The notes beneath the pieces are model-generated. The model had not been told where the DNA came from. It worked only from the letters and a program-made list of their open reading frames with translations, and ran no database searches. Shown here piece by piece: positions 1 through 64,000 of a stretch of DNA of 64,000 nt; within the stretch, counting starts at the first letter, position 1, and every line of letters starts with the position of its first letter. The stretch lies in the NCBI RefSeq assembly GCF_001017125.1, contig NZ_JXOJ01000002.1:161033-225032 (forward strand), given 5' to 3'. This DNA is from Methanoculleus sediminis (GTDB taxonomy: Archaea; Halobacteriota; Methanomicrobia; Methanomicrobiales; Methanoculleaceae). A program made the position numbers and the translations under genes.

Positions 1-160
1 TTCACACCTCGCACACTCGGTGCTCAAACTCCTTCCCCTTCGGGGAAGTCGCCCTTCACACCTCGCACACTCGGTGCTCAAACTCCCTCCCCTTCGGGGA
101 AGTCGCCCTTCACACCTCGCACACTCGGTGCTCAAACTCCTTCCCCTTCGGGGAAGTCGT
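1..160. repeat. 54-bp tandem repeat, three copies, each with two hairpins
   Basis: Three near-identical 54-bp units run from the window edge (1-54, 55-108, 109-160); copy 2 differs by a T to C change. Each unit holds two short inverted repeats: GCAC/GTGC around ACTCG, and CTTCCCC/GGGGAAG around TTC. Each is followed by a short linker, TCAAACTCC or TCGCCC. The array may continue upstream. It lies just before cofG and has no convincing coding frame. It belongs to the same style of hairpin DNA seen at 14340-14602 and 30600-30790. Confidence 0.9.
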
Positions 161-201
161 TCTTCGCGCGAGTCGGCGGCGTTTGGTAACTAAAGGTTCA
201 T

Positions 202-1221
202 GTGAGACAATGCCGACATGTACCCATGCACCGCCGCGTGATCACCTTCTCAAGGAACGCGTTTCTCCCCCTGACGACGGTCTGCGTAAACCGCTGCGGC
301 TACTGCTGTTTCCGCACCCCGGTGCGGGAAGGGTGCGTCATGCCGCCCGATGAAGCCACCCGGACGCTTGATGCGAGCGCGGCCCTCGGGTGCACGGAAG
401 CGCTCTTCACCTTCGGAGAACGGCCCGGCGCGGTGCCGGGCTTTAACGAGATGCTCGGGCGGCTCGGCTACGCGGATATCCTCGACTACGTCTACGGCCT
501 CTCTCTTGCGGCCATCGAGCGCGGCCTCCTCCCGCACACCAACGCCGGCATCCTCTCCTACGGGGAACTCGACCGGCTTCGCGAGGTGAACGCAAGCATG
601 GGGCTGATGCTCGAGACGACCGCGGATGTCGCCGCACACCGCGACTCCCCGGGAAAGGACCCGGCGGTCAGGATAGAGATGATCGAGAACGCCGGGAAAC
701 TCTCGATCCCATTCACGACCGGCATCCTGCTCGGGATCGGCGAGACAATGGACGACCGCGAGGAGTCGCTCCGGGTCATCGGCGACCTCCACACACGCTT
801 TGGCCACATCCAGGAGGTCATCGTCCAGAACTTCTGCCCGAAACCCGGGACTGCGATGTCGGATGCGGCGGTTCCCGGCACCGACGAGATCTGTACGACG
901 ATCAGCCTCGCACGCGAGATCCTTCCGGCAGACGTGGCGGTGCAGATACCCCCGAACCTCGCGGACGCATCCCATCTCATCGGGTGCGGCGTCAACGACC
1001 TCGGCGGGGTCTCCCCGCTCACCATCGATTACGTCAACCCGGAGCACCCCTGGCCGCAGCTCGACGAACTCCGGCGGATCGCCGGGGACGCCGAACTCCG
1101 CGAACGGCTCTGCATCTACCCGCAGTACATCGAGAAGGGCTGGTACTCTTCCCGGCTCGAACCCCTGATCCGGCGGCTCGCAGAGAAGATTGCTGCACCC
1201 GGCCGGGACGCGGGTGCATAA
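202..1221 (+). CDS. cofG: CofG, 7,8-didemethyl-8-hydroxy-5-deazariboflavin synthase subunit 1
   Basis: Radical-SAM half of FO synthase, which builds the deazaflavin chromophore of coenzyme F420 together with CofH. The N-terminal CVNRCGYC carries the CxxxCxxC iron-sulfur motif, and the C-terminus has the family ending around IYPQYIEKGWY. The start could be GTG at 202, with AAAGG upstream, or ATG at 226; the longer form is given (339 residues). No cofH is visible nearby, so the partner must be encoded elsewhere. The gene is cytosolic and is followed by purC. Confidence 0.93.
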   Translation: MRQCRHVPMHRRVITFSRNAFLPLTTVCVNRCGYCCFRTPVREGCVMPPDEATRTLDASAALGCTEALFTFGERPGAVPGFNEMLGRLGYADILDYVYGLSLAAIERGLLPHTNAGILSYGELDRLREVNASMGLMLETTADVAAHRDSPGKDPAVRIEMIENAGKLSIPFTTGILLGIGETMDDREESLRVIGDLHTRFGHIQEVIVQNFCPKPGTAMSDAAVPGTDEICTTISLAREILPADVAVQIPPNLADASHLIGCGVNDLGGVSPLTIDYVNPEHPWPQLDELRRIAGDAELRERLCIYPQYIEKGWYSSRLEPLIRRLAEKIAAPGRDAGA

Positions 1222-1264
1222 CCTCATGACAAATCCCGGACAACACATATCAGGAGATCTGGCC

Positions 1265-1990
1265 ATGAAACAGGTTGACCTCCTCTACACGGGGAAGGCT
1301 AAATCCGTCTACCGCACCGACGACCCGGAAGTATACATCATGAAGTTCCGGGACGACATCACGGCGTTCGACGGCGAGAAGAAAGACACCCTGGAAGGAA
1401 AAGGGAAGTACAACGCGGAAGTTTCGACCTTCATCTTCAGGTACCTGGAAGAGCACGGGATCCGGACGCATTACCTCGCGAGCATCGAGCCCGGCGTCAT
1501 CGCCGTGCGGAACCTTACGATGATCCCGCTCGAGGTGATCGTGAGAAACGTTGCGGCCGGCTCAATCGTGCGCAACTACCCGTTCCGGGAAGGAGAACCG
1601 CTCGATCCGCCGTTGATCGTCATCGACTACAAGAGCGACGCCCACCACGATCCGATGCTGAACGACGACCTGATCTACGCTCTCGGTCTTGCTACGCCCG
1701 AAGAGCTCGACCAGATCAAGGCCATGGCGCTCGCGATAAACCAGCTGCTCTCGGAGTACCTCGACCTGCGCGGCATCACCCTGGTCGATTTCAAGATGGA
1801 GTTCGGCCGTTACAACGGCGAGATCGTCCTCGGCGACGAGATCAGCATGGACTCGATGCGGCTCTGGGACAAAGAGACCGGAACATCCCTCGACAAGGAT
1901 GTCTACCGGTTCGGCAAGGGGGACGTCATGGAGACCTACGCCGGCGTCGCGAAACGGATTCTCTCCCCGCCCTGGGGCGAGCCTGCATGA
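1265..1990 (+). CDS. purC: PurC, SAICAR synthetase
   Basis: Phosphoribosylaminoimidazole-succinocarboxamide synthase, purine biosynthesis (CAIR + Asp + ATP to SAICAR). Family signatures are an N-terminal LLYTGKAKSVY, the central LEVIVRNVAAGS, and LVDFKMEFG followed by LGDEIS. The ATG at 1265 is preceded by AGGAGA and gives 241 residues, normal for the family; in-frame upstream codons would add a non-conserved extension. A scrap of a purQ-like gene follows directly, suggesting this was once part of a larger pur operon. Confidence 0.96.
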   Translation: MKQVDLLYTGKAKSVYRTDDPEVYIMKFRDDITAFDGEKKDTLEGKGKYNAEVSTFIFRYLEEHGIRTHYLASIEPGVIAVRNLTMIPLEVIVRNVAAGSIVRNYPFREGEPLDPPLIVIDYKSDAHHDPMLNDDLIYALGLATPEELDQIKAMALAINQLLSEYLDLRGITLVDFKMEFGRYNGEIVLGDEISMDSMRLWDKETGTSLDKDVYRFGKGDVMETYAGVAKRILSPPWGEPA

Positions 1991-2037
1991 GGTGCACCGT
2001 AGCCGCCACCAGTGCGGAGAGGCGCTGCATCGGCCCC

Positions 2038-2164
2038 GTGGAGGTGCTCGCACGGCTGAACCGCGAAGGACGGTTCGGGGGAGAACATCGCCGGTGTCCT
2101 CTCCGAGGGCAGGGATGTGCTCGCGATGATGCCGCACCCCGAGTCAAAATCTTTAACTCGATGA
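2038..2164 (+). pseudogene. Decayed PurQ (FGAM synthetase glutaminase) C-terminal remnant
   Basis: A reading frame from 2081 encodes ENIAGVLSEGRDVLAMMPHP, which matches the C-terminal end of PurQ-type glutaminase subunits (NIAG...GMMPHPE). The catalytic Cys region is absent. The preceding VEVLARLNREGRF lies in another frame, so at least one frameshift near 2080 separates the pieces, and the frame then ends early at 2162. Its place straight after purC fits a collapsed purC-purS-purQ cluster. The match is by motif only. Confidence 0.6.
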
Positions 2165-2218
2165 TGGCCTATATCGAAGAGTACAGGCGCCAGCGAGTTG
2201 TACAATAGGAGTTTTATT

Positions 2219-2497
2219 ATGAGTGAAGATGGGATCGAAGAGGCGCGGGCCAGGGCAAAAGAGTACGCGAAGGAGAAGGGCTACATTTTAAACGTCGACG
2301 AGAAGCAGCTCGAGGCGGTTCTCCGCGGGCTCGCCCGGAACAAGGAGCGGTTCGGGGAGGCATACTGCCCCTGCAGGCTCCGGAGCGGCGACCCCGAAAA
2401 GGACCGGATCATCGTCTGCCCCTGCATCTATCACGAGGAAGAGATCGGGGAGCAGGGCACCTGCCACTGCCGGCTGTTCTTCAAGAAGGGCGAATAA
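2219..2497 (+). CDS. Ferredoxin-thioredoxin reductase catalytic-subunit-like protein
   Basis: This 92-residue cytosolic protein has the Cys pattern of the FTR catalytic (beta) chain: CPC at 50-52, CPC at 67-69 and CHC at 82-84. In the family these ligate a 4Fe-4S cluster next to a redox-active disulfide that reduces thioredoxin with ferredoxin electrons. The ATG at 2219 follows AGGAG, so the in-frame ATG at 2198 is not preferred. No variable subunit is present, as is usual for methanogen FTR homologues. A T-run ends the unit. Confidence 0.9.
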   Translation: MSEDGIEEARARAKEYAKEKGYILNVDEKQLEAVLRGLARNKERFGEAYCPCRLRSGDPEKDRIIVCPCIYHEEEIGEQGTCHCRLFFKKGE

Positions 2498-2498
2498 C

Positions 2499-2505
2499 TT
2501 TTTTT
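2499..2505 (+). terminator. Oligo-T terminator after the FTR-like gene
   Basis: Seven consecutive T residues begin two bases past the stop codon at 2497. Short T-runs without an obligatory hairpin are typical archaeal terminators. Confidence 0.5.
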
Positions 2506-2650
2506 CGGCCCGGCAGCCGTACTGCGCAAATCCGGCCGAGCGAGGCTCGAGCTCCGGCTCTTTGACCCGTCGCGCTCCAAATCGTCACCACTCGTACCAG
2601 CACTACTCGTGCGCGACCTTCGGATTGACTGGCACGGATTCCCACAGGAA

Positions 2651-2675
2651 ATCGCACCTTCGGTGCTCAAGCGCC
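2651..2675. repeat. Single hairpin module, GCACC-TTC-GGTGC plus linker
   Basis: A perfect 5-bp inverted repeat (2654-2658 and 2662-2666) with loop TTC is followed by TCAAGCGCC. It has the stem-plus-linker layout of the hairpin blocks elsewhere in the window. The rest of 2506-2693 shows no gene. Confidence 0.55.
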
Positions 2676-2693
2676 AACCCTATGGCCCATCCT

Positions 2694-4343
2694 TCATCGC
2701 CGGAGGCCGCGGCTGTATCTGAGGACGTTGTAGACTGCATAGAACCCGACGATCACCGCGAAGACGTAACCCAGCGTGGCGAGAACCGAGACGTACCCGG
2801 GAACAGGGATATCGGCAATCCTGAGAACCAGCGACGACCCCACGACGATCGCGGCGACCACCACCCCGACGATGATCTTGTCGCTCGTCCGGTCGATGAC
2901 GCCGACGATCCGGTCGAGGTCGTGGTTCTCGAGCTCGAGCGTGACGGTGCCCTCCGAGAGGGTTTTCAAGGTCTCGTTCACGTTTCCGGGGATGGCAAGC
3001 AGGCCTTCCGCCGCGTCCACGATCGACCGCACCGCGCCCGTCACGTTCTCCGGGGAGAGGCGCTGCTGCGCGGCGATCTCCAGCAGATACGGCCGGATCC
3101 TCTGGTCGAAGTTGAACGCGGGATCGAGCCGGGTGCCGACGTCCATCACCATGACGATCACCTTCATCATCAGCATCAGGGTGGACGGCACCCGGATATG
3201 GTACCGCCGGAGGGTGTCGGTCAGGCCGCGGATCGCGATCGCGAAGTTCACCCGTTCAAGTTTCATCTCCCGGTAATCCAGCATGACGAGGTAGAGGTCG
3301 TCTTTTACGGCATCGAGGTCCGCCGGGTTGATACGCACGTCGATCTTCCCGAGCGCTGTGATCACGCCGGCGACGTCCTTGCGGGTCATGGCAAGGAGGA
3401 GGTCGACAAAGACCCGCCTTCTCTCCGGGCGGAGAACGCCGACGATGCCGTAGTCGAGGAAGACGATCTCCCCGAGTTCGGTTACCAGAAGGTTTCCCGG
3501 GTGGGGATCGCCGTGAAAGAACCCGTCGACGAAGATCTGCCGGACGTAGGCGGCAAACCCGGTGTCGGCGATCTCTTCCGGGAAGAGACCGAGGGCCCGG
3601 ATCGCCTCCACATCGTCGATCCGCACGCCTTCGACGTAGTCCATGGCAAGCAGACGGGGGCCGGAGATCTGCCAGTAAATCCGGGGGATCTTTACGCATT
3701 CCAGATCCTGCAGGTTCCGCCTGAGACGCTCCGCGTTCGCCCCGTCCTGGGTGAAGTCCAGTTCGCGCCGGATCTGGACCGAGAACTCGTCCATCATGCC
3801 CTGCAGGTTGTATACCCGCAGGTCCGGGAAGATCGACTCCACCCGGGTCACGAGCGACTGCAGGATCAGAAGATCGGTCTCGATGAGGTCGACGATCCCC
3901 GGGCGTTGCACCTTGAGGGCGACGACATGACCGTCCCTCGTCACCGCGCGGTGCACCTGCGAGAGAGAGGCCGCCGCAACCGGCTCCTCCTCGATGATGT
4001 CGAAACACTCCTCGAGGTTCGGACAGTACTCCATGATCACCGGCCGGATCTCCGCAAACGGAACCGGGGCAACCCGGTCCTGAAGCTTCTGCAACTCCTC
4101 GATCAGTTCGGGCGGCAGGAGCTCTCGCCGGGTGCTCATGATCTGGCCGAACTTGATGTAGGTCGGCCCCAGCTCCTCGACCGCAAGCCGGATCCGCTCG
4201 TAGACCGATCGCTTCTCTTCGGGAGCCCTCCGGAATACCCGCAGCCGCTCGGCCCCGGGAATGACCTCCTCGACGAGAACTCCGAAACCGTACTTGACGA
4301 GCACATCCGCGATCTGGCGGTAGCGCCGGAGCCGGGTGACCAT
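2694..4343 (-). CDS. ABC1/AarF/UbiB-family atypical kinase
   Basis: Protein-kinase-like ATPase of the UbiB/COQ8 family. In bacteria and mitochondria members support quinone synthesis; in methanogens the substrate is unknown and probably a membrane isoprenoid lipid. Visible are the KxGQ motif (KFGQIMSTR, 64-72), the Ala-rich nucleotide loop AAASLSQVH, the VALKVQRPG lysine (K144), HGDPHPGN and FLDYG. Two hydrophobic helices close the C-terminus, so it is probably membrane-tethered. The start at 4343 gives 549 residues; an upstream in-frame ATG at 4463 would overlap the MFS gene and adds low-complexity sequence. Confidence 0.9.
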   Translation of the reverse strand: MVTRLRRYRQIADVLVKYGFGVLVEEVIPGAERLRVFRRAPEEKRSVYERIRLAVEELGPTYIKFGQIMSTRRELLPPELIEELQKLQDRVAPVPFAEIRPVIMEYCPNLEECFDIIEEEPVAAASLSQVHRAVTRDGHVVALKVQRPGIVDLIETDLLILQSLVTRVESIFPDLRVYNLQGMMDEFSVQIRRELDFTQDGANAERLRRNLQDLECVKIPRIYWQISGPRLLAMDYVEGVRIDDVEAIRALGLFPEEIADTGFAAYVRQIFVDGFFHGDPHPGNLLVTELGEIVFLDYGIVGVLRPERRRVFVDLLLAMTRKDVAGVITALGKIDVRINPADLDAVKDDLYLVMLDYREMKLERVNFAIAIRGLTDTLRRYHIRVPSTLMLMMKVIVMVMDVGTRLDPAFNFDQRIRPYLLEIAAQQRLSPENVTGAVRSIVDAAEGLLAIPGNVNETLKTLSEGTVTLELENHDLDRIVGVIDRTSDKIIVGVVVAAIVVGSSLVLRIADIPVPGYVSVLATLGYVFAVIVGFYAVYNVLRYSRGLRR

Positions 4344-4386
4344 CGGCGATGAATCCGCACTCCCGATACTTAAGGGATGGGGCGGA

Positions 4387-5556
4387 TCATCCCCGGGAGG
4401 GGAGCCGGCCCCGGACAAGAGACTTCCAGGGGTAGGGGACGAAGAGGAAGAGCGGCACGGCAAGGACGATCGCGAGCGGGATCGTTGCGAGCCCGAGCGT
4501 CAGCGTGGTCATATCGGCGATCCAGCCGGTGACCGAGACACCCATCCCACCCACGCCGACCGCGAGCCCGAGCATCAGGCCGGAGACGAGCCCGACGTTG
4601 CCCGGGGCAATCTCGTGGGCCATGGCGACGGTGACGGCGAAGGTCGACCAGAGGATGAACCCGAAGACTATCAGCGCGGCGAGCGAGAGGATGCCCTCCG
4701 TGGTGAGGAATACGACGAACGGCGGGATGGCGGTGACAAGCCCGATGATCGTGTACTCTTTGCGGCCGTAACGGTCGGAGAGCACACCGCCGACGACCTG
4801 CCCCACGACCCCGGCGATGAGCGTGCCCGAGACCAGGATATTCGCGGTCACGAGGTCGAACCCCCGCATGGTGAGGATGGTGGGGAGGAAGGCGACCGAG
4901 CCGAAGATCGCCCACGCCCTGAAGCCCGAGGCCGCGACCAGGAGAGCGACTGCCCGGTAGGAGGGTTTGGCGGCGGGCGCGCGCGTCTCCGGGACGGCGG
5001 CGCGGTCGGGGGCGGGGAGGATGCGCCTGAGTGCCACCGCGATCGCGATGCCGGGGACGGCGAGGACGACGAGGCCCGGAAGGCCCATCAGCCCGACGGC
5101 GACCCCGGCGCAGATGGGGCCGATCGCGTAGCCCAGGTTGCCGCCGATGACGAAGTAGGAGGTGATCCGGCCCCGGATCGAGTCACTGGCCAGACGGCTG
5201 ACGGTGCCGAGCGCGCTCGGGTGGAAGAAGGCGTGCCCGAGCGCCGCAACGGCTACGGACGCGAGCACGAGGAAGTAGTTGTCCAGAAGGCCGACGATGG
5301 AGATGAAGATCGCGCTTATGGCCACGCTCGTGCCGACGTGGACGGCAAACCCCCGGGTATCGAAGACCCAGCCGACGAGCGGCTGCACGAACGACGACGT
5401 GAGGTTGTAGACCGTGACGATCAGCCCGGCGAGGAAGAACGAGTAACCCTGGTCCGCGATGAGGAGCGGCAGGATTGCAGGGAGAACGGGCGAATAGAGG
5501 TCGGTCACCAGGTGGGCGGCGGAGAGCCCCCAGACGGGTTTGGTATCAACAGTCAC
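4387..5556 (-). CDS. MFS transporter, fosmidomycin-resistance (Fsr)-like
   Basis: A 389-residue polytopic protein with about twelve hydrophobic segments. The N-terminus AAHLVTDLYSPVLPAILPLL resembles the Fsr-type MFS subfamily, and the conserved loop is present twice in degenerate form (GWVFDTRG and GVLSDRYGRKE). It is probably a proton-coupled exporter of a small molecule; the substrate cannot be deduced. It lies 43 bp upstream of the UbiB-like gene and 5 bp after the methyltransferase stop, all on the minus strand. Confidence 0.88.
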   Translation of the reverse strand: MTVDTKPVWGLSAAHLVTDLYSPVLPAILPLLIADQGYSFFLAGLIVTVYNLTSSFVQPLVGWVFDTRGFAVHVGTSVAISAIFISIVGLLDNYFLVLASVAVAALGHAFFHPSALGTVSRLASDSIRGRITSYFVIGGNLGYAIGPICAGVAVGLMGLPGLVVLAVPGIAIAVALRRILPAPDRAAVPETRAPAAKPSYRAVALLVAASGFRAWAIFGSVAFLPTILTMRGFDLVTANILVSGTLIAGVVGQVVGGVLSDRYGRKEYTIIGLVTAIPPFVVFLTTEGILSLAALIVFGFILWSTFAVTVAMAHEIAPGNVGLVSGLMLGLAVGVGGMGVSVTGWIADMTTLTLGLATIPLAIVLAVPLFLFVPYPWKSLVRGRLPSRG

Positions 5557-5561
5557 TATTG

Positions 5562-6173
5562 TCAGATCCTCTTTAAACGTATGACCTCAACCGTGATATC
5601 CACTCGGTCCTTGCGGTGGTGCGCAAACGTCCGCCGCATGGGAAACGCGCACCGTATCACCTCCTCGATCGTTGCCCGGCCTTCCGTATAGGCGGCGACG
5701 AACGGTGCCGAGCCCTCGTTGAAGATGCCGTAGACGACCTCCCCGAGTTCGAGCGCCCGATCGATGAACGGCCGGTCGGCGTGCGCCTTCTGCGCCCCGA
5801 ACGGCGGGTTCACCACGACGGTTTCGCAGGCGAGCCCCTGCCACCCGACGCCGGGGTCGCGGACGTCGGCGACCAGGAACTCGACGGCGATGCCGAACGT
5901 CTCCGCGTTCCGCCGGGCGACGGCTATCGCCGCCGGGTCGATGTCGAGTCCGGTCACGCGGGAGGCGCCGAGGAGGGCGGCGCCGCAGGCGAGGATCCCT
6001 GTTCCGCACCCGAGGTCGCAGACCCACCGTCCCTCGATCGCGCCCTGCATCGCGGCGTGGTGGAGGAGGCGGGCCGCCACCGGCGCCGGGGTCTGGTACT
6101 GTTCGAGCCGGGCCGTCGGCCGCTCGAACCCTTCCAGGCGTTCGAGCCGCATCTCAAGTTGCCGCAGGTTCAT
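5562..6173 (-). CDS. METTL5-like N6-adenosine RNA methyltransferase
   Basis: Class I SAM methyltransferase of 203 residues. DLGCGTG (53-59) is the SAM-binding loop and NPPF (122-125) is the adenine-N6 catalytic motif. The N-terminus LEQYQTPAPVAARLL is typical of the METTL5/archaeal COG2263 family, which modifies an adenosine of small-subunit rRNA. The start overlaps the end of dph2 by 4 bp, so translation is probably coupled with a second gene of translation-apparatus maturation. Confidence 0.92.
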   Translation of the reverse strand: MNLRQLEMRLERLEGFERPTARLEQYQTPAPVAARLLHHAAMQGAIEGRWVCDLGCGTGILACGAALLGASRVTGLDIDPAAIAVARRNAETFGIAVEFLVADVRDPGVGWQGLACETVVVNPPFGAQKAHADRPFIDRALELGEVVYGIFNEGSAPFVAAYTEGRATIEEVIRCAFPMRRTFAHHRKDRVDITVEVIRLKRI

Positions 6174-7123
6174 GGCGCGAGGTACTCGTCGATGGCATAG
6201 TCGTCCCAGTCCCGGGCCCCGCAGAGGATCTCGAACTCCGGCGGGGTCAGCACCGGGACGGGGAACCGGATCTGGTCGTCGTAGGCGAGCCGGGGGCAGG
6301 CGGTGTTCACGTAAGCCCCGAATCCAAGGTCGAGCATCTCGGCAGGCGAGACCTCGCGCATTGCGACCAGGAACGCCCGGTCGGAGAGGGCGGCGAGCCT
6401 TCGCGCGAGATTCGTCCGCTGCTGCCCGCTCTTGGTGCTGACGATGATCCCGTAGTTCGCGGCGTCCCGCGCCTTCTCCATCACCGCAGCCCGGCGGCGG
6501 ACCAGGCGGTCGGCATCCACCTCCTGCGCCTCGCGGGTGTAGGGATCGAGCGCGACCACGCGGGAGCGGGTCGCGAGCCGGATGCCGATGGGGTGAAAGA
6601 CTCCCGTCCCCACGAAGAGAATCTCGTCCGCTCCCGTCGCCCGTGCGGCGGCGAAGTTGCACCCGAGCACCTGCCCCGGGATCGGCGTCCGGCCGTCGCC
6701 GGGGGCGACGACTGCTTCGATGCCGTGCTCGCGGAGATAGGCCGCCATCGCACCGAGCAGGTGGACGTGCTGGACGGTGGTGACGAGGCCGACGCGCCGG
6801 CCGGTGAGAAGAGGAAGGGCTTTCTCCAGCACGTTAACGTCGAAGTCGAACCGGACGGGCTCGTAGATGACATCGGTGCGCTCCTCGACCGGTGCGTGGC
6901 CGAAGTGCACCAGAACGTCCGCATACCGGAGCGCATCGAGCGCGAGGTCGCAGCCCCCGTAGCAGGGGTCGCCGCTGACGATCACCTCGAATCCCTCGCG
7001 GCGGAGGGCGGCGGCCGTTCCCGGCGCCTGCCGGGCGAGCCCGGCGGGGAACTGGAGGGCCACCGACCGCACCCCGCGCTCGCGGAGCCTTCCGATGAGA
7101 TCAGAGACAGGTATCAACGACAC
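6170..7123 (-). CDS. dph2: Dph2, diphthamide synthesis enzyme
   Basis: Transfers the 3-amino-3-carboxypropyl group of SAM to a histidine of elongation factor 2, using a 4Fe-4S cluster held by three separated Cys. Candidates are visible in GDPCYGGCD, VLGCNFAAA and NTACPRLAYDD. A GTG start at 7123 gives about 317 residues and overlaps the hpt stop by 23 bp; the longer frame to 7186 adds an Arg/Ser-rich stretch that is probably antisense noise. It sits between hpt and a methyltransferase in one minus-strand run. Confidence 0.9.
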   Translation of the reverse strand: MSLIPVSDLIGRLRERGVRSVALQFPAGLARQAPGTAAALRREGFEVIVSGDPCYGGCDLALDALRYADVLVHFGHAPVEERTDVIYEPVRFDFDVNVLEKALPLLTGRRVGLVTTVQHVHLLGAMAAYLREHGIEAVVAPGDGRTPIPGQVLGCNFAAARATGADEILFVGTGVFHPIGIRLATRSRVVALDPYTREAQEVDADRLVRRRAAVMEKARDAANYGIIVSTKSGQQRTNLARRLAALSDRAFLVAMREVSPAEMLDLGFGAYVNTACPRLAYDDQIRFPVPVLTPPEFEILCGARDWDDYAIDEYLAP

Positions 7124-7661
7124 GCACCTGCGTCTCGGAGACCTCGATCTTGACCAGGGTCTTGAGCGGGCGGCCGATATCCGCATCGCCCCGGCCGATG
7201 ACCACGCAGATGTCGGCGATCTCGGCGCCTGTGCTCTCTATCGCGCTGATGAGGGCGCGGAGCGTCCCGCCGGTGCTGCAGACGTCGTCGATGATCACGA
7301 CCCGTTCGCCTGCGGCGACGCCGTTCAGGTAGAGCTCGCCCTTCGAGTAGCCGGTGGTCTGGTGGACCGCGACCTCGCCGGGGAGGCCGTAGGGGCGTTT
7401 TCGGACGACCACGAGGGGGATATCGGTCATCATCGAGAAGGCGACGCCGATGTGGATGCCCATCGCCTCGCAGACGACGATCTTGTCGATCTTCGCAAGA
7501 TCGAGGTTCCGCACCATGGCGCACCCGATCTCGCGGAGGAGCGCGGGCTCAAGAAGCGGCACCCCGTCGGTGATCGGGTTGATGAAGTAGTTGTACTCTC
7601 CCCGCTTCATGACCGGGGAGGTTTCCAGCGAATGAATCAGGCGTTCAAGCATTTGTATCAC
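7101..7661 (-). CDS. hpt: Archaeal-type hypoxanthine/purine phosphoribosyltransferase
   Basis: Purine salvage enzyme transferring phosphoribosyl from PRPP to a purine base. The PRPP loop is VVIIDDVCSTGGT (121-133). The hydrophobic core VVCEAMGIHIGVAFS and the 186-residue length match the archaeal Hpt/GfcR-like group, some of which also act as purine-responsive regulators, so base specificity is uncertain. No N-terminal HTH of the GfcR type is evident. It overlaps mfnA by 17 bp and dph2 by 23 bp. Confidence 0.88.
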   Translation of the reverse strand: MIQMLERLIHSLETSPVMKRGEYNYFINPITDGVPLLEPALLREIGCAMVRNLDLAKIDKIVVCEAMGIHIGVAFSMMTDIPLVVVRKRPYGLPGEVAVHQTTGYSKGELYLNGVAAGERVVIIDDVCSTGGTLRALISAIESTGAEIADICVVIGRGDADIGRPLKTLVKIEVSETQVRVVDTCL

Positions 7662-8742
7662 TCATATCTACAAGGAATTGCTCGATCACGTCGCGGGTGA
7701 CGTGAGGCATGCAGACGATCCGCATATGCCCGTTCCGGGTCGTCGAGACCCGCCAGCCGGCAGGCGCACGCTCGCAGGAGAACGTAGCCACGTTGACGTC
7801 CGGGGTCACGGCTCTCTGGTAGCCGAGCGTTTCCATCCCCTCGATCAGCCTCCGGCTGTTCTCCATGCACCCGGCGACCACCGCCCGCATGCCGTCCATC
7901 CCCAGGTACTCGAGGACGGCGACCGCCGCGGCCACCGACGCCCCGGGCCGGGTGCCGGCAAGGGTGCACTCCCGCTTCACCGTCAGGTAGGGGGTGTCGA
8001 CGTTGAGGCACGAGAACCATTCCGGGCTCCGCGTGAGGAGGCAACCTGCCGGAATGGTGCTCATCCCCATCTTGTGGGGGTCGACGGAGACGGAGGAGAC
8101 GCCGGGGAGCCGGAAGTCGAACGGGATCGGCCGGTCGAGGAACGGGACCACCATCCCGCCGAACGCGGCGTCGACGTGAAGGAAGACGTTCCGGTCGAGG
8201 GCGATCTCCGAGAGCCGGCTGATCGGGTCGACCATGCCATACTCAGTCGTCCCGACCACCCCGACGAGAGCGACCGTGTTTTCGTCCACGAGAGCGTCGA
8301 CCGCCCCGGTGTCCATCCGGAACTCGGCGTCGAGCGGCACCGTCCGCATTTCGAGTCCGAGGATGTCGCAGGCCTTCGTAAACGAAAAATGGCTCGACGC
8401 CGGGATCACCACGTTCGGGGACTCTGCCTGCTTGAGCCTTTTTGCGATCCGGAGCGCCTGAATGTTCGATTCCGTTCCGCCGCTCGTCGCGTACCCCCCG
8501 GCGTCAGGAAGGTGCATCAGGGTGCCGAGCCTCCGGACGAGGAGATCCTCGAGCGCCGCCGTCCCGGGGAAGAGCCCGGGGTCGCCGAGGTTGGTTTCGA
8601 GGAACATCGCGTGCGCCCGCGCCGCGACCGGGTGGGGCGGCGTGCACATCGAACTCAGGATATTCCGGTAGCCGAGATCCTCCCGCCGTTTCGACGAGAG
8701 GAAGGAGAAAAGGTCTTCCTCAGGGCAACCAACGTCACGCAT
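7645..8742 (-). CDS. mfnA: MfnA, L-tyrosine/L-aspartate decarboxylase
   Basis: PLP-dependent group II decarboxylase. In methanogens it makes tyramine for methanofuran, and in archaea generally beta-alanine for coenzyme A. The PLP lysine lies in VDPHKMGMS, and the substrate/PLP region shows ATSGGTESNIQALR and HVDAAFGG. The start at 8742 (MRDVGCPEED) aligns with the family and gives 365 residues; ATG at 8757 and TTG at 8760 are alternatives. The gene overlaps the ppsA 3' end by 8 bp and the hpt start by 17 bp, indicating one transcript. Confidence 0.93.
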   Translation of the reverse strand: MRDVGCPEEDLFSFLSSKRREDLGYRNILSSMCTPPHPVAARAHAMFLETNLGDPGLFPGTAALEDLLVRRLGTLMHLPDAGGYATSGGTESNIQALRIAKRLKQAESPNVVIPASSHFSFTKACDILGLEMRTVPLDAEFRMDTGAVDALVDENTVALVGVVGTTEYGMVDPISRLSEIALDRNVFLHVDAAFGGMVVPFLDRPIPFDFRLPGVSSVSVDPHKMGMSTIPAGCLLTRSPEWFSCLNVDTPYLTVKRECTLAGTRPGASVAAAVAVLEYLGMDGMRAVVAGCMENSRRLIEGMETLGYQRAVTPDVNVATFSCERAPAGWRVSTTRNGHMRIVCMPHVTRDVIEQFLVDMSDTNA

Positions 8743-11047
8743 TTCGTCTCGCCGCATCAAGAAGGATCTGCTGCTCTTTCCGCGCTACGGTCTCGCGGAT
8801 GCGGGGGACCGCATCGATATTCGCCGAAACGCTGGAGATGCCGTGCTCGACGAGCCACGTGACCATGTCGGGGTCGGAGCCGGCCTGACCGCAGATGGAG
8901 CACTCGACACCGTTCTCCCGGCAGACGCCGATCGCGTAGTCGATCAGCCGGAGCACGGCAGGGTGTCTGGGCTGGTACATCTCGGCGACGTGCTCGTTGT
9001 TCCGGTCGATGGCGAGCGTGTACTGGATGAGGTCGTTCGTCCCGAAGGAGGCGAACCTGATCCCGGCCCGGATGAAGTCCTCGATCAGGATTGCGCTGCT
9101 CGGGATCTCGATCATGACCCCGAGGGTCGCGTTCTCCACATCGACTCCCCATTCTTTCATCATCGACCGGGCTTCGACGAACTCGCCGGGGTGATTGACC
9201 ATCGGAAACATCACGCCGAGGTTGTTGTAGCCCGCGGCCCAGAGCCTCTTGAAGGCCTCCACCTGCAGGCGGAACTGGTCGGGGCTCCGGAGGTCCCGGC
9301 GGATGCCGCGCCAGCCGAGCATCGGGTTGTGCTCGATCGGCTCGTTCTCGCCGCCTTCCATGTTGCGGAATTCGTCGGTCGGGGCGTCGAGCGTCCTGAC
9401 CCAGACGGGCTTACCCGGAAAGGCATCGAGAACCGTCTTGATCCCGCCGTAGAGTTCGGCGATGAACGTCTCTTCCTCGCCGTGCTCGATGTACCAGCCC
9501 GGAGTCTTCGCGAGGCCGAGGATGAGGTGCTCGATCCGCAGAAGGCCGACGCCGTCCGCTCCGGTTGCGGCGGCCCGCTGTGCGGCTTCGGGCAGGGAGA
9601 CGTTCACCTTGACGAGCGTGCCGGTGATGACCGGGGCGGCCGCTGCCGCCGCCGGTGCAATTGCCGGTGCGGCTGCCGGTGCCGGCGCCTGAACCGCGCC
9701 GTCGTAGATGAGGCCTTTCTCGCCGTCGACGGTGACGATCTGGCCGTCCTTGAGCAACTTCGTCGCCTTCTTGGTTCCTACGACCGCGGGCGTCCCGAGC
9801 TCGCGGCTCACGATGGCCGCGTGGCAGGTCATGCCGCCTTCATCGGTGACGATGGCGCTGACCCGGCGCATTGCCGGCACCATGTCGGGGTTGGTCATCT
9901 TGGTGACCAGGATATCGCCGTCTTTGACGCCGCTCGTGTCCTTGACGTCGCGCACGATGACGACCCGGCCGCTCGCGACGCCGGGCGAAGCACCCTGGCC
10001 TTCGACCAGCACCACGCCGAGCGCGCCTTTCCCCTTCTCCGCCGGTCCGGCGCCGCCGTGCGGGATCTCCGGGCGCTTGATCGTCGTTATCGGCCGGGAC
10101 TGGAGGATGAAGAAGTCATTGCCGACGATCGCCCACTCGACGTCCTGCGGGACGCCGTAATGATCCTCGGCGATCTTGCCGAGCGTGGCGAGGCGCGCCA
10201 CCTCCGCTTCGGAGAGGACCGGGGCGGTGCGCTGTTTCGCGGAGAGGTTGACGGTCTTCGTCCCGTGCTTGCCCTCGGGAACGATCATGATCTCCTTCTC
10301 GGCGATCAGGCGGTCGACGACCCGCTCGGAGCGCAGGTCGAAGACGTAGTTGTCGGGGGAGACGCTCCCCGAGACGACGGCTTCCCCGAGTCCCCAGGAG
10401 CCCTCGACGATCGTCAGGGGCTCGCCGGTGACGGGGTGGGAGGTGAACATGACGCCGGACTTCTCCGAGCCGATGAGTTCCTGCACGACGACGGCGATGT
10501 TCACGCTCCGGTCGTCGAACCCCTGTTTTGCCCGGTAGTAGATGGCGCGCGCGCCGTACAGCGAGGCCCAGCACCGCTGGACCGCGTCAAGAAGGTCGGT
10601 TTCTCCGAGAATATTGAGAAACGTCTCCTGCTGACCGGCAAAACTGGCATCGGGCAGGTCTTCGGCGGTGGCGCTCGACCGGACGGCGACGACCGTTCCG
10701 TCCGCCCCCATCCTGGCATATGCGTCGACGATCTCCTGCCGGATCTGGTCGGGCATCTCGGCGGCGAGGACGATGTCCTGCACTTCACGGGAGACCGATT
10801 CGAGCGCTCCGTTGTCGTCGACGTCCAGACGCTCCAGCCTGCGGAAGAGTTCTTCTTCGATCCCGGTCTCGATAAGAAACCTTCGGAACGCCTGGGCGGT
10901 CACCACAAACGCCTTCGGCACGGGCAGGCCGATGGCCGTCATCTCGCCCAATGAGGCCCCCTTTCCACCTACGGAAATGATATCTTCCTTTTTTATTTCT
11001 TCGAGCCACAGAACGTTGGGCATTTCCTTCATGCTCGCACCACACAT
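8735..11047 (-). CDS. ppsA: Phosphoenolpyruvate synthase
   Basis: Converts pyruvate + ATP to PEP + AMP + Pi, the entry of acetyl units into gluconeogenesis in methanogens. Domain order is an N-terminal ATP-binding PPDK domain (VGGKGASLGEMT), a swivelling phosphohistidine domain with GGMTCHAAIVSRELG, an Ala/Pro-rich linker, and a C-terminal PEP-binding barrel ending with CSICGQAG. A GGTGA sits 7 bases before the ATG at 11047, supporting the full 770 residues; ATG at 11032 is an alternative. First gene of the minus-strand run; divergent from serA. Confidence 0.96.
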   Translation of the reverse strand: MCGASMKEMPNVLWLEEIKKEDIISVGGKGASLGEMTAIGLPVPKAFVVTAQAFRRFLIETGIEEELFRRLERLDVDDNGALESVSREVQDIVLAAEMPDQIRQEIVDAYARMGADGTVVAVRSSATAEDLPDASFAGQQETFLNILGETDLLDAVQRCWASLYGARAIYYRAKQGFDDRSVNIAVVVQELIGSEKSGVMFTSHPVTGEPLTIVEGSWGLGEAVVSGSVSPDNYVFDLRSERVVDRLIAEKEIMIVPEGKHGTKTVNLSAKQRTAPVLSEAEVARLATLGKIAEDHYGVPQDVEWAIVGNDFFILQSRPITTIKRPEIPHGGAGPAEKGKGALGVVLVEGQGASPGVASGRVVIVRDVKDTSGVKDGDILVTKMTNPDMVPAMRRVSAIVTDEGGMTCHAAIVSRELGTPAVVGTKKATKLLKDGQIVTVDGEKGLIYDGAVQAPAPAAAPAIAPAAAAAAPVITGTLVKVNVSLPEAAQRAAATGADGVGLLRIEHLILGLAKTPGWYIEHGEEETFIAELYGGIKTVLDAFPGKPVWVRTLDAPTDEFRNMEGGENEPIEHNPMLGWRGIRRDLRSPDQFRLQVEAFKRLWAAGYNNLGVMFPMVNHPGEFVEARSMMKEWGVDVENATLGVMIEIPSSAILIEDFIRAGIRFASFGTNDLIQYTLAIDRNNEHVAEMYQPRHPAVLRLIDYAIGVCRENGVECSICGQAGSDPDMVTWLVEHGISSVSANIDAVPRIRETVARKEQQILLDAARRNA

Positions 11048-11126
11048 ATACTTCTCACCATCACATAAAAGATTTCGGAGGAAAAAGCATCAATACATAT
11101 GATGTTGAATTAGTATGGGTTGAACC
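11048..11126. promoter_or_regulatory. Divergent promoter region ppsA/serA
   Basis: A 79-bp AT-rich spacer between two divergent genes must carry both promoters. A TATA-like element is plausible around 11090-11105 for serA, but exact sites cannot be fixed by eye. Confidence 0.5.
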
Positions 11127-12710
11127 GTGAAATATAGAGTGCTGGTCAGCGACCCGCTGGCAGAGGAAGGGATCGACATCCTGAAGGAATTCTGCGATGT
11201 GGATGTCAACACCGGGCTGACCGAGGATCAGCTTGTTGCTATTATCGGAGACTACGATGCCCTGCTGGTGCGCTCGGGGACCGAGGTGACGGCGCGGGTC
11301 ATCGACGCGGGAGCAAAACTCAAGTTCATCGGCCGTGCCGGCGCCGGGGTCGACAATATCGATACGGAAGCGGCGACGAGGAGAGGCATCATCGTTGCGA
11401 ATGCTCCCGAGGGAAACACTCTCGCGGCCACGGAGCACACGATGGCGATGATGCTCTCGCTCGCGCGCAATATCCCCCAGGCGACTGCGTCCCTCAAGAA
11501 GGGCGAGTGGAAACGTTCGAAGTTCATGGGCGTCGAGCTCAACGACAAGATCCTCGGCATCATGGGATTCGGGCGTATCGGGCGCGAGGTGGCGAAGCGT
11601 GCACAGGCAATGCAGATGAAGTGCATCGCCTACGACCCGTTCATCACCCAGGAGCGGGCCGCAAGCCTCGGCGTGGAGATGGTGCCGCTCGACGAACTCT
11701 TCCGGAGGGCGGACGTGATCACCGTCCACACCCCGCTGATCAAGGAGACGCGCCACGTCATCAATACCGAGACGATCGCGACGATGAGGGACGGCGTCCG
11801 GCTGATCAACTGCGCCCGCGGCGGGATCATCGACGAGAAGGCGCTCGCGGATGCGGTTGCGAGCGGCAAAGTCGCCGGTGCGGCGCTGGACGTCTTCGAG
11901 AACGAGCCGCCGACGGACTCCCCGCTTCTCGGGCTCGATAAGGTGATCGTCACCCCGCACCTCGGGGCGAGCACGGTCGAGGCGCAGAAGAACGTCGCGG
12001 TCTCGGTGGCGAACCAGTGCATCAGCGTTCTATCGGGCGGCCCGGCGAAGTACGTGGTGAACGCGCCGATGATCCCGGCGGAGCAGCAGGCGCTGGTCGA
12101 GCCCTACGCGATGCTCGCGCAGAAGATGGGCAGCCTCCTCATCCAGCTCGTCGAAGGGCGGCTCGAATCGCTCGAGATCACCTACGGCGGCGAGGCTGCG
12201 GGGCTTCCGAACACGAAGTTCGTCACCCGCGTCATCCTGAAAGGCATGCTCGACCCGATCCTGCAGGTGCCGGCCAATATCGTGAACGCCGAGTTCGTGG
12301 CAAAGGAGCGCGGCATCCGGATGAGCGAGACGACGACCGAGGAAGCGCAGGGGTTCAAGAACATCATCACCATCACCGCGAAGACCGACAGGATGACGGA
12401 GACGGTGAGCGGGAGCGTCTCGGGCCCGAACCGCGCGCGGATCGTGAGCATCGGCGGCTACATGACCGACCTGACCCCGACCGGCCACGTGGTCATCTCC
12501 CGCCACACCGACAAGCCGGGCGTCATCGGCAAGGCCGCGACGATCCTCGGCCGGGCGAACGTGAACATCGCGGGGATGCAGGTCGGGCGCCACAAGCCCG
12601 GCGAAGAGGCGCTGATGGTCCTCACCGTCGATTCTGCGGTGCCGGCCGATGCGATGAACGAGATCAAGAAGATCGACGGCATCCACACGGCAAAGCACGC
12701 CGAGATCTGA
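11127..12710 (+). CDS. serA: D-3-phosphoglycerate dehydrogenase
   Basis: First step of serine synthesis, NAD-dependent oxidation of 3-phosphoglycerate. This is the long form (527 residues): substrate and nucleotide-binding domains with GIMGFGRIGREVAKRA as dinucleotide fold and the catalytic Arg/Glu/His set (NCARGGIID; PHLGAST), an intervening ASB domain, and a C-terminal ACT domain (HTDKPGVIGKAATILG) for serine feedback. The start is GTG. A seven-T run at 12732 probably ends transcription. Confidence 0.96.
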   Translation: MKYRVLVSDPLAEEGIDILKEFCDVDVNTGLTEDQLVAIIGDYDALLVRSGTEVTARVIDAGAKLKFIGRAGAGVDNIDTEAATRRGIIVANAPEGNTLAATEHTMAMMLSLARNIPQATASLKKGEWKRSKFMGVELNDKILGIMGFGRIGREVAKRAQAMQMKCIAYDPFITQERAASLGVEMVPLDELFRRADVITVHTPLIKETRHVINTETIATMRDGVRLINCARGGIIDEKALADAVASGKVAGAALDVFENEPPTDSPLLGLDKVIVTPHLGASTVEAQKNVAVSVANQCISVLSGGPAKYVVNAPMIPAEQQALVEPYAMLAQKMGSLLIQLVEGRLESLEITYGGEAAGLPNTKFVTRVILKGMLDPILQVPANIVNAEFVAKERGIRMSETTTEEAQGFKNIITITAKTDRMTETVSGSVSGPNRARIVSIGGYMTDLTPTGHVVISRHTDKPGVIGKAATILGRANVNIAGMQVGRHKPGEEALMVLTVDSAVPADAMNEIKKIDGIHTAKHAEI

Positions 12711-12731
12711 TCGGTCGGATCATCACCTCAA

Positions 12732-12738
12732 TTTTTTT
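12732..12738 (+). terminator. Oligo-T terminator after serA
   Basis: A run of seven T begins 22 bases beyond the serA stop, followed by an imperfect inverted repeat (CCGCAT and ATGCGG). Confidence 0.5.
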
Positions 12739-12802
12739 CACCGCATGCCGGCCTCCGATGCGGCGGAGCCGGGACGGGGCGGTTTTTGGCGCGTGACAAT
12801 AA

Positions 12803-12810
12803 TTTTATAC
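12803..12810 (+). promoter_or_regulatory. TATA box of tRNA-Val
   Basis: TTTTATAC lies 37 bp upstream of the tRNA 5' end in otherwise GC-rich DNA, a reasonable distance for an archaeal box A with a short 5' leader. Confidence 0.6.
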
Positions 12811-12846
12811 CCGGAGCACCAACCTTATTGATCGTCGGGCAGACAC

Positions 12847-12920
12847 GGGCTCGTGGTCTAGCTGGTTATGACGTCGCCTTGACATGGCGGAGGTCCTGAG
12901 TTCGAATCTCAGCGAGCCCA
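12847..12920 (+). tRNA. tRNA-Val (anticodon GAC)
   Basis: A cloverleaf can be folded: acceptor GGGCTCG pairs with CGAGCCC, the anticodon stem TCGCC/GGCGG closes the loop TTGACAT with anticodon GAC, and the T arm is CTGAG-TTCGAAT-CTCAG. The discriminator base is A at 12920. The CCA end is not encoded (TCA follows), as often in archaea. No intron is seen. Confidence 0.95.
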
Positions 12921-13173
12921 TCACTGTTTTTGCGAAAATTTACTTCTAAATGGTTCTTTCCGGAGACAATATTCCGGAAGAGGCCGTCGATGAATCGGGA
13001 GATATTTCTCACGTTTTCATGCAGGTAATCGTACACTTCCCATGAGAGTGTGATGTGTAATCTCGGACTACTGCGTTTCTTTTCGCGGCAGGCGTCGGGG
13101 GATCGGGACCAGCGCCGTACGCATCTTCAGAAAAAATCGACAGACCTATTATACCGGTATCAAAGTAGAAAGC

Positions 13174-14250
13174 ATGCCTTACTCGTTCACCCGGAAGATA
13201 ACGGGCATCTTCTTCAGGACGACAGATACGTTCCGGGAGCTCGAAGAAGAGCATCTCGCACCCGCGCTCTTCCACTTCCTCAAACTCACGGCCCTCTTCT
13301 CCCTGCTGATGACCGCCACGCTCTACACCCTCCCCGGCATGCCGATTGCGACGAGGTGGTCGCTGGCCGCCCAGGCCCTCCGGCCCCAGGACTTCTTCGT
13401 GGTCCTGCTCGTCGCGACCGTCATGATGCCGCTCGCCATCGGCGTATGGCTCCATATATGGGTCTACATCTTCGGGGGACGGAGAGGGATCGGGCAGACC
13501 CTCAAGGCGGCGATGTACTCCTACACCCCGTTCTACATCATCGCCTGGATCCCGATCCTCGGGCTCTTAGGCGGAGCGGCCTCGACGCTCTATCCCCAGT
13601 ACGTCGGGATCAGGGAACTCCACCACGTCTCGACGAAGAGAGCCGCCGGTGCCGTCTGCGCCGCAGCGTTCCTGCCTGTCGTTGCAGTCTTCGGGATTAT
13701 CACCCTCCTGCTCGCTGCACCCGCCTCAATGGTCACCGCTCCCACGAGCGGGAACGGAACACTGGTTCTCCCCGACAGTCCGTACCTGCTCGAGCGTTCG
13801 GAACTCCCCGGGAACATCATCATCTATACCGCAAACGAGATCGAGAGCGGGCTCATCATGCGGAGAGCAAAAGACTACGGCTGCTTGAAGGAGTACTCGA
13901 TGATGTACGCAACGGAGAAACCGTCTCCTCCGACCACGAGGAATATCCGGCACTTCGTCATGATCTTCCCCCCGGGCAACGCAGCAAAGATGGTGCAGGC
14001 CGACGAGAACTACTACCGGGGGCTGGTGCCGCCGCGAAACGCCGAAGAGCTGCCGGCGCCCGACATCGGCGACCGCTGCATCAGCTACAGGACACCGGGC
14101 ACGGGTTCGGGATCGGGCGAGGCATACGAGAGTTACTGCATCATATTCACGAAAGGCGATGTCTACGAGAGGTTCTTCACCTACGGACCATCCCCTGATT
14201 ACGAACTCTTAAAGGACCTTGCCGAACGTGCCGCGGCAAAGATCCCCTAA
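13174..14250 (+). CDS. Yip1-domain membrane protein
   Basis: A 358-residue protein with about five hydrophobic segments between residues 30 and 190, of the Yip1/DUF1282 type (VWLHIWVYIFGGRRGIGQTL followed by YSYTPFYIIAWIP). A C-terminal soluble region of about 160 residues has no recognised fold. Function in archaea is unknown. The preceding 12921-13173 holds no gene. It appears monocistronic. Confidence 0.75.
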   Translation: MPYSFTRKITGIFFRTTDTFRELEEEHLAPALFHFLKLTALFSLLMTATLYTLPGMPIATRWSLAAQALRPQDFFVVLLVATVMMPLAIGVWLHIWVYIFGGRRGIGQTLKAAMYSYTPFYIIAWIPILGLLGGAASTLYPQYVGIRELHHVSTKRAAGAVCAAAFLPVVAVFGIITLLLAAPASMVTAPTSGNGTLVLPDSPYLLERSELPGNIIIYTANEIESGLIMRRAKDYGCLKEYSMMYATEKPSPPTTRNIRHFVMIFPPGNAAKMVQADENYYRGLVPPRNAEELPAPDIGDRCISYRTPGTGSGSGEAYESYCIIFTKGDVYERFFTYGPSPDYELLKDLAERAAAKIP

Positions 14251-14339
14251 CACTCGAAGCCGCACCTGGCGATTTGCAACCTGTATGAGCACTAAAACAG
14301 TACGTTCGATCTTCGGGAGACGCACGCGGCCTCGGACGG

Positions 14340-14602
14340 GGAGGGGGTTCTCCCCCTTCAAAGCCTAACGGCTTCTCATGCTCTGTTCCGTCGGAACATC
14401 GCACCTCGCACCTAGCGGTGCTCGAGCTCGCTTCGCCCCCCTCGAAATTCGTCACGTTTCTCAAACTCCCGTCCGAAACCCATTGGGTTTCTCAAGCTCC
14501 GGCCCAGCGGGCCATCGCATCCTACGGACAGTCGTTCTCCGGAGCATCGCACCTCGCACCTAGCGGTGCTCAGGCTCGCTTCGCTCGCACTCCCCGACGA
14601 CC
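14340..14602. repeat. Block of short hairpins with variable stems and near-constant linkers
   Basis: Non-coding stretch filling most of the 351-bp gap between the Yip1 and AHSA1 genes. Inverted repeats with short loops occur one after another: AAGCC/GGCTT (loop TAAC), TGTTCC/GGAACA (loop GTC), GCACC/GGTGC (loop TAGC, twice), AAACCC/GGGTTT (loop ATT), GGCCC/GGGCC (loop AGC). Each is followed by one of two linker types, roughly TCAAGCTC or CATCGCAC. The stems differ in sequence yet stay paired. The block lies at the 3' ends of two convergent genes. Confidence 0.7.
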
Positions 14603-15166
14603 CTACTTCTGCAGCCGTTCCAGGAGTTCATCCAGGCGGGAGAAGGTGTCCTTCATGCCTTCCTCCATATCGGACTCCATCATCCCGTCGCGGTCCTCTA
14701 CCGAGAGAAAGACCGACTGACCGGTGAATTTCGTCCGGTTGCCGGGCAGTTCCTCGAACTTCGCCACATCCAGGACGGCGTGGCCGGACTCCGGGAGCCC
14801 CTCGAACTCGAAGGTCTGGATGATCCGCTCGGGAGGAGTCAGATCGTGATTCACCCCGTGGAACCCGTACTCGTTCCCCTCCTCGTCCGTCTGAACATAC
14901 CGCCAGCTGCCCCCGTTCCGCGACTCGAACGTCTCTATCCTCGTAGAAAGACCCCGCGGGCCGATCCACTGCCTGAAGAGTTCCGGATCGGTGTAGGCCC
15001 GAAAGACCAGTTCTCGCGGGGCGTCGAACTCCCGGACGACGAAAACCTCCTGCTTTCCCGGTTCTGCAGTGATCCGGATAGGATTCCTCTCCCTGTGAGT
15101 CTGTCCACCCTCGATCGTGCCGCGGCCGGCGGCCTGCTCTTCGCTCTTCTGGAGTTCCTGTGCCAT
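14603..15166 (-). CDS. AHSA1/SRPBCC-fold protein
   Basis: START-like fold of the Aha1/CalC group: [20 protein letters not shown], then [10 protein letters not shown] and [15 protein letters not shown] are typical. It is probably a cytosolic ligand-binding or stress protein; the ligand is unknown. The N-terminal 40 residues are charged and Gln-rich. The ATG at 15166 is 9 bases after AAGGAG and gives 187 residues; the open frame extends to 15187. Confidence 0.85.
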
Positions 15167-15325
15167 TCTGCCCATCTCCTTTCGCATCCCCGGGGGTCCT
15201 CATCTTTTTATAGATTATCGGCCGTGCTGCAGAACGCCACCGTGAGCGGCCGCGAACGATCGGGGCCTCCTCCAGGGGCGAGATCGTGCGGCGAACCCGA
15301 CGGTGTCGGATTTAAGGCACACTCT

Positions 15326-16453
15326 TCACTGCAGCGGCCTCCGCCGCACCCGCGACCCCCCGAGCAGCCACCCGGCATACGGGACGCCGGAGAGGACCCG
15401 CACCACCGTATAACTCGCGAGCACCGCCGCCGCAAAGACCGCCGGGTAGGTCTCCCAGTCCGCCCACGAAAGCCCCGTGAGGGAGGCCCAGAGACCCGCA
15501 ACGGCCGCGATGAACAGGGGGTGGACGAGGTATATCCCATAGGAGTGCTCCCCGAAGGACCGGAGGGCACCTGCAGGACGGCCCCCTCTCTCCTCCAGCC
15601 GCCAGGCCGCGAGGACGAGCGCGGCGATGGCGGGGACGTAGTAGAACGGCTCCAGGATCCGATAGATGCAGAAGACCGCGAGAGTCGCGCCGGAGATACT
15701 CCCGTAGCGGAGCACGGCCGACGCCCACATGCTGCCGATGAGGAGGGCGCCCGCACCGGCCGCGGTGATGACCCACGCCGCCGGGAGAGAGCGGAGCGCC
15801 GAGCCGCAGCGCTCCGTATGTCGGGCGGCGTGGATCCCGAGGACGAAGTAGAGGAGGTGCGACGGAAAGAGGCGGATCAGCACCGTGTACCACTCGGTGC
15901 CCGCGAACGCTCCTGCAAGGTGGGCGCCCGCGTTCCAGAGAATCTGGACGAAGAGGAGGGCGAGGAGGAGAAAGAGCGCCGCCCCGCCCCGGTCGAACCG
16001 GTCGTAGCCTCTCGCGATCAGCGGGAAGACGAGGTAGAGCTGGATGATCAGCACGAAGAACCAGAGGTGGTAGGCGGCGGTCCCGAGGAGGAGGGCCTCC
16101 ACCACCCTCCCGGGCGCAGGCACGCCGGCGAACCCGATCGTCCCCTCGACCGTCACCATGAGGTAGAGCGCGGTGAAGAAGAGGTAGGGAAGGAGGATCG
16201 TCTTCGCCCGGCGCCGGTAGAACTCCCAAAGCGAGTAATCGCCGAAATACCGTGCCGCGAGCACCCAGCCGGATATAAAGACGAAGACCGGCACCGCGAA
16301 GTGAGCGGCGACGTAGACGAAGACGTTGACGAGGGCGAGCAGGTTCACTTCGGGGATCCGGTTGAAGTTCATCGAGACGTGGACGGCGATCACGGCAAGG
16401 GCGGCAAACCCCCGCAGATACTCGACCTCCCGGAACCAGACCACCGCAGCCAC
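15326..16453 (-). CDS. Acyltransferase-3 family membrane protein
   Basis: About ten transmembrane segments in 375 residues, with the family N-terminus (EYLRGFAALAVIAVHVSMNF, containing the conserved R-x10-H spacing) and a C-terminal YGIYLVHPLF motif. Members O- or N-acetylate glycans or lipids at the membrane. A role in cell-surface sugar modification is an inference. It is divergent from the PPC/DUF296 gene. Confidence 0.9.
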   Translation of the reverse strand: MAAVVWFREVEYLRGFAALAVIAVHVSMNFNRIPEVNLLALVNVFVYVAAHFAVPVFVFISGWVLAARYFGDYSLWEFYRRRAKTILLPYLFFTALYLMVTVEGTIGFAGVPAPGRVVEALLLGTAAYHLWFFVLIIQLYLVFPLIARGYDRFDRGGAALFLLLALLFVQILWNAGAHLAGAFAGTEWYTVLIRLFPSHLLYFVLGIHAARHTERCGSALRSLPAAWVITAAGAGALLIGSMWASAVLRYGSISGATLAVFCIYRILEPFYYVPAIAALVLAAWRLEERGGRPAGALRSFGEHSYGIYLVHPLFIAAVAGLWASLTGLSWADWETYPAVFAAAVLASYTVVRVLSGVPYAGWLLGGSRVRRRPLQ

Positions 16454-16575
16454 ACCTCTCTCTATCGCCCGCAGGACACTGGATCATTGCAGGCCGGGTA
16501 TATAACTGCCCGCACATGCAGGCGGGTCAAGCACTAATAATACCCGGAGGTACCATCTATCAGGAGAGTGAGTCC

Positions 16576-17025
16576 ATGCAGTACTCGGAAGGGCAGGTCG
16601 GCAGGATCTTTACCGTCCGGATAGACGACGGAGAAGACTTTCTCCGCGAGATCCAGCGGTTTGTCACGGCAATGAACATCAGGTGCGGCACGATCCAGTT
16701 CCTCGGCGCCGTCCGGTCGGCGAAGATCGTGACGGGGCCGAAAGAGCCGGTCATCCCGCCGTCCCCTCGGGGCGAAGAGATATTCGGGGGCTGGGAACTC
16801 CTCGGGTTCGCGACCATCTACCCGGGAGAGGACGGGCCGTCCATCCACCTTCACGCGGCGGCGGGGAAGGGGATACGATCGCTCGCCGGGTGCCTCCGGG
16901 AGAAGGCGGAGGTTTACCTGGTGATCGAAGCGATCGTCACGGAGTTCGTCGGTATCGTCGCAAAACGGCTCCCCGACGAGAAGACCGGCGTCAACCTCCC
17001 GGTCTTCGACCGGATGCTCCCATGA
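16576..17025 (+). CDS. PPC/DUF296-domain DNA-binding-type protein
   Basis: A 149-residue single-domain protein of the plants-and-prokaryotes-conserved (PPC, DUF296) family: FTVRIDDGEDFLREIQRF near the start, CGTIQFLGAV, and IHLHAAAGKG with the conserved His pair. Archaeal members are small trimeric proteins of unclear role, possibly DNA- or metal-binding. GGAG lies before the ATG at 16576. Its stop overlaps the next ATG (ATGA), so it is translationally coupled to the YgiQ-type enzyme. Confidence 0.88.
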   Translation: MQYSEGQVGRIFTVRIDDGEDFLREIQRFVTAMNIRCGTIQFLGAVRSAKIVTGPKEPVIPPSPRGEEIFGGWELLGFATIYPGEDGPSIHLHAAAGKGIRSLAGCLREKAEVYLVIEAIVTEFVGIVAKRLPDEKTGVNLPVFDRMLP

Positions 17026-18824
17026 CCGGCCAGCCGGAATACCTCCCCATGACGGTTGCGGAGGCGGAGCGTCTCGGCATCGACCGGTTCGATATCGTCC
17101 TCGTCACCGGCGACGCCTACGTCGACCACCCCTCCTTCGGAACCGCACTCCTTGGCCGGGTGCTCTGGAACGCCGGGTACTCCGTCGCCGTCATCGCCCA
17201 GCCCGACTGGCGAAGCGACGCCGACTTCCGGCGGCTCGGCGAGCCGCGGCTCTTCTTCTCGGTCTCGGCCGGAAACGTCGACTCACTGGTGAACGCCTTC
17301 ACGCCTAACCTGAAGCGGCGGCGAACGGATGTCTACTCGCCGGGGGGAAGACTTCTGCGGCCCGACCGGGCAACCCTGGTCTACACCGACCGCATCCACG
17401 CCATCTTCCCGAAGACGCCCATCGTCATCGGCGGGATCGAGACGAGCCTCCGGCGGTTCGCCCACTACGACTACTGGTCCGACTCCGTCCGGCAGGCCAT
17501 CCTCGCCGACGCGCCGACCGACATCCTCGTCTTCGGGATGGGCGAACGCCAGGTGGTCGCAATCGCCGACCGTCTCGCCGCCGGAGAGGCCGCAAGAGAC
17601 CTCACCGGGATCCCCGGCACCGCCTACCGTGTCGAGAAGAAGGCCTGGCGGGGCATGGACCAGTCCGGATACGTCGTCATCCCCGGCTACCCTGAGGTGA
17701 AAGAGGACCGGTATGCTTACGCAAAGGCGTTTGCGATGCATTATGCCGAGCAGGACCCTCTCCGGGGCAGGCCCGTGGCCCAGCCGCACCCGAAGACCGT
17801 CGTCGTCCAGAACCCGCCGGCGCTGCCGCTCTCGGGCGACGAACTCGACCGGGTCTACGAACTCCCCTACACGCGGAGAGCCCACCCCTCCTACACCGAG
17901 CCCATCCCCGCCCTCGAACCGGTCAGGTTCTCGGTCGTCACCCACCGGGGGTGTTTCGGCGCCTGCTCGTTCTGCGCCCTCACCCACCACCAGGGCCGGA
18001 TCATCCAGAGCCGGAGCGCGGACTCGATCGTCCGGGAGGTGGAGCGGATGGCGAAGATGCCGGAGTTCGCCGGGGTTGTCCAGGACGTCGGGGGGCCGAC
18101 GGCGAACATGTACGGTATCCGTTGCGGCCGGTGGGAGAGCGACGGCACCTGCCCCGACCGCCGCTGCATCGACTGCCCCGCGCTCGACCGCAGCCACGAG
18201 GAGCAGCTCCGCCTGCTCCGACGGCTTTCGGAGATCCCGGGGGTGAAACGGGTCTTCATCGCCTCGGGCATCCGCTACGACCTGATCCCGGAGGACCAGG
18301 AGTACCTGGCGGAAGTCTGCGCCCACCACGTCTCCGGGCACCTCAAAGTCGCTCCCGAACACGTCTCAGAACACGTCTGTGCCTGCATGGGGAAACCTCT
18401 CCGCGAGGTCTTCGACGCCTTCCGCGAACGGTTCGAGGCTCTCCAGGAAGGGAGGCAGAAGAGGCAGTACCTCGTCCCCTATCTCATGTCCGGCCATCCG
18501 GGGTGCCGGATCGAGGATATGGTCGAACTTGCCGAGTACGTCAGGGACACCGGTCTCTACACCGAGCAGGTTCAGGACTTCACGCCGACCCCGATGAGCA
18601 TCTCGACGACCATCTACCACACCGGGCTTAACCCCTTCAGCCTCGAAGATGTCTACGTTCCGAAAGGGCGGGAGAAACGGGTCCAGCGGGCGCTCATGCA
18701 CTACCGCGATCCGGAGAACTACGGGATCGTCTGCGAAGGGCTCTGCGCCGCCGGGCGGGAAGACCTCATCGGCAACGCATGGAAATGCCTCGTCCCGGCG
18801 AAACGAAAGAGAAGGAAGAAGTAA
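17022..18824 (+). CDS. YgiQ-family radical SAM protein
   Basis: A 600-residue member of the UPF0313/YgiQ family. The iron-sulfur motif is CFGACSFC (CxxxCxxC) in the middle, preceded by a cobalamin-binding-like N-terminal region (VTGDAYVDHPSFGTALLGRV) and followed by QDVGGPTANMYG and an additional Cys-rich stretch (CPDRRCIDCPAL). The reaction is not known. The basic tail KRKRRKK ends the protein. Confidence 0.9.
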   Translation: MTGQPEYLPMTVAEAERLGIDRFDIVLVTGDAYVDHPSFGTALLGRVLWNAGYSVAVIAQPDWRSDADFRRLGEPRLFFSVSAGNVDSLVNAFTPNLKRRRTDVYSPGGRLLRPDRATLVYTDRIHAIFPKTPIVIGGIETSLRRFAHYDYWSDSVRQAILADAPTDILVFGMGERQVVAIADRLAAGEAARDLTGIPGTAYRVEKKAWRGMDQSGYVVIPGYPEVKEDRYAYAKAFAMHYAEQDPLRGRPVAQPHPKTVVVQNPPALPLSGDELDRVYELPYTRRAHPSYTEPIPALEPVRFSVVTHRGCFGACSFCALTHHQGRIIQSRSADSIVREVERMAKMPEFAGVVQDVGGPTANMYGIRCGRWESDGTCPDRRCIDCPALDRSHEEQLRLLRRLSEIPGVKRVFIASGIRYDLIPEDQEYLAEVCAHHVSGHLKVAPEHVSEHVCACMGKPLREVFDAFRERFEALQEGRQKRQYLVPYLMSGHPGCRIEDMVELAEYVRDTGLYTEQVQDFTPTPMSISTTIYHTGLNPFSLEDVYVPKGREKRVQRALMHYRDPENYGIVCEGLCAAGREDLIGNAWKCLVPAKRKRRKK

Positions 18825-18829
18825 GGCTA

Positions 18830-18976
18830 TCAGCGCAGGATCGAACTGGCGGCAAACCCGGCAGCCATCGCGAGCGCCCGGCTCGGGATCCGGGGGATCA
18901 GTATGGTCGTCACCGCGAGCGTGACCGCGAAGTTGGCTGCAGTCCCGGGGGTGACGGCGGCATCGAGCATCCGCAT
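18830..18976 (-). CDS. Possible 48-residue membrane peptide
   Basis: A short minus-strand frame starting MRMLDAAVTPGTAANF with a hydrophobic stretch (FAVTLAVTTILI) and a second amphipathic part. No Shine-Dalgarno sequence precedes it and no family is recognised. It fills part of the 306-bp gap after the YgiQ gene. It may not be a real gene; the remainder of 18977-19130 shows nothing else. Confidence 0.25.
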   Translation of the reverse strand: MRMLDAAVTPGTAANFAVTLAVTTILIPRIPSRALAMAAGFAASSILR

Positions 18977-19130
18977 CGTACAGGAGCGCCATTCATGGGG
19001 AGGAGGCGAAGAGGGGGGCGCGACCCGCCCCGCAAGGTCGCTCGCCGTCCGCATGGCCGTCGACCGCCACCCGGCCGTCCGCGATACACCCCGTCTGCAG
19101 GTCATGATAACCAGAGATGGGGGCCAGAGA

Positions 19131-19427
19131 TTACTTATTCCTATGGGCGACCGGGTCGGCAAACAGTTCCCGGATCCGGTGCATGTGATTCCGGTGGCAG
19201 GAGGGGCAGAGGGCTTCAAGGTTCCCGAGCGTATGAGAGCCGCCGCAGATCGCCGGTCGCCGGAGGTCGAAGTACGTCGACCCGGCGTCGAGCGCGGCGC
19301 TGCACCCGGCGCACCGGTTGTCCTGCCGCTCAAGAACGGCCCGGACGGCCTCGTGCGTAAGATACGCGTCCCCGATAGGCGCATCGTCGGGGTAGGTCGC
19401 GGTCCGGATCCCTCGCTCAGACGTCAC
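19131..19427 (-). CDS. HNH-endonuclease-fold protein
   Basis: A 98-residue protein with the HNH zinc-nuclease pattern: CAGC (zinc pair 1), SHTLGNLEALCPSCHRNHMH giving the catalytic His, Asn and the second CxxC. It is small and free-standing with no restriction or mobile partners nearby, so it could be a house-keeping nuclease, a nicking enzyme or a domesticated remnant. Confidence 0.82.
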   Translation of the reverse strand: MTSERGIRTATYPDDAPIGDAYLTHEAVRAVLERQDNRCAGCSAALDAGSTYFDLRRPAICGGSHTLGNLEALCPSCHRNHMHRIRELFADPVAHRNK

Positions 19428-19525
19428 GCGGAGAAATTATTTTTCCAGATGATAAGCTTTACGATAAGGCGATGGGTTATAACGCCCGGGAGGAGAGATT
19501 CCTGCAATTCCCGGCCGACCGGAGT

Positions 19526-19825
19526 TCAGGTGGATGGTTCGCCCCGTTCGGCGGTCTCGTTCACCAGATTCATCCCCGACTCCGCCAGATCCATCAGGCG
19601 TTCGAGATACCCGGCTCCTGCTTCAAGCCACCCGAGCACGTCGCGGGCGAGCGAGATCAGATCGCCGCCGATCTGCACCAGCTTCTCGACAAATTCCCGG
19701 ACCGATTCGACCACGTCGAGCACGCGTTCCGGTGCGTCGCTCTCGGGCAGCGAGACCCTGACCGTCTCCGCACCTCCCGCCGCTACCACGGCAAAGAGAA
19801 GCAGGATGGTAGCGAACGGCCTCAT
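19526..19825 (-). CDS. Small secreted helical hypothetical protein
   Basis: A 99-residue protein with an N-terminal signal-like segment (MRPFATILLLFAVVAAGGAE) and a mature part predicted to be largely helical with leucine/valine heptads. No family is recognised. It lies alone, divergent from the AIM24 gene. Confidence 0.6.
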   Translation of the reverse strand: MRPFATILLLFAVVAAGGAETVRVSLPESDAPERVLDVVESVREFVEKLVQIGGDLISLARDVLGWLEAGAGYLERLMDLAESGMNLVNETAERGEPST

Positions 19826-20030
19826 GCCGCCACCTCATCGGCCGTGAACACCGATTTCTCGTGACCTGCCGGGACGCCGACGGAGCGTCCGCACGGGATG
19901 AAGCGGATGCCGGACGATCCGTTCCTCATACAGATCGTTACGCTACCGATTTTTATTAAGCCATCCGCTCCGGGGTTGGAAAAGAGCCGTCGTCACCCGC
20001 AAGACAAAAAGAAAAGACCAATTACCCAAC

Positions 20031-20738
20031 ATGGACGACAATTCTAGCATGCAGTCCGAGATTACCGGAGACAACCTGCAGATGGTGACCCTCCGCCTCG
20101 CCCCCGGCGAGAGCGCCTGTGCCGAGGCCGGCGCCATGGTCAACATGAGCGGGAACATGCAGATGACCACCAACATGAAGGGCGGGCTCTTCAAGGGACT
20201 CAAACGGATGGTGACGGGCGAGGGACTCTTCATGACGGAGTTCACCCCGCAGGGCGGGGACGGCTTCGTCTCGTTTGCCGGGAACGTCCCGGGAAAGATC
20301 TTCACCCTCGACCTTGACGGGAACGATTTTATCGCCCAGAAGGACGCGTTCCTCTGCTCGGAACAGGGCATCGACCTCGACATCGCGTTCACGAAGAGGC
20401 TCCGGTCGGGCGCGTTCGGCGGCGAGGGGTTCATCCTCCAGCGACTCTCCGGCAGCGGGAAGGCGTTCCTCCACTGCTGCGGCGACATCATGGAGATGAC
20501 GCTTGCGCCGGGCGAGGTGGTCAAGGTCGAGACGGGGCTCGTCGTCGGGTTCGAGAGCACCGTCGACTACAGTATTCAGCTCGCCGGCGGCGTGAAGACC
20601 GTATTCTTCGGCGGCGAAGGGCTCTTCCTGACCACGCTGACCGGGCCGGGCCGGGTCGTCCTGCAGTCGATGGATATCGCGAAACTCGCCTCCTCCCTGA
20701 TACCCTACCTCCCCATCCAGAACTCGTCGGGACGGTAA
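20031..20738 (+). CDS. AIM24/TIGR00266-family protein
   Basis: A 235-residue Gly-rich beta protein of the AIM24 family (tryptophan RNA-binding-attenuator-like fold). Visible family features are the N-terminal LAPGESACAEAGAMVNMSG, FKGLKRMVTGEGLFMTEF and GGEGLFLTTLTGPGRV. The role in archaea is undefined; members are often membrane-associated assembly proteins. It is first of three co-directional genes. Confidence 0.9.
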   Translation: MDDNSSMQSEITGDNLQMVTLRLAPGESACAEAGAMVNMSGNMQMTTNMKGGLFKGLKRMVTGEGLFMTEFTPQGGDGFVSFAGNVPGKIFTLDLDGNDFIAQKDAFLCSEQGIDLDIAFTKRLRSGAFGGEGFILQRLSGSGKAFLHCCGDIMEMTLAPGEVVKVETGLVVGFESTVDYSIQLAGGVKTVFFGGEGLFLTTLTGPGRVVLQSMDIAKLASSLIPYLPIQNSSGR

Positions 20739-20769
20739 CCTGATAGTCCGCGAAACCCAAGTTTACGGC

Positions 20770-21804
20770 ATGAACCCGCCGACGGCCGACCTCGTCATGG
20801 TGGTCCACGGCCCCGAGGCCTTCGATGCCGGCGACGTCGGGCGGTTGATCGGGCTCCTCTCCCCCCGGCGGGTGCTGGTCGCAGGGGTGATGGCCCGCAC
20901 GGCCGCCGAGGAGTCCGGGCTGTCGGTCGTCTGCACGGACGAGCGGCCGAGCAGGGTGCTTGCCGCGCTCTCCGGGCGGGCGTGCCTGGTCAACCGGGGA
21001 AAGACCCCGGAGTCCGGGAAGATATTCGGTGAGATCGTCGCCGGCAGGCTCGGAGGGCTCGTCCACGTCGAGACCTCGAGCGGCACCGTCTACTGCTGGA
21101 ACCGCGGGGACGGCACCCTCACGGAGGAGATTGCACGGCTGACCGGTTACGGCCTCGTCCATGCGGAGAGCGAAGGCGCCCGGCGGAAAGGCGTCCGGGA
21201 GATCCGCGGGTGCCTGCCGGGGGAGGCGGTCTTCGTGAACGGGATCGTCATCGGGACCGCGACGGCGGAGACGGTCGTCCTCGCGAGCGAGAACGGAACC
21301 CTCCGGGCCGTCTCGGGGCTCGACCCGAAACCGCACGGATTTGAGAAACTCCTCCGGGCGGGTCTTCCCGAGATCCGGAAAGCCTGGTGCAAGAGCGGGG
21401 CGGTACGCTCGGCCCCGCCGCGGCAGGGCGAGCGCCCTTCCCGCGGGGGCCGGATCGCGGTCATCGACCACTGCGGCCACACCCTCTACCGCGAGATCGG
21501 GGAGAAGGTCTGCGGGATCCTTTCCGTCGGCGACGATACCACCGCCGTCTGCGGCCATATCTGCTCGCATTCCGGCATCCCCGTCTTCGGCGTGGTCGAC
21601 GGGGACGCCGACGCCATCGTTAAGCCCGGGTACGCCCCGGGATCGGTGGTGGTCGAGGTCCTGGACGGCCGGGACGACGACGTCGGGCAGGAACTTGCGG
21701 CCGTCCGGGGCCTTGAGGCAGACTCGTGGGAGGATTGGGTCCAGGAGACGCTCCGCGTCCTCGGGGAGAGGGTCCGGATCGTCCTCGATCTTCGCGGAGG
21801 ATAA
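20770..21804 (+). CDS. DUF2117-domain protein
   Basis: A 344-residue cytosolic protein of the methanogen-restricted DUF2117 family: N-terminal VMVVHGPEAFDAGDVGRLIG and a C-terminal half with IDHCGHTLYREIGEKVCGIL and GDDTTAVCGHI, suggestive of a nucleotide or metal site. The function is unknown. It is 3 bp upstream of nreA, so probably one transcript with it, which hints at a link to DNA maintenance. Confidence 0.8.
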   Translation: MNPPTADLVMVVHGPEAFDAGDVGRLIGLLSPRRVLVAGVMARTAAEESGLSVVCTDERPSRVLAALSGRACLVNRGKTPESGKIFGEIVAGRLGGLVHVETSSGTVYCWNRGDGTLTEEIARLTGYGLVHAESEGARRKGVREIRGCLPGEAVFVNGIVIGTATAETVVLASENGTLRAVSGLDPKPHGFEKLLRAGLPEIRKAWCKSGAVRSAPPRQGERPSRGGRIAVIDHCGHTLYREIGEKVCGILSVGDDTTAVCGHICSHSGIPVFGVVDGDADAIVKPGYAPGSVVVEVLDGRDDDVGQELAAVRGLEADSWEDWVQETLRVLGERVRIVLDLRGG

Positions 21805-21807
21805 CGC

Positions 21808-22956
21808 ATGCGATGCGCCGAGTGTAAGGGAAAAGGGCTCTGCGGACTTGAGCGCTGCCCGATCATGAGCAGGTTCTACGCCCAGCTCCCGGTCCGGCAG
21901 AGCGACCGCTACCAGGGCTCCGCACCGTCGGTCTTTGTGGGGAGTTACGGCTACCCGAAGGTCGCGGGCGGCCCGCTGATGATCGACGACGCCGACCACC
22001 CGCCGGACTGGGTAGCGAGAGGGCTTGCAATCGACGACATCGTGGGGTTGCGGGCCCGGACGATACGCGGCGCCGGCGAGGCGAAAGGGCTTGCCGGGAG
22101 CATCCAGGAGATCGCGCTCTCGAGCCTGCCGCTCGATGTCGAAGTGCGCTTTACGAAACCGGTTTCCTTCGATCTCCGGTTCGACGGGACGATCGCCCCG
22201 GTCGGGCTCACCGGCGCCATCCGGAAGATGGACGTCCTCGGGAACGCCCGGGTTGACCGGGCAGTCGACCGGGCGACGTCGGACACCGATCTCTCCGCGA
22301 CCGATGCCTGCGAGGTGCTCACCGCCTCCGGCACCGACGTCTACCGGATCACCCAGCTCCTCACCGCAGGGCTCCTCGGGAGCGAGAAGAAGCGGCACGT
22401 CGTCCCCACCCGGTGGGCGATCACGGCGGTCGACGACACGGTCTCAAAGCAGCTCAAGAAGAAGATCGCCCGCTATCCGGCGCTCTCCGGGATAGAGGTC
22501 TTTTCCGCCTCGCTCTACGGCAACCACATCGTCTGCGTCCTTGTCCCCGGCGACTGGAAGTTCGAGATGATCGAGATCTGGGGGAGACAGTCGCTCTGGG
22601 GCGGTGGGAGCGAGACGATTGCCGTGGACGGTGAAGGGCTCACCAAATCCGGTTACTCCCCGCTCGCGGGAGCCTACTACTCGGCGCGCCTCGCGGTCGC
22701 GGAGTACCTGGAGAGCGTGCGCCGCTCGGCAAGGGTGCTCGTGCTGCGAAACGTCACCGGCGAGTACTGGGCGCCGCTCGGCACCTGGGTGGTCCGGGAG
22801 GCGACGCGGAACGCCATGCGGGGCGCGAAAACCCCGTGCGCCGATCTCCGGCAGGCGATCGACCTCGCATCCCGGCTGATCGGGTTTAACCACTGGCAGC
22901 CCCACAGCAGGCTCATCCCGGAACTCACGACGCAGAAGACGCTGTTTGATTTTTAG
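21808..22956 (+). CDS. nreA: NreA-like DNA repair protein
   Basis: Archaeal Nre family, linked to DNA damage repair. An N-terminal four-Cys zinc motif (C3, C6, C12, C17 in CAECKGKGLCGLERC) is followed by SVFVGSYGYPKV. The last residues QKTLFDF form a PIP-box-like tail for PCNA binding, as known for this family. Length is 382 residues. It follows the DUF2117 gene without a gap. Confidence 0.92.
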   Translation: MRCAECKGKGLCGLERCPIMSRFYAQLPVRQSDRYQGSAPSVFVGSYGYPKVAGGPLMIDDADHPPDWVARGLAIDDIVGLRARTIRGAGEAKGLAGSIQEIALSSLPLDVEVRFTKPVSFDLRFDGTIAPVGLTGAIRKMDVLGNARVDRAVDRATSDTDLSATDACEVLTASGTDVYRITQLLTAGLLGSEKKRHVVPTRWAITAVDDTVSKQLKKKIARYPALSGIEVFSASLYGNHIVCVLVPGDWKFEMIEIWGRQSLWGGGSETIAVDGEGLTKSGYSPLAGAYYSARLAVAEYLESVRRSARVLVLRNVTGEYWAPLGTWVVREATRNAMRGAKTPCADLRQAIDLASRLIGFNHWQPHSRLIPELTTQKTLFDF

Positions 22957-23081
22957 CACATTAAAGAGTATTATTCAACGGAGAAAACTCCAGATAGGGG
23001 TTAATCTGCGCGACTATGGACGAGAACATCTCGGAAATTATGTCTCAGGTTCCGCATCGATGGTAGCGGAACCAGGAGTAA

Positions 23082-23429
23082 TCACTCCAGCCCCCGAATG
23101 AATCCTAATCCTCGCAAGTGGATCATGTATCCAATAAGGAGCCCCACGCCTGCCAAGACGAACCCAGCTTCCAAGTTCGCAAACCCTGCCGTCCCGATGA
23201 ACCAGCCGAGATAACCCCAGATCGCAGTGAAGATAAATGCCGCCAAGATTGTGACTATAGGATATTTCCATATCAGGACCAGGCCGATCAGGGTGGCTGA
23301 TCCCAGAAGTATTGAGTGGAAATACCACCCCATGAAAATGGCCAGCGCAATCAATTCTACGCCGACAATTCCGGAAACTTGGGCATTCTTAGAAACATGC
23401 GATAAGCCCGACCGGATATCCCCTCGCAT
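23082..23429 (-). CDS. Small membrane protein, low-GC hypothetical
   Basis: A 115-residue protein with three or four hydrophobic segments (for example VGVELIALAIFMGWYF and PIVTILAAFIFTAIWGYLGW). No family is recognised. The base composition of 22957-23640 is visibly more AT-rich than the flanks, which suggests later acquisition or relaxed selection. No Shine-Dalgarno site is obvious. Confidence 0.55.
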   Translation of the reverse strand: MRGDIRSGLSHVSKNAQVSGIVGVELIALAIFMGWYFHSILLGSATLIGLVLIWKYPIVTILAAFIFTAIWGYLGWFIGTAGFANLEAGFVLAGVGLLIGYMIHLRGLGFIRGLE

Positions 23430-23459
23430 ATTGTTAGGTAGAGGAATAGGAAAATAAAC

Positions 23460-23603
23460 TTACCTAAATGCGCCGATAGTGTCCAGAATAATCTGGATGA
23501 GGTTGTAGATCGGAAGGATCATGTAGCCGGTTAACTCACGCAAAGCCGCGAAGAACGCGAAGAATGGTAGATGGGTGTGTAATGCTCCTTCATGGCTTTG
23601 CAT
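23460..23603 (-). CDS. Possible 47-residue hydrophobic peptide
   Basis: A short frame with hydrophobic stretches (LPFFAFFAALRELTGYMILP) ends 30 bp before the start of the low-GC membrane protein, on the same strand. It may be a leader gene, a remnant or chance. There is no family match that I recognise and no strong ribosome-binding site. Confidence 0.25.
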   Translation of the reverse strand: MQSHEGALHTHLPFFAFFAALRELTGYMILPIYNLIQIILDTIGAFR

Positions 23604-23634
23604 GGGCTGATGGTGAAGGGAAAGGTGATATATT

Positions 23635-25281
23635 CTATAGTGATCCCTGTCCGTTCTTCTGCCGGCCGTAGCGCTCGACGAGCGCTTCAAGGGTCTCGGC
23701 CTCGTCCACGCTCTTGTCCTCGCGCACCCGGACGAAACGCGGGAACCGGAGCGCGTAGCCGCTCCCGTAGTTAGGGCTCGTCTGGATCTCGGAGTAGCCC
23801 ACCTCGAAGACCACCTCCGGCTCGAGGGTGACTTCCTTTCCGGAGCGGGCGATGACTTTGTCCTTGAAGAGGGCGTAGAGTTCGGCCAGCACCTCGTCCG
23901 TGATCCCGGTCGCAACCTTACCGACGGTGAGGAGCCGGCCCTGGTCCTGCACCGCGAGCAGGAACGAGCCGAACGTCCCGGCCCTCCGGCCCTCGCCCCA
24001 CTCCGCCCCGACGACCACGAGGTCGAGCGTCTCGACGCCGGGTTTGACCTTCACCCAGAGGCGGCCCCGGACGCCGGGGGTGTAGGGCGAGCCGGGGACC
24101 TTCACCATCACGCCCTCGTGCCCGAGGTCGAGGGCTTCGGCGTAGATCGCCTCCGCCGCGGCCGCGTCGGTCGCGAGGAACTGCGGAGCGACGTGTGCAC
24201 GGAGCACCGTATCGAGGGCTTTGCGCCGCTCTGCAAGGGGGCGATCCATCAGCGTCTCGCCGTCCAGGTAGAGGATATCGAAGACCCTCGGGACGAGTTC
24301 GATCTTCTCCATCATCGAGTCGATCTCGTGCTTGCGCCGGAACCGCCGGATGACGTACTGGAACGGCATGGGCTTCCCGTCGCGGACGGCGACCGCCTCC
24401 CCGTCCAGGATGACGTCGCGGTCGGTGGCCTCCAGGAGGAGCCGTGCGATGTCGGGGAGGCTCGCCGTGACGTCCTCCAGTTTCCGCGAGTAGATCCGGC
24501 AGACGCCGCCCACCTTGTGGAACTGGAATCGGCTCCCGTCGTACTTGTACTCGACCGCCACCTCGCCGTGATCCTCAACCTGGGCGGCGATGGTGCCCGC
24601 CTGCGCGAGCATCATCTTCACCGGCCGGAACGGTTCGATCGTCACGCGGGAGAGCGCGCCGGGGTCGCGCCGGGCAAGGAGGGCGACTTCCCCGAGATCG
24701 TTCATCGCCTGGTGGGCATGCTCGACCAGGCGGACGTCGACCTCGAACGCCTTCGCGACGGCGTCGCGGATGTTCCCCTCGCCCATCCCTATCCGGAGCT
24801 CCTCGAGCATCAATCGCGCGAGGTAGCGACCCTCGAGCGGGCGGGCGTTCCCAAAGAGCCCCTGCGCCACGCGGAGTTTCTCCCGCTGCGACCGCTGCCC
24901 CTCGGCGGCCGCCATCCGCTCGAACTCCCGGTAGACGTCGAGGAGGCCGAGTTCCTGGATGAAGAACGACGTCTGCTCCTTCTTTGCAAGGAGCCCCTCG
25001 ACGGCAAGGCCCACGTCGCCGGTCGTGTTGATCGCCTCGCGGACGGTCTCCCGCTTCGTCCCGACGACGTAGGCCACGGCATCGTAGAGGAGGTTCGGGC
25101 CCACGCCGAGTTTTTTGGTGCTCCAGTCGGGAAAGACCCTGCCCATGATGAACCGGACGAAGATGGGGAGCTCCTCGTCGTCGAGCCGGGGAAGAACGGC
25201 GGCGGCCTGCTCGATCATATCGAGGCGTCCCGGGATTCCTTCGAGGTGCTCGCAGACGCGGGCGAACTCCAGAAACTGCAT
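23635..25281 (-). CDS. lig: ATP-dependent DNA ligase
   Basis: Archaeal replicative/repair ligase of about 549 residues. An N-terminal DNA-binding helical domain (1-220) precedes motif [13 protein letters not shown] with catalytic K246, motif IIIa region [16 protein letters not shown], motif [14 protein letters not shown], motif [20 protein letters not shown] and a C-terminal OB domain. The ATG at 25281 is spaced 9 bases from AGGAG; the ATG at 25287 is too close to it. Seals nicks in lagging-strand synthesis and repair. Confidence 0.95.
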
Positions 25282-25385
25282 ACCCATAATCTCCTGAAGT
25301 ATTACCCGGCGTGGTCAATCAACCCTTCTGTTCTGCCGCGGCCGGTTCGGCACGATTGATGTGGGAGCACCGCCCACCTCTATCC

Positions 25386-25619
25386 ATGAACCAGGACGAA
25401 GAAATCAAAGAGATGCTCCGCGACCTCCTCTGGCTCAACGCCCTGATAGCCACGGAGCTCATCCAGATCACCGAGAACACCTCCCAGATCCTCCGGAAGG
25501 CGGCTCCGCCGGAGTCCTGCATCGTGGAGCACGCGGCTCTCCGGAAGACGGCGCTCGAGATCGCGGACCGCTACAGGCCCGGCACGATGCTCCGGAAACA
25601 CGTCGCGGAGCACCAGTAA
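25386..25619 (+). CDS. Small charged hypothetical protein
   Basis: A 77-residue soluble protein starting MNQDEEIKEMLRDLLWLN, probably helical, with no recognised family. Codon use is like the neighbours. It lies between DNA ligase (divergent) and a secreted SdrD_B protein (convergent). Confidence 0.5.
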   Translation: MNQDEEIKEMLRDLLWLNALIATELIQITENTSQILRKAAPPESCIVEHAALRKTALEIADRYRPGTMLRKHVAEHQ

Positions 25620-25639
25620 AAAAAATGGCGCGATCGCCG

Positions 25640-26128
25640 TCAGGCTTCGATCGGCACCAGACCGGCATCCCTGACGACGAGGTCCGTCATCTGAACCGCC
25701 TCTTCCATCAGGTCGATCCCGGTGGTCGTGCCGTTCGCCGCATCGACGGTGCTCGCCGTCTCCCCGGGAGCCCCCATGCCGGGGACCGTGAAGCCGTAGC
25801 CCTCCGGCAGGACTACCTCGACGGTGTAGTTCCCCGGCAGGACGCCGCTGAAGATGTAGAGCCCTTCGCAGGCGTGGGCGAACGTCTCCGCCGTTGCAAC
25901 CCGCTCCCCCGCGGCGTCGAGGAGGTGGACGGCGACGCCGCTCATGCCCCACTCGCCGGGACCCTGGACGCCGTTCGCGTCGGCGTCCAGAAAGATTGTT
26001 CCTCCGATCGTGCCGACGGTCTTCTCATATTCCGGCCCCGCCGGGGCTGCGGCGCTTGCGATCGAACCGAAGACGAACGCTGATACGATGACTGCTGCAA
26101 GAACGCTGATGAATTTCACTCGGTTCAC
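25640..26128 (-). CDS. Secreted SdrD_B-domain protein
   Basis: A 162-residue protein with a signal peptide (FISVLAAVIVSAFVFGSIAS) and one SdrD_B-like Ca-binding beta domain: GTIFLDADANGVQGPGEWGM then GLYIFSGVLPGNYTVEVVLP. It is likely an extracellular or surface protein with no membrane anchor. It belongs to the same family as the two domains in the large protein encoded at 26489-29107. Confidence 0.75.
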   Translation of the reverse strand: MNRVKFISVLAAVIVSAFVFGSIASAAAPAGPEYEKTVGTIGGTIFLDADANGVQGPGEWGMSGVAVHLLDAAGERVATAETFAHACEGLYIFSGVLPGNYTVEVVLPEGYGFTVPGMGAPGETASTVDAANGTTTGIDLMEEAVQMTDLVVRDAGLVPIEA

Positions 26129-26488
26129 CTCTTCTGCCCGGACGCCGTGACAGACGCTCCGGGCGTGTAACCCCGGCGATAAGGCCGCGATGCTTTTTCA
26201 TATCATCTTTCGGCGGCCCGTGGGATCGGGATTTTTTCCGATCCGGTACCGGCCAGGGGGTTCGACTCACAATAGGCATTATAATATATTAATATTTTTA
26301 TTGATCTCGGAGACATACCCTGGAAGCCCCGGGGGTTCGTTCGAACGATCCGTGCAAATTCCGCCACGAAAACAAAAAATATCCCGGCCTCCGCAACCTG
26401 GCGGATCGGGAGCAGGGATCCGTGACAATCGGAGAACCACAGAAGGAACGCACACTTCCTGTGCCGGACGCCGCCTTATCCATTCCGA
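26129..26488. other. 360-bp intergenic region with AT-rich promoter-like core
   Basis: There is no convincing gene. A strongly AT-rich tract at 26275-26302 (TATAATATATTAATATTTTT within it) may contain the promoter of the minus-strand SdrD_B gene, with a leader of roughly 140 bases. The remainder is ordinary GC-rich spacer. Confidence 0.5.
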
Positions 26489-29107
26489 TCAATCGTCTTC
26501 GTCCCGGCCGTCGTCACCCCGGCCGCTCTCCGTCATCGCGTCCGGCTTTTTTCGGTCATCGTCGTCGTTCTTCACCGCCTCCCGGTCATCTTCGTCCTTT
26601 ACCTCATTCCGGTCGTCGTTGCCGTCGTCTCTCACCTCATTCCGGTCGTCGCCGCTCTCCCGCACGGGTTCCCGTTCGCCGGCGGCATCGCCGTCATCGA
26701 CGGTCTCGTTCCCCGGAACCTCCGGGCCATCGGTCACGCCCGGCCCGCCCTGCTCATCGTCCTCCTGCTCATCGTCCGTTCCGCCCCCGGCGGAGGCCTC
26801 ATTCTCCGGCTCGCCGGGCGGAGTGGCCGGAGACGGGGCGAGGGAGAGGAACAGCCCCGCATCCCTGACGACCGCTTCCCCTCCGCCGACCGCAAACGGG
26901 CCGGTCGCCCCGGTCGAGGGGTCGGCGTGGCTGTCCGGGCCGGGACTCGTGAAGGCATAGCCGTCCGGCGCGGTGAACGCGACGGAGTACTCCCCGGGCG
27001 GAAGCGGGCCGAAGAGATACATGGAGAAGTGACTGTCATGGTGTCTGGTCCGGGTCGATGCCGCCACGTTCCCGTCCGCGTCCAGGAGGCGGACCCCGAC
27101 GTCCGTCAGGCCGTAGGCCTCGTCCCGGACTCCGTCCCGGTCACCGTCGCTCCAGACCGTCCCGAGCACCCACCCGTAGGCCGCCGCCGGGGTCCCGGGC
27201 AGGAGATTCCCGACGAGTCCCGCATTCAGGGTCTGCCGGTCGACCCCGCCTTCGGCGAATATCACGTCCGTGTCGAGAGGGGCGGCGTGGTTGTCCAGGC
27301 CCGGGACGGTGCAGGAATACCCGTCCGGGAGAACGAACTCAACACCGGCATAGCCGACGGAGGGGATGGGTCCGAACCGGTATGACCCGTCCGGGCCGGT
27401 GGCGGTATAGTCGAGCATGGTTCGCTGGCCGATCAGCCGCACGCTGATCTCGGGGATACCCGGCTCGCCGGGATCGCGGGCGCCGTCGCCGTTCAGGTCG
27501 AACCAGACCGTCCCCGAGAGCGATTCGTTTCCGGCGCCGCCGGTCTGGTTATTATCGTCGTCATTGTCATCGTCGTCGTCGTCATCGTTGCCGGCCGGCG
27601 TCACGGTCGGGGACGGCGCGGCCGTCACCGTCGGCGTGGCTGTGGGCGCCGTCGTCCCGGTGGGCCCGGGTGTCGTGACCCCCGTCGGAGCCCCGGTAGG
27701 GGACGGCGGTGCGGTCCCCGTCGGAACCGCCGTCGCTCCACCCTGGCCCGTCGAAACCGGTGACGGGGCGGCCGTCACCGTTGCGGCCGGCACCGGTGGT
27801 TTCTGGGAAATTATCGGGGCTTTCTGGGGTTTGGCAGGTGCCGCCGTGGGCGCGGGCGTCGGGGTAGCAGTCGGTGTCGGTGTCGGCGTGGGCTCCGGCC
27901 CCAGTTTCACCACCCAGGCATCCATGTTCGCCGCCCCTCCGCTCTCCGTGGCGTTGAACGTCCCTGCAAAGACGAACTCACCCGGTGCGGACTCGATGAG
28001 CGAGGCGGCCGCATCACCGGGGTTTACACCGCCGAACGTCCTGCTCCACGCCACCGCTCCGTCGGCGTCGGTCGCGACCAGCCAGGCGTCGGTATCGGCC
28101 ACCCCGGGGTAAGCCGTCTCCCCGGCAAAGAGGTAGCCGCCGTCCGAGACCTCGACGGCGGCCGCCGCCGTCTCGTTCACGCCGAAGTCGCCGTAGATCC
28201 AGTTCCAGAGGATATCCCCATCAGGCGTGAGTTTGATGAGGAGGGCGTCGGTATCGGCCGTCGTGTTGTCGGGCCGTTCCGTAAACGTGCCGGCGACGAG
28301 CAGGTTGCCGTCGGAGGTGTTGATCACCGCCCGGCCGGCATCGTCGTCGGGGCTGCCGAACGTCCGGTTCCAGACCTCCGTACCCGACCCGTTCAGCCGG
28401 GCCACCCAGACGTCGGCCATGCCCGCTCCCGAAGACCCGGTGGTGCCGGCAACGACGAAGTCCCCGCCGGGGATCCGGGTGACGGCGTTCGCGGCATTCT
28501 CCCCGGCTCCACCGAACGTCCGGTTCCAGACCTCCGTACCCGTCTCGTTCACCCTGACCACCCAGGCCGAGGACTCGTTCCCCTCCCGCAGTGCGGTTGA
28601 GCCGACGAAGACGTAGCCACCGTCTTCGGCCTCGACAACCGCGTTTGCCGAGGCGTTGACGTTCGGGCCGCCGTAGGTCCGGTTCCAGGCCTCGCCGCCG
28701 GAAGGGTCCATCATCACGAGCCAGGCATCGGTGTCGGCCTCCGTCCCGTTCGTGACGAGGGTGAGGTTCCCGGCGAGAAGGAGGTTGCCCCCACTGGTCC
28801 GGATGATGGAGTGCGCAGCGTCGCCCTCCTCCCCGCCATACGTTCTGTTCCACTCCTCGCCGCCGTCCGGCACGAGCCGGATCACCCAGGCGTCCGTCTT
28901 TGCGCCGGGCGACGCCGTCTCCCCGGCAAGGACGAATCCGGTTCCGCCGGGGTCGGGGACGACTGCGTGTGCCGCGTCGTAAGCATCGGGTCCTCCGTAC
29001 GTCCGGTTCCAGATAACTGCAGGATCCCCTGCCTGTGCTCCCGCGGCCGTAACGAGCGCGAGTGCCGACAGTAGAACGATCCAGAAACAGGTGCCGCGTC
29101 GCATCAT
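26489..29107 (-). CDS. Large secreted protein: seven-repeat propeller, two SdrD_B domains, polyampholyte tail
   Basis: An 872-residue protein with signal peptide (WIVLLSALALVTAAGAQA). Seven repeats of about 52-58 residues follow, each with WNRTYGG-like start, DGGYVFAGET-like middle and DAWVVRL end, suggesting a seven-bladed beta-propeller. Then come a Pro/Thr linker, an Asp/Asn run, two SdrD_B domains (LSGTVWFDLNGDGARDPGEP; VLGTVWSDGDRDGVRDEA) and a tail of about 100 mostly D, E, K, R and N residues. No PGF-CTERM or membrane anchor is seen. The start is ATG at 29107 behind AGGAG. Confidence 0.85.
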   Translation of the reverse strand: MMRRGTCFWIVLLSALALVTAAGAQAGDPAVIWNRTYGGPDAYDAAHAVVPDPGGTGFVLAGETASPGAKTDAWVIRLVPDGGEEWNRTYGGEEGDAAHSIIRTSGGNLLLAGNLTLVTNGTEADTDAWLVMMDPSGGEAWNRTYGGPNVNASANAVVEAEDGGYVFVGSTALREGNESSAWVVRVNETGTEVWNRTFGGAGENAANAVTRIPGGDFVVAGTTGSSGAGMADVWVARLNGSGTEVWNRTFGSPDDDAGRAVINTSDGNLLVAGTFTERPDNTTADTDALLIKLTPDGDILWNWIYGDFGVNETAAAAVEVSDGGYLFAGETAYPGVADTDAWLVATDADGAVAWSRTFGGVNPGDAAASLIESAPGEFVFAGTFNATESGGAANMDAWVVKLGPEPTPTPTPTATPTPAPTAAPAKPQKAPIISQKPPVPAATVTAAPSPVSTGQGGATAVPTGTAPPSPTGAPTGVTTPGPTGTTAPTATPTVTAAPSPTVTPAGNDDDDDDDNDDDNNQTGGAGNESLSGTVWFDLNGDGARDPGEPGIPEISVRLIGQRTMLDYTATGPDGSYRFGPIPSVGYAGVEFVLPDGYSCTVPGLDNHAAPLDTDVIFAEGGVDRQTLNAGLVGNLLPGTPAAAYGWVLGTVWSDGDRDGVRDEAYGLTDVGVRLLDADGNVAASTRTRHHDSHFSMYLFGPLPPGEYSVAFTAPDGYAFTSPGPDSHADPSTGATGPFAVGGGEAVVRDAGLFLSLAPSPATPPGEPENEASAGGGTDDEQEDDEQGGPGVTDGPEVPGNETVDDGDAAGEREPVRESGDDRNEVRDDGNDDRNEVKDEDDREAVKNDDDDRKKPDAMTESGRGDDGRDEDD

Positions 29108-29368
29108 GTACCTCTCCTCGTCTCCACCCCGGGAACAGGCCTGCGTTCCGTGCCGGAGACAACCCGACATGGTTCGTTCGTCGAAAGCCGGGCATCCGGC
29201 AGAGCCTTCGGATCTCACGCCGCCGCGGGGCCTGCACTTCAATAGCCCAATTATTATAATAATCTTATTCCAAAATACGGCCGGATGCTCCCGGGCACCC
29301 GGTCCGGAGCATGACCACGCTCCACAACCATCAATACGCTTATGAACAAATCCTGATAGGAGACCCGT
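29108..29368. promoter_or_regulatory. Divergent intergenic region, AT-rich centre
   Basis: A 261-bp spacer between the large secreted protein (minus) and the DJ-1 gene (plus). The AT-rich block at 29245-29275, with AATTATTATAATAATCTTAT, is the likely promoter of the minus-strand gene. No gene is visible. Confidence 0.45.
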
Positions 29369-29884
29369 ATGAAACTCTTGCTTGCGATTGCCCCTGAACG
29401 GTTCAGGGACGAGGAACTGGAGATCCCGAAACGGACCTTCGAGGAGGGGGGGATCGGCGTCGATCTCGCCTCTACTGTCGCCGGCACGTGCACGGGGATG
29501 CTGGGATGCACCGCGGAGGCGGCCATGACGTTTGAGGACGTGGATCCCGGCGACTACGCCGGGATCGTGGTCGTGGGCGGAAGCGGCTCGGAGGAGCACC
29601 TCTGGGGAAGCGAAAGGCTCCGGAACCTTGTCCGGTCGTTCTTCGAGCAGGGCAAGGTCGTCGCCGCCATCTGCCTCGCACCGGTCGTGCTGGCACGGGC
29701 GGGCGTCCTCGCCGGACGGCAGGCGACGGTATACCCGAGCCCGGCGGCGGTATCCGAGATGAAGAAGGCAGGAGCGAACCTCCTCGAAATCCCCGTCGTC
29801 GCCGATATGCAGGTCGTGACCGCCAACGGCCCCGAAGCTGCCGCACAGTTTGCCGACACCATCATCACGAAACTGGAATGCTGA
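29369..29884 (+). CDS. DJ-1/PfpI-family protein
   Basis: A 171-residue flavodoxin-like protein of the DJ-1/PfpI superfamily. The nucleophile elbow is AAICLAPVVLARAG with Cys102, and the conserved Glu lies early in the sequence. Possible activities are glyoxalase/deglycase, peptidase or chaperone; the sequence does not decide between them. The stop overlaps the glycosyltransferase start by 7 bp. Confidence 0.9.
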   Translation: MKLLLAIAPERFRDEELEIPKRTFEEGGIGVDLASTVAGTCTGMLGCTAEAAMTFEDVDPGDYAGIVVVGGSGSEEHLWGSERLRNLVRSFFEQGKVVAAICLAPVVLARAGVLAGRQATVYPSPAAVSEMKKAGANLLEIPVVADMQVVTANGPEAAAQFADTIITKLEC

Positions 29885-30591
29885 ACGAGACACACGCCGG
29901 CGGCGTGAACCCGGCGGACTGCACCCTGGTGATCCCCGCATACAACGAAGAGCGGCGGATCCGGTCACTCCTCGAGGACGTCTCGGGCTTTCGAGGCCAT
30001 CTCGTCTTCGTCTGCGACGGAACCGATGCCACTCCCGCGATCATCGGTGCGTTTGCGGGCGCTCACCCGTCGCTCTCCATCCGGTGCCTGACGTTTCCGG
30101 CCCGGCTCGGGAAAGGCGGAGGCGTCGTTGCCGGGATGGAGGCGGCGGCGACGCCCTTGGTCGGCTACATGGACGCAGACGGCTCGACCGCGCTATCCGA
30201 GATGGAGCGGCTCTTCGATCGCCTCGCAACCGCCGACGGCGCCATCGGCTCGCGCTGGGTTTCGGGCTCGGTCCTCCCCGTGCGGCAGGGGTTCCGGCGC
30301 CGGGTCGAGAGCCGTCTCTTCAACCTGATGGTCAGGGCGCTCTTCGGGCTCGAATACCGGGACACCCAGTGCGGGGCGAAGGTCTTCCGGAAAGAAGCTC
30401 TTGAAACGGTTCTCTCGTCCATCCGGTCAACCGGGTTCGAGTTCGACGTCGAACTCCTCTGGCGGCTGCGGCGGAACGGCTACCGGGTGGAAGAGGTCCC
30501 GATCACCTGGGAGAACCGGGACGAGTCGAAGGTGATGACATCGGACGCGAAGGCGATGCTGATGGGGATGCTCCGGCTCCGGTTCGGGTGA
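29878..30591 (+). CDS. Family 2 glycosyltransferase, dolichyl-phosphate sugar synthase-like
   Basis: A GT-A fold enzyme of 237 residues: TLVIPAYNEERRIRSLLEDV near the N-terminus, the metal/nucleotide motif MDADGS (DxD-like), and DTQCGAKVFRKEAL as in dolichyl-phosphate glucosyl/mannosyltransferases. No membrane segment is seen at the C-terminus, so it acts at the inner face of the membrane. It likely makes a lipid-linked sugar for surface glycosylation. Confidence 0.85.
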   Translation: MLNETHAGGVNPADCTLVIPAYNEERRIRSLLEDVSGFRGHLVFVCDGTDATPAIIGAFAGAHPSLSIRCLTFPARLGKGGGVVAGMEAAATPLVGYMDADGSTALSEMERLFDRLATADGAIGSRWVSGSVLPVRQGFRRRVESRLFNLMVRALFGLEYRDTQCGAKVFRKEALETVLSSIRSTGFEFDVELLWRLRRNGYRVEEVPITWENRDESKVMTSDAKAMLMGMLRLRFG

Positions 30592-30599
30592 AGGGATCT

Positions 30600-30790
30600 C
30601 CCGACGGAACTGTCGTAACCTGAACTCCGGACGTCCCGTCCGTCGTTCCTGGCGGGACATGCATCGCCTTCGAAGCCTGATGGCTTCGCAATCTCCGTTC
30701 GGCCGCGATCGCGGCCGAACATCGCCGCTCGAAAACGCTTCGCGTTTTCTCATGCTCCGCCTGCCCCTAGCGGGGCACGCATCGCAACCG
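30600..30790. repeat. Block of four or more hairpins with constant linkers
   Basis: Hairpins follow each other in the 262-bp gap: AGCC/GGCT (loop TGAT), a long TTCGGCCGCG/CGCGGCCGAA pair around AT, GAAAACGC/GCGTTTTC (loop TTC) and TGCCCC/GGGGCA (loop TAGC). Linkers are TCGCAATCTCC, CATCGCC, TCATGCTCC and CGCATCGC, closely like those at 14340-14602. The block lies between the glycosyltransferase and the OB-HD gene; no coding frame is supported. Confidence 0.7.
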
Positions 30791-30853
30791 GAACAAACCA
30801 CCGCTCTTTAAGCCTTTCCGGGCAAACGGGTAGTTACAGGAGCGCTGATCGGG

Positions 30854-31807
30854 GTGTTTGAGAAGACAGTATTCGTGGAGGAGATCAACGGGGGCGTCCA
30901 GGTCGACGCGCCTTTCGTGGTGGATGCTGCGGAACTCCGCGAGAAGCGGGGCGGCAAGTATATCCAGCTCGCCATCTCCGATAAGACCGGTCGAGGAGCC
31001 TGCAAGGTCTGGGGAACGCCGGATCACAGCGTGGAGCAGATCGAAGCGTTCTGCCGCGCGATCCGGCCCGGCGAGATCTACCGCATCCAGGGCTACGCGA
31101 AGATCTTCAACGGCACCTGCGAGGTCAACGTGAACGACGGGATCACCTGCCTCGCCGACCCGGTGCCGCAGGAGAGGTTCGAGCCGTCCCTGTTCGTGTA
31201 TGCCCCCGTCGATATCGAGAGCGTCCGGTTGGGGCTCGCCCGTATGGCCGCGAAGATCGAGGAACCCGGCATATCCTCTCTCGTCTCAACGGTCATGAAC
31301 GACGCCCCGGATTTCCTCGACGCTCCGGCGGCCAAATACCACCATCATGCCTACATCGGCGGCCTTGCGGAGCACACCCTCGAGACCGCGGAGATTGCGC
31401 TCTCTCTTTCGAGCACCGTCAGCCGGACGGAGATGGATACCGACGTCCTCCTCGCCGGAGCGCTCCTCCACGATGTCGGGAAAGCGTCCTGCTTCTGCCG
31501 CCGGGGGTTCTCGTTCGTCGCGCTCCCGGAATACACCCTCGTCGGGCACACGGCGATCGGGGCGGCGGCGCTCATGAAGCATTCCGCCGGTGTCGACCCT
31601 GCACGGTTCGGCCACATCCTCCATATCCTGATGTCGCACCACGGCCCCCACGGGGATGTCCTGCCCCGGACACCCGAAGCCTGGGCGGTTCACTTCGCCG
31701 ACAACGCCAGCGCCTTTCTCCGGGAAGTCTCGGACGACGCCGCGGACCTTGCGCCGGGAGAGGGACGGCAGGGAACGCGGAGCGGGAAGGCGGTCTACCG
31801 GTTCTGA
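30854..31807 (+). CDS. OB-fold/HD-domain phosphohydrolase, YhaM-like
   Basis: A 317-residue protein with an N-terminal OB-fold (GKYIQLAISDKTGRGACKVW, residues 35-55) and an HD domain (HHHAYIGGLAEHTLETAEI and LLHDVGKA carry the metal-binding His/Asp). This order matches the YhaM 3'-to-5' exoribonuclease group. The start is GTG at 30854. A role in RNA turnover is inferred from family. Confidence 0.85.
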   Translation: MFEKTVFVEEINGGVQVDAPFVVDAAELREKRGGKYIQLAISDKTGRGACKVWGTPDHSVEQIEAFCRAIRPGEIYRIQGYAKIFNGTCEVNVNDGITCLADPVPQERFEPSLFVYAPVDIESVRLGLARMAAKIEEPGISSLVSTVMNDAPDFLDAPAAKYHHHAYIGGLAEHTLETAEIALSLSSTVSRTEMDTDVLLAGALLHDVGKASCFCRRGFSFVALPEYTLVGHTAIGAAALMKHSAGVDPARFGHILHILMSHHGPHGDVLPRTPEAWAVHFADNASAFLREVSDDAADLAPGEGRQGTRSGKAVYRF

Positions 31808-31953
31808 CCGTGGCAGGGGCGCACCCGGGCGTAAACCACATAGTGCTATATCAAAAAAGCCAATAATTCTTGCCCCGTTTCAGGAATTCTCTATTATTCT
31901 TTGAGTATAAGCCCTTTACGATCCGAACCGGGACGCCCGCCGGCAAAAAATGG

Positions 31954-32109
31954 TTACGATTCCTTCAGGTACGCCTCGGGGTCGCGCTCGAAGAGCTTCT
32001 TGCATCCCGGGGCGCAGAAGTAGTAGGTCCTGCCCCGGTACTCGGCGGTGTACTTCGCATTCGCCTCATCGACGTCCATCTTGCATACCGGATCAACTGC
32101 CACGTGCAT
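31954..32109 (-). CDS. YHS-domain mini-protein
   Basis: A 51-residue protein with the YHS pattern: [20 protein letters not shown] near the start and [20 protein letters not shown] after it, i.e. VCKM...YYFC...C. Such free-standing domains are thought to bind or hand over metal ions and often travel with copper ATPases. The ATG lies inside the copA 3' end (17-bp overlap) after GGAGG, so it is co-translated with CopA. Too short for usual length filters. Confidence 0.88.
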
Positions 32110-34558
32110 CAGCCTCCGACAGCGTCCCTCTCTTCGCCGGAGGTATATAAGCCTTGAGCAGCAGGGAGAGCGAGACGACCGTCACCGACGAGAGCGCCAT
32201 CGCGAGCGCCGCAAGTTCCGGCCGGAAGGTGATGCCGAAGAAGGGGTAGAGTACCCCCGCGGCGAGGGGGATGAGGGCGGAGTTGTAGGCGAACGCCCAG
32301 AAGAGGTTCTGCTTGATCCGGCTCATCACCTTCCGGGAGAGTTCGACGGCCGCGACGACGTCGATCAGGTCGTCGCGGATGAGAACGACATCCCCGCTCT
32401 CGATGGCGACGTCGGTCCCGCTCCCTATGGCGATCCCGACGTCCGCCTGCGCGAGCGCCGGGGCGTCGTTGATCCCGTCGCCCACGAAGGCCACGACCTC
32501 GCCCCGGCCCTGAAGAGCCCGGACCTCCTCGGCCTTCTCCTGCGGCAGCACCCCGGCGCGGACGTCCTCGATCCCGACCTCCCGCGCGATGGCGTTCGCC
32601 GTCCGCTCGTTGTCGCCGGTGATCATCGTGACGGCAAGGCCCATACGTTTCAGTTCCGCAACGGCACGCTTCGTCGTCGGCTTGAGGGTGTCTGCGATGG
32701 CGAGGATGCCCGCGAGGTCACTCCCGGCGGCGACCAGGACCGCGGTCTTCCCCTCGTCCTGGAGGGCGGCAATCCGGCGTTCCGCCCCCTCCGGGATGGT
32801 GACGCCGTGCTCCTCGAGGAACGGCCGGTTCCCGATAAACACCTCCGTACCCTCCACCACGGCGCTGACCCCCCGGCCGCCGAAGGTGGTGAACCGTTCC
32901 GAAGCCGGGACGGTGACCCCCGCACTCTCCGCCCGCCGGACGACCGCCTCCGCGAGCGGGTGCTGCGAGTTGTGCTCGACCGCCGCGGCGACCGCAAGCA
33001 GCCGCTCCTCCGGCACCGCGAGCGTGACGACGTCGGTGACGTCCGGTTTCCCCCGGGTGAGCGTCCCGGTCTTGTCGAAGACGATCGCGGTCAGTTTTTC
33101 GGAGACCTCAAGCGCCTCGCCGTTTCTTATCAGCACCCCGAGTTCGGCGCCGCGGCCGATCCCGACGGTCACGGCGGTCGGGGTGGCGAGACCCAGCGCA
33201 CAGGGGCAGGCGACGACCAGGACGGAGATCAGCACCGTGAGCGCAAAGAGGAGCGGGGCGCCGAGCCCGAAGTACCAGACCAGGAAAGCGGCGGTTGCAA
33301 TCGCGAGCACGGCCGGGATGAAGTAGGAGACCGCGACGTCCGCGATCCGCTCCACCGGGGGTTTCGAGCCCTGGGCGTCCCTGACGAGCCTGATGATCTG
33401 CGAGAGCACCATGTCCTTCCCGATCTTCTCGGCACGGATCCGGAGGACGCCGTTTACGTTCAGGGTGCCGCCCACGACCTCGTCGCCCTCCTTCTTATCG
33501 GCCGGGATGGGCTCGCCGGTGATCATCGACTCGTCCACCGAACTCTCGCCGCCGACGACCGTCCCGTCCACCGGCACCTTCTCCCCCGGCCGGATCAGGA
33601 TGACGTCGCCGACGACCACGGCCTCGACCGGGACCTCGACCTCCTTGCCGTCCCGGATCACCGTCGCGGTCCGGGGCCGCAGGCCGACGAGTTTCTTGAT
33701 GGCCTCGGACGTCCGCCCCTTCGCCCGGGCTTCGAGGTACCTCCCGAGCGTCAGGAACGCCGCGAGCATCACCGCGGTCTCGTAGAAGTTGAAGTCCGGG
33801 GTGAGGACGATCTGAAACGTCCCGAGAAGGCTTGCGCCGTAGGCGACGCCGATCCCCATCGCATACATGACGTCCATCGTCAGCGCCCGGTTCCGGAGCG
33901 CGGCCGCCGCGGCCCTGAAGATGGGGGCGCTGACGTAGAGAAAGACCGGCAGGGTGACGGCCAGCATGACGAGGTTGACCGAAACCGGGAGGGCGGCCGC
34001 CCCCGGCATCCCGAAGAGCATGTAGAGGAAGAGCGGGATGCTCACCGCGAACCCGACGGTAAACCGCCGGAACTTGTCCCGGAGGTCTTCCTCGCGCATC
34101 CGGGCCTCGACGTCCTCGGGGATCTCCTCCTCGAGCCCCAGGTACTGGTAACCGGCATCCTCGACGGCGGCCCGGATATCCGCGATCGTGACGAGTGCGG
34201 GGTTGTAAACGATATGTGCGTTCTCGCTTGCGAGGTTGACACGGGTTTCGTAGACCCCGTCGAGATCCGCGAGCGAGGCCTCGATCACCTGCGCGCAGCT
34301 CGCGCAGACCATCCCCCCGATCCTGACGGTGGCCTCGTTCCTCACGACCTCGTAGCCGGCGTCCGAGACCGTCCACTCAAGGTCGGCAAGGGTTGCCCTC
34401 GCCGGGTCGTACTCGACGGTAGCGGTCTCGCTTGCGAGGTTGACCCGGGCGTCGTAGACAGCGTCCCTGCCCTTGAGAGCGTGTTCCACGTTGAGAGCAC
34501 AGGACGCGCAGTGCATCCCGGTGATCTTCAGTTCCGCTCTTCTCTTCTCCTCCGGCAT
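32093..34558 (-). CDS. copA: CopA, copper-exporting P1B-type ATPase
   Basis: An 821-residue heavy-metal pump. Two N-terminal metal-binding domains carry GMHCASC (C17, C20) and GMVCASC (C85, C88), followed by transmembrane helices, the actuator motif ITGEP, the transport site CPC in [16 protein letters not shown], the phosphorylated Asp in DKTGTLT and the hinge [10 protein letters not shown]. The CPC plus two CxxC domains indicates Cu(I) (or Ag) export. The start at 34558 follows GAGGAGAG; upstream in-frame codons would add an unrelated extension. Paired with the YHS mini-protein. Confidence 0.95.
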
Positions 34559-34722
34559 GATACTCTCCTCGCTGTGCGCAGATAAAATACCTGCACCCAC
34601 CTGTCCGTGGTCCCGCACCCCCCTCCCTGGAGGAGCCGGATCGCCGTTACGGCACGTGACGATTTTTATACACAATATTATTATACTCATGACCGATTAT
34701 ATCGCCCCGTCATGAGGTGATT

Positions 34723-35658
34723 GTGGTGCAGAGAAGGGATATTCCAGCAGGGGAGAAGCAGTACGATGTCGAGCATCTGGCATCGAGACAGGACGTCGAC
34801 GGCCTGATCGAGGCGCTGCAGAGCGGCGATCCGACCACCCGCCGGAGTGCCGCACTCGGCCTCGGGGCGCTCGGGGAATGGCGGGGGGTGGACCCCCTCA
34901 TCCGGGCGCTCACCGACCCGGTGCAGGACGTCCGGGAGGGGGCGGCGAACGCGCTCGTCCTCGTCGGAACACCGGCGGTCGAACCGCTGCTCGACCTCCT
35001 CGATCGCCCCGGTGCTGCGGCCGGGTACGGGCTTGCGCGGGGAGCACCCGGGGAAGGGCTGACGCAGGTCGATCTCCTCGGGGGGCCCGAAGGCATGCCG
35101 GCCACGAAGAGGACTCTCCGGCACAGGGGAGGCATCAGGCAGCACGACGCGTTCGGCGGTCCGGAAGACATCAGAAGAGCGGGAGGCGGAAGGGCTCGCG
35201 ACGAGGAGGAAGGGCTCGCCCAGCACGATGCGTTCGGCGGCCCGGAGGATATCAGGAGAGCGGGGGCCGGAAGGGCCGTCGAAGGAGAGGAGGAGATCAC
35301 CCAGCACGACCTCCTCGGCGGCCCGGGGGACGTCGGGACGGAGAAGAGCCTCCGGCACCCCGAAATCGCGCAGCACGACCTGTTCGGCGGCCCGGAGGAT
35401 GCAGAGGCGCACAAGGCCCTCTTCCCCGGAGCGAGAAGGGCCGGCGTCGTGCCGGAAAGCGCCGTCCCCGACGCGGGGCTCCGCCGGGCTTACGCCGCCG
35501 TCATCCTCGGCGAGATCGCCGACCCGCGGGCGGAAGGCGCACTCGGTCGGTCACTCTCCGACACCGATCCCGCCGTCCGGAGGGCGGCCGAGGACGGGAT
35601 GACGCGGTTCCGGCAGAAGCGCGGGATGGCCACGTCCGTCCCGCCGACGTCACGGTGA
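34723..35658 (+). CDS. HEAT-repeat protein with inserted QHD-FGGPED repeats
   Basis: About 311 residues. Two N-terminal HEAT/PBS-lyase-type repeats (VDGLIEALQSGDPTTRRSAA; VDPLIRALTDPVQDVREGAA) and one or two C-terminal ones (AYAAVILGEIADPRAEGALG) flank a stretch with five copies of a motif like QHDAFGGPED. The neighbour downstream is a paralogue without this insert. GTG at 34723 is chosen because GAGGTGA lies just before it, as in the paralogue; 34717 and 34726 are alternatives. HEAT proteins scaffold protein contacts; partners are unknown. Confidence 0.8.
   Translation: MVQRRDIPAGEKQYDVEHLASRQDVDGLIEALQSGDPTTRRSAALGLGALGEWRGVDPLIRALTDPVQDVREGAANALVLVGTPAVEPLLDLLDRPGAAAGYGLARGAPGEGLTQVDLLGGPEGMPATKRTLRHRGGIRQHDAFGGPEDIRRAGGGRARDEEEGLAQHDAFGGPEDIRRAGAGRAVEGEEEITQHDLLGGPGDVGTEKSLRHPEIAQHDLFGGPEDAEAHKALFPGARRAGVVPESAVPDAGLRRAYAAVILGEIADPRAEGALGRSLSDTDPAVRRAAEDGMTRFRQKRGMATSVPPTSR
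35060..35410 (+). repeat. Five-copy QHD-x-FGGPED coding repeat
   Basis: Inside the first HEAT gene a motif recurs every 23-27 residues: TQVDLLGGPEG, RQHDAFGGPEDIRRAG, AQHDAFGGPEDIRRAG, TQHDLLGGPGD, AQHDLFGGPED. DNA similarity is strongest between copies two and three, pointing to recent duplication. Confidence 0.85.
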
Positions 35659-35674
35659 CGAAGCGGAGGTGAAA

Positions 35675-36601
35675 GTGTTGGAGCAAGAAGACGTCGAGAG
35701 GCGGTTCAATATCGACCTGATGAGAGCGGAGAAGGATGTCGACGGCCTGATCGGGGCGCTGAACAGCACCGACGGCCTGACCCGCCAGCGGGCCGCCCTG
35801 GCGCTCGGGGACGTCGGCGGCGCCGAAGCGATCGGGCCGCTCGTCCGGGCGCTCGGCGATCCGCTGACGGCGGTTCGGGAGGCGGCGGCGGACTCGCTCA
35901 CGCTGCTCGGGACGCCGGCGGTCGGGCCGCTGGTCGAACTCCTCGAGAAACCGGAGGCGGCGAAGTACGGGGAGGCGCCGGGCGCCGGCGAAGCGCCGAC
36001 CGTGACCGGGCCGGGCGGCCGGACCTGGGAAGTCGAGACGCAAGGAGACCTCCGGCGAGTCTATGCGGCTGCCATCCTCGGCGAGATCGGCGATCCCGCC
36101 GCGTTAGAACCCCTCGTCCGGGCGCTTCGGGACGAAAACGACGACCTCCGGTGCCAGGCAGCGGGAGCCATAGCTAAGTTCGGCGACAGAGCGACGGAGC
36201 CGCTTCGCCGGATGCTTGCCGACCCGGACCCGGACGTCAGGATCTTCGCGGCCGGCGTCCTCGGGGATACCGGGGATGCCTCGGCGGTCGAGCCCCTGAT
36301 CGGTGCTCTTCACGACGGAACCGACGACGTCCGGGGCGCAGCGGCGGGCGCCCTCATCCGGATGGGCGATGCCGCGGTCGAGCCCCTCGTCGCGGCGACG
36401 AAGGATGCCGACCGGAACGTCAGGCTCTACACGGCGGGTGCGCTCAAGTACATCGGCGACCTGCGGGCGATCGACGCGCTCCGGAACCTCACCCTGGACG
36501 AGGATGCGGACGTGCGGAGCGTTGCCGAGGACGCGATCGATACGATCCAGATGGTCCGCAGAGAGGCCGCCCCGGAGCCGTCGCCGCCGACGTCGCGGTA
36601 A
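35675..36601 (+). CDS. HEAT-repeat protein (paralogue)
   Basis: About 308 residues, mostly HEAT/PBS-lyase-type repeats of about 31 residues (VDGLIGALNSTDGLTRQRAA; ALEPLVRALRDENDDLRCQA; AVEPLIGALHDGTDDVRGAA). It arose with the preceding gene by tandem duplication: both begin with a QDVDGLI- or KDVDGLI-type segment and both end in PPTSR. GTG at 35675 follows GGAGG. It is likely co-transcribed with its neighbour (16-bp spacing). Confidence 0.85.
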   Translation: MLEQEDVERRFNIDLMRAEKDVDGLIGALNSTDGLTRQRAALALGDVGGAEAIGPLVRALGDPLTAVREAAADSLTLLGTPAVGPLVELLEKPEAAKYGEAPGAGEAPTVTGPGGRTWEVETQGDLRRVYAAAILGEIGDPAALEPLVRALRDENDDLRCQAAGAIAKFGDRATEPLRRMLADPDPDVRIFAAGVLGDTGDASAVEPLIGALHDGTDDVRGAAAGALIRMGDAAVEPLVAATKDADRNVRLYTAGALKYIGDLRAIDALRNLTLDEDADVRSVAEDAIDTIQMVRREAAPEPSPPTSR

Positions 36602-36611
36602 CCGATCTTAC

Positions 36612-36617
36612 TTTTTT
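36612..36617 (+). terminator. Oligo-T terminator after the HEAT pair
   Basis: Six T residues lie 11 bases past the stop of the second HEAT gene, before a convergent gene end at 36693. Confidence 0.45.
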
Positions 36618-36692
36618 GCCCGGAGTTCGAGCACCAACGGCCGAAACAAGGAGAGTGTTCAAAAAAGGTGGGTATTCTGTCGCGGCGCGAAG

Positions 36693-38588
36693 TCAGTCGT
36701 ATTTTCGGAAGAGCGCCGGGTTCTGCCTCCTGATCCACCAGCGCCGGATCAGGTATCCGCCGCCGGCGAGCACCAGGATCACCCCGGCGACAAGGGCGAC
36801 GGTCCCGAGCGGGAACTCGGGCGCCGGCTCACCGGCCGGCGCGGCCGCGGTCTGCGTCACGGTGGGCTCTGCTGCCGCCCGTGACGTCGTCGTCGCTGCT
36901 GTCGGCGTCGTCTGTGCCGCTGTCGGGGTCGTCACGACCTCCTCGCCTCGCTCGACCCCGCTGATCGCAAAGAGCGAGAACCCGGGGGTCGTCGCCGTGA
37001 AGGTGACCGTCGTCCCGGTGACGCTCTCGATCGTCGTCGGGAGCGCCTCCCATGCCGTGCCGTTGTAGTGGTAGAGCACGATCTCTTCGGGGGTGAATCC
37101 ATGCTCCTCGAGCCACGCGGCCGGGACGGTGAAGGTGATGTTCGCCCCGGTAATGGTCTCGAACCGTGCCGGCACCAGGTCGATGTACTGGTACGGGGTT
37201 CCCGGCGCCGGGGGAATGCCGGCTCCCGGGGAGGACTGCTTCCACCCGGTGACGATCAACATCTCAAGCCCGGTTCCGGTGACGTTGACCCTGCTCACGA
37301 CAGAGTCGCCGCCCACGTTGTATCCGTCCGGCCCGCCCGTCGAGCCGCCGCCACCGCCGCCGGAGGACGGCCGGCGGGTCGGGGTCGGGGTGGGGGAGGC
37401 CGTGACCGTGATGTACCCGGTGCTCTGCGCAATGTCGCTCCCGCCGGCGTTGTATACCTGCAGTGCCACCGAGTAGGTGCCCGGGGCGGTATAGGTGTGC
37501 GTGGGGTTCTCTGCCGTCGATCCTGCAGGCTGGAGCCGCCACACGTCGTTGAAAACGGCGGTACCGTTAAATCCGCCCATGAGGACGATGCTCCCGTCCG
37601 ACGCCGCGACGCTGGCGAACATGCTTCTTGCCGGCCACCCGGTATCCGGCAGCTCTGTCCACGTTGCTCCGCCGTCGGTCGAACGCCACGCATCGTTCTT
37701 CCAGACGCCGTCGTGACCGCCCGTGAGCACGATGCTCCCGTCCGGCAGCGCGACGGCGGTGTGATACCGCCTCCCCGTCCAGTCGGCGCTATCGGTCACC
37801 TGCGTCCATGTTGCTCCGCCGTCGGCCGACCGCCAGGCGTCATTTTTCCAGGTGCTTTCGTCGTCACCGCCCGTGAGGAGGATGCTTCCGTCCGGCAGCG
37901 CAACACTGGTATGCAGGGCTCTTGCCGTCCACCCGGCGTGCTCGGTCTGCCGCGTCCACGTCGTGCCGCCATCGGTCGATCGCCAGGTGTCGTTCAACGG
38001 ATCTTCTTCATCGTCCAGACCGCCCATGACTACGATGCTCCCGTCCGGCATCGCAACGCTGTCATGCTGGAATCTTTCCGGCCATGCGGCATCGCCGGTC
38101 TGCTCCGTCCACGCTCCGCCGTAGGTTTCGTCGCCGAAGAACCACGCCCACCCGGTCGGGCCGCCGGTCGAGGCGTCGGTGAAGGAGACGGTCAGGGGTG
38201 CGGTGCCGGACGTCAGGGTGCCGCTGAAGGCTGCTTCCGGCGGGGGAGGGGTGACCGTAATGTAACCGGACCTGGTTTCCGTGTCCGATCCATCCGCGTT
38301 GGTGGCCGTCAGGCTGACCGTGTAGGTCCCGGCGGAGGAATAGACGTGCACGGGGTTCCGGTCAGTCGAGGTCCCGCCGTCGCCGAAATCCCAGTACCAT
38401 GAGCTCGGCCATCCCGCTGAAGTATCGGTGAACTGCACCTCAAGGGGCGCCGAGCCGGTGGTCGGCGTGCCGCTGAACGCCGCCGTCGGGGGCATCGGTC
38501 CGACAGCGCTCGCGGTGCCGACAAGCAGCAGGACTGCAGCGATCAGGCATAGTGCCGTCGTAGAAAAGTTAACGGAAAGTTTCGGCAT
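36693..38588 (-). CDS. PKD/Kelch-like surface protein with PEF-CTERM-like anchor
   Basis: A 631-residue exported protein: signal peptide (ALCLIAAVLLLVGTASA), a complete PKD domain (APLEVQFTDTSAGWPSSWYW), a second PKD domain interrupted after WAWFFGDE by four or five Kelch/BNR-like units (SVAMPDGSIVVMGG) and resumed at NPTHTYTAPGTYSVALQVYN, a Thr/Pro and Gly-rich linker, a PGF-pre-PGF-type domain (LYHYNGTAWEALPTTIESVT), a Thr-rich stretch and a C-terminal PEFPLG-helix-RRWWIRR anchor. It is likely displayed on the S-layer. A decayed copy of its tail lies upstream. Confidence 0.85.
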   Translation of the reverse strand: MPKLSVNFSTTALCLIAAVLLLVGTASAVGPMPPTAAFSGTPTTGSAPLEVQFTDTSAGWPSSWYWDFGDGGTSTDRNPVHVYSSAGTYTVSLTATNADGSDTETRSGYITVTPPPPEAAFSGTLTSGTAPLTVSFTDASTGGPTGWAWFFGDETYGGAWTEQTGDAAWPERFQHDSVAMPDGSIVVMGGLDDEEDPLNDTWRSTDGGTTWTRQTEHAGWTARALHTSVALPDGSILLTGGDDESTWKNDAWRSADGGATWTQVTDSADWTGRRYHTAVALPDGSIVLTGGHDGVWKNDAWRSTDGGATWTELPDTGWPARSMFASVAASDGSIVLMGGFNGTAVFNDVWRLQPAGSTAENPTHTYTAPGTYSVALQVYNAGGSDIAQSTGYITVTASPTPTPTRRPSSGGGGGGSTGGPDGYNVGGDSVVSRVNVTGTGLEMLIVTGWKQSSPGAGIPPAPGTPYQYIDLVPARFETITGANITFTVPAAWLEEHGFTPEEIVLYHYNGTAWEALPTTIESVTGTTVTFTATTPGFSLFAISGVERGEEVVTTPTAAQTTPTAATTTSRAAAEPTVTQTAAAPAGEPAPEFPLGTVALVAGVILVLAGGGYLIRRWWIRRQNPALFRKYD

Positions 38589-38593
38589 AAAGG

Positions 38594-38612
38594 GTTTAGT
38601 AAATTACTAAAC
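38594..38612. promoter_or_regulatory. Perfect 19-bp palindrome upstream of the PKD gene
   Basis: GTTTAGTAA and TTACTAAAC flank a single A, five bases before the start codon of the minus-strand PKD gene. A perfect 9+1+9 inverted repeat in the leader is a strong candidate operator, or an RNA hairpin covering the ribosome-binding site. Confidence 0.6.
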
Positions 38613-38766
38613 GATAAGCATTCTGGTTTTGTGTTGCGCATTGGGCGGCATTAAGGCTTCGGATCCGCATATGGGCGTCGGAAATCTCCGATAGCCGTAC
38701 AATCGTGTGTCTTTTCCGCACAGGATCGGGCTCGGAAAATGGGGTGTTCCGCTCCCTCTCATGGCA

Positions 38767-38865
38767 TCAGTCGTAGTCCTTGAAGAGCGCCGGGTTCTGC
38801 CGCCGTATCCACTTGCGGCGGGCCCGGTGGATAAGCGCGATCATCCCGAACGGGAAACCGTGAGC
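38767..38865 (-). pseudogene. Decayed C-terminal tail of a PEF-CTERM-like surface protein
   Basis: Read on the minus strand the frame ends RRKWIRRQNPALFKDYD and stops, nearly identical to RRWWIRRQNPALFRKYD at the end of the PKD surface protein encoded at 36693. Before it, FPFGMIAL corresponds to FPLGTVAL, but about eleven residues of the membrane helix are missing and no upstream gene body exists. The rest of the 38589-38922 gap holds no other gene. Confidence 0.75.
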
Positions 38866-38922
38866 CGGCGGGAGGGGAGGTATATTTTCGAAAAACCCGT
38901 GCCGCTAAAAAAAAGAGTATCT

Positions 38923-40173
38923 CTATCCCCTTCTCCTCACCCGCACCGATTCCGCGTGGGCGTGGAGCCCCTCCGCGTCGGCGATCGTCTCCACCACGTC
39001 GCCGATCGCTTCGAGCCCTTCCCGCGTGATCACCTGCACCGTCGAGCGCCGGCAGAAGTGGTTCACATCGAGGCCGGAGTAGAGGCTGGCGTAGCCCGCC
39101 GTCGGGAGGACGTGGTTTGTCCCCGATGCGTAGTCGCCGCAGGCAACCGCCGCGTAGGGGCCGACGAAGATCGACCCGGCGCTCCGGATGCGGTTGAGGA
39201 CGGCGAGCGGGTCGGCCACCTGAACCGAGAGGTGCTCGGGAGCGATCCCGTCGACGGTCGCGACCGCTTCGTCGAGGTCGGCGGCGACGATGTAGCCGGA
39301 GTGCTCAAGCGCCTTTGCCACGATCTCGCGGCGTTTCGCCTCCCCGGCCATCCGCTTCACCTCGGCCCCGACCGCATCGGCGACGGCCGCATCGGTCGCG
39401 ACAAGGACGCAGGCGGCGTTCGGGTCGTGCTCGGCCTGGGCGAGGATATCGGCCGCGACGAAGGTCGGGTTCGCCGTGCCGTCTGCGAGGATCGCGATCT
39501 CGCTCGGGCCTGCGGGGAAGTCGATCTCGGCCTCGTCGCGGAGAAGCATCTTCGCCGCGGTGACGTAGACGTTCCCCGGGCCGACGATCTTCTCCACCCG
39601 CGGGATTGACTCCGTCCCGATCGCCATCGCCGCGATCGCCTGGGCGCCGCCGACCCGGTAGACCTCGTCGACACCGGCGATGTCGAGCGCGACGAGGGTG
39701 ATCGGGTTGATTGGCGGCGGGGTGCAGCAGCAGATCTCCGCGACCCCCGCGACCTTCGCCGGGATCGTGCACATCAGCGCCGTCGAGGGGTAGGCCGCCC
39801 GCCCGCCGGGGACGTAGGCGCCGATCCGGGAGAGCGGGGTCGTCTTGACGCCGAGGGTGATCCCGGGCTCCATCTCCTGCAGCCAGAGGTCGCGCCCGCG
39901 CTGCAGTTCGTGGAACCGGCTGATCCGCTCTTCCGCCTCCACGAGGCTCGCGACCAGTTCTGCGTCCACCTCGTCGTAAGCCGCCTCCAGTTCCTCACCG
40001 GTGACGGCGATCTCCGCAAGATCGATCCCGTCGAACTTCTTTGTCAGGTCGAGCAGGGCGGTGTCGCCCTCCGCCCGCACCTTCCCGATGATCTCGGAGA
40101 CCGGCCCTCTCACCCGGTCGATGTCCGACCGCCGCCCGGCGATCCAGGTCTCGATATCCAGCGCCTGCCACAT
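38923..40173 (-). CDS. hisD: Histidinol dehydrogenase
   Basis: Last two oxidations of histidine biosynthesis, L-histidinol to L-histidine with NAD. 416 residues. Family motifs are visible: GGRAAYPSTALM, GTESIPRVEKIVGPGNVYVT, PSEIAILADGTANP with the zinc-site region, AEHDPNAACVLV, and the HFCRRSTVQ segment. It stands alone, divergent from the first Tup operon; no other his genes are in the window. Confidence 0.96.
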   Translation of the reverse strand: MWQALDIETWIAGRRSDIDRVRGPVSEIIGKVRAEGDTALLDLTKKFDGIDLAEIAVTGEELEAAYDEVDAELVASLVEAEERISRFHELQRGRDLWLQEMEPGITLGVKTTPLSRIGAYVPGGRAAYPSTALMCTIPAKVAGVAEICCCTPPPINPITLVALDIAGVDEVYRVGGAQAIAAMAIGTESIPRVEKIVGPGNVYVTAAKMLLRDEAEIDFPAGPSEIAILADGTANPTFVAADILAQAEHDPNAACVLVATDAAVADAVGAEVKRMAGEAKRREIVAKALEHSGYIVAADLDEAVATVDGIAPEHLSVQVADPLAVLNRIRSAGSIFVGPYAAVACGDYASGTNHVLPTAGYASLYSGLDVNHFCRRSTVQVITREGLEAIGDVVETIADAEGLHAHAESVRVRRRG

Positions 40174-40247
40174 GAGGAAAAGAATCGGCGGGCGGGAGCG
40201 TTAAGGTTTCGACCCCACCATCGTCCGGTGAGTCTCGCCCTGACAAT

Positions 40248-40286
40248 CAGGTTTAATTAACAACCTGGCCGGGATAAATATATATT
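40248..40286 (+). promoter_or_regulatory. Promoter and candidate operator of Tup operon 1
   Basis: CAGGTTTAATTAACAACCTG (40248-40267) contains 6-bp inverted arms CAGGTT/AACCTG. A TATA-like ATAAATATATATT follows at 40274-40286, about 27-39 bp before the start codon. Partly similar GGTT-TTAAT-containing sites precede the other three transporter operons. Confidence 0.5.
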
Positions 40287-40312
40287 CCCGGAGCTCGTCA
40301 GAACGCGCTGCA

Positions 40313-41284
40313 ATGAAGATAAATGCGACTCATCTGGCGGCAGGCATCATCACGATCCTGCTCATCCTCGCCCTCTGTGCCGGGTGCACGAGTCCGGCGC
40401 CGGGCGGAAACGAGACGCCGGCCGGCACGGCGACGACCGCTCCCGCCGGCGGGGGAAACGTCCTGCGGATAGCCACCACGACGAGCCTGGAGAACACCGG
40501 GCTGCTCGCGGAACTCGAACGGGTCTACGAGGAGGAAACCGGTATGGACCTCCAGTTCATCGCCCAGGGCACCGGACAGTCGATCGACTCCGGCAGGCGC
40601 GGCGACGTCGACCTGGTGCTCGTCCACGCCCCGGACCTTGAGCAGCAGTTCATCGACGACGGCTTCGGGATCAACCCGCGGTGCATCGCCTACAACTACT
40701 ACATCATCGTCGGGCCCGAGTCCGACCCGGCGGGGATCGCGAACATGACCCCGGTGGAGGCCTTCCGGACGATCTACGCGGCCGGCACGAATGAGACGGC
40801 GGGTGTCGCCTTCGTCTCCCGTGGCGACAACTCCGGGACACACACCCAGGAGCAGGTGCTCTGGGAGCAGGCGGGCTACGATTACGATACCGAGATCCTG
40901 GACGCCGGGGCCTGGTACGTCGAGGCCGGCAAAGGCATGGGCGACACCCTGATCCTCGCAAACGAGCAGCAGGCATACACGCTCTCCGATGAGGGGACCT
41001 ATCTTTCGTTTGCCGACCGACTCGACCTTGCACCGGTCGTCGCCGAGGGGGCGGAACTGCTGAACCGCTACAGCGCGATCGCCGTCAACCCCGCACAACA
41101 CCCCGGCGTGAACGCAGAGGGGGCCGCGGACTTCATCAACTGGCTCACCACGAACGAGACGAAACAGATGATCGGTGAGTTCGGCGCCGAAGAGTTCGGC
41201 AAGCCGCTCTTCACGCCCCTCTACGCTCCCGAGTGTACCGAACCGCCGTTCAACTGCACCTGCACCGGAGAGGTGGCCGGATAA
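40313..41284 (+). CDS. tupA: Tungstate ABC transporter substrate-binding lipoprotein (TupA type), copy 1
   Basis: A 323-residue exported lipoprotein: signal segment and lipobox LCAGC (Cys25), then a Thr/Gly/Pro linker. The mature start LRIATTTSLENTGLL is the TupA hallmark oxyanion site; VSRGDNSGTHTQE and the TLSDEGTYL region also match. It captures tungstate (perhaps molybdate) outside the membrane for the permease and ATPase encoded next. It ends with an unusual Cys-rich tail (PECTEPPFNCTCTGEV). Confidence 0.9.
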   Translation: MKINATHLAAGIITILLILALCAGCTSPAPGGNETPAGTATTAPAGGGNVLRIATTTSLENTGLLAELERVYEEETGMDLQFIAQGTGQSIDSGRRGDVDLVLVHAPDLEQQFIDDGFGINPRCIAYNYYIIVGPESDPAGIANMTPVEAFRTIYAAGTNETAGVAFVSRGDNSGTHTQEQVLWEQAGYDYDTEILDAGAWYVEAGKGMGDTLILANEQQAYTLSDEGTYLSFADRLDLAPVVAEGAELLNRYSAIAVNPAQHPGVNAEGAADFINWLTTNETKQMIGEFGAEEFGKPLFTPLYAPECTEPPFNCTCTGEVAG

Positions 41285-41351
41285 GCGGCATCAGGGACGG
41301 ATGGCAGCCGCGGACCAAGGTGAATAACGGCATGACGGGGGTTGAGGGAGC

Positions 41352-42047
41352 GTGGTGAACGGGAACCCGATCATCGAGGGGTTCGTCGAGGCCATCGAGC
41401 TCATCATCACCCTCGACCCGCAGGTGGTGGAGATCACCATCCGCTCGCTCTACGTCTCCCTCACCGCCACCTTCTTTGCCGCACTGATCGCCCTGCCGCT
41501 CGGGGCGCTCATATACTTCTACGAGTTCCGGGGCAAGCACGCGGTCGTCTCCACGCTGCAGACGCTGTATGCGCTCCCCACGGTCATCGTGGGCCTGATC
41601 GTGTTCCTGCTCCTCTCCAACGTCGGGCCTTTCGGGTTTCTTCGTTTCCTCTACACCCCCGGCGGCATGATCGCCGCCCAGACCGTCCTCATCATCCCGC
41701 TCCTGATGGGGCTGACGGTCTCGGCGCTCTCCGGGATCGACCGGGACAAGCGCTACACGATCACTGCGCTCGGCGCGAGCAGGCTCCAGACGGTCATGAC
41801 CATCATCGCGGAGGCCCGGTTCGCGGTCATGTCCGGCGTCCTCCTGGGCTTCGGGCGGGCGATCGCCGAGGTCGGGACGGTGATGATCGTCGGCGGCAAC
41901 ATCCGGGGCGCCACCCGCGTCCTCACCACCGCGATCGCGCTCAACACCTCGATGGCAAACTATTCCCTCTCGATTGCACTCGGGATCATCCTCCTTGCGG
42001 TGGCGCTCGGGGTGAACATAGCCCTCTCCCTGGTGCAGCGGCGGTGA
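41352..42047 (+). CDS. tupB: Tungstate ABC transporter permease (TupB type), copy 1
   Basis: A 231-residue inner-membrane permease with five or six hydrophobic segments. The EAA loop appears as ALGASRLQTVMTIIAEARFAV. GFGRAIAEVGTVMIVGGNI is typical of TupB. The start is GTG at 41352 or 41355. It is 5 bp upstream of the ATPase gene. Confidence 0.9.
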   Translation: MVNGNPIIEGFVEAIELIITLDPQVVEITIRSLYVSLTATFFAALIALPLGALIYFYEFRGKHAVVSTLQTLYALPTVIVGLIVFLLLSNVGPFGFLRFLYTPGGMIAAQTVLIIPLLMGLTVSALSGIDRDKRYTITALGASRLQTVMTIIAEARFAVMSGVLLGFGRAIAEVGTVMIVGGNIRGATRVLTTAIALNTSMANYSLSIALGIILLAVALGVNIALSLVQRR

Positions 42048-42051
42048 TACC

Positions 42052-43137
42052 ATGACGATCATCGAAGCACACAACATCAGAAAATCCTACGGCAGCCTTG
42101 AAGTCCTGCACGACGTCGACCTCTTGGTCGAAGAAGGCGAGATCCTCGGACTCATCGGCCCGAGCGGGTCGGGGAAGAGCACGCTTCTGCGGCTCCTCGA
42201 CCTGATCGAGCCCGCGAACGCCGGGGAACTCTCGGTCTTCGGGATCGACACGGTCACGGATCGCGGCACCTGGCTCGACCTCCGCCGCCGGATGGGAATG
42301 CTCTTTCAACGGCCGGTCGTCTTCAACGCATCCGTCTACGACAACGTCGCGATGGGGATGCGCTACCGCGGCGCCCCGCGTGACGAGATCGAGCGGAAGG
42401 TGAAGGAAGCCCTCGAAGCCGTCGGGCTCTCCCGTTACATCAAAAGCCGGGCGCTCGATCTCTCCGGCGGCGAGCAGCAGCGGGTGGCACTCTCACGGGT
42501 GCTCGTGACCGACCCCGAGATCCTCTTCCTGGACGAGCCGACGGCGAACCTGGACCCGACATCCACCGCCACTATCGAGGAGATCGTGACACGGCTGAAC
42601 CGCGAGGCAGGAACGACCGTCCTCATAAGCACCCACGATCTGGCGCAGGGGCAGCGTCTCGCCCACCGGGTCGGGGTGATGATCGAGGGCACGATCGCCC
42701 AGACCGGGCCTTCCCGGGAGATATTCCGCGAGCCGAAGAGCCAGAGGATCGCCCGGTTCGTGGGCGTCCAGAACATCGTCCCCGGCCGGGTCGTGGCGCA
42801 ACGAGAGGGGCTCACCGTGGTGGAGGCGCAAGGCAAGGAGATCTTCTCGGCGACTTCCCCGCCCGCCGACGAAGTCGAGATGATCGTCCGGGGCGAAGAC
42901 ATCTCCCTGCACCGGAGGAAGCCCGGCTACGAGGAGGCGGAGAACCTCTTCCCCGCCACGGTCACCGCCATCGAGCCCACGGCCCCGTTCGTGAATGTTG
43001 CGGTGCATTGCGAGTGCGATCTCGTCGCACTGGTGACCGCGAGGAGGGCGGAGACCCTCGGCCTCGAGATCGGCATGGAGGTCTGGGTCTCCCTCCAGGC
43101 GAAGGCGGTCCACCTTATCCCGCAGGCGGGGCGCTGA
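42052..43137 (+). CDS. tupC: Tungstate ABC transporter ATP-binding protein (TupC type), copy 1
   Basis: A 361-residue ATPase: Walker A GPSGSGKST, ABC signature LSGGEQQRVALSR, Walker B EILFLDEP and the switch His in STHDLAQ. A C-terminal TOBE-like oxyanion-sensing region of about 120 residues (from NIVPGRVVAQREGLTVVE) suggests feedback by bound tungstate/molybdate. It pairs with the preceding permease. Confidence 0.92.
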   Translation: MTIIEAHNIRKSYGSLEVLHDVDLLVEEGEILGLIGPSGSGKSTLLRLLDLIEPANAGELSVFGIDTVTDRGTWLDLRRRMGMLFQRPVVFNASVYDNVAMGMRYRGAPRDEIERKVKEALEAVGLSRYIKSRALDLSGGEQQRVALSRVLVTDPEILFLDEPTANLDPTSTATIEEIVTRLNREAGTTVLISTHDLAQGQRLAHRVGVMIEGTIAQTGPSREIFREPKSQRIARFVGVQNIVPGRVVAQREGLTVVEAQGKEIFSATSPPADEVEMIVRGEDISLHRRKPGYEEAENLFPATVTAIEPTAPFVNVAVHCECDLVALVTARRAETLGLEIGMEVWVSLQAKAVHLIPQAGR

Positions 43138-43190
43138 GCCGGTATTGCCGGCCACATCTCCGGCCCCCGCCCCGACCGGCAGCACCGGGT

Positions 43191-43232
43191 AAACCAATTT
43201 GAGTTAACTCGCGCCTGAATGAATATATTTAA
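43191..43232 (+). promoter_or_regulatory. Promoter and candidate operator of the Wtp operon
   Basis: AAACCAATTTGAGTTAACTC (43191-43210) includes the perfect palindrome GAGTTAACTC. AATATATTTAA at 43222-43232 is a good TATA box, 28 bp before the start codon. Confidence 0.5.
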
Positions 43233-43259
43233 CTGTGCACCTCCCGCAAAACTTCTTTC

Positions 43260-44351
43260 ATGAAATCAACCCGACTGTATGCGTTTATCTGTCTCATCGT
43301 CGCTGCCGCGGTCATGATCTGCGGCTGCACGGGGACAACGAACACCGATTCGACGCCCGGTGCAGGCAGCCAGACCACGACCCCCACGGCGACGGCAACC
43401 GCCGCCGGAGAAGTCCAGGTGAAGGTCTTCCATGCCGGCAGCCTGACCGGGCCGTTTGAGAAGGTGAAGGCAGAGTTCGAAGCCGATCACCCCGGCGTCA
43501 CCGTGCTCCTCGAGCCCGCCGGCAGTGTCGATTGCATCAAGAAGATCACCGAGAACGGCAAGCCCGCCGACGTCCTCGCCTCCGCCGACTACTACCTCAT
43601 CCCTGAGATGATGATCCCGGAGCACGCCGACTGGTACCTCACGTTCGCGAAGAACCGGATGGTCCTTACCTACTCAAACGACAGCAAGTACGCCGGCGAG
43701 ATCACCGCCGAGAACTGGTACGAGATCCTCGACCGCGACGGCGTCCGATGGGGCTTCTCCGACCCGAACTCCGACCCCTGCGGCTACCGCACCCCGATGG
43801 TGATCCAGCTCGCCGAGGCCTACTATGAAAACGACCAGATCTTCGAGACTCTTGTCAGCGAGCACAGCAACATTACCGTCACCGAGGCAGACGGCGTCTA
43901 CACGATCCACGCCGCCGACCCGAAGCCCGACAGCACCACCCTGACGATCCGCCCAAAAAGCGTCGAACTCGTCCAGATGGTCCAGTCCGGCGGACTTGAC
44001 TACGCCTGGGAGTACAGGAGCGTTGCCGTCCAGCACGACCTCGAGTTCATCGAGCTCCCCGAGGAGATCGACCTCTCGTCGATAGACTTCGCGGAGAACT
44101 ACGCGACCGTCCGGACCGAGGCGAAGAAGGGCGACGGCACCACGCTCTATGGCGGCTCCGCCATCGTCTACGGCGTGACCGTCCCGAAGATCGCCGAACA
44201 TCCCGACCTCGGCACCGAGTTTGTGGAGATGCTGATCGGCGCCACCGGACAGGAGATCCTCGAGCGCGACGGCCAGCCCCCGATCGTGCCCGCGGGCGGC
44301 TACGGCGACGTCCCGACCGCTCTCCAGTCGCTCGTCGAGATGAAGGCCTGA
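43260..44351 (+). CDS. wtpA: Tungstate/molybdate ABC transporter substrate-binding lipoprotein (WtpA type)
   Basis: A 363-residue lipoprotein with lipobox ICGC (Cys23) and a Thr-rich linker. VKVFHAGSLTGPFEKVKAEF starts the ModA/WtpA domain; ADVLASADYYLIP and WGFSDPNSDPCGYRTPMV are characteristic of WtpA. In characterised archaeal relatives the site binds tungstate and molybdate with very high affinity. A T-run follows its stop, before the permease gene. Confidence 0.93.
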   Translation: MKSTRLYAFICLIVAAAVMICGCTGTTNTDSTPGAGSQTTTPTATATAAGEVQVKVFHAGSLTGPFEKVKAEFEADHPGVTVLLEPAGSVDCIKKITENGKPADVLASADYYLIPEMMIPEHADWYLTFAKNRMVLTYSNDSKYAGEITAENWYEILDRDGVRWGFSDPNSDPCGYRTPMVIQLAEAYYENDQIFETLVSEHSNITVTEADGVYTIHAADPKPDSTTLTIRPKSVELVQMVQSGGLDYAWEYRSVAVQHDLEFIELPEEIDLSSIDFAENYATVRTEAKKGDGTTLYGGSAIVYGVTVPKIAEHPDLGTEFVEMLIGATGQEILERDGQPPIVPAGGYGDVPTALQSLVEMKA

Positions 44352-44358
44352 ACCCCTC

Positions 44359-44364
44359 TTTTTT
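44359..44364 (+). terminator. T-run between wtpA and wtpB
   Basis: Six T residues eight bases after the wtpA stop, in a 66-bp gap. It may act as a partial terminator giving more binding protein than permease. Confidence 0.35.
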
Positions 44365-44417
44365 ATGCCATCAGTTATCAGCGGACGCGTACAACGCTTA
44401 TTCAGGAACGTGCCGAA

Positions 44418-45299
44418 ATGAAGACCGGAACGCTCTCGAGCGACCCCCTCCGGGGGGATGGTGAAGCAGCTCCCTCCTGGTGGAGAGAGCGCGGGAGGCG
44501 GCATATCGACTGGTGCACCGCCGGGTTCTGCATCATGGGAGGGCTGCTCGTCGGCATCACGGTGCTCGCCCTCGCGAACATGGCGACGGCGGAACTCGCC
44601 GATCCGGTGCATCTCTTCAAGGTCGCGGCGTCGTCGGAGGTGATCGGATCGATCCTCCTCACGTTCGGCGCGGGGGCGAGCGCCGTCCTTCTCCTCATCC
44701 TCTTCGGAACCCCGCTCGCCTACGTCCTCGCGCGGTCCCGCCCCTCCCGCTTCAAGGGAGTCGTCGAGAGCATCGTCGACATCCCGCTCATCCTGCCGCA
44801 CACGGTGGCGGGCCTGCTCGTCTACCTCCTCTTCATGCGCCGCGGGTGGCTCGGTGCGCCGCTCTCGGAGGTCGGGCTTGCCTTCGAGGACGCGCTCCCG
44901 GGGACGATCGTCGCGATGCTCTTCGTCGCCTCGCCGTTCTACGTCAACACCATGCGGGAGGGGTTCGAGAAGGTGCCCGTCCACCTGGAGAACGTCGCCC
45001 GCACGCTCGGGGCGGGCACCTTCACCACGTTCCGCACGGTCACGCTCCCCTTAAGCCTCCGGCACATGTACAGCGGGGCCGTTCTTGCCTGGGGGAGGGC
45101 AATCGGGGAGTTTGCCGGCGTCATCATGATCGCCTACTACCCGTTCATCATATCGACGCTGATCTACTACTCCTTCACGACGGACGGCATCCACACGAGC
45201 AGAAGCATTGCGTTTACGGTCATCCTGGTGAGCTTCGGGGTCTTCTACCTCCTCCGGCGGATGACCCGGTACCTGGGGAGGTACGATGATCGCGTTTGA
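44418..45299 (+). CDS. wtpB: Tungstate/molybdate ABC transporter permease (WtpB type)
   Basis: A 293-residue permease with about six hydrophobic segments; the EAA loop is ARTLGAGTFTTFRTVTLPLS and the WGRAIGEFAGVIMIAYYP region is typical of WtpB/ModB. An N-terminal charged extension of about 35 residues precedes the first helix, so a later start is possible. It overlaps wtpC by 14 bp. Confidence 0.9.
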   Translation: MKTGTLSSDPLRGDGEAAPSWWRERGRRHIDWCTAGFCIMGGLLVGITVLALANMATAELADPVHLFKVAASSEVIGSILLTFGAGASAVLLLILFGTPLAYVLARSRPSRFKGVVESIVDIPLILPHTVAGLLVYLLFMRRGWLGAPLSEVGLAFEDALPGTIVAMLFVASPFYVNTMREGFEKVPVHLENVARTLGAGTFTTFRTVTLPLSLRHMYSGAVLAWGRAIGEFAGVIMIAYYPFIISTLIYYSFTTDGIHTSRSIAFTVILVSFGVFYLLRRMTRYLGRYDDRV

Positions 45300-46353
45300 C
45301 CGCGTCTCGCTCGCACTCGGCTCGTTCTCGCTCGACGACGTCAGCCTGACGATCGGTAAGGGCGACTACTACTTCATCGTCGGGCCGTCGGGTGCGGGAA
45401 AGACGGTGCTTCTCGAAGCGATCGCCGGCCTCCACCGGCCGGACAGCGGTCGCGTGCTCCTCCGGGGCACCGAGATCACCGCTCTCCCCCCGGAGAAGCG
45501 GAAGGTCGCCCTCGTCTACCAGGACTACTCGCTCTTCCCGAACATGAGGGTCATCGAGAACGTCTCCTACGGTCTTCGGGTGCGGGGGATGCGAAAGGAG
45601 GAGGCCCGGGCCGAGGTCGCCCCTCTCCTCGAACGGTTCGGGATCACCCACCTCGCGGACCGCTACCCGGGAACCCTCTCCGGCGGCGAGCAGCAGCGGG
45701 TGGCGCTTGCACGGGCCGTCGCGGTGAAACCGGACATCCTCCTCCTCGACGAACCGCTCTCGGCCCTCGACCCCGTCACGCAGGAGAAGTTCATCGACGA
45801 TCTCCGGCGGCTCCACCGGGAGGACGGTCTCACCATCGTGCAGGTGAGCCACTCCCGCCGGGAAGCGCACCTGCTCGCCACCCGGATGGCGGTGATCATC
45901 GACGGGACGCTCGTGGACGAAGGAGAGGCCAACGTTGTGCTGAACGCGCCGAAGAGCCGCGAGGTCGCGTCGTTCATCGGGGTCGAGAACATCCTGGACG
46001 GAACGGTGACGGCAAACGACGGCGGGCTCGCGACGGTGGCTGCCGGAGGGCTGGCCTTCGAGGCAGTGACCGACGCAGCGGCGGGCGAGGAGGTCACCCT
46101 CTGCATCCGGGCCGACGACGTCGTCGTCGCCGTCGGGGACCGCCCGCAGTCCAGCGCCCGGAATACGATGGCCGGGACGGTTCTCCGGATCGCAGAGAAC
46201 GGCCCCGTCGCCGAGGTGCGGGTGGACGCCGGCGTGGAACTGACTGCGGTCCTGACACGGCGGTCGGTGCGCGACCTCTCGCTCGTTCCGGGAACGCCCG
46301 TCACCCTCTCCGTCAAGGCGACGGCGATCCACGTCATCCGTTCTTTTTCTTGA
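45286..46353 (+). CDS. wtpC: Tungstate/molybdate ABC transporter ATP-binding protein (WtpC type)
   Basis: A 355-residue ATPase: Walker A GPSGAGKT, Q-loop VYQDYSLFPNMRV, signature LSGGEQQRVALAR, Walker B ILLLDEP, switch His in VSHSRREA. The C-terminal TOBE domain lies at about 235-355. The 3' end overlaps the frameshifted SemiSWEET gene on the opposite strand by 20 bp. Confidence 0.93.
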   Translation: MIAFDRVSLALGSFSLDDVSLTIGKGDYYFIVGPSGAGKTVLLEAIAGLHRPDSGRVLLRGTEITALPPEKRKVALVYQDYSLFPNMRVIENVSYGLRVRGMRKEEARAEVAPLLERFGITHLADRYPGTLSGGEQQRVALARAVAVKPDILLLDEPLSALDPVTQEKFIDDLRRLHREDGLTIVQVSHSRREAHLLATRMAVIIDGTLVDEGEANVVLNAPKSREVASFIGVENILDGTVTANDGGLATVAAGGLAFEAVTDAAAGEEVTLCIRADDVVVAVGDRPQSSARNTMAGTVLRIAENGPVAEVRVDAGVELTAVLTRRSVRDLSLVPGTPVTLSVKATAIHVIRSFS

Positions 46354-46590
46354 GCGAGAGGGTGAGGGCGACCAGGAGGGCGGTCGCGGCGTTCGCCGCG
46401 ACGATGGCGCCGTCCCCTTTTACCAACCCGTAGGCGAGCCAGAGCAGGACGCCCGCAAGGAGGACGACGAGCGTCGCGAGCGAGAGGTCGGCGGTTGAGC
46501 GCGTGGCAGCCACGCCCGGACGGCCTGCGGTGCGAGCGAGAGCGTGGTGAGCGATCCGGCGAGAAGACCGAGTGCGGTGACGGCGTCCAT
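46334..46590 (-). pseudogene. Frameshifted SemiSWEET (PQ-loop) sugar transporter
   Basis: The minus strand begins MDAVTALGLLAGSLTTLSLA then PQAVRAW, the first helix and PQ motif of SemiSWEETs, behind GGTGAGA. In another frame it continues STADLSLATLVVLLAGVLLW, LAYGLVKGD and AANAATALLVALTLSLKKK, the remaining two helices. The switch falls at a perfect inverted repeat GCGTGGC-T-GCCACGC near 46500, where two bases too many or one too few are present. Either a real pseudogene or a sequencing error at the hairpin. Confidence 0.85.
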
Positions 46591-46638
46591 GAGAATCTCA
46601 CCCGGGTCTTACGCCGGACGGGATAAACCCTGGGCAGG

Positions 46639-47769
46639 TCAGGTTCCGGACCGCCGGCCTTCCCACCACCGCATCGCATAGGCAACGATCATCCCGACGA
46701 TGAACGCAAACGTGAGGCCCACTATGAGGGTGAGGACGGCGATGACCCCGGTGACCAGGTAGGACTCCGTCTTTACGCTGTGCTTCCCGAGCTCGATCGC
46801 CACGAAGACCAGGAGCGCGCCGAAGACGCCGAAGGGGATGAGGGTCAGCACCTCCGGCGGAGCGAAGGCGACGGCGAAGACGAGGATGAATATGCCGGCG
46901 ACGATGTTCGCCCCACCGGTCCTCGCGCCGAACCGGTACATGGCGGCGAGCCCCCCGGCGCCGTGGCACATGGGGAACCCCCCGAGCGGCGTCGAGACCA
47001 GGTTCATGGCCCCGATCGTCCGCGAGAGCCGGTCGGGGTCCACGCCCTTCTTCGGGAAGAGGTCGTAGGTGAGGAGGGATGTCGCGAGGATGGCGTTCGC
47101 GATCGTGAGCGGTATCTGCGGGAGGGCAAGGTCCCAGGTTCCGGCGAGGAAGTCCGCCGGCATCGGGACGACCGGGACCGGAAGCGGCATCAGGCGGAAC
47201 GGCGGCATCCCCTGCACGGCGATACCGGCGGCAAGCCCGATGAGAAGGACCAGCAGGGCGGAGACGTCCGGAATCCGGGTGCGCTGCGACAGAACGAAGA
47301 AGACGAGGATGATCCCGATGGACACGGCTGCAAAGAGAGCGTCGGCGACGATGTAGCCGAGCGACGTCCTGAGGAGAAGGAGTGCAAGCCCCGCCTGAAC
47401 CCCCCGGACGACGCTTTTCGGGATATGCTCCCCGAGCCAGGTCATGCCGCCGACGAGCCCGAGCAGGAGGAAGAGCGCGCCGACGACAAGGCCCGAGGCC
47501 ACGATCTCGCCGGCACAAAGCCCTTCCGCGATGACGATGGCACCGATCGCCTTCATCGGTTCGATGGGGACGGGAAGGCGGTAGTAGAGACCGGCGATGA
47601 CGAACCACGCGGCGAGGAAGAGGAAGAAATGGCTGACGTTCACGTCCGGGCAGACGATGGCGACACCGAGCAGGATGGGAAAGATGGTGCCGAAGTCGCC
47701 GACAGCTCCGGCAACCTCCTCCAGGGTGATCCGAATGCCTTTCTCTTCCGTCCCGGTGCTCTCCGTCAT
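46639..47769 (-). CDS. MOT1-family molybdate/sulfate permease
   Basis: A 376-residue polytopic membrane protein, about ten to twelve segments, of the MFS_MOT1 type: VAGAVGDFGTIFPILLGVAI near the start, VPIEPMKAIGAIVIAEGLC, and GGFPMCHGAGGLAAMYRFGA. MOT1 proteins of plants and algae are high-affinity molybdate carriers; archaeal substrate is inferred. It lies between the Wtp and Mod operons, divergent from the latter, which supports a molybdate role. Confidence 0.85.
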   Translation of the reverse strand: MTESTGTEEKGIRITLEEVAGAVGDFGTIFPILLGVAIVCPDVNVSHFFLFLAAWFVIAGLYYRLPVPIEPMKAIGAIVIAEGLCAGEIVASGLVVGALFLLLGLVGGMTWLGEHIPKSVVRGVQAGLALLLLRTSLGYIVADALFAAVSIGIILVFFVLSQRTRIPDVSALLVLLIGLAAGIAVQGMPPFRLMPLPVPVVPMPADFLAGTWDLALPQIPLTIANAILATSLLTYDLFPKKGVDPDRLSRTIGAMNLVSTPLGGFPMCHGAGGLAAMYRFGARTGGANIVAGIFILVFAVAFAPPEVLTLIPFGVFGALLVFVAIELGKHSVKTESYLVTGVIAVLTLIVGLTFAFIVGMIVAYAMRWWEGRRSGT

Positions 47770-47876
47770 TGTGCAACTCTCGGTATGTCTTGTCTCCTTT
47801 TTGGGGTTTCGGATGGGGATCCGGTATGTTCGGGGTTGCGGTTATGAAATCACGTTACTATTTCAATCAGGGCAAA

Positions 47877-47927
47877 CCCATTAATTTGTGTTGGTTAATT
47901 TGATCCAATGTATAAACGTTTATTTTA
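47877..47927 (+). promoter_or_regulatory. Promoter and candidate operator of the Mod operon
   Basis: An AT-rich stretch with GTGTTGGTTAATTTG (47888-47902) is followed by TATAAACG (47911) and TTTATTTTA (47919) before modA. The TTGGTTAAT core resembles the reverse strand of the site before Tup operon 2. Confidence 0.45.
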
Positions 47928-47948
47928 CCCACATGAGTAATTATTCTT

Positions 47949-48767
47949 ATGAAAGCACACCTGCTTCTCATTCTTGCACTGCTTATCGCGGCAACCGCCG
48001 CCTTTGCATGCGGATGTACCGGAACCACCACCGATGCGCCGGGAGAGACCGAAACGGCCAAACCCGAGCTGCTCGTCTACTGCGGGGCGGGCATGCGCGA
48101 ACCGATGGACGAGATCGCGGCGACCTTCACGAACAGGACGGGCATCCCGATCAACTTCGTCTTCGGCGGGTCGAACACCCTGCTTACCCAGATGGAACTG
48201 ACGGAGATGGGCGACGTCTACATGCCGGGCGCGACCGCCTACTTCGATGCGGCCCGCGAGAAGGGGCTGGTCGAGGAGGAGCACCTGATCGTCTACCACG
48301 TCCCGGTCATCGCCGTTCCGAAGGGCAACCCGGCCGGCATCACCTGCCTTGAGGACATGACAAAGCCCGGGGTGCGGGTGGCTCTCGGCGAGAATCCCGG
48401 CACCGCCATCGGGCAGCTGACCGACAAACTCCTCGAAAAGAACGACCTCCTTACTGACGTGGAGAAGAACCTCGTGACCCGCAGCGGCACGGTGAACGAA
48501 CTGCTGGTCTACATCTCCATGGGACAGGCCGATGTCGGTATCATCTGGGAGGACCTCTACGTGCCCGAGAAGATGGATATCATCTACATCCCGAACGCCG
48601 ACAACCTGGTCAAGATCGTCCCCATCGGCGTGCTGACCTCGTCCGAGCACTCCACCGAAGCGGAGCAGTTCACCGCGTTCGTCATCTCCGAAGAAGGAAA
48701 GGAGATCTTCACCAGGCACGGTTTCATCACCTACCCGAGCGAGACCTACACAGACCTCAAACCCTGA
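47949..48767 (+). CDS. modA: Molybdate ABC transporter substrate-binding lipoprotein (ModA type)
   Basis: A 272-residue lipoprotein with lipobox ACGC (Cys23). ELLVYCGAGMREPMDEIAAT is the ModA start, with FGGSNTLLTQM and DVYMPGATAYFD giving the anion-site Ser residues; VRVALGENPGTAIGQ follows. Third distinct oxyanion-binding protein of the island. First gene of a four-gene operon. Confidence 0.9.
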   Translation: MKAHLLLILALLIAATAAFACGCTGTTTDAPGETETAKPELLVYCGAGMREPMDEIAATFTNRTGIPINFVFGGSNTLLTQMELTEMGDVYMPGATAYFDAAREKGLVEEEHLIVYHVPVIAVPKGNPAGITCLEDMTKPGVRVALGENPGTAIGQLTDKLLEKNDLLTDVEKNLVTRSGTVNELLVYISMGQADVGIIWEDLYVPEKMDIIYIPNADNLVKIVPIGVLTSSEHSTEAEQFTAFVISEEGKEIFTRHGFITYPSETYTDLKP

Positions 48768-48788
48768 TATACAAGGAGGAGAAGTAGC

Positions 48789-49292
48789 ATGGAAGTCACC
48801 TACCAGATCATAGGAACCATTCACTCACCGTTCACCGACCAGGACACAACGCCCATCCAGAGCATCTTCTCCGAGGCGGAGGGGACGATCGAGGTCTTTC
48901 CCGAGTACGCCGACGGGCTCGAGGGGGTCGAGGGGTTCTCCCACATCATCCTCCTCTACCACTTCCACCGGGCGAACGGCTTCAGCCTGCGCCAGCGCCC
49001 GTTCGTCGACGGCAGCAAGGAGCGCGGAATCTTTGCCATACGCCATTTCAGCCGCCCGAACCCGATCGGGATCTCCCTTGTCGAGGTCGTCTCCGTCGAG
49101 GGCAACACCGTCCGGGTCCGCGGGATCGACGTGCTGGACGGCACGCCGCTCCTCGACATCAAACCCTACGTCCGCCAGTTCGATCACCGCGACGAAGTCC
49201 GGAGCGGCTGGGTCGACGCAAAGCACATCGAGGAGGTGAAGGTCCGGAGTTTCTCCCCAAAGGATCTCCGGGAGCATGAGGAGTCTTCATGA
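48789..49292 (+). CDS. TrmO/TsaA-like (UPF0066) protein inside the Mod operon
   Basis: A 167-residue beta-barrel protein of the TrmO family: YQIIGTIHSPFTDQ, GFSHIILLYHFHRANGFS, and RHFSRPNPIGISLVEVVSVE contain the SAM-binding signatures. Bacterial TrmO N6-methylates t6A37 of tRNA-Thr. Here it sits between modA and modB and overlaps modB by 4 bp, so it is translated with the transporter. It may have a Mo-related rather than tRNA role; this is an inference. Confidence 0.88.
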   Translation: MEVTYQIIGTIHSPFTDQDTTPIQSIFSEAEGTIEVFPEYADGLEGVEGFSHIILLYHFHRANGFSLRQRPFVDGSKERGIFAIRHFSRPNPIGISLVEVVSVEGNTVRVRGIDVLDGTPLLDIKPYVRQFDHRDEVRSGWVDAKHIEEVKVRSFSPKDLREHEESS

Positions 49293-50086
49293 ACCTGAAA
49301 AACTCCTCTTATTTTCGGATGGCGACCGTTGCGGTCGCACTCCTCATCGCGGCCTTCATCGTAATGGTCCTCGTCGGGGTGGTCACCCACTCCCCCCCGG
49401 CCGTTCTCATCGAATGCTTCCTCTCCGAGGAGATCCAGTTCGCCATCAGGCTCTCGATCATCACCTCCGTCATCTCGACGCTCCTCTGCATCCTGGTCGC
49501 CGTGCCGGTGGCCTATGCCCTCGCCCGCTACACGTTCCCGGGCAAGACGGTGATGAACATGCTGATGGATATCCCGATGGCGCTCCCGCCGCTCGTGGCG
49601 GGCGTGGGGCTTCTGCTCTTCTTCGGGGTATCTCCGGTAGGAAAGTCGCTTGCTGCCGCGGGGCTCGCGTTCGTCTTCACGCCGCTCGGGATCATCATGG
49701 CCCAGTTCTTCGTGAACCTGCCCTACATGCTCCGGGTGACCCGTTCGACGTTCCAGGGCGTCAACCCCCGCTACGAGTACGTGGCAAAGACGCTCGGCTG
49801 CACCGACGCTCAGGCCTTCTGGCGGGTCACGCTCCCGATGTCCTGGAACGGCCTCCTCGCGGGATCGGTGATCACCTGGTCGAAGGGGATCGGTGAGTTC
49901 GGCGCCGGGCTGATGCTTGCCGGCGCAACGCGGATGAAGACCGAGACGCTTCCGCTCTCGCTCTTCCTGAATATGTCCACCGGAAAACTCGAGTATGCCA
50001 TCGCTGCGGCGACGATCCTCATCATGATCTCGGTCGTCTCGCTCTACGCTTTCGAGCGCTACGGCGGAGCCACGCACGTCTACTAG
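49289..50086 (+). CDS. modB: Molybdate ABC transporter permease (ModB type)
   Basis: A 265-residue permease with about six helices; EAA loop AKTLGCTDAQAFWRVTLPMS and SKGIGEFGAGLMLAGATRMK are standard ModB features. It begins inside the stop of the TrmO-like gene and ends 11 bp before modC. Confidence 0.92.
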   Translation: MNLKNSSYFRMATVAVALLIAAFIVMVLVGVVTHSPPAVLIECFLSEEIQFAIRLSIITSVISTLLCILVAVPVAYALARYTFPGKTVMNMLMDIPMALPPLVAGVGLLLFFGVSPVGKSLAAAGLAFVFTPLGIIMAQFFVNLPYMLRVTRSTFQGVNPRYEYVAKTLGCTDAQAFWRVTLPMSWNGLLAGSVITWSKGIGEFGAGLMLAGATRMKTETLPLSLFLNMSTGKLEYAIAAATILIMISVVSLYAFERYGGATHVY

Positions 50087-50097
50087 GAGGTTCACCC

Positions 50098-51153
50098 ATG
50101 CTTGTCATTGACTCCGTATCCAAGAGCCTCGGAGAGTTTTCGCTCTCGAACGTATCGCTCTCGGTCGAAGACGGGGAGTACTTCATCGTCCTCGGCCCCA
50201 CCGGCGCAGGGAAGACGATCCTTCTTGAGACGATTGCCGGGATCTACACCCCCGATGCGGGCAGGATTCTCTTGAACGGCCGGGACATAACGGACGTCCC
50301 GGCGAGGGAGCGCAGGATCGGCATGGTCTACCAGGACTACATGCTCTTCCCGCACCTGACCGTCGAAGCGAATATCGGTTTCGGGTTGAAGTCCCGCGCC
50401 GATCCCGCGTTCATCCGCGGAAAAGTGGAGGAGAGCGCGGATCTCCTGAACATCGGCCACCTCCTCCAGCGCTACCCGGGCACGCTCTCGGGCGGCGAGC
50501 AGCAGCGCGCGGCGATTGCCCGGGCGCTGGTGATGGAGCCGGAAGCCCTGCTGCTCGACGAACCGCTCTCCGCGCTCGACGTGAAGACGCGCGAGAACCT
50601 CCGGGCGGAACTCGCCCGGATCCACGAGGCCACCGGGACGACGATCGTCCACATCACCCATAACTTCGAGGAGGTCTTCGACCTCGCCGACCGGGTGGCG
50701 ATCATGCGCGGCGGCGACGTGATCCAGGTGGGGACGCCGGAGGAGATCTTCCGACGGCCGAACTCCGACTTCGTCGCGGGTTTTGTCGGGGTGGAGAACC
50801 TCTTCTGCGGAACAGGCTCGGGCGACGGGACGGTCGCGGTGGGGGATCTCCGGATACGTGCGGAGAACGCCATACCCGGCCCCGTCTCCGTTGCAATCCG
50901 GCCGGAGGAGATCCTGCTCTCGAAGACGCCTCTGCCGGAAAACGGGAAAAACGTCGTCATCGGCCGCGTGGATTCGGTGCGGCCGAACGGGGGGCTGGTC
51001 CGGGTCTCGGTCGACGCCGGAGTGCAGTTTCGGGTGACCCTGACACGGCAGGGGTTCGAGGAGACGGGCGTCGCACCCGGCGACGCGGTCCACCTCGCCT
51101 TCCGGTCTTCGGCGGCCCACGTCTATCCTCCGGGAGAAGAGGAGGAGGCCTGA
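50098..51153 (+). CDS. modC: Molybdate ABC transporter ATP-binding protein (ModC type)
   Basis: A 351-residue ATPase: Walker A GPTGAGKT, Q-loop VYQDYMLFPHLTV, signature LSGGEQQRAAIAR, Walker B ALLLDEP, switch His in THNFEEV, then a TOBE-type domain (about 230-345). AGGAGG precedes the ATG. The 3' end overlaps a convergent small gene by 31 bp. Confidence 0.93.
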   Translation: MLVIDSVSKSLGEFSLSNVSLSVEDGEYFIVLGPTGAGKTILLETIAGIYTPDAGRILLNGRDITDVPARERRIGMVYQDYMLFPHLTVEANIGFGLKSRADPAFIRGKVEESADLLNIGHLLQRYPGTLSGGEQQRAAIARALVMEPEALLLDEPLSALDVKTRENLRAELARIHEATGTTIVHITHNFEEVFDLADRVAIMRGGDVIQVGTPEEIFRRPNSDFVAGFVGVENLFCGTGSGDGTVAVGDLRIRAENAIPGPVSVAIRPEEILLSKTPLPENGKNVVIGRVDSVRPNGGLVRVSVDAGVQFRVTLTRQGFEETGVAPGDAVHLAFRSSAAHVYPPGEEEEA

Positions 51154-51494
51154 ACGCCGCGCGCCTGAAGTGCCCGGAGGACACCGGCACCCAGGACCTC
51201 TTCTGCGCGCTCGCCGTGCCGCTCCGCCATGACCGCGAGGAGACGCTCCGTCCCCGCGGCCGTGGTGGAGACACCGACCCGCTCGGCCCGGCGGATCAGC
51301 CCGTCCCGTTCCATCTCCCCGAAACGGGGGAGGACGTAGTAATGCGGGATCCCGAGGTGCTCGGCAAGTTTCCGTGTCGTCGGGAACCGCAGCGAGATGC
51401 CGTCCGGAGAAAAGCCGACGGTTATGCACCGGTCCTCCTCGAGGAGGATCCTGACGGCCGCATCGATTATGTCGTCGTGTTCGTGTGTGGACAT
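51123..51494 (-). CDS. Small HTH-like protein, possible regulator
   Basis: A 123-residue soluble protein. TTRKLAEHLGIPHYYVLPRF followed by GEMERDGLIRRAERVGVST has the look of a winged-helix DNA-binding unit (recognition helix then wing). No effector domain is seen. It overlaps modC tail-to-tail and lies inside the Mo/W island, so a role in oxyanion-dependent control is possible but unproven. Confidence 0.55.
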   Translation of the reverse strand: MSTHEHDDIIDAAVRILLEEDRCITVGFSPDGISLRFPTTRKLAEHLGIPHYYVLPRFGEMERDGLIRRAERVGVSTTAAGTERLLAVMAERHGERAEEVLGAGVLRALQARGVQASSSSPGG

Positions 51495-51544
51495 CCGATC
51501 GTAGAAGTACTTGCGCCCGGCGCAAAAAAAAGAAGACGATCCGG

Positions 51545-51778
51545 TTATGCCGCTTCCGCCTTCATCTCGCCGCGCTCTTCTTCGGGCATCTCCTCGAGGT
51601 AGATGATCTCCGCTCCGATGTCCTTTGCAATCTGTTCGAGTTCTACCTTCCGAAAGTGGGTCCCCTCCACCTTCAGGTGCTTCGATTCACCCTGCTCTTC
51701 GACGACGGCGACGACGCGGAAGCGGGGCTGCTTCACGCCGGTGCCGACCTTCTGGCGTTCACGTGCGTAGATTTTCAT
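51545..51778 (-). CDS. Conserved-looking small protein (77 residues)
   Basis: Starts MKIYARERQKVGTGVKQPRF and continues with beta-strand-rich VVAVVEEQGESKHLKVEGTH, ending in an acidic, charged helix. I do not recognise a family. It is divergent from the storage-protein-like gene and shares with it the region carrying a triple 12-bp repeat. An alternative ATG at 51790 adds four residues. Confidence 0.65.
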   Translation of the reverse strand: MKIYARERQKVGTGVKQPRFRVVAVVEEQGESKHLKVEGTHFRKVELEQIAKDIGAEIIYLEEMPEEERGEMKAEAA

Positions 51779-51790
51779 ATCTGTTTCCAT

Positions 51791-51826
51791 CCCATACCAA
51801 CTGGTATACCAGCAGGTATACACCAA
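51791..51826. promoter_or_regulatory. Triple 12-bp direct repeat, GGTATAC core
   Basis: CCCATACCAACT, GGTATACCAGCA and GGTATACACCAA follow each other exactly. The middle contains the palindrome TGGTATACCA (51802-51811). It lies in the leader/promoter between two divergent genes, 13 bp from the minus-strand start. Likely a protein-binding array. Confidence 0.6.
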
Positions 51827-51870
51827 AAGCACTTAACTTTTTCTATCATACAGGAGGTAAGGTTGTTATC

Positions 51871-52677
51871 ATGGCAGAACGGTTTGAGATGGAATCGAAG
51901 TTCCGCGGCGAGAGCCTGGTCCGGCGCGGCCTGCTTCGCGCGACCAGAAGTGGCAAACAGGTCAGGATCATGCCCGACCTGAACGTGATCAAGATCGGCG
52001 GCCACGGCGTTATCGACTACGGGCGGGAAGTGATGTTCCCGCTGATCGACGAGATAGGGGAACTCTCCCGGAACAACAAGATTCTGGTCGCCACCGGCGG
52101 CGGTGTCCGGGTGCGGCACATCCTCGACGTCGGGATCGATCTCGGGATGCCGACGGGAGTGCTTGCGGAGCTGGCGGGTAAGATCAGCGAGCAGAACGCG
52201 ATCATGATGTCAATCCTCTTCTCGAAGTACAACGGTGTCCGGATCCACACCGACGACCTCTTAAACCTCCCCTCGCTCATATCCCTCGGGATGCTGCCGG
52301 TCGTGCAGGGCACCCCGCCCTACGGGCTCTACGAGCATCCCCCGAAACTCGGAAGCATCCCGCCGCACCGAACCGATACCGGCGCCTTCCTGATGGCGGA
52401 GGTGGTCGGCGGAAAGAACTGCATCCTCGGGAAGAACGTGGACGGCCTTTATGCCGAAAACCCGTTCGTGAACCCCGACGCCGAGTTCATCCCGGAGATC
52501 ACGGCCGACGAACTCCTGGAGATGGAGATGGAGGATATGGTGCTCGAACCGAAAGCCGTCGAGCTGCTCCGGGACGCTTTCCACGTGAGAGAGATCAAGG
52601 TGGTGAACGCCCACGTGCCGGGCAACATCACGAAGGCCGTCAACGGGGAGCGGGTCGGCACCATCATCCGGGCCTGA
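51871..52677 (+). CDS. Molybdenum-storage-protein-like amino-acid-kinase-fold protein
   Basis: A 268-residue amino-acid-kinase-fold protein (UMP-kinase related). NVIKIGGHGVIDYG, LVATGGGVRVRHILDVGIDL, GMPTGVLAELAGKISEQNAI and GSIPPHRTDTGAFLMAE, then LGKNVDGLY, align by eye with the MoSto subunits of nitrogen-fixing bacteria, which store polyoxomolybdate/tungstate in an ATP-driven cage. AGGAGG precedes the ATG. Its place among four oxyanion importers supports Mo/W storage or buffering; a nucleotide-kinase role is not excluded. Confidence 0.85.
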   Translation: MAERFEMESKFRGESLVRRGLLRATRSGKQVRIMPDLNVIKIGGHGVIDYGREVMFPLIDEIGELSRNNKILVATGGGVRVRHILDVGIDLGMPTGVLAELAGKISEQNAIMMSILFSKYNGVRIHTDDLLNLPSLISLGMLPVVQGTPPYGLYEHPPKLGSIPPHRTDTGAFLMAEVVGGKNCILGKNVDGLYAENPFVNPDAEFIPEITADELLEMEMEDMVLEPKAVELLRDAFHVREIKVVNAHVPGNITKAVNGERVGTIIRA

Positions 52678-52764
52678 CGGCCCCGGAGTCAATCATTTTT
52701 GATTAACTTGGGAGAAGTCTTCTTTAGCGTTGTGTGTGGATCAGTACAGCACACGAGCGATTCC

Positions 52765-53463
52765 ATGACTCTCTACCTTGGCATTGACGACACCGACACC
52801 CGCGAGTCCCGGGGCACCGGGCGGCTCGCCCGCGCAATTGCTGCAGAACTCGCCCGGTCCTACATGGTGACCGGGGTGACCCGACACCAGCTCTTTGTCC
52901 ACCCGGCTGTTCCCTATACCTCCCACAACAGTTCCGCGGTCATCCACATTCAGGATACCGGGAACGGGATCGCGGCCGACGTCTTCGCGACGGCAAAGGA
53001 ACTGATGCTCGCCGACTTCATCGAGGGGAGCGATCCCGGGATCTGCGTCGCCGCCGACCGGAACATCAACGGCGACCTTTCCCGCTTCGGCTTCTCGGCA
53101 AAGACAAGCGTCGTGACCCAGGATCAGGCGCGCTCGCTTGCCCGTGAGGCCGGAATCCTCCTCGAGGGGCTCGGCGGCACCGAAGACGGCGTCATCGGCG
53201 CGCTTGCCGGCATCGGCCTCGCGGCATCAGGGAACGACGGCAGGTTCGTCCAGAAGGGGACGACCCGGGACCTCCGCGGCAGCCAGACGGTCGCCGCAAT
53301 CCTCGCTTCCGGCGTCGACCGGGTCATGACCCGGGACGGGACGGCGGTCGGGGAAGGCACTATCTGCTTGCGGAAGTTCCCGAAGCCCGCGTTCATCGGC
53401 GGGAAGGCGATCCTCTACGTCGAGGCGGAAGGGGATGCCTACCACGATATCGTGGTAGGCTGA
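52765..53463 (+). CDS. TiaS-like ATPase-domain protein
   Basis: A 232-residue protein. TLYLGIDDTDTRESRGTGRL is the signature of the tRNA-Ile2 agmatidine synthase TiaS N-terminal (TCKD) domain, and GAIGALAG-like IGALAGIGLAASGNDGRFV follows. At 232 residues it lacks the OB-fold and zinc region of full TiaS (about 420 residues), so it is a single-domain relative. Preferred start ATG 52765; an in-frame start lies at 52699. Probably co-transcribed with the storage-like gene. Confidence 0.75.
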   Translation: MTLYLGIDDTDTRESRGTGRLARAIAAELARSYMVTGVTRHQLFVHPAVPYTSHNSSAVIHIQDTGNGIAADVFATAKELMLADFIEGSDPGICVAADRNINGDLSRFGFSAKTSVVTQDQARSLAREAGILLEGLGGTEDGVIGALAGIGLAASGNDGRFVQKGTTRDLRGSQTVAAILASGVDRVMTRDGTAVGEGTICLRKFPKPAFIGGKAILYVEAEGDAYHDIVVG

Positions 53464-53530
53464 AGAGCACATCAACAACATCTCATTTAAACTCCCGGAA
53501 TGTAAAATCGATTAATTATATTAAGTTTCC

Positions 53531-53557
53531 ATTAACCCAAAACACACCTATTTAAAT
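53531..53557 (+). promoter_or_regulatory. Promoter and candidate operator of Tup operon 2
   Basis: ATTAACCCAAAACACACC (53531-53548) precedes the TATA-like TATTTAAAT (53549-53557), 32-40 bp before the start. The reverse strand GTGTTTTGGGTTAAT resembles GTGTTGGTTAAT before modA. Confidence 0.45.
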
Positions 53558-53588
53558 GCACGTATTGCGATACATCTGTCTGATAACT

Positions 53589-54515
53589 ATGTACAGACGA
53601 ACTATTTTTGCCGTTGCGGCCGTCATGGTCGCCCTCCTGCTGATCTGCGGCTGTACCGGGACGACAACCGACCCGACCCCCGTGGAGAAGCAGCAACTCC
53701 GTATCGCCACGACGACCAGCCTTTACGACACCAAACTCCTCGACCACCTCACGCCGATCTTCGAGGAGAAGTACAACGCCGAGGTGCTGATCGTCTCCGC
53801 CGGGACCGGCAAAGCGATCGAATACGGGCAGCGTGGAGACGTGGACGTCCTGATGGTGCACGACCGTGCGCGTGAAGACGCCTTCCTCGCCGACGGCTAC
53901 GGCATCAACCGGCGCGTCTTCGCCTACAACTACTTCGTCCTCGTCGGGCCCGAGTCCGACCCGGCAGGTGTTGCGGGCATGCAGCCCGAAGCGGCCTTCA
54001 CCGCCATCCGCGAGACGGGCGTGGCCGGTGGTTCCGACGTAGTCTTCGTCTCCCGCGGCGACGCGTCGGGCACGCACTCCAAGGAGAAGGCCATCTGGAA
54101 AGCCGCCGGGTTCAACTACTCGACCGACGTGCAGGGCTCCGGCGACTGGTACCAGGAGGCCGGAACCGGCATGGGCGCGACCCTTGAGATGGCGAACGAG
54201 AAAGAGGCCTACACCCTCTCCGACATCGGCACCTACCTCGCCTACAAGGGCGACCTCGACCTCGTGACGCTCGTCGACGAAGGCGACATTCTGCTCAACG
54301 TCTACTGCGCGATGCAGATCAACCCCGCAAAGTACCCCGACATCAACACCACCGTCGCGAAAGACTGGGTCAACTTCATGATCTCCGACGATGTCCAGAA
54401 GGAGATCGACTCATTCGGTGTCGACCAGTACGGCCAGCCGCTCTTCTACGCCGCACAGGACGACTGGGAGAAGATCGGCGTGACCGAGGCCGAAGTGAAG
54501 GACCCGATCGCCTGA
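53589..54515 (+). CDS. tupA: Tungstate ABC transporter substrate-binding lipoprotein (TupA type), copy 2
   Basis: A 308-residue lipoprotein with lipobox ICGC (Cys22). LRIATTTSLYDTKLLDHL is the TupA oxyanion site; VSRGDASGTHSKE and TLSDIGTYLAY also match copy 1. Start ATG 53589 is chosen because the promoter TATA box lies about 32-40 bp upstream; an earlier frame would begin inside the promoter. Copy 1 and copy 2 are clear paralogues but diverged. Confidence 0.9.
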   Translation: MYRRTIFAVAAVMVALLLICGCTGTTTDPTPVEKQQLRIATTTSLYDTKLLDHLTPIFEEKYNAEVLIVSAGTGKAIEYGQRGDVDVLMVHDRAREDAFLADGYGINRRVFAYNYFVLVGPESDPAGVAGMQPEAAFTAIRETGVAGGSDVVFVSRGDASGTHSKEKAIWKAAGFNYSTDVQGSGDWYQEAGTGMGATLEMANEKEAYTLSDIGTYLAYKGDLDLVTLVDEGDILLNVYCAMQINPAKYPDINTTVAKDWVNFMISDDVQKEIDSFGVDQYGQPLFYAAQDDWEKIGVTEAEVKDPIA

Positions 54516-54536
54516 GCGGGCCAGAATCACCATCCC

Positions 54537-54541
54537 TTTTT
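54537..54541 (+). terminator. T-run between tupA and tupB, copy 2
   Basis: Five T residues 22 bases past the tupA stop. It may attenuate expression of the permease relative to the binding protein, as at wtpA-wtpB. Confidence 0.3.
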
Positions 54542-54571
54542 GCCTCCGGCAGAGTATAGTCAGGTGCAGGC

Positions 54572-55273
54572 ATGTACGAGATCATCGAGGGATTCCTGGA
54601 GGCAGCGAGACTCATTGTCACGTTCGACCCCGACGTAATGGCCATCGCCGCGCGAAGCATCATCATCTCGTTCACCGCAACGATCATCGCCACGCTGATC
54701 GCCGTTCCGCTCGGCGCCGCGATCAACTTCGGCACCTTCCCTGGAAAGAAGAACCTCGTCAACCTGATCCAGACGCTCTACTCCCTGCCGACGGTCATCG
54801 TCGGGCTGCTCATATTCCTGCTCATCTCCCGTGTCGGCCCGTTCGGGTTCCTGCGGCTGCTCTTCACCCCGACCGCGATGATCGTCGCGCAGACGGTGCT
54901 CATCCTCCCGATCATGACCGGGCTCACGATCTCCGCGCTCTCGGGCGTCGACCCGGTGATCAGGGATACCCTCCGCTCGCTCGGGGCAACAAGGCTCCAG
55001 TTCCTGGTAAACGTCTTGAAAGAAGCGCGGTTCGCGATCCTCGCATCCGTCGCGGTCGGGTTCGGGCGGGCGATATCCGAGGTCGGGGCGGCGATCCTGG
55101 TCGGCGGCAACATCGCGGCGTCGTCGTTTGCGAGTTCGACCCGGGTCCTGACGACCGCGATATCGCTCGAGACGTCGATGGGCAACATCTCCCAGTCCAT
55201 CGCGCTCGGTATCGTCCTCCTCATCATCGCCCTCGGCGTGAATCTCGCCATAACCACGGTGCAGCACCGGTGA
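54572..55273 (+). CDS. tupB: Tungstate ABC transporter permease (TupB type), copy 2
   Basis: A 233-residue permease, paralogous to the copy at 41352: both begin IIEGF-EA, with VQTLYSLPTVIVGLLIFLL-like second part and GFGRAISEVGAAILVGGNIA. About five helices; the EAA loop is SLGATRLQFLVNVLKEARF. The stop lies 4 bp before the ATPase start. Confidence 0.9.
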   Translation: MYEIIEGFLEAARLIVTFDPDVMAIAARSIIISFTATIIATLIAVPLGAAINFGTFPGKKNLVNLIQTLYSLPTVIVGLLIFLLISRVGPFGFLRLLFTPTAMIVAQTVLILPIMTGLTISALSGVDPVIRDTLRSLGATRLQFLVNVLKEARFAILASVAVGFGRAISEVGAAILVGGNIAASSFASSTRVLTTAISLETSMGNISQSIALGIVLLIIALGVNLAITTVQHR

Positions 55274-55277
55274 TTGC

Positions 55278-56357
55278 ATGATCGAATTCGACAACGTCTC
55301 AAAAAATTTCGGCGATACGAGGGTGCTTACCGGCGTCACCGGGGAGGTGAACCGGGGAGAGATCTTCACCGTCATCGGGCCGAGCGGGGCCGGGAAGTCG
55401 ACCCTGCTGCGCCTCATCGACCTCCTCGACGTCCCGGCAGGAGGGGCGATCCGGATCAACGGCCTCGACATCCATGCAGATAAGGAGAAGAGCCTCTCCG
55501 TCCGCCGGATGATGGGAATGGTCTTCCAGAAACCTGCCGTCTTCAACACGACGGTCACCGAGAATGTCGCCGTCGGCCTTCGGTTCCGGGGAGTAAGCAA
55601 GAGCGAAACCCGTAAACTGACCGAAGACGCCCTCGCCATGGTCGGCCTTGCCGGCTACGGGGAACGGCGGGCCCGAACGCTCTCGGGAGGGGAGATGCAG
55701 CGGGTGGCCCTCGCCCGGGCGATGGTGATCGAACCCGAGATCCTCCTCCTCGACGAACCGACGGCGAACCTCGACCCGGTCTCGGTGGCGATGATCGAGG
55801 ACCTGGTGGTGCGGATCAACCGCGACCTCGGGACGACGGTCATCTTCTCGACCCACGACATGTACCAGGGACAGCGGCTCGCCCACCGGATCGGGGTGCT
55901 GATGGACGGGGCGTTTGCACAGGTGGGGACGCCGAGAGAGGTCTTCACCCTCCCGGCAAGCCGGGAGGTCGCCCGGTTCGTCGGGATCGAGAATATCGTC
56001 GAGGGCGTCGTCGTCGAGAGAGAAGACGGCACCGCCGTCGTCGACGCCGGCGGCGTCCGGGTCAGGGCAAGGTCGCCGTTTCCCCGGGGAGAGAGGGTCT
56101 CTCTCTGCATCCGCTCAGAGGAGATCCGGATTGCCCCGGCGATCAGGGGGAGGAGGGTCTCCGACGGGAACATCCTCCCCGGCACGGTGACGGCCGTCGT
56201 CCCGCGCGGCCCGTTCAGCAGGGTGACGGTCGACTGCGGGTTCCCTCTCTCGTCCGTCCTCTCCTGGAAGGCGGCGGAAGATCTCGACATCCGCGAAGGG
56301 GGCCGCGTCGAGGTCGTGTTCGCGGCGGAGTCGGTCCACGCCGTCCGGCAGGGCTGA
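55278..56357 (+). CDS. tupC: Tungstate ABC transporter ATP-binding protein (TupC type), copy 2
   Basis: A 359-residue ATPase: Walker A GPSGAGKST, signature LSGGEMQRVALAR, Walker B EILLLDEP, switch His in FSTHDMYQ, and a TOBE-like C-terminal third. It has the same layout as copy 1, indicating duplication of the whole operon. Last gene of the island. Confidence 0.92.
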   Translation: MIEFDNVSKNFGDTRVLTGVTGEVNRGEIFTVIGPSGAGKSTLLRLIDLLDVPAGGAIRINGLDIHADKEKSLSVRRMMGMVFQKPAVFNTTVTENVAVGLRFRGVSKSETRKLTEDALAMVGLAGYGERRARTLSGGEMQRVALARAMVIEPEILLLDEPTANLDPVSVAMIEDLVVRINRDLGTTVIFSTHDMYQGQRLAHRIGVLMDGAFAQVGTPREVFTLPASREVARFVGIENIVEGVVVEREDGTAVVDAGGVRVRARSPFPRGERVSLCIRSEEIRIAPAIRGRRVSDGNILPGTVTAVVPRGPFSRVTVDCGFPLSSVLSWKAAEDLDIREGGRVEVVFAAESVHAVRQG

Positions 56358-56547
56358 AGGCCGCATCTCTTCTCGGGGAACGCCGGTCTTTTGCCGCAAA
56401 GTGCCGATCCGGCCGCCCACCCCCTGCCGGGACTCCTCCGCTGTGCTCATCCGCTCCCCCGGAGATAGATGTTCCGGGACCTCAGGGATCTTTTTGCACG
56501 GCCGTCTTCCCTGATCTTAAATATCCGCACAGCCCACCATTTCTACA

Positions 56548-57333
56548 ATGGAACTGACAGTCCTCGCCAGCGGGAGCAAAGGAAACTGCACCTATCTTCG
56601 GGGGGAGCGGGGTGCGCTGCTCATCGACGCAGGACTCTCCGCTCGCGAGATCCTTCGGCGTCTCGAGGCCGCCGGTGGGGACGCAACGCTCATCGAGGCG
56701 ATACTCGTCACGCACGAGCACATCGATCACATCCGGGGCGTCGACGTCCTGGCAAGGAGGCTCGGGGTGCCGGTCTACGCGACCGGCGGAACGCTCGAGG
56801 CGTTCACCGCAAAGTGCGGGGGAACGAGCGCGGAGGTTCGGCGATGCCGCTCCGGCGAGACGTTCTCCGTCGGTGACTTCTCGATCGAGCCGTTCGCCGC
56901 CTCCCACGATGCCCGTGAGCCCTGCGGGTTCTGTGTCGCCGAAGGCGATCTGCGCATCGGGTGCTGCACCGATACCGGCACCGTCACCTCCTCGATGTTT
57001 GATCGGCTCGCATCCTGCGATGCCGTCCTTCTCGAGAGCAACCACTGTCCGGATATGCTTGAAAACGGCCCGTATCCCGCATACTTAAAGAGCCGGATAC
57101 GATCGAAGCGCGGGCACCTCTCGAACCCCGACGCCGCCCGCTGCCTGCAGAGACTCGCCGGTCGCATCCACATGGCGATGCTCGCCCACGTGAGCGAGAT
57201 CAACAACACGCCGGAAAAAGTCCTCCTCTCCGCGCTTGAAGGGCTCGGGCTCTACTCCGACCAGATCGGGGTCGCCGTGGCGCCCCAGGACCCGGGAGCG
57301 GTTCACCCGGAATCCTACGGCTTTCGGCTCTGA
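56548..57333 (+). CDS. Metallo-beta-lactamase fold hydrolase (YycJ/WalJ-like)
   Basis: A 261-residue enzyme. THEHIDHIRGV is the metal-binding HxHxDH motif; LASGSKGNCTYLRGERGALL at the start, the DTGTVTS segment and LAHVSEINNTPEK are typical of the YycJ group, which includes single-strand DNA or RNA nucleases. The exact substrate is unknown. The ATG at 56548 begins an independent gene. Confidence 0.9.
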   Translation: MELTVLASGSKGNCTYLRGERGALLIDAGLSAREILRRLEAAGGDATLIEAILVTHEHIDHIRGVDVLARRLGVPVYATGGTLEAFTAKCGGTSAEVRRCRSGETFSVGDFSIEPFAASHDAREPCGFCVAEGDLRIGCCTDTGTVTSSMFDRLASCDAVLLESNHCPDMLENGPYPAYLKSRIRSKRGHLSNPDAARCLQRLAGRIHMAMLAHVSEINNTPEKVLLSALEGLGLYSDQIGVAVAPQDPGAVHPESYGFRL

Positions 57334-57337
57334 AGAT

Positions 57338-58597
57338 TCACGCCTTCCGGAACGTGCAGACCATGCCGATCACGGTGCCTGCACCATCGGCGATCGGGTC
57401 GCCGGAGACGCGGACAACCTCTTTCGACCCGTCGCTTCTCACGAGTTCCGCTCCTACCGCGCACTCCACGGACCTGCCCTGCCCCAGCACTTCCCTGACG
57501 AGATGCTCCCCGACACCGACGCCCGAAAATAACGACGATACCGGCTTCCCGGCCAGTTCGTCCCCGGCGTAGCCGGTGAGGTGTTCCGCCGCCATGTCGA
57601 CGATGACGATCGTCCCGGCGGCGTCGGTGGTGATCCTCGCTTCCCCGGGTTCATCCGCCCCGAGAGAGCCCAGTTCGACCGATAAGTCCAGCCAGTCCTC
57701 CGCAGCTTTGCGCTCGGTCATCTCGATATAGTAGAGGAGCTGCTCGAGCTGCTTGTTCGCGCGTTCGAGTTCGGCGGTTCGCTCGGCAACGAGTTCCTCC
57801 AGGTGCTCGCGGTGGCGGTGCAGTTCCTCTTCCGCCTTCTTGCGCTCCGTAATCTCCCTGATGATGACCATCAGGTGCATCTCCTGCAGCGGGATGACGC
57901 GGGCCTCGTAGTGCCGGGTCTCTCCGGCTACCGTTCGGCTGAACTCAAGGGGTGCCGCGGGCGTATTCGCCCTGACGGCCTCCTGCAGCGCGGCAGAAAG
58001 GGCATCACCCACTCCGGCGGGGAGCAGATCCTGCACCCGCCGGCCGAGATGCGTCCGGGAGACTATCGGCGCTTCCGCGAGCCTCCCCGCCCTGACGTCG
58101 AGGATCGTGCCGTCGGCGTTCAACCTGATGAAGAGATCGGGAAATGCTTCGATCACCGCGGTCAGTTCGGACGTCGCCTGCCTGAGGTTCTCCTCGGTCA
58201 GGGCCTGCTCGGTTACGTCCCGGACGGTGAACAGGACAGAGCCGCCCTCGATCGACGCCCGCCGGAACTCGATGTCGCGCACCCTGCCGTCCCGGCAGAC
58301 CGCGCTGGCAACCATCGTGTCCCGCTCTCCTGAAAACAGTTCCTGCCCCAGCTTTTCCACTTTCTCCCGGTATGCAGGGTTCGGGTGAGCACGCTCGAAC
58401 CACAACGCAAGTGTCGGGACATCCTCCCGGGTATACCCGGTTATCCGGGTAAACGCCGGGTTCAGGTACCGGCATCCCCCCTCACCGTCCAGAAGAACGA
58501 GGCCGTCCGGCGCTTCACGGAGGATCGAGAGGCAGATATCCCCTCCAAGGTCAGGCGATTCGCGGGCGCCATCCCGAGTTGTTCTGTTTCCCGTCAT
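57338..58597 (-). CDS. PAS-domain protein without output domain
   Basis: A 419-residue soluble protein. PAS 1 (about 27-135: LREAPDGLVLLDGEGGCRYL, with TGYTREDVP), PAS 2 (about 150-255), a coiled coil (about 255-300, ELHRHREHLEELVAERTAEL) and PAS 3 (about 310-419: GYAGDELAGKPVSSLFSG). No kinase, HTH or cyclase domain is present. It may sense redox or small molecules and pass the signal through dimer contacts to an unknown partner. Confidence 0.85.
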   Translation of the reverse strand: MTGNRTTRDGARESPDLGGDICLSILREAPDGLVLLDGEGGCRYLNPAFTRITGYTREDVPTLALWFERAHPNPAYREKVEKLGQELFSGERDTMVASAVCRDGRVRDIEFRRASIEGGSVLFTVRDVTEQALTEENLRQATSELTAVIEAFPDLFIRLNADGTILDVRAGRLAEAPIVSRTHLGRRVQDLLPAGVGDALSAALQEAVRANTPAAPLEFSRTVAGETRHYEARVIPLQEMHLMVIIREITERKKAEEELHRHREHLEELVAERTAELERANKQLEQLLYYIEMTERKAAEDWLDLSVELGSLGADEPGEARITTDAAGTIVIVDMAAEHLTGYAGDELAGKPVSSLFSGVGVGEHLVREVLGQGRSVECAVGAELVRSDGSKEVVRVSGDPIADGAGTVIGMVCTFRKA

Positions 58598-58670
58598 CGT
58601 AACCGATCCTCCACGGCATATCTGCGTATTCGGGCCTGCAAGCGCCGCTTACAGGAAATTTTGCCTTTCG

Positions 58671-58686
58671 AGATAGATATATGCAT
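58671..58686 (-). promoter_or_regulatory. TATA-like promoter element of the PAS gene
   Basis: On the minus strand ATGCATATATCTATCT lies about 75-90 bp before the PAS gene start in a 265-bp spacer with no gene. Nothing else stands out there. Confidence 0.35.
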
Positions 58687-58862
58687 CGTTCTGTCTTTCC
58701 GCGTTATTTTCGAAACGGACAATTCCGATCGATTATCTGGAGAAACGCCGGCACAGGGAAACCTATCCGGGACTAACGGCGATCCGCAGGCGGAAAAGAG
58801 GATTCTCCGCCACGAGGTCCGGAGTTCCCCGGGGGAACTTTGCAGCACACCAACCACTCCCG

Positions 58863-60038
58863 TCACTCCCTGATCTTCAAGACCCGCATGCTGTACTGAT
58901 CCATGGCCGTAAAGAACGTGGATCGTGCACGCTTCGCCCGTTCTTCATCTCCTTCGATGAAGTCGCGGAGGATGTAATCCAGTGCCGTGGTGTAGTAATC
59001 CCGTCCGGGAGAAGCCTTCTTTGCCTCCTCGAAGCAGACGTAACTCTCCATCTTGTGGTTGCACATGACCTCGAAGACGGCATCGAGCATCAGGAGCAGG
59101 TGCCGGGGGAACTCTTTCAAGATCGCCAGTTTCCGGAAACTCGCGTAGGATCTCGGCTGAGCTCCGAGAATCGCGAGTTTCATCCCGTAGTAGAGCGGCT
59201 CGAGATCGTCGGGATACTGCTGCATCATCTGTTTGACGATGGCGGCGGCACCGCTCCCGTTGCGCAGCTCCACGCGGGTGTTGAACGCCTCCGTCAGGAA
59301 GAACCTGTCGTCCGAGAACCGCTCCGTTGCATGAGCAAGGAGGTGGTTGCGGCGTTCGACGTCCCCCTCGTGCTTCGTCCAGGTGACGCCCATGCGGTAG
59401 AACTCCGGTTCGCTCGGGAACCAGGCGAACGCCAGGTCCAGCATGAACCAGAAGATCGAGTTCAACCGGCTGTCTTTGCGATTGAAGAGGCCAAGACGGT
59501 TGAGCGGGGCGCGGACCCGGGAGAGGTTCAGCATCTCCTCGCGGGCATGCAGTTCCAGGTCGTCGGGGCGAAGTCTCGACTTCTGGTTCTTCGCGAGGGA
59601 CAGAGCATAGTAGCAGTAGGCGATTGCAGCGTTGATGCGGCCGTCGTAACTCCTGTGGGGCGTAAGACACTCCATCGCCTGGTAATAGTTGCCGGAGTCG
59701 ATCAGCTTGAGGGCCACAATCACGTCGAGCGTTGCCCGCCCCTTGCGGCGCCGCTTGTTCCCCATGGCGTGCCGCAGGACTTTATCGAGAAACTCCGGGG
59801 TAGGTGCCTCGCTCGTGACGCCGAGAAGCGCAGAAACGGTCGCATCGATGAAGTCGTCGTAGGTCCGATCATCGAGATCGGGAAACGTTTTGTCGAGCGT
59901 GGCGGCAACGTGCCCGAAGAAGACCGGGAGATTCTCCTCCACCTGTCCGGTGTTCTTTACGATGTAATCGTCCATGGTGGCCCGGAGCTGCTCGAGTCTC
60001 CTGTTCCTGAGCGCTTCAGGCTGCCACGCATCTTCCAT
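58863..60038 (-). CDS. Unrecognised 391-residue soluble helical protein
   Basis: Predicted all-helical, no signal peptide, no membrane segment. The middle (ALKLIDSGNYYQAMECLTPH; INAAIAYCYYALSLAK) and the C-terminal third (QQYPDDLEPLYYGMKLAILG) suggest degenerate TPR-like helical pairs. The N-terminal part carries a basic patch (GNKRRRKGRA). I do not recognise a family. It appears monocistronic, divergent from the thioesterase gene. Confidence 0.7.
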   Translation of the reverse strand: MEDAWQPEALRNRRLEQLRATMDDYIVKNTGQVEENLPVFFGHVAATLDKTFPDLDDRTYDDFIDATVSALLGVTSEAPTPEFLDKVLRHAMGNKRRRKGRATLDVIVALKLIDSGNYYQAMECLTPHRSYDGRINAAIAYCYYALSLAKNQKSRLRPDDLELHAREEMLNLSRVRAPLNRLGLFNRKDSRLNSIFWFMLDLAFAWFPSEPEFYRMGVTWTKHEGDVERRNHLLAHATERFSDDRFFLTEAFNTRVELRNGSGAAAIVKQMMQQYPDDLEPLYYGMKLAILGAQPRSYASFRKLAILKEFPRHLLLMLDAVFEVMCNHKMESYVCFEEAKKASPGRDYYTTALDYILRDFIEGDEERAKRARSTFFTAMDQYSMRVLKIRE

Positions 60039-60236
60039 ACCTGTATTGGTGGAGAGGTGAAGAGATATTTCTTGTTATATGCTCTCCGGGGCTCCCCAGC
60101 CAGGAGAGGACTTCGAATCCCATATATGGAGCAGTACAACGGGATTTATTCCGGAAAGGGTTTTTTGGACGGTGAGGCGGCAACGGATTCTGCCGCCGGG
60201 ACTCCGGCGTCCCGCCGGTAAAAGCGCAGGATAAAC

Positions 60237-60267
60237 GAATCGGATTCCGTATTCGGAATCGGAATTC
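60237..60267. promoter_or_regulatory. Nested inverted repeats of GAATC/GATTC
   Basis: GAATC-G-GATTC (60237-60247) overlaps GATTCCG-TATT-CGGAATC (60243-60260). The region lies 50-80 bp upstream of the thioesterase gene, in the 277-bp divergent spacer that has no other gene. Candidate operator or recombination of repeats. Confidence 0.5.
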
Positions 60268-60315
60268 ACAACGTTTATCCCGACAGACCCCAAATTTTCC
60301 GGGAGGTGTGATCGC

Positions 60316-60726
60316 GTGGGCTACATTGACGAGCTGAAACGGGTAGGAAGGGACGCGAATCCCTTCTTCAAAATGATGGGGATAGACGTGGGCGAATACG
60401 GCGACGGGCGCGCCCGCCTCACCATGGAGGTCCGGCCGGAGATGCTGAACGGCGCCGGGTGGCTCCAGGGCGGGGTCTACGTGGCGCTCGCCGACGAAGC
60501 GATTGCGCTTGCGCTCTACACGCTCCTTTCCGAGAACGAGCGAATCGCCACGATCGACGAGCACACCAGTTTCATCAAGGGCGTCAGCACGGGGGCGATC
60601 GTCGCCACCGGACGGGTCGTCCGCAAAGGCCGCCGGGTTGCGTTTGCAGACGGGGAGGTCAGGAGCGCGGCGGACGACACGCTTCTTACCCGGACATCGA
60701 CGTCGTTTGCGGTCATCGAGGGGTAG
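60316..60726 (+). CDS. PaaI-like hotdog thioesterase
   Basis: A 136-residue hotdog protein. MLNGAGWLQGGVYVALADEA carries the typical G-G-x-x-x-x-LAD catalytic helix region, followed by TSFIKGVSTGAIVATGRVVR. It likely cleaves an acyl-CoA or similar thioester; substrate unknown. The start is GTG behind GGGAGGTG. Confidence 0.9.
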   Translation: MGYIDELKRVGRDANPFFKMMGIDVGEYGDGRARLTMEVRPEMLNGAGWLQGGVYVALADEAIALALYTLLSENERIATIDEHTSFIKGVSTGAIVATGRVVRKGRRVAFADGEVRSAADDTLLTRTSTSFAVIEG

Positions 60727-60864
60727 CACCGCGACGGCCCGCCCGGCGAAACCCCTCTTCGCGCCGGCGGTGATTCCCCGGGACCGCCGGAACAATACAT
60801 TCTCAATACCCGAGATCACATACATAGGATAGAGCATCCGGAACAACCGGAGGGGAACGAGAGC

Positions 60865-62454
60865 TTGAAGTATATCGTTGTAACCGGCGGCGTCATGAGC
60901 GGGCTCGGAAAAGGCATCACCACCGCATCCATCGGCCGCCTCCTGAAAAACCGCGGCTACCTGGTAACGGCGGTGAAGATCGACCCGTACCTGAACATCG
61001 ACGCCGGCACCATGAACCCCGCCCAGCACGGTGAAGTCTTCGTCCTCTCCGACGGAGGGGAAGTCGACCTTGATCTCGGCAACTACGAGCGGTTCCTAAA
61101 CATCAACCTCAAGTCGATCCATAACATCACGACGGGCAAGGTCTACCGGAACGTCATCGAGAAGGAGCGGCGCGGGGACTTCCTCGGCGCGACCGTCCAG
61201 ATCATCCCCCACATCACGGACGAGATCAAGCACTGCATCAGCCGCGCGGCACAGGAAGCGGTCAACGGCGGCAAGGTTGCCGATGTCTGCATGGTCGAGG
61301 TCGGCGGCACGGTGGGCGATATCGAGAGCATGCCGTTTTTAGAGGCCGTCCGGCAGATGCACGGCGAGCTTGCGCCGGAAGAGATGATCCTGGTTCACGT
61401 CACCCTGGTCCCGATGGACACGATGGGTGATTTCAAGACCAAACCCACGCAGCACTCGGTGAAGGCGCTCCGCGAACTCGGGCTGCAGCCCGACATCATC
61501 GTCGCGAGAAGCAGCGATGTGATCGGGCCGCAGACGAAGAAGAAGATCTCCGCCTTCACCGATGTCCCGGTAAAAGCCGTCGTCTCCGCAAAGGACGCTC
61601 CCGACATCTACCAGATCCCGATGGAGCTGGAGAAGGAAGGGCTCGCGGACGTCGTCTGCAGTTACCTTTCCCTGGAGAACCGGGAGCCGGATCCCGCGTG
61701 GTACCGGGTGGTCTCGCAGGAGTACACGAACCGGGCGACGGTCGCCATCGTCAGCAAGTACGGGATCGAGGACGTCTACATGTCCATCAAGGAGTCGCTC
61801 AAGCACGCCGGAAGAGCGCTCTCCACCGAGGTAAACATCCGCTGGCTGGATGCGGAGACGTTCGAACTCCGCGATCTCGCCGACGTCGACGGCATCCTGA
61901 TCCCGGGCGGGTTCGGTCAGCGCGGGATCGAGGGCAAGATCCGGGCGATCCGGTATGCCCGCGAGAACAAAAAGCCCTACCTCGGCCTCTGCCTCGGGTT
62001 CCAGCTCTCGGTGATCGAGTACGCGCGGCATGTCCTCGGCATCGAGGATGCCACGAGCGAAGAGATGGGCGACGGGACGCACGTCATCGCCATCCTTCCC
62101 GAGCAGGAAGAAGTCAGCGACCTCGGCGGCACGATGCGCCTCGGGGACTGCGACGTCGTCCTGAAAGATGGGACGAGGGTGACCGGCCTTTACGGGAAGA
62201 CGGCAATCGTGGAGCGGCACCGTCACCGCTACGAGGTGAACCCCGCGTTCATCGCGGACCTCGAAGATGCCGGGCTCGTCTTCTCGGGAACCTGCGGGCC
62301 GCGGATGGAGGTCTGCGAACTCCCGGATCATCCCTTCTATCTCGCGACGCAGTTCCACCCCGAGTTCAAATCGAGCCCGACAAACCCCTCCCCACCCTAC
62401 ATCGGATTCGTAGAGGCATGCAAGAAGAATAAATCATCATCAGAGACCAGGTGA
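60865..62454 (+). CDS. pyrG: CTP synthase
   Basis: Glutamine-dependent UTP to CTP amination. The synthase half starts [20 protein letters not shown] with the ATP loop and [20 protein letters not shown]; the class I glutaminase half has the nucleophile Cys in [10 protein letters not shown] and the His/Glu pair in QFHPEFKS. 529 residues; TTG start with GGAGG about 12 bases before. Followed closely by guaAB, so nucleotide genes are grouped. Confidence 0.96.
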
Positions 62455-62463
62455 GACAGCAGA

Positions 62464-63381
62464 ATGGTAAACGTCGAGAAGTTTATCGACCGGGCAGTCA
62501 AGCAGATACGCGATGCTGCCGGCGAAGAAAAGGTCGTGATGGCGCTCTCCGGAGGCGTGGACTCGTCGGTCTGCGCGGCGCTCGCGACCCGCGCGATAGG
62601 CGACCAGCTCGTCCCGATATACGTGGATACCGGCCTCATGCGGAAGGGAGAGACCGATCGCATCCGGTCGCTCTTTGCCGACGCAAACCTCCGCGTCGTG
62701 GATGCCGCAGACGAGTTCTTCGAGGCTCTCGCGGGCATCGTCGACCCCGAGGAGAAGCGCAAGGCCATCGGCGCGAAGTTCATCAGGATCTTCGAGCGGG
62801 AAGCGAAGCGGACCGGGGCGACGATGCTCCTGCAGGGGACGATCTACCCCGACCGCATCGAGAGCGAGGGGGGCATCAAGAGCCACCACAACGTCGGCGG
62901 CATGCCCCTCGATATTGAATTCAAAGGCGTCATCGAACCGCTTGCCGACCTCTACAAGGACGAGGTCCGCGAGGTCGCCGGCGGGCTCGGCCTTCCCGCG
63001 GAGATCCAGCACCGGATGCCCTTCCCGGGCCCGGGGCTCGCCGTCCGGGTGCTCGGCGAGGTGACGAAGGAGAAGATCGCGATCGTTCGCGAGGCGAACG
63101 CCATCGTCGAGGAGTGCCTGGTGGAGGAGTACCGCCCCTGGCAGTGTTTCGCGGCGCTGATCGGGCTCGGAACCGGGGTCAAGGGAGATGTCCGGCTCCA
63201 CGGCTGGATCGTCGCCGTCCGGGCCGTCGGGTCGCGGGACGGGATGACCGCCGATCCGCTACTCCTGCCTTACGAGACGCTTTCCCGGATGGCAACAAGG
63301 ATCACCGCCGAGATCCCCGGCGTCGCCCGGGTCGTCTACGACGTCACCCCCAAGCCCCCGGCGACGATCGAATACGAGTGA
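62464..63381 (+). CDS. guaAB: GMP synthetase ATP-pyrophosphatase subunit (archaeal type)
   Basis: Archaea split GMP synthetase into two polypeptides; this is the ATP-PPase/XMP subunit of 305 residues. The PP-loop is [20 protein letters not shown], and the dimerisation/XMP C-terminal domain ends KPPATIEYE. The glutaminase subunit is not in the window. It is 10 bp after pyrG and 4 bp before argD, so probably one operon. Confidence 0.95.
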
Positions 63382-63385
63382 TATC

Positions 63386-64000
63386 ATGGCAGAAGACTCA
63401 CGCGTGCTCGATGCACGCTACTATATGCCCGCGTTCAGCCGGACGATGAAAATCGTCCGCGGTGCGGGGTCGCGCGTCTGGGACGACCAGGGGCGCGAGT
63501 ATATCGACTGCGTGGCGGGTATTGCGGTCTGCAGCACCGGCCACTGCCACCCGTTGGTCGTCGAGGCGATCTGCAGTCAGGCAAAAGAGTTGATCCACTG
63601 CTCAAACCTCTACTACATCCCGAACCAGGCGGAGCTCGCGGAGAGACTCGTGGGAATCACGGGGCTTTCCAAAGCCTTCTTCTCGAACTCCGGCGCGGAG
63701 GCGAACGACGGTGCGATAAAACTCGCCCGCGTCCGGACGGGGAGAAAGAAGTTCGTCGCGTTCGCCCACGGGTTCCACGGCCGGACCTGCGGATCGCTTG
63801 CCGTCACCCACAAGCCCGCCATAAGGGAGCCGTTCGAGCCGCTCTCGACCCCCTGCACCTTCGTCGACTACGGCGACCTGGACGCTCTTGCGGGAGCGGT
63901 CGATAAGGATACCGCCGGGGTCTTCGTCGAGCCGATCCAGGGCGAAGCGGGCGTCCTGATCCCGCCCGACAAGTTCCTCCTTGGCGTCCGGGAGATCTGC
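63386..64000 (+). CDS. argD: Acetylornithine aminotransferase, partial at window end
   Basis: Class III PLP aminotransferase of arginine (and possibly lysine) synthesis; only the first 205 residues are in the window. FSRTMKIVRGAGSRVWDDQG, AGIAVCSTGHCHPLV, NSGAEANDGAIKLAR and AFAHGFHGRTCGSLAVTHK are characteristic of ArgD, as is EPIQGEAGV. The PLP lysine lies beyond the window end. Start ATG 63386, 4 bp after guaAB. Confidence 0.93.
   Translation, partial: MAEDSRVLDARYYMPAFSRTMKIVRGAGSRVWDDQGREYIDCVAGIAVCSTGHCHPLVVEAICSQAKELIHCSNLYYIPNQAELAERLVGITGLSKAFFSNSGAEANDGAIKLARVRTGRKKFVAFAHGFHGRTCGSLAVTHKPAIREPFEPLSTPCTFVDYGDLDALAGAVDKDTAGVFVEPIQGEAGVLIPPDKFLLGVREIC

Follow-up and report, generated by a model that had tools for sequence, protein, structure and literature searches.

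A Mo/W locus of a Methanoculleus-like genome with a single-gene MoSto homologue, its small conserved neighbour sORF81 and an operator-like palindrome

Genes of the Mo/W island

The window, a 64,000-nucleotide stretch of a Methanoculleus-like genome, carries between 40.3 and 56.4 kb a molybdenum/tungsten (Mo/W) island with four ABC importers (two Tup-like, one Wtp, one Mod), together with a MOT1-type permease and a homologue of the Mo/W storage protein MoSto. The genes named in the original prediction (Tup1, Wtp, MOT1, Mod, MoSto and Tup2) all lie where it had placed them, and four have been added: a TrmO-like gene within the Mod cassette, a TiaS-like gene, a small winged-helix regulator (wHTH) and an 81-codon gene, sORF81. 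At the Rfam gathering threshold the window yields tRNA only.

The first Tup-like cassette, on the plus strand, encodes a TupA1-like tungstate-binding protein (40313..41284), a TupB1-like permease (41352..42047) and a TupC1-like ATPase with a TOBE domain (42052..43137; PF00005, PF03459). The second, on the same strand, encodes a TupA2-like tungstate-binding protein (53556..54515), a TupB2-like permease (54572..55273) and, by domain match, a TupC2-like ATPase with a TOBE domain (55278..56357). TupA1 and TupA2 match the NCBIfam TupA model only (NF041772; 199 and 186 bits, under the equivalog cut-off of 400), and both permeases pass the general model NF038017 and stay below the equivalog cut-off of the TupB model (165 and 162 bits, against 320), so that these genes are labelled ‘Tup-like’. 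The nearest solved relatives of the two binding proteins are TupA-type (3lr1, 5my5 and 3muq; 5my5 and 3lr1 being listed for TupA1 and 3lr1 for TupA2), tungstate binding appearing in the title of 3lr1 only.

The Wtp cassette, also on the plus strand, consists of WtpA (43260..44351), a molybdate/tungstate-binding protein that exceeds both of its equivalog cut-offs (TIGR03730 and NF003196; 427 and 401 bits against 355 and 243) and matches PDB 3k6u and 2onk, the permease WtpB (44418..45299), whose best family is NF040839 at 233 bits, under the cut-off of 340, and the ATPase WtpC (45286..46353) with a TOBE domain (PF03459; NF040840 at 371 bits, under 440). The MOT1-type molybdate permease lies on the minus strand (46639..47769) and matches PF16983 in two stretches with 171.5 bits against a cut-off of 30. 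It is followed on the plus strand by the molybdate-binding protein ModA (47949..48767; TIGR01256, 87.6 bits against 62.5; best PDB ModA chain, 60 bits), the TrmO-like gene (48789..49292; TIGR00104, above cut-off), the permease ModB (49289..50086; TIGR01581, 257 against 210, and TIGR02141 just short, 177.7 against 182.6) and an ATPase with a TOBE_2 domain (50098..51153), which is ModC by position; its best model is WtpC (410 bits against 440), and the ModC model TIGR02142 gives 207 against 285. In the 25 matches listed for each of the four importer ATPases, no equivalog cut-off is reached. A TiaS-like TCKD-domain protein (52765..53463, plus strand; TIGR03280 51 bits and TiaS 36 bits, both under cut-off) is a frequent neighbour. 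By eye, a possible second palindrome was spotted ahead of the importers.

Conservation of the island was followed in 60 loci, hand-picked mostly for long contigs, which comprise 20 of the 25 other genomes of the genus with a match and 40 loci from other genera, leaving out L005-L034, which span 3.8 kb; the counts refer to 20-kb stretches around MoSto and are lower bounds, since some stretches end within the island. In the 20 loci of the genus, Tup2, MOT1, sORF81 and wHTH are each present in all, Tup1 in 17, Wtp in 9 and Mod in 8; over the 60 loci, MOT1 is found in 48, wHTH in 51 and the TiaS-like gene in 29, and TrmO lies between ModA and ModB in 20 of the 32 loci that bear it. The original prediction proposed that capture, import and storage form one integrated module, with four importers tuned to different anions or concentrations and working as a unit. 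This is unlikely: Tup2 and MOT1 do accompany MoSto throughout the genus, and the genes are all together in the window and four close relatives, but the four importers, MOT1 and MoSto occur jointly in only 4/20 loci of the same genus and in 0/40 from other genera, and two more ModA-type binding proteins are encoded outside the island (C1:450022 and C1:61542). Mo/W importers of one kind or another surround MoSto in most of the 60 loci, and Tup-like, Wtp, Mod and MOT1 behave as exchangeable cassettes next to the store. The stable core, which the original prediction did not notice, is MoSto plus sORF81, usually with wHTH.

The MoSto homologue and sORF81

The MoSto homologue (51871..52677, plus strand) belongs to the amino-acid-kinase fold family (PF00696) and is identified by profile and sequence matches, by its place in the tree and by invariant residues. 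Against solved MoSto, its score is 222 bits with the beta subunit and 162 at best with the alpha subunit; with a UMP kinase it is 44. A separate UMP kinase gene elsewhere in the genome scores 266 bits on a comparison in which the MoSto homologue gets 58, and on these two results a UMP kinase identity was rejected. In the tree it groups with MosA and MosB, away from UMP kinase; the genome has this one gene and no MosA/MosB pair, and the single-gene MoSto falls in neither the MosA nor the MosB group, being split from all their rows with support of 100/99. Residues K41, G43, G44, T168, D169 and K188, which we take to be the ATP-site residues of the amino-acid-kinase type, are invariant in 41 MoSto homologues, and the beta subunit has the same letters at the aligned places. 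The fold and these presumed kinase-type residues would also suit a MoSto look-alike that in fact phosphorylates some other small molecule, but the gap in score between the beta subunit and the best kinase, the grouping with MosA/MosB and the position among Mo/W importers make that reading very unlikely.

sORF81 (51545..51790, minus strand; ATG at 51790 or 51778) encodes a protein of 81 residues. It counts as a new small conserved protein and genomic partner of single-gene MoSto on the strength of alignments of homologues, in which substitutions fall mostly at third codon positions and Lys, Arg and His residues are conserved, and of its co-occurrence with MoSto. It has no credible match by sequence in Pfam (to E 10), NCBIfam (to E 0.5) or the PDB, and was thus discarded as a known domain. 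Its structure model is poor (pLDDT 66) and gives no reliable fold; in the weak structural list obtained with this model, 31 of 45 rows are complex I chains, presumably NDUFS4, with Z of 3.0-4.1, and the top row is unrelated (Z 4.8). The Pfam family named after NDUFS4 is absent from the matches to E 10 of 51 sORF81 members, a search in which the HMMER filters drop weak matches.

In the phylum sample of 392 genomes, MoSto and sORF81 occur together in 67, neither in 322 and sORF81 alone in 3, so that 67/67 genomes with MoSto have sORF81; these are raw genome counts with shared ancestry included, and simple joint transfer of the pair may be an alternative source of them. Within the methanogen order (83 genomes of that sample), 58 have both genes, 25 neither and none is discordant, both states occurring within 8 genera. 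Two of the 67 MoSto matches, in G103 (with a stop) and G154, are fragments. The association recurs in the Geobacter argillaceus order, where 29 of 127 genomes have a single-gene MoSto and all 29 have sORF81, in 27 cases just downstream of MoSto on the same strand, and the sole genome with a mosA/mosB pair is without it. Exceptions and irregularities in that order are a sORF81 match without MoSto in two genomes, G511 (a remnant) and G547 (at a contig end), sORF81 matches that cross a stop in G512 and G559 and a MoSto split in two pieces in G464. Some genomes (G432, G434, G435, G535 and G563) have additional sORF81 copies. Linkage is kept though orientation varies by lineage, being divergent, co-directional either way or convergent, and in the six tandem MoSto loci every MoSto has a divergent sORF81 gene of its own, which makes two per locus. 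No sORF81 match lies next to mosAB in two 16.8 kb Azospirillum plasmid loci, the search being of the plasmid loci only. Six genes adjoining MoSto in bacterial loci L151 and L138 include no Mo-related Pfam family.

As MoSto of Azotobacter vinelandii is described as supplying Mo for FeMo-co synthesis (PMC6448029), the homologue could be thought to store metal for nitrogenase in the same way. This is extremely improbable here, since its own genome has no nifD above cut-off and MoSto is rarer among nifD-positive genomes of the order (7/16) than among nifD-negative ones (51/67; Fisher p 0.016, ancestry ignored), which leaves a nitrogenase link in the methanogen order unsupported. In methanogens, the stored metal would most likely serve the Mo/W-pterin enzymes of methanogenesis instead.

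The small regulator and the operator-like palindrome

wHTH (51123..51494, minus strand) is a candidate autoregulator of the core. Its AlphaFold model (pLDDT 88.7) makes a winged helix likely, and its best Foldseek matches are winged-helix domains of the DtxR/MntR type, albeit weak (TM about 0.4-0.5, E 0.003 or worse). It differs from DtxR/MntR in having no Pfam match and only 123 residues, a length that presumably leaves no room for DtxR's metal-binding and SH3-like parts.

Between sORF81 and MoSto, at 51794..51819, lie two operator-like palindromes that overlap and follow the form ATACCARYTGGTAT; one is exact, the other has a mismatch, and they are 12 bp apart. The palindrome is found in 49 of 57 such spacers, counting that of the window, whereas 100 shuffles gave a mean of 0.87. 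It lies within 200 bp of sORF81 in 54 of 55 loci that bear wHTH, the remaining one having a site farther off in the spacer, and before sORF81 in 0/3 loci whose genomes are without wHTH. The second sORF81-MoSto spacer of the six tandem loci has no operator-like site. Outside the genus, a site also precedes Tup genes in some other families (10 of 21 TupA2 upstream regions), as an integrated module would predict, but none was found before the window's own importers, which leaves control of the entire island by this site unsupported here. The one conserved regulatory site found in this genome lies between sORF81 and MoSto, so that joint control of storage and import finds no support in it. What stands of the original prediction is a Mo/W homeostasis locus, centred on the MoSto homologue; the four-importer unit is not supported.

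In most archaeal loci sORF81 and wHTH adjoin each other on one strand and probably share one transcript, which raises the alternative that sORF81 serves wHTH, for instance by sensing metal for it or acting as an anti-repressor, rather than MoSto. wHTH occurs without MoSto in three genomes and MoSto without wHTH in six. Against this alternative, which we regard as improbable, sORF81 is kept with MoSto where no wHTH was found, in three genomes of the order (G002, G008 and G019) and three of another family (G136, G145 and G154), and none of the ten bacterial MoSto loci examined yielded a wHTH.

A storage core and the known Mo/W systems

With gene identities, co-occurrence, linkage and operator conservation established, the island is quite probably a Mo/W homeostasis locus around a storage core, with importers as supply cassettes, sORF81 as a partner of MoSto and wHTH acting in autoregulation. 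The single-gene MoSto would be expected to assemble into a cage in which ATP drives the deposition of molybdate or tungstate in polyoxometalate form. sORF81, inherited with it, would act on MoSto in loading, gating or release, which is guilt by association because the small protein has no reliable fold and no family match. wHTH would repress the divergent sORF81-wHTH and MoSto promoters through the ATACCARYTGGTAT sites, and the importer cassettes would have gathered beside the store as an exchangeable supply. A bolder proposal, which we advance only tentatively and consider somewhat less probable than its negation, is that single-gene MoSto plus sORF81 constitutes a second kind of machine for Mo/W storage in methanogens, the Asgard lineage Borrarchaeum and the Geobacter order, sORF81 being a working component, such as a polyoxometalate gate or loader, that stands in for the sharing of tasks between MosA and MosB.

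The presence of single-gene MoSto in 58/83 genomes of the methanogen order and 29/127 of the Geobacter order makes ATP-driven Mo/W storage a likely contributor to the metal economy behind methanogenesis. sORF81 is a concrete candidate for how a MoSto-type cage is loaded or emptied, and its near-constant company suggests an unrecognised part of scarce-metal storage in these microbes. The operator-like site offers a way into the control of a metal store in methanogens.

The importers belong to the same families, TupABC, WtpABC, ModABC and MOT1, as those treated in PMC6147048, which reports at least two types of ABC importer in many Mo-using prokaryotes. In its table the MOT1 entry for archaea and bacteria is a dash, and its text nowhere uses the word ‘storage’, whereas in this island MOT1 and MoSto are accompanied by three importer types. 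With the TOBE-domain storage proteins Tub, Mop and ModG, which are small proteins described in PMC11980592, the locus shares intracellular storage of Mo or W; unlike them, the store is a homologue of an amino-acid-kinase-fold cage, and TOBE is absent from the Pfam matches of sORF81 to E 10. In 2019, MoSto was described as being without known homologues in protein databases (PMC6448029). The present protein is homologous to MosA/MosB of A. vinelandii over nearly its whole length and has the ATP-site residues in common, and it differs from them in being encoded by one gene rather than two, in having sORF81 alongside and in its lack of a tie to nitrogenase in the methanogen order. We read it as a single-gene variant of Mo storage with an obligate new partner, whose role we infer, and an autoregulator of its own.

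The island and its importers

Within 40313-56357, the plus strand encodes a Tup-like importer (Tup1), the Wtp and Mod importers, the molybdenum storage protein homologue (MoSto, 51871-52677), a TiaS-like gene and a second Tup-like importer (Tup2), and the minus strand the MOT1 permease, a small winged-helix gene (wHTH, 51123-51494) and an 81-codon gene (sORF81, 51545-51790); all the genes named by the original prediction are found here and had been correctly seen. The 2.49 Mb genome carrying them, which we take to belong to the order Methanomicrobiales of the phylum Halobacteriota, has Methanoculleus species as its closest named relatives by MoSto (95-96% identity), which makes Methanoculleus very probably its genus. 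Curated cut-offs are passed by WtpA, ModA and ModB. In each of the two Tup systems, TupA and TupB score below the TupA/TupB equivalog cut-offs, although TupA-type proteins are the closest solved structures to TupA1 and TupA2, hence the label Tup-like. With identities of 45% (A), 61% (B) and 47% (C), the two Tup systems are old paralogues. The top-scoring model for the ATPase adjoining ModB is WtpC, and two stretches of MOT1 match PF16983. Two further ModA-type binding proteins are encoded elsewhere in this genome (C1:450022-450717 and C1:61542-62198), so the importer set may extend beyond the island.

Conservation was followed in 20-kb stretches around MoSto, a few of them shorter, in 60 genomes: 20 from the genus and 40 from elsewhere in the order. 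sORF81 is present in 58 of these loci, wHTH in 51, MOT1 in 48 and the TiaS-like gene in 29. Tup2 is in all 20 genus loci, Tup1 in at least 17, Wtp in at least 9 and Mod in at least 8, importer counts being lower bounds, as some stretches stop inside the island. The proposal of one integrated capture-import-storage module with four importers does not extend to most relatives: the full set, with MOT1 and MoSto, was found in 4 of 20 genus loci and 0 of 40 others, again as lower bounds. The picture is one of a stable core around which importer cassettes are gained and lost, and the importer redundancy looks like lineage-specific accumulation. The most interesting part, which the original prediction underrated, is the MoSto core.

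Several smaller features accompany the importers. Seven genus loci (L040, L045, L046, L048, L050, L051, L054) have two consecutive TupA1-like genes ahead of TupB1. A TrmO-like gene (48789-49292, plus) lies between ModA and ModB. TrmO was found in 32 loci; by hand count, 20 of them share this placement, the gene coming within 15 bp of ModB in 19, and one has it between WtpA and WtpB. The TiaS-like TCKD-domain protein (52765-53463, plus), which scores under all cut-offs, occurs in 19/20 genus loci and 10/40 others. AT-rich stretches that look palindromic by eye precede importer operons (40174-40312, 43138-43259, 47770-47948) and may serve a second regulator.

The storage protein and its small companion gene

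MoSto scores 222 bits against the solved MoSto beta subunit, up to 162 against alpha and 44 against the best UMP kinase. That it might be a UMP kinase is ruled out by this difference, by a separate UMP kinase in the same genome (266 bits on a test where MoSto reaches 58), and by a tree of 77 proteins in which four archaeal UMP kinases stand apart from single-gene MoSto, MosA and MosB (100/100). In a smaller tree the MosA and MosB rows each form one group and are jointly split from all single-gene rows (100/99), whereas the 77-protein tree has the MosA/MosB group placed, on long branches, among the single-gene proteins (83/90). The ten single-gene rows from bacteria make up a single clade (100/99) amid the archaeal ones, which suggests acquisition by transfer, although some deeper forks are weak. 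Family f4 has tandem MoSto copies that arose by a separate duplication (100/99) and are not MosA/MosB.

sORF81 behaves as a real gene: over 20 non-independent genus pairs with the window, substitutions at codon positions 1/2/3 number 95/39/388, and 360 codon changes are silent and 99 replacing. Eleven residues are invariant in 51 archaeal rows (K6, R10, R12, K14, P22, A28, H45, R47, K48, E50, E52). A 15-row alignment that takes in the Geobacter order, Desulfuromonadales, two MAGs of Borrarchaeum and one of Anaeromyxobacter keeps nine of them, or positions next to them, unchanged (I, R, R, K, P, A, H, R, E), and likewise a GA pair. No credible sequence match was found in Pfam, NCBIfam or PDB.

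The two genes are nearly always found together, in counts that ignore ancestry. Among 392 phylum genomes (MoSto at E up to 1e-40), 67 have MoSto and 70 sORF81: 67 have both, 322 neither, and three sORF81 alone (G138, G147, G161; completeness 85, 80 and 70%). The 67 MoSto matches include two fragments, one in G154 and one in G103, whose remnant with an internal stop (C1:954000-954649) lies beside an intact sORF81. The 83 genomes of the methanogen order divide into 58 with both, 25 with neither and 0 with only one, and by our count both states occur within 8 genera, implying several gains or losses, always joint in this sample. In the Geobacter argillaceus order (127 genomes, E up to 1e-30), all 29 genomes with single-gene MoSto have sORF81, which lies on the same strand within ~190 bp downstream in 27 and on a different contig in two. 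The sORF81 match crosses a stop in G512 and G559, and MoSto is split in two pieces in G464; two genomes match sORF81 without MoSto, one match lying at a contig end (G547) and the other being a remnant with a stop (G511). No sORF81 was found in G548, the sole genome of these 127 with a MosA/MosB pair. From 207 relatives, 80 named MoSto loci were kept, and the DNA fetched for 75 of them contains sORF81; four of the other five come from genomes having it (12/12 genomes checked), and the fifth (L173) from the same isolate as L154, where it is present.

In 58 archaeal loci, sORF81 is divergent from and adjoining MoSto in 50, just upstream on the same strand in 3, ~1 kb off in 2 and 3.7-9 kb off in 3. 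L132 (Methanocellales) and L136 (Methanomicrobia) have wHTH and sORF81 placed downstream of MoSto and pointing towards it. Since the linkage survives such reshuffling, gene order points to MoSto as the probable partner of sORF81. sORF81 is also kept where no wHTH was found, both in archaeal genomes (G002, G008, G019, G136, G145, G154) and in bacterial loci. In one family, tandem MoSto copies (L060, L061, L064, L069, L070, L091) each have their own divergent sORF81.

A predicted autoregulatory site

Two overlapping palindromes (51794-51819) lie between sORF81 and MoSto. Their core, ATACCARYTGGTAT (at least 11/14), occurs in 49 of 57 sORF81-MoSto spacers, counting that of the window; 100 shuffles gave 0.87 on average and never more than 4. 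Of the 8 site-less spacers, two belong to loci of genomes lacking wHTH and the other six are the second spacers in tandem loci, where one of the two spacers carries the operator and the other does not. Where wHTH is in the locus or genome (55 loci), a site lies within 200 bp of sORF81 in 54, and in L076, whose spacer is long, it lies at a greater distance; it occurs in 0 of 3 loci without wHTH. Where sORF81 has moved off MoSto (L057, L058, L084, L085), the site stays before sORF81. Among seven bacterial loci the site turned up once (14.2 bits, L151), at a place that precedes neither sORF81 nor MoSto. Allowing up to one mismatch, the pattern occurs in the window's genome only at these two overlapping places of the sORF81-MoSto spacer, the backward-read control giving 1 match per strand.

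The structural model of wHTH is of good quality (pLDDT 88.7); its best matches, which are weak, are DtxR-type winged helices. We infer that wHTH would bind the palindromic site and thereby repress its own operon and MoSto.

A weaker-threshold scan of the 60 loci gave 152 matches, of which 101 are at sORF81/MoSto, 27 upstream of Tup genes and 17 away from any listed gene. In the upstream regions scanned, no site precedes the genus importers except 2/10 marginal WtpA sites; outside the genus, 10/21 TupA2 upstream regions have one. In the Methanoregulaceae-like family f5 (L059, L062, L065, L067, L092), operator pairs 12 bp apart precede TupB-type/TupA-type genes, and the regulator may therefore control tungstate import there.

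Customers of the stored metal and known storage systems

The Mo/W-pterin enzymes of methanogenesis are obvious customers for stored metal. Nitrogenase is an unlikely one: in the order, MoSto occurs in 7/16 nifD-positive versus 51/67 nifD-negative genomes (p 0.016, ancestry ignored), and no nifD passed the cut-off in the window's own genome.

By title or abstract opening, no paper on MoSto in methanogens was found (for one query, among the best 20 of 458); in the literature searched, the term 'molybdenum storage protein' overlaps with 'archaea' and not with 'methanogen'. Nothing was found on sORF81, a gene without a name being hardly searchable. A survey that counts importers in archaea lacks the word 'storage' (PMC6147048). 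MosAB is described in PMC6448029 as an (alpha beta)3 complex without known homologues, able to take up W as well. Set beside that two-gene system, the novelty here is a single-gene MoSto with a nearly inseparable, uncharacterised partner and a conserved predicted autoregulatory site.

Follow-up and report, generated by a model that had tools for sequence, protein, structure and literature searches.

A single-subunit relative of the molybdenum storage protein at a molybdate/tungstate transport locus of Methanoculleus, and the small gene that accompanies it

Introduction

The molybdenum storage protein (MoSto) is the textbook example of ATP-driven metal-oxide storage and is regarded as a speciality of nitrogen fixers. 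The described protein (MosA/MosB), from Azotobacter vinelandii and Azospirillum, is built from alpha and beta subunits as an (alpha beta)3 assembly. Octamolybdate is bonded by His156 and Glu129 of the alpha subunit, and a tungsten cluster sits on the threefold axis, held by three symmetry-related histidines (PMC4504029). According to a 2019 study, MoSto is without known homologues in databases (PMC6448029). In the openly accessible literature that we searched, no paper joins MoSto with methanogens; we claim no priority.

MoSto is misannotated in public records. On plasmid p5 of Azospirillum brasilense Sp7, the MosB match lies under "hypothetical protein" (L142:4055-4948); elsewhere among Azospirillum plasmids, MosB carries the label uridine (monophosphate) kinase.

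Two other systems bear comparison with the protein described here. Archaeal UMP kinase (PyrH, TIGR02076) shares its amino-acid-kinase fold. Tub of Eubacterium limosum is a tungstate storage protein treated as a TOBE-domain protein (PMC11980592), and like our protein it is proposed for cellular tungsten storage in an anaerobe; its TOBE-domain family is unrelated to the amino-acid-kinase fold, a distinction drawn from how that paper describes Tub.

Results

The window that we analyzed is a stretch of 64,000 nucleotides from Methanoculleus sediminis, and its features are collected in Table 1. The translation of the MoSto-like open reading frame (ORF) contains VATGGGVRVRH, PTGVLAELAGKISEQNA, and PPHRTDTGAFLMAE, motifs that the initial annotation placed nearer to MoSto subunits than to ordinary UMP kinases. 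A phmmer search of PDB bore this out, with scores of 222 bits (E 1e-64) for MoSto beta and 162 bits (2e-46) for MoSto alpha versus at most 44 bits for UMP kinases. Identity is 42% to Azospirillum MosB and 36% to MosA. The protein does not pass the curated archaeal UMP-kinase model TIGR02076 (61 bits, cutoff 158) or TIGR02075 (44 bits, cutoff 244), and a genuine pyrH (266 bits) lies elsewhere in the same genome, at G000:C11:71383-72045. In the host genome searched (2.49 Mb, 15 contigs), the ORF is the sole gene of its kind, as expected from the initial proposal of one subunit type.

Table 1. Features of the MoSto-like locus and its surroundings in the window
Feature	Position	Strand	Remarks
Solute-binding protein and TOBE-domain ABC ATPase	40313-43137	+	PBP_like_2 / SBP_bac_11
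WtpABC tungstate/molybdate ABC transporter	43260..46353	+	
MOT1-family molybdate transporter	46639..47769	-	PF16983, 171 bits
ModA-like solute-binding protein	47949-48767	+	
TrmO-like	48789-49292	+	
Mo-type ABC permease	49289-50086	+	
WtpC-like ATPase	50098-51153	+	
Winged-helix-like protein, candidate regulator	51123..51494	-	123 aa
"MKIY" partner	51545..51778	-	77 aa; no known family; co-occurs with MoSto-like gene in archaea and bacteria
Tandem palindromic operator	51794..51821	.	ATACCAACTGGTATACCAGCAGGTATAC; divergent promoter region of partner and MoSto-like gene
Likely ribosome-binding site	51853..51858	+	GGAGGT, read from sequence, ahead of ATG at 51871
MoSto-like protein	51871..52677	+	268 aa; archaeal-type single-subunit clade
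Weak TiaS-domain-like protein	52699-53463	+	
TupABC-like tungstate ABC transporter	53556..56357	+	
TupABC-like solute-binding protein	53556-54515	+	
TupABC-like permease	54572-55273	+	
TupABC-like ATPase	55278-56357	+	

An AlphaFold2 monomer model of the protein (pLDDT 84, pTM 0.81) has the amino-acid-kinase fold. Foldseek matched it with MoSto chains in all of the top 15 places (TM 0.81 to 0.87), followed by Pyrococcus UMP kinase at 0.68, so the structural comparison suggested at the outset also favors MoSto. In a 64-row maximum-likelihood tree of PyrH, MosA, MosB, archaeal-type, and tandem-pair proteins, PyrH split off at 100/100 and the archaeal-type proteins formed a single clade (100/100); placement inside the UMP kinases was not found. 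MosA (100/100) and MosB (99/99) stand apart from this clade, and MosA, MosB, and the tandem-pair proteins have no supported branching order among their long branches. The archaeal-type proteins are therefore a third lineage of the MoSto superfamily, neither MosA nor MosB. Sequence, predicted fold, and tree all place the 268-aa protein with MoSto, and the tree makes it a member of this lineage. We rejected a UMP kinase identity on the failed models, the separate pyrH, the tree, and the fold ranking, and we rejected simple orthology to MosA or MosB on the tree.

We counted residues in 107 archaeal-type sequences, with Azotobacter numbering (a, alpha; b, beta) carried over through PDB alignments. 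The ATP-site lysines K42b and K189b correspond to K41 and K188 here and are invariant (107/107), as are the RxRH motif and P149. Like MoSto, and unlike PyrH, the archaeal-type proteins keep an N-terminal arm of about 35 residues ahead of KIGG and a long PPY...IPP loop. The cavity residues gave the opposite result. The equivalent of Glu129a is deleted and that of His156a is Gly in all 107 sequences, and the equivalent of His140a, which we take to be the threefold-axis histidine, is mostly Leu, with His not among the residues counted. Met149b, the proposed gate residue, is replaced by Thr148 in 107/107, in contrast to the Met or Ile of Desulfobacterota relatives. The initial annotation of a MoSto homologue thus stands for superfamily, fold, and tree; it does not extend to the alpha cluster ligands or the beta gate, and part of the absence of cavity residues that had been named as counting against it was found. 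In the numbering of the 268-aa protein, His126 (84/107), His156 (67/107), and His166 (86/107) are, from their conservation, candidates to replace His156a and Glu129a. With the lysines invariant, the active site looks like that of a working beta subunit; the chemistry of an alpha-type cavity is missing.

Of 35 Methanoculleus genomes, 31 have the MoSto-like gene, as do 45 of 61 relatives; for the phylum as a whole the count is 49 of 295. Most Methanomicrobiales carry the gene, and it also occurs in Methanocellales, in Asgard archaea (Borrarchaeum, Sifarchaeum), in Geobacteraceae, and in Anaeromyxobacter, nearly always with one copy per genome; two adjacent copies occur in six genomes, all of one genus. 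The Geobacteraceae and Anaeromyxobacter proteins (L060, L062, L069, L079, L085, L092, L107) form a supported clade (98/96) within the otherwise archaeal clade, a nesting that suggests transfer of the gene between domains. More distant Desulfobacterota relatives (38 to 47% identity) are mostly single genes, with tandem pairs in three genomes.

Beside the MoSto-like gene lies a 77-aa "MKIY" partner with no sequence match in Pfam, NCBIfam, or PDB and no fold match for its low-confidence model (pLDDT 66). Its invariant residues are K2, I3, R6, R8, K10, P18, A24, V25, H41, R43, E46, I50, A51, and A56. Among archaea, the partner is present in 49/49 carriers of the MoSto-like gene versus 3/246 noncarriers (Fisher 9e-53, computed on genomes that are not independent samples); the three noncarrier genomes are 70 to 85% complete. 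Among Desulfobacterota, all 13 single-gene carriers have it versus 1 of 182 noncarriers, where the match is weak, so the co-occurrence holds in two domains of life. Copy numbers of the two genes agree, at 2:2 in G044, G049, G054, G059, G279, G319, and G323. The partner is absent from the three Desulfobacterota genomes with tandem two-subunit pairs, and we did not find it on the two Azospirillum mosAB plasmids to which that search was confined. This co-occurring gene of about 75 aa is new here and uncharacterized. One genome without a MoSto-like match has a copy of the partner gene that contains an internal TAG (G088:C51:17816-18013), perhaps in decay now that the main gene has been lost.

The region between the divergent partner and MoSto-like genes contains the tandem palindromic ATACCAnnTGGTATAC operator, and its sites are the only ones in the genome with 0 to 1 mismatch. 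The palindrome occurs with up to 2 mismatches in 35 of 53 representative upstream regions versus 0.3 in shuffles, and in all 35 the partner is divergent from the MoSto-like gene. In three archaeal loci where the MoSto-like gene has been relocated (L064, L080, L087), the palindrome remains at the promoter of the partner. In archaea, the operator thus goes with the operon of the partner and is usually common to both genes; in the bacterial loci, both the palindrome and the winged-helix gene are absent. Close matches are nearly confined to the MoSto-like/partner locus in the genomes scanned, and we rejected a regulon-wide operator common to the transporters on that ground. The natural reading is that the winged-helix protein binds the operator and would also regulate itself. 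The partner and the operator are the strongest new clues and were absent from the earlier reading of the window.

Molybdate and tungstate importers surround the gene, as the initial annotation had noted. WtpA (427 bits, cutoff 355), ModA, and the Mo-type ABC permease score above their cutoffs, and the TupA-like and WtpC-like proteins score below theirs. Counting the additional solute-binding protein and ATPase directly upstream of WtpABC, about four oxyanion ABC systems and MOT1 lie within 16 kb. To score linkage, we took 34 representative loci flanked by 4 kb or more on either side, with 20 pyrH regions as controls, and asked whether a gene for a Mo/W solute-binding protein or permease, or for MOT1, lay close by. 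Such genes were found at 27 of 34 loci versus 0 of 20 controls (Fisher 3e-8), and outside Methanoculleus at 22 of 29, so the linkage is conserved beyond that genus. It recurs in varied gene orders in Methanomicrobiales, Methanocellales, Asgard archaea, and some bacteria, and this variation in order and orientation shows that the linkage is more than synteny. No importer was near the gene in seven loci, four of them bacterial; because its queries were the window's own transporters, the test is insensitive to distant bacterial importers. The single-gene Desulfobacterota versions, which share the partner, often adjoin Tup or Wtp importers.

Two further genes recur in this neighborhood. The TrmO-like tRNA methyltransferase-domain gene sits inside the ModA/permease operon and is also found beside Mo/W transporters in several relatives. 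The TiaS-domain-like gene comes directly after the MoSto-like gene in Methanoculleus, and its relatives also lie near bacterial and Desulfobacterota loci.

Nitrogenase alpha (NifD) was not found in the host genome, which has eight molybdopterin-oxidoreductase matches, four of them above 260 bits. NifD is above cutoff in 6 of the 61 relatives: 2 of 45 carriers of the MoSto-like gene versus 4 of 16 noncarriers. We therefore rejected a nitrogenase linkage; the association, if any, is negative.

Discussion

The archaeal-type clade differs from MoSto in having one subunit type in place of two, in lacking the alpha cluster ligands, in its Thr at the gate, in the presence of the partner, and in having no link to nitrogenase. 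We think it probable that the protein forms homo-oligomers and uses ATP to store or handle molybdate/tungstate, acting with its small partner. It would do so on behalf of the cell's Mo/W enzymes, the formate and formylmethanofuran dehydrogenases, and not of nitrogenase.

In such a mechanism, six identical subunits would form a hexamer like those of MoSto and UMP kinase. Each ATP site, of the MoSto-beta type with K41 and K188, would take Mg-ATP and an oxyanion delivered by the adjoining importers, and ATP hydrolysis would push the metal into the cage or through it. There the metal may be kept either as oxyanions or in small oxo-clusters, bound by residues that differ from those of the bacterial alpha subunit. 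The 77-aa partner may help, perhaps in loading, release, or capping as a stand-in for the second MoSto subunit, and the winged-helix protein would govern both genes through their common palindromic operator.

Metal storage is what we infer from this picture, and the missing equivalents of E129a, H140a, and H156a, together with the Thr at the Met149b position in every archaeal-type sequence, argue against it. A more specific proposal is a two-component Mo/W store of anaerobic archaea and bacteria, in which a homo-hexameric, ATP-driven cage is completed by a partner of about 75 aa that supplies the missing subunit and ligands, under a winged-helix repressor in archaea. We advance that version only tentatively and consider it rather less likely than not.

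The linkage to Mo/W genes is also compatible with a sensor or chaperone, and this is the main rival. Such a protein, whether it senses, chaperones, or delivers Mo/W, would depend on ATP, take up one oxyanion or a few, and hand them on for cofactor synthesis or to the regulator, with the 77-aa protein as its effector. The loss of the cluster ligands and the divergent, co-regulated unit of partner and winged-helix gene count in its favor; however, the N-terminal arm specific to MoSto and the long PPY loop are both retained in the clade, and the partner is retained in bacteria that have no winged-helix gene. We regard this alternative as unlikely, though a serious one.

Next comes a kinase that acts on some other small molecule and stands beside Mo/W genes for an unrelated reason. 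On this view the superfamily originated as kinases and the clade retains a UMP-kinase-like Gly-Thr step; the fold is that of the amino-acid kinases, and an invariant Thr148 takes the place of Met149 of MoSto beta. Against it stand the recurrence of Mo/W linkage in varied gene orders across archaeal groups and some bacteria, the failed UMP-kinase models, and the separate pyrH of the genome; we consider this quite improbable. Least probable of all is a full MoSto that builds Azotobacter-like polyoxometalate clusters in a homo-hexameric cage, for, despite the high similarity to MoSto beta, catalytic lysines included, and the Mo/W gene context, all 107 sequences lack the covalent and threefold-axis ligands of the alpha type and have an altered beta gate, and no gene for a second subunit was found in the genome.

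For the storage or handling protein that we favor, the partner gene offers a testable handle on how one subunit type could function and how a kinase fold may have become a metal pump. The single-subunit lineage is widespread, with members among methanogens, Asgard archaea, and metal-reducing bacteria; it is tied to tungstate/molybdate import and independent of nitrogenase. If our reading is true, the origin and use of the MoSto machinery would shift to anaerobic C1 metabolism.

The genus of Methanomicrobiales with two adjacent copies (L147, L150, L156, L158, L159, L160) has tandem duplicates of both the MoSto-like gene and the partner, a possible first step toward a two-subunit form.
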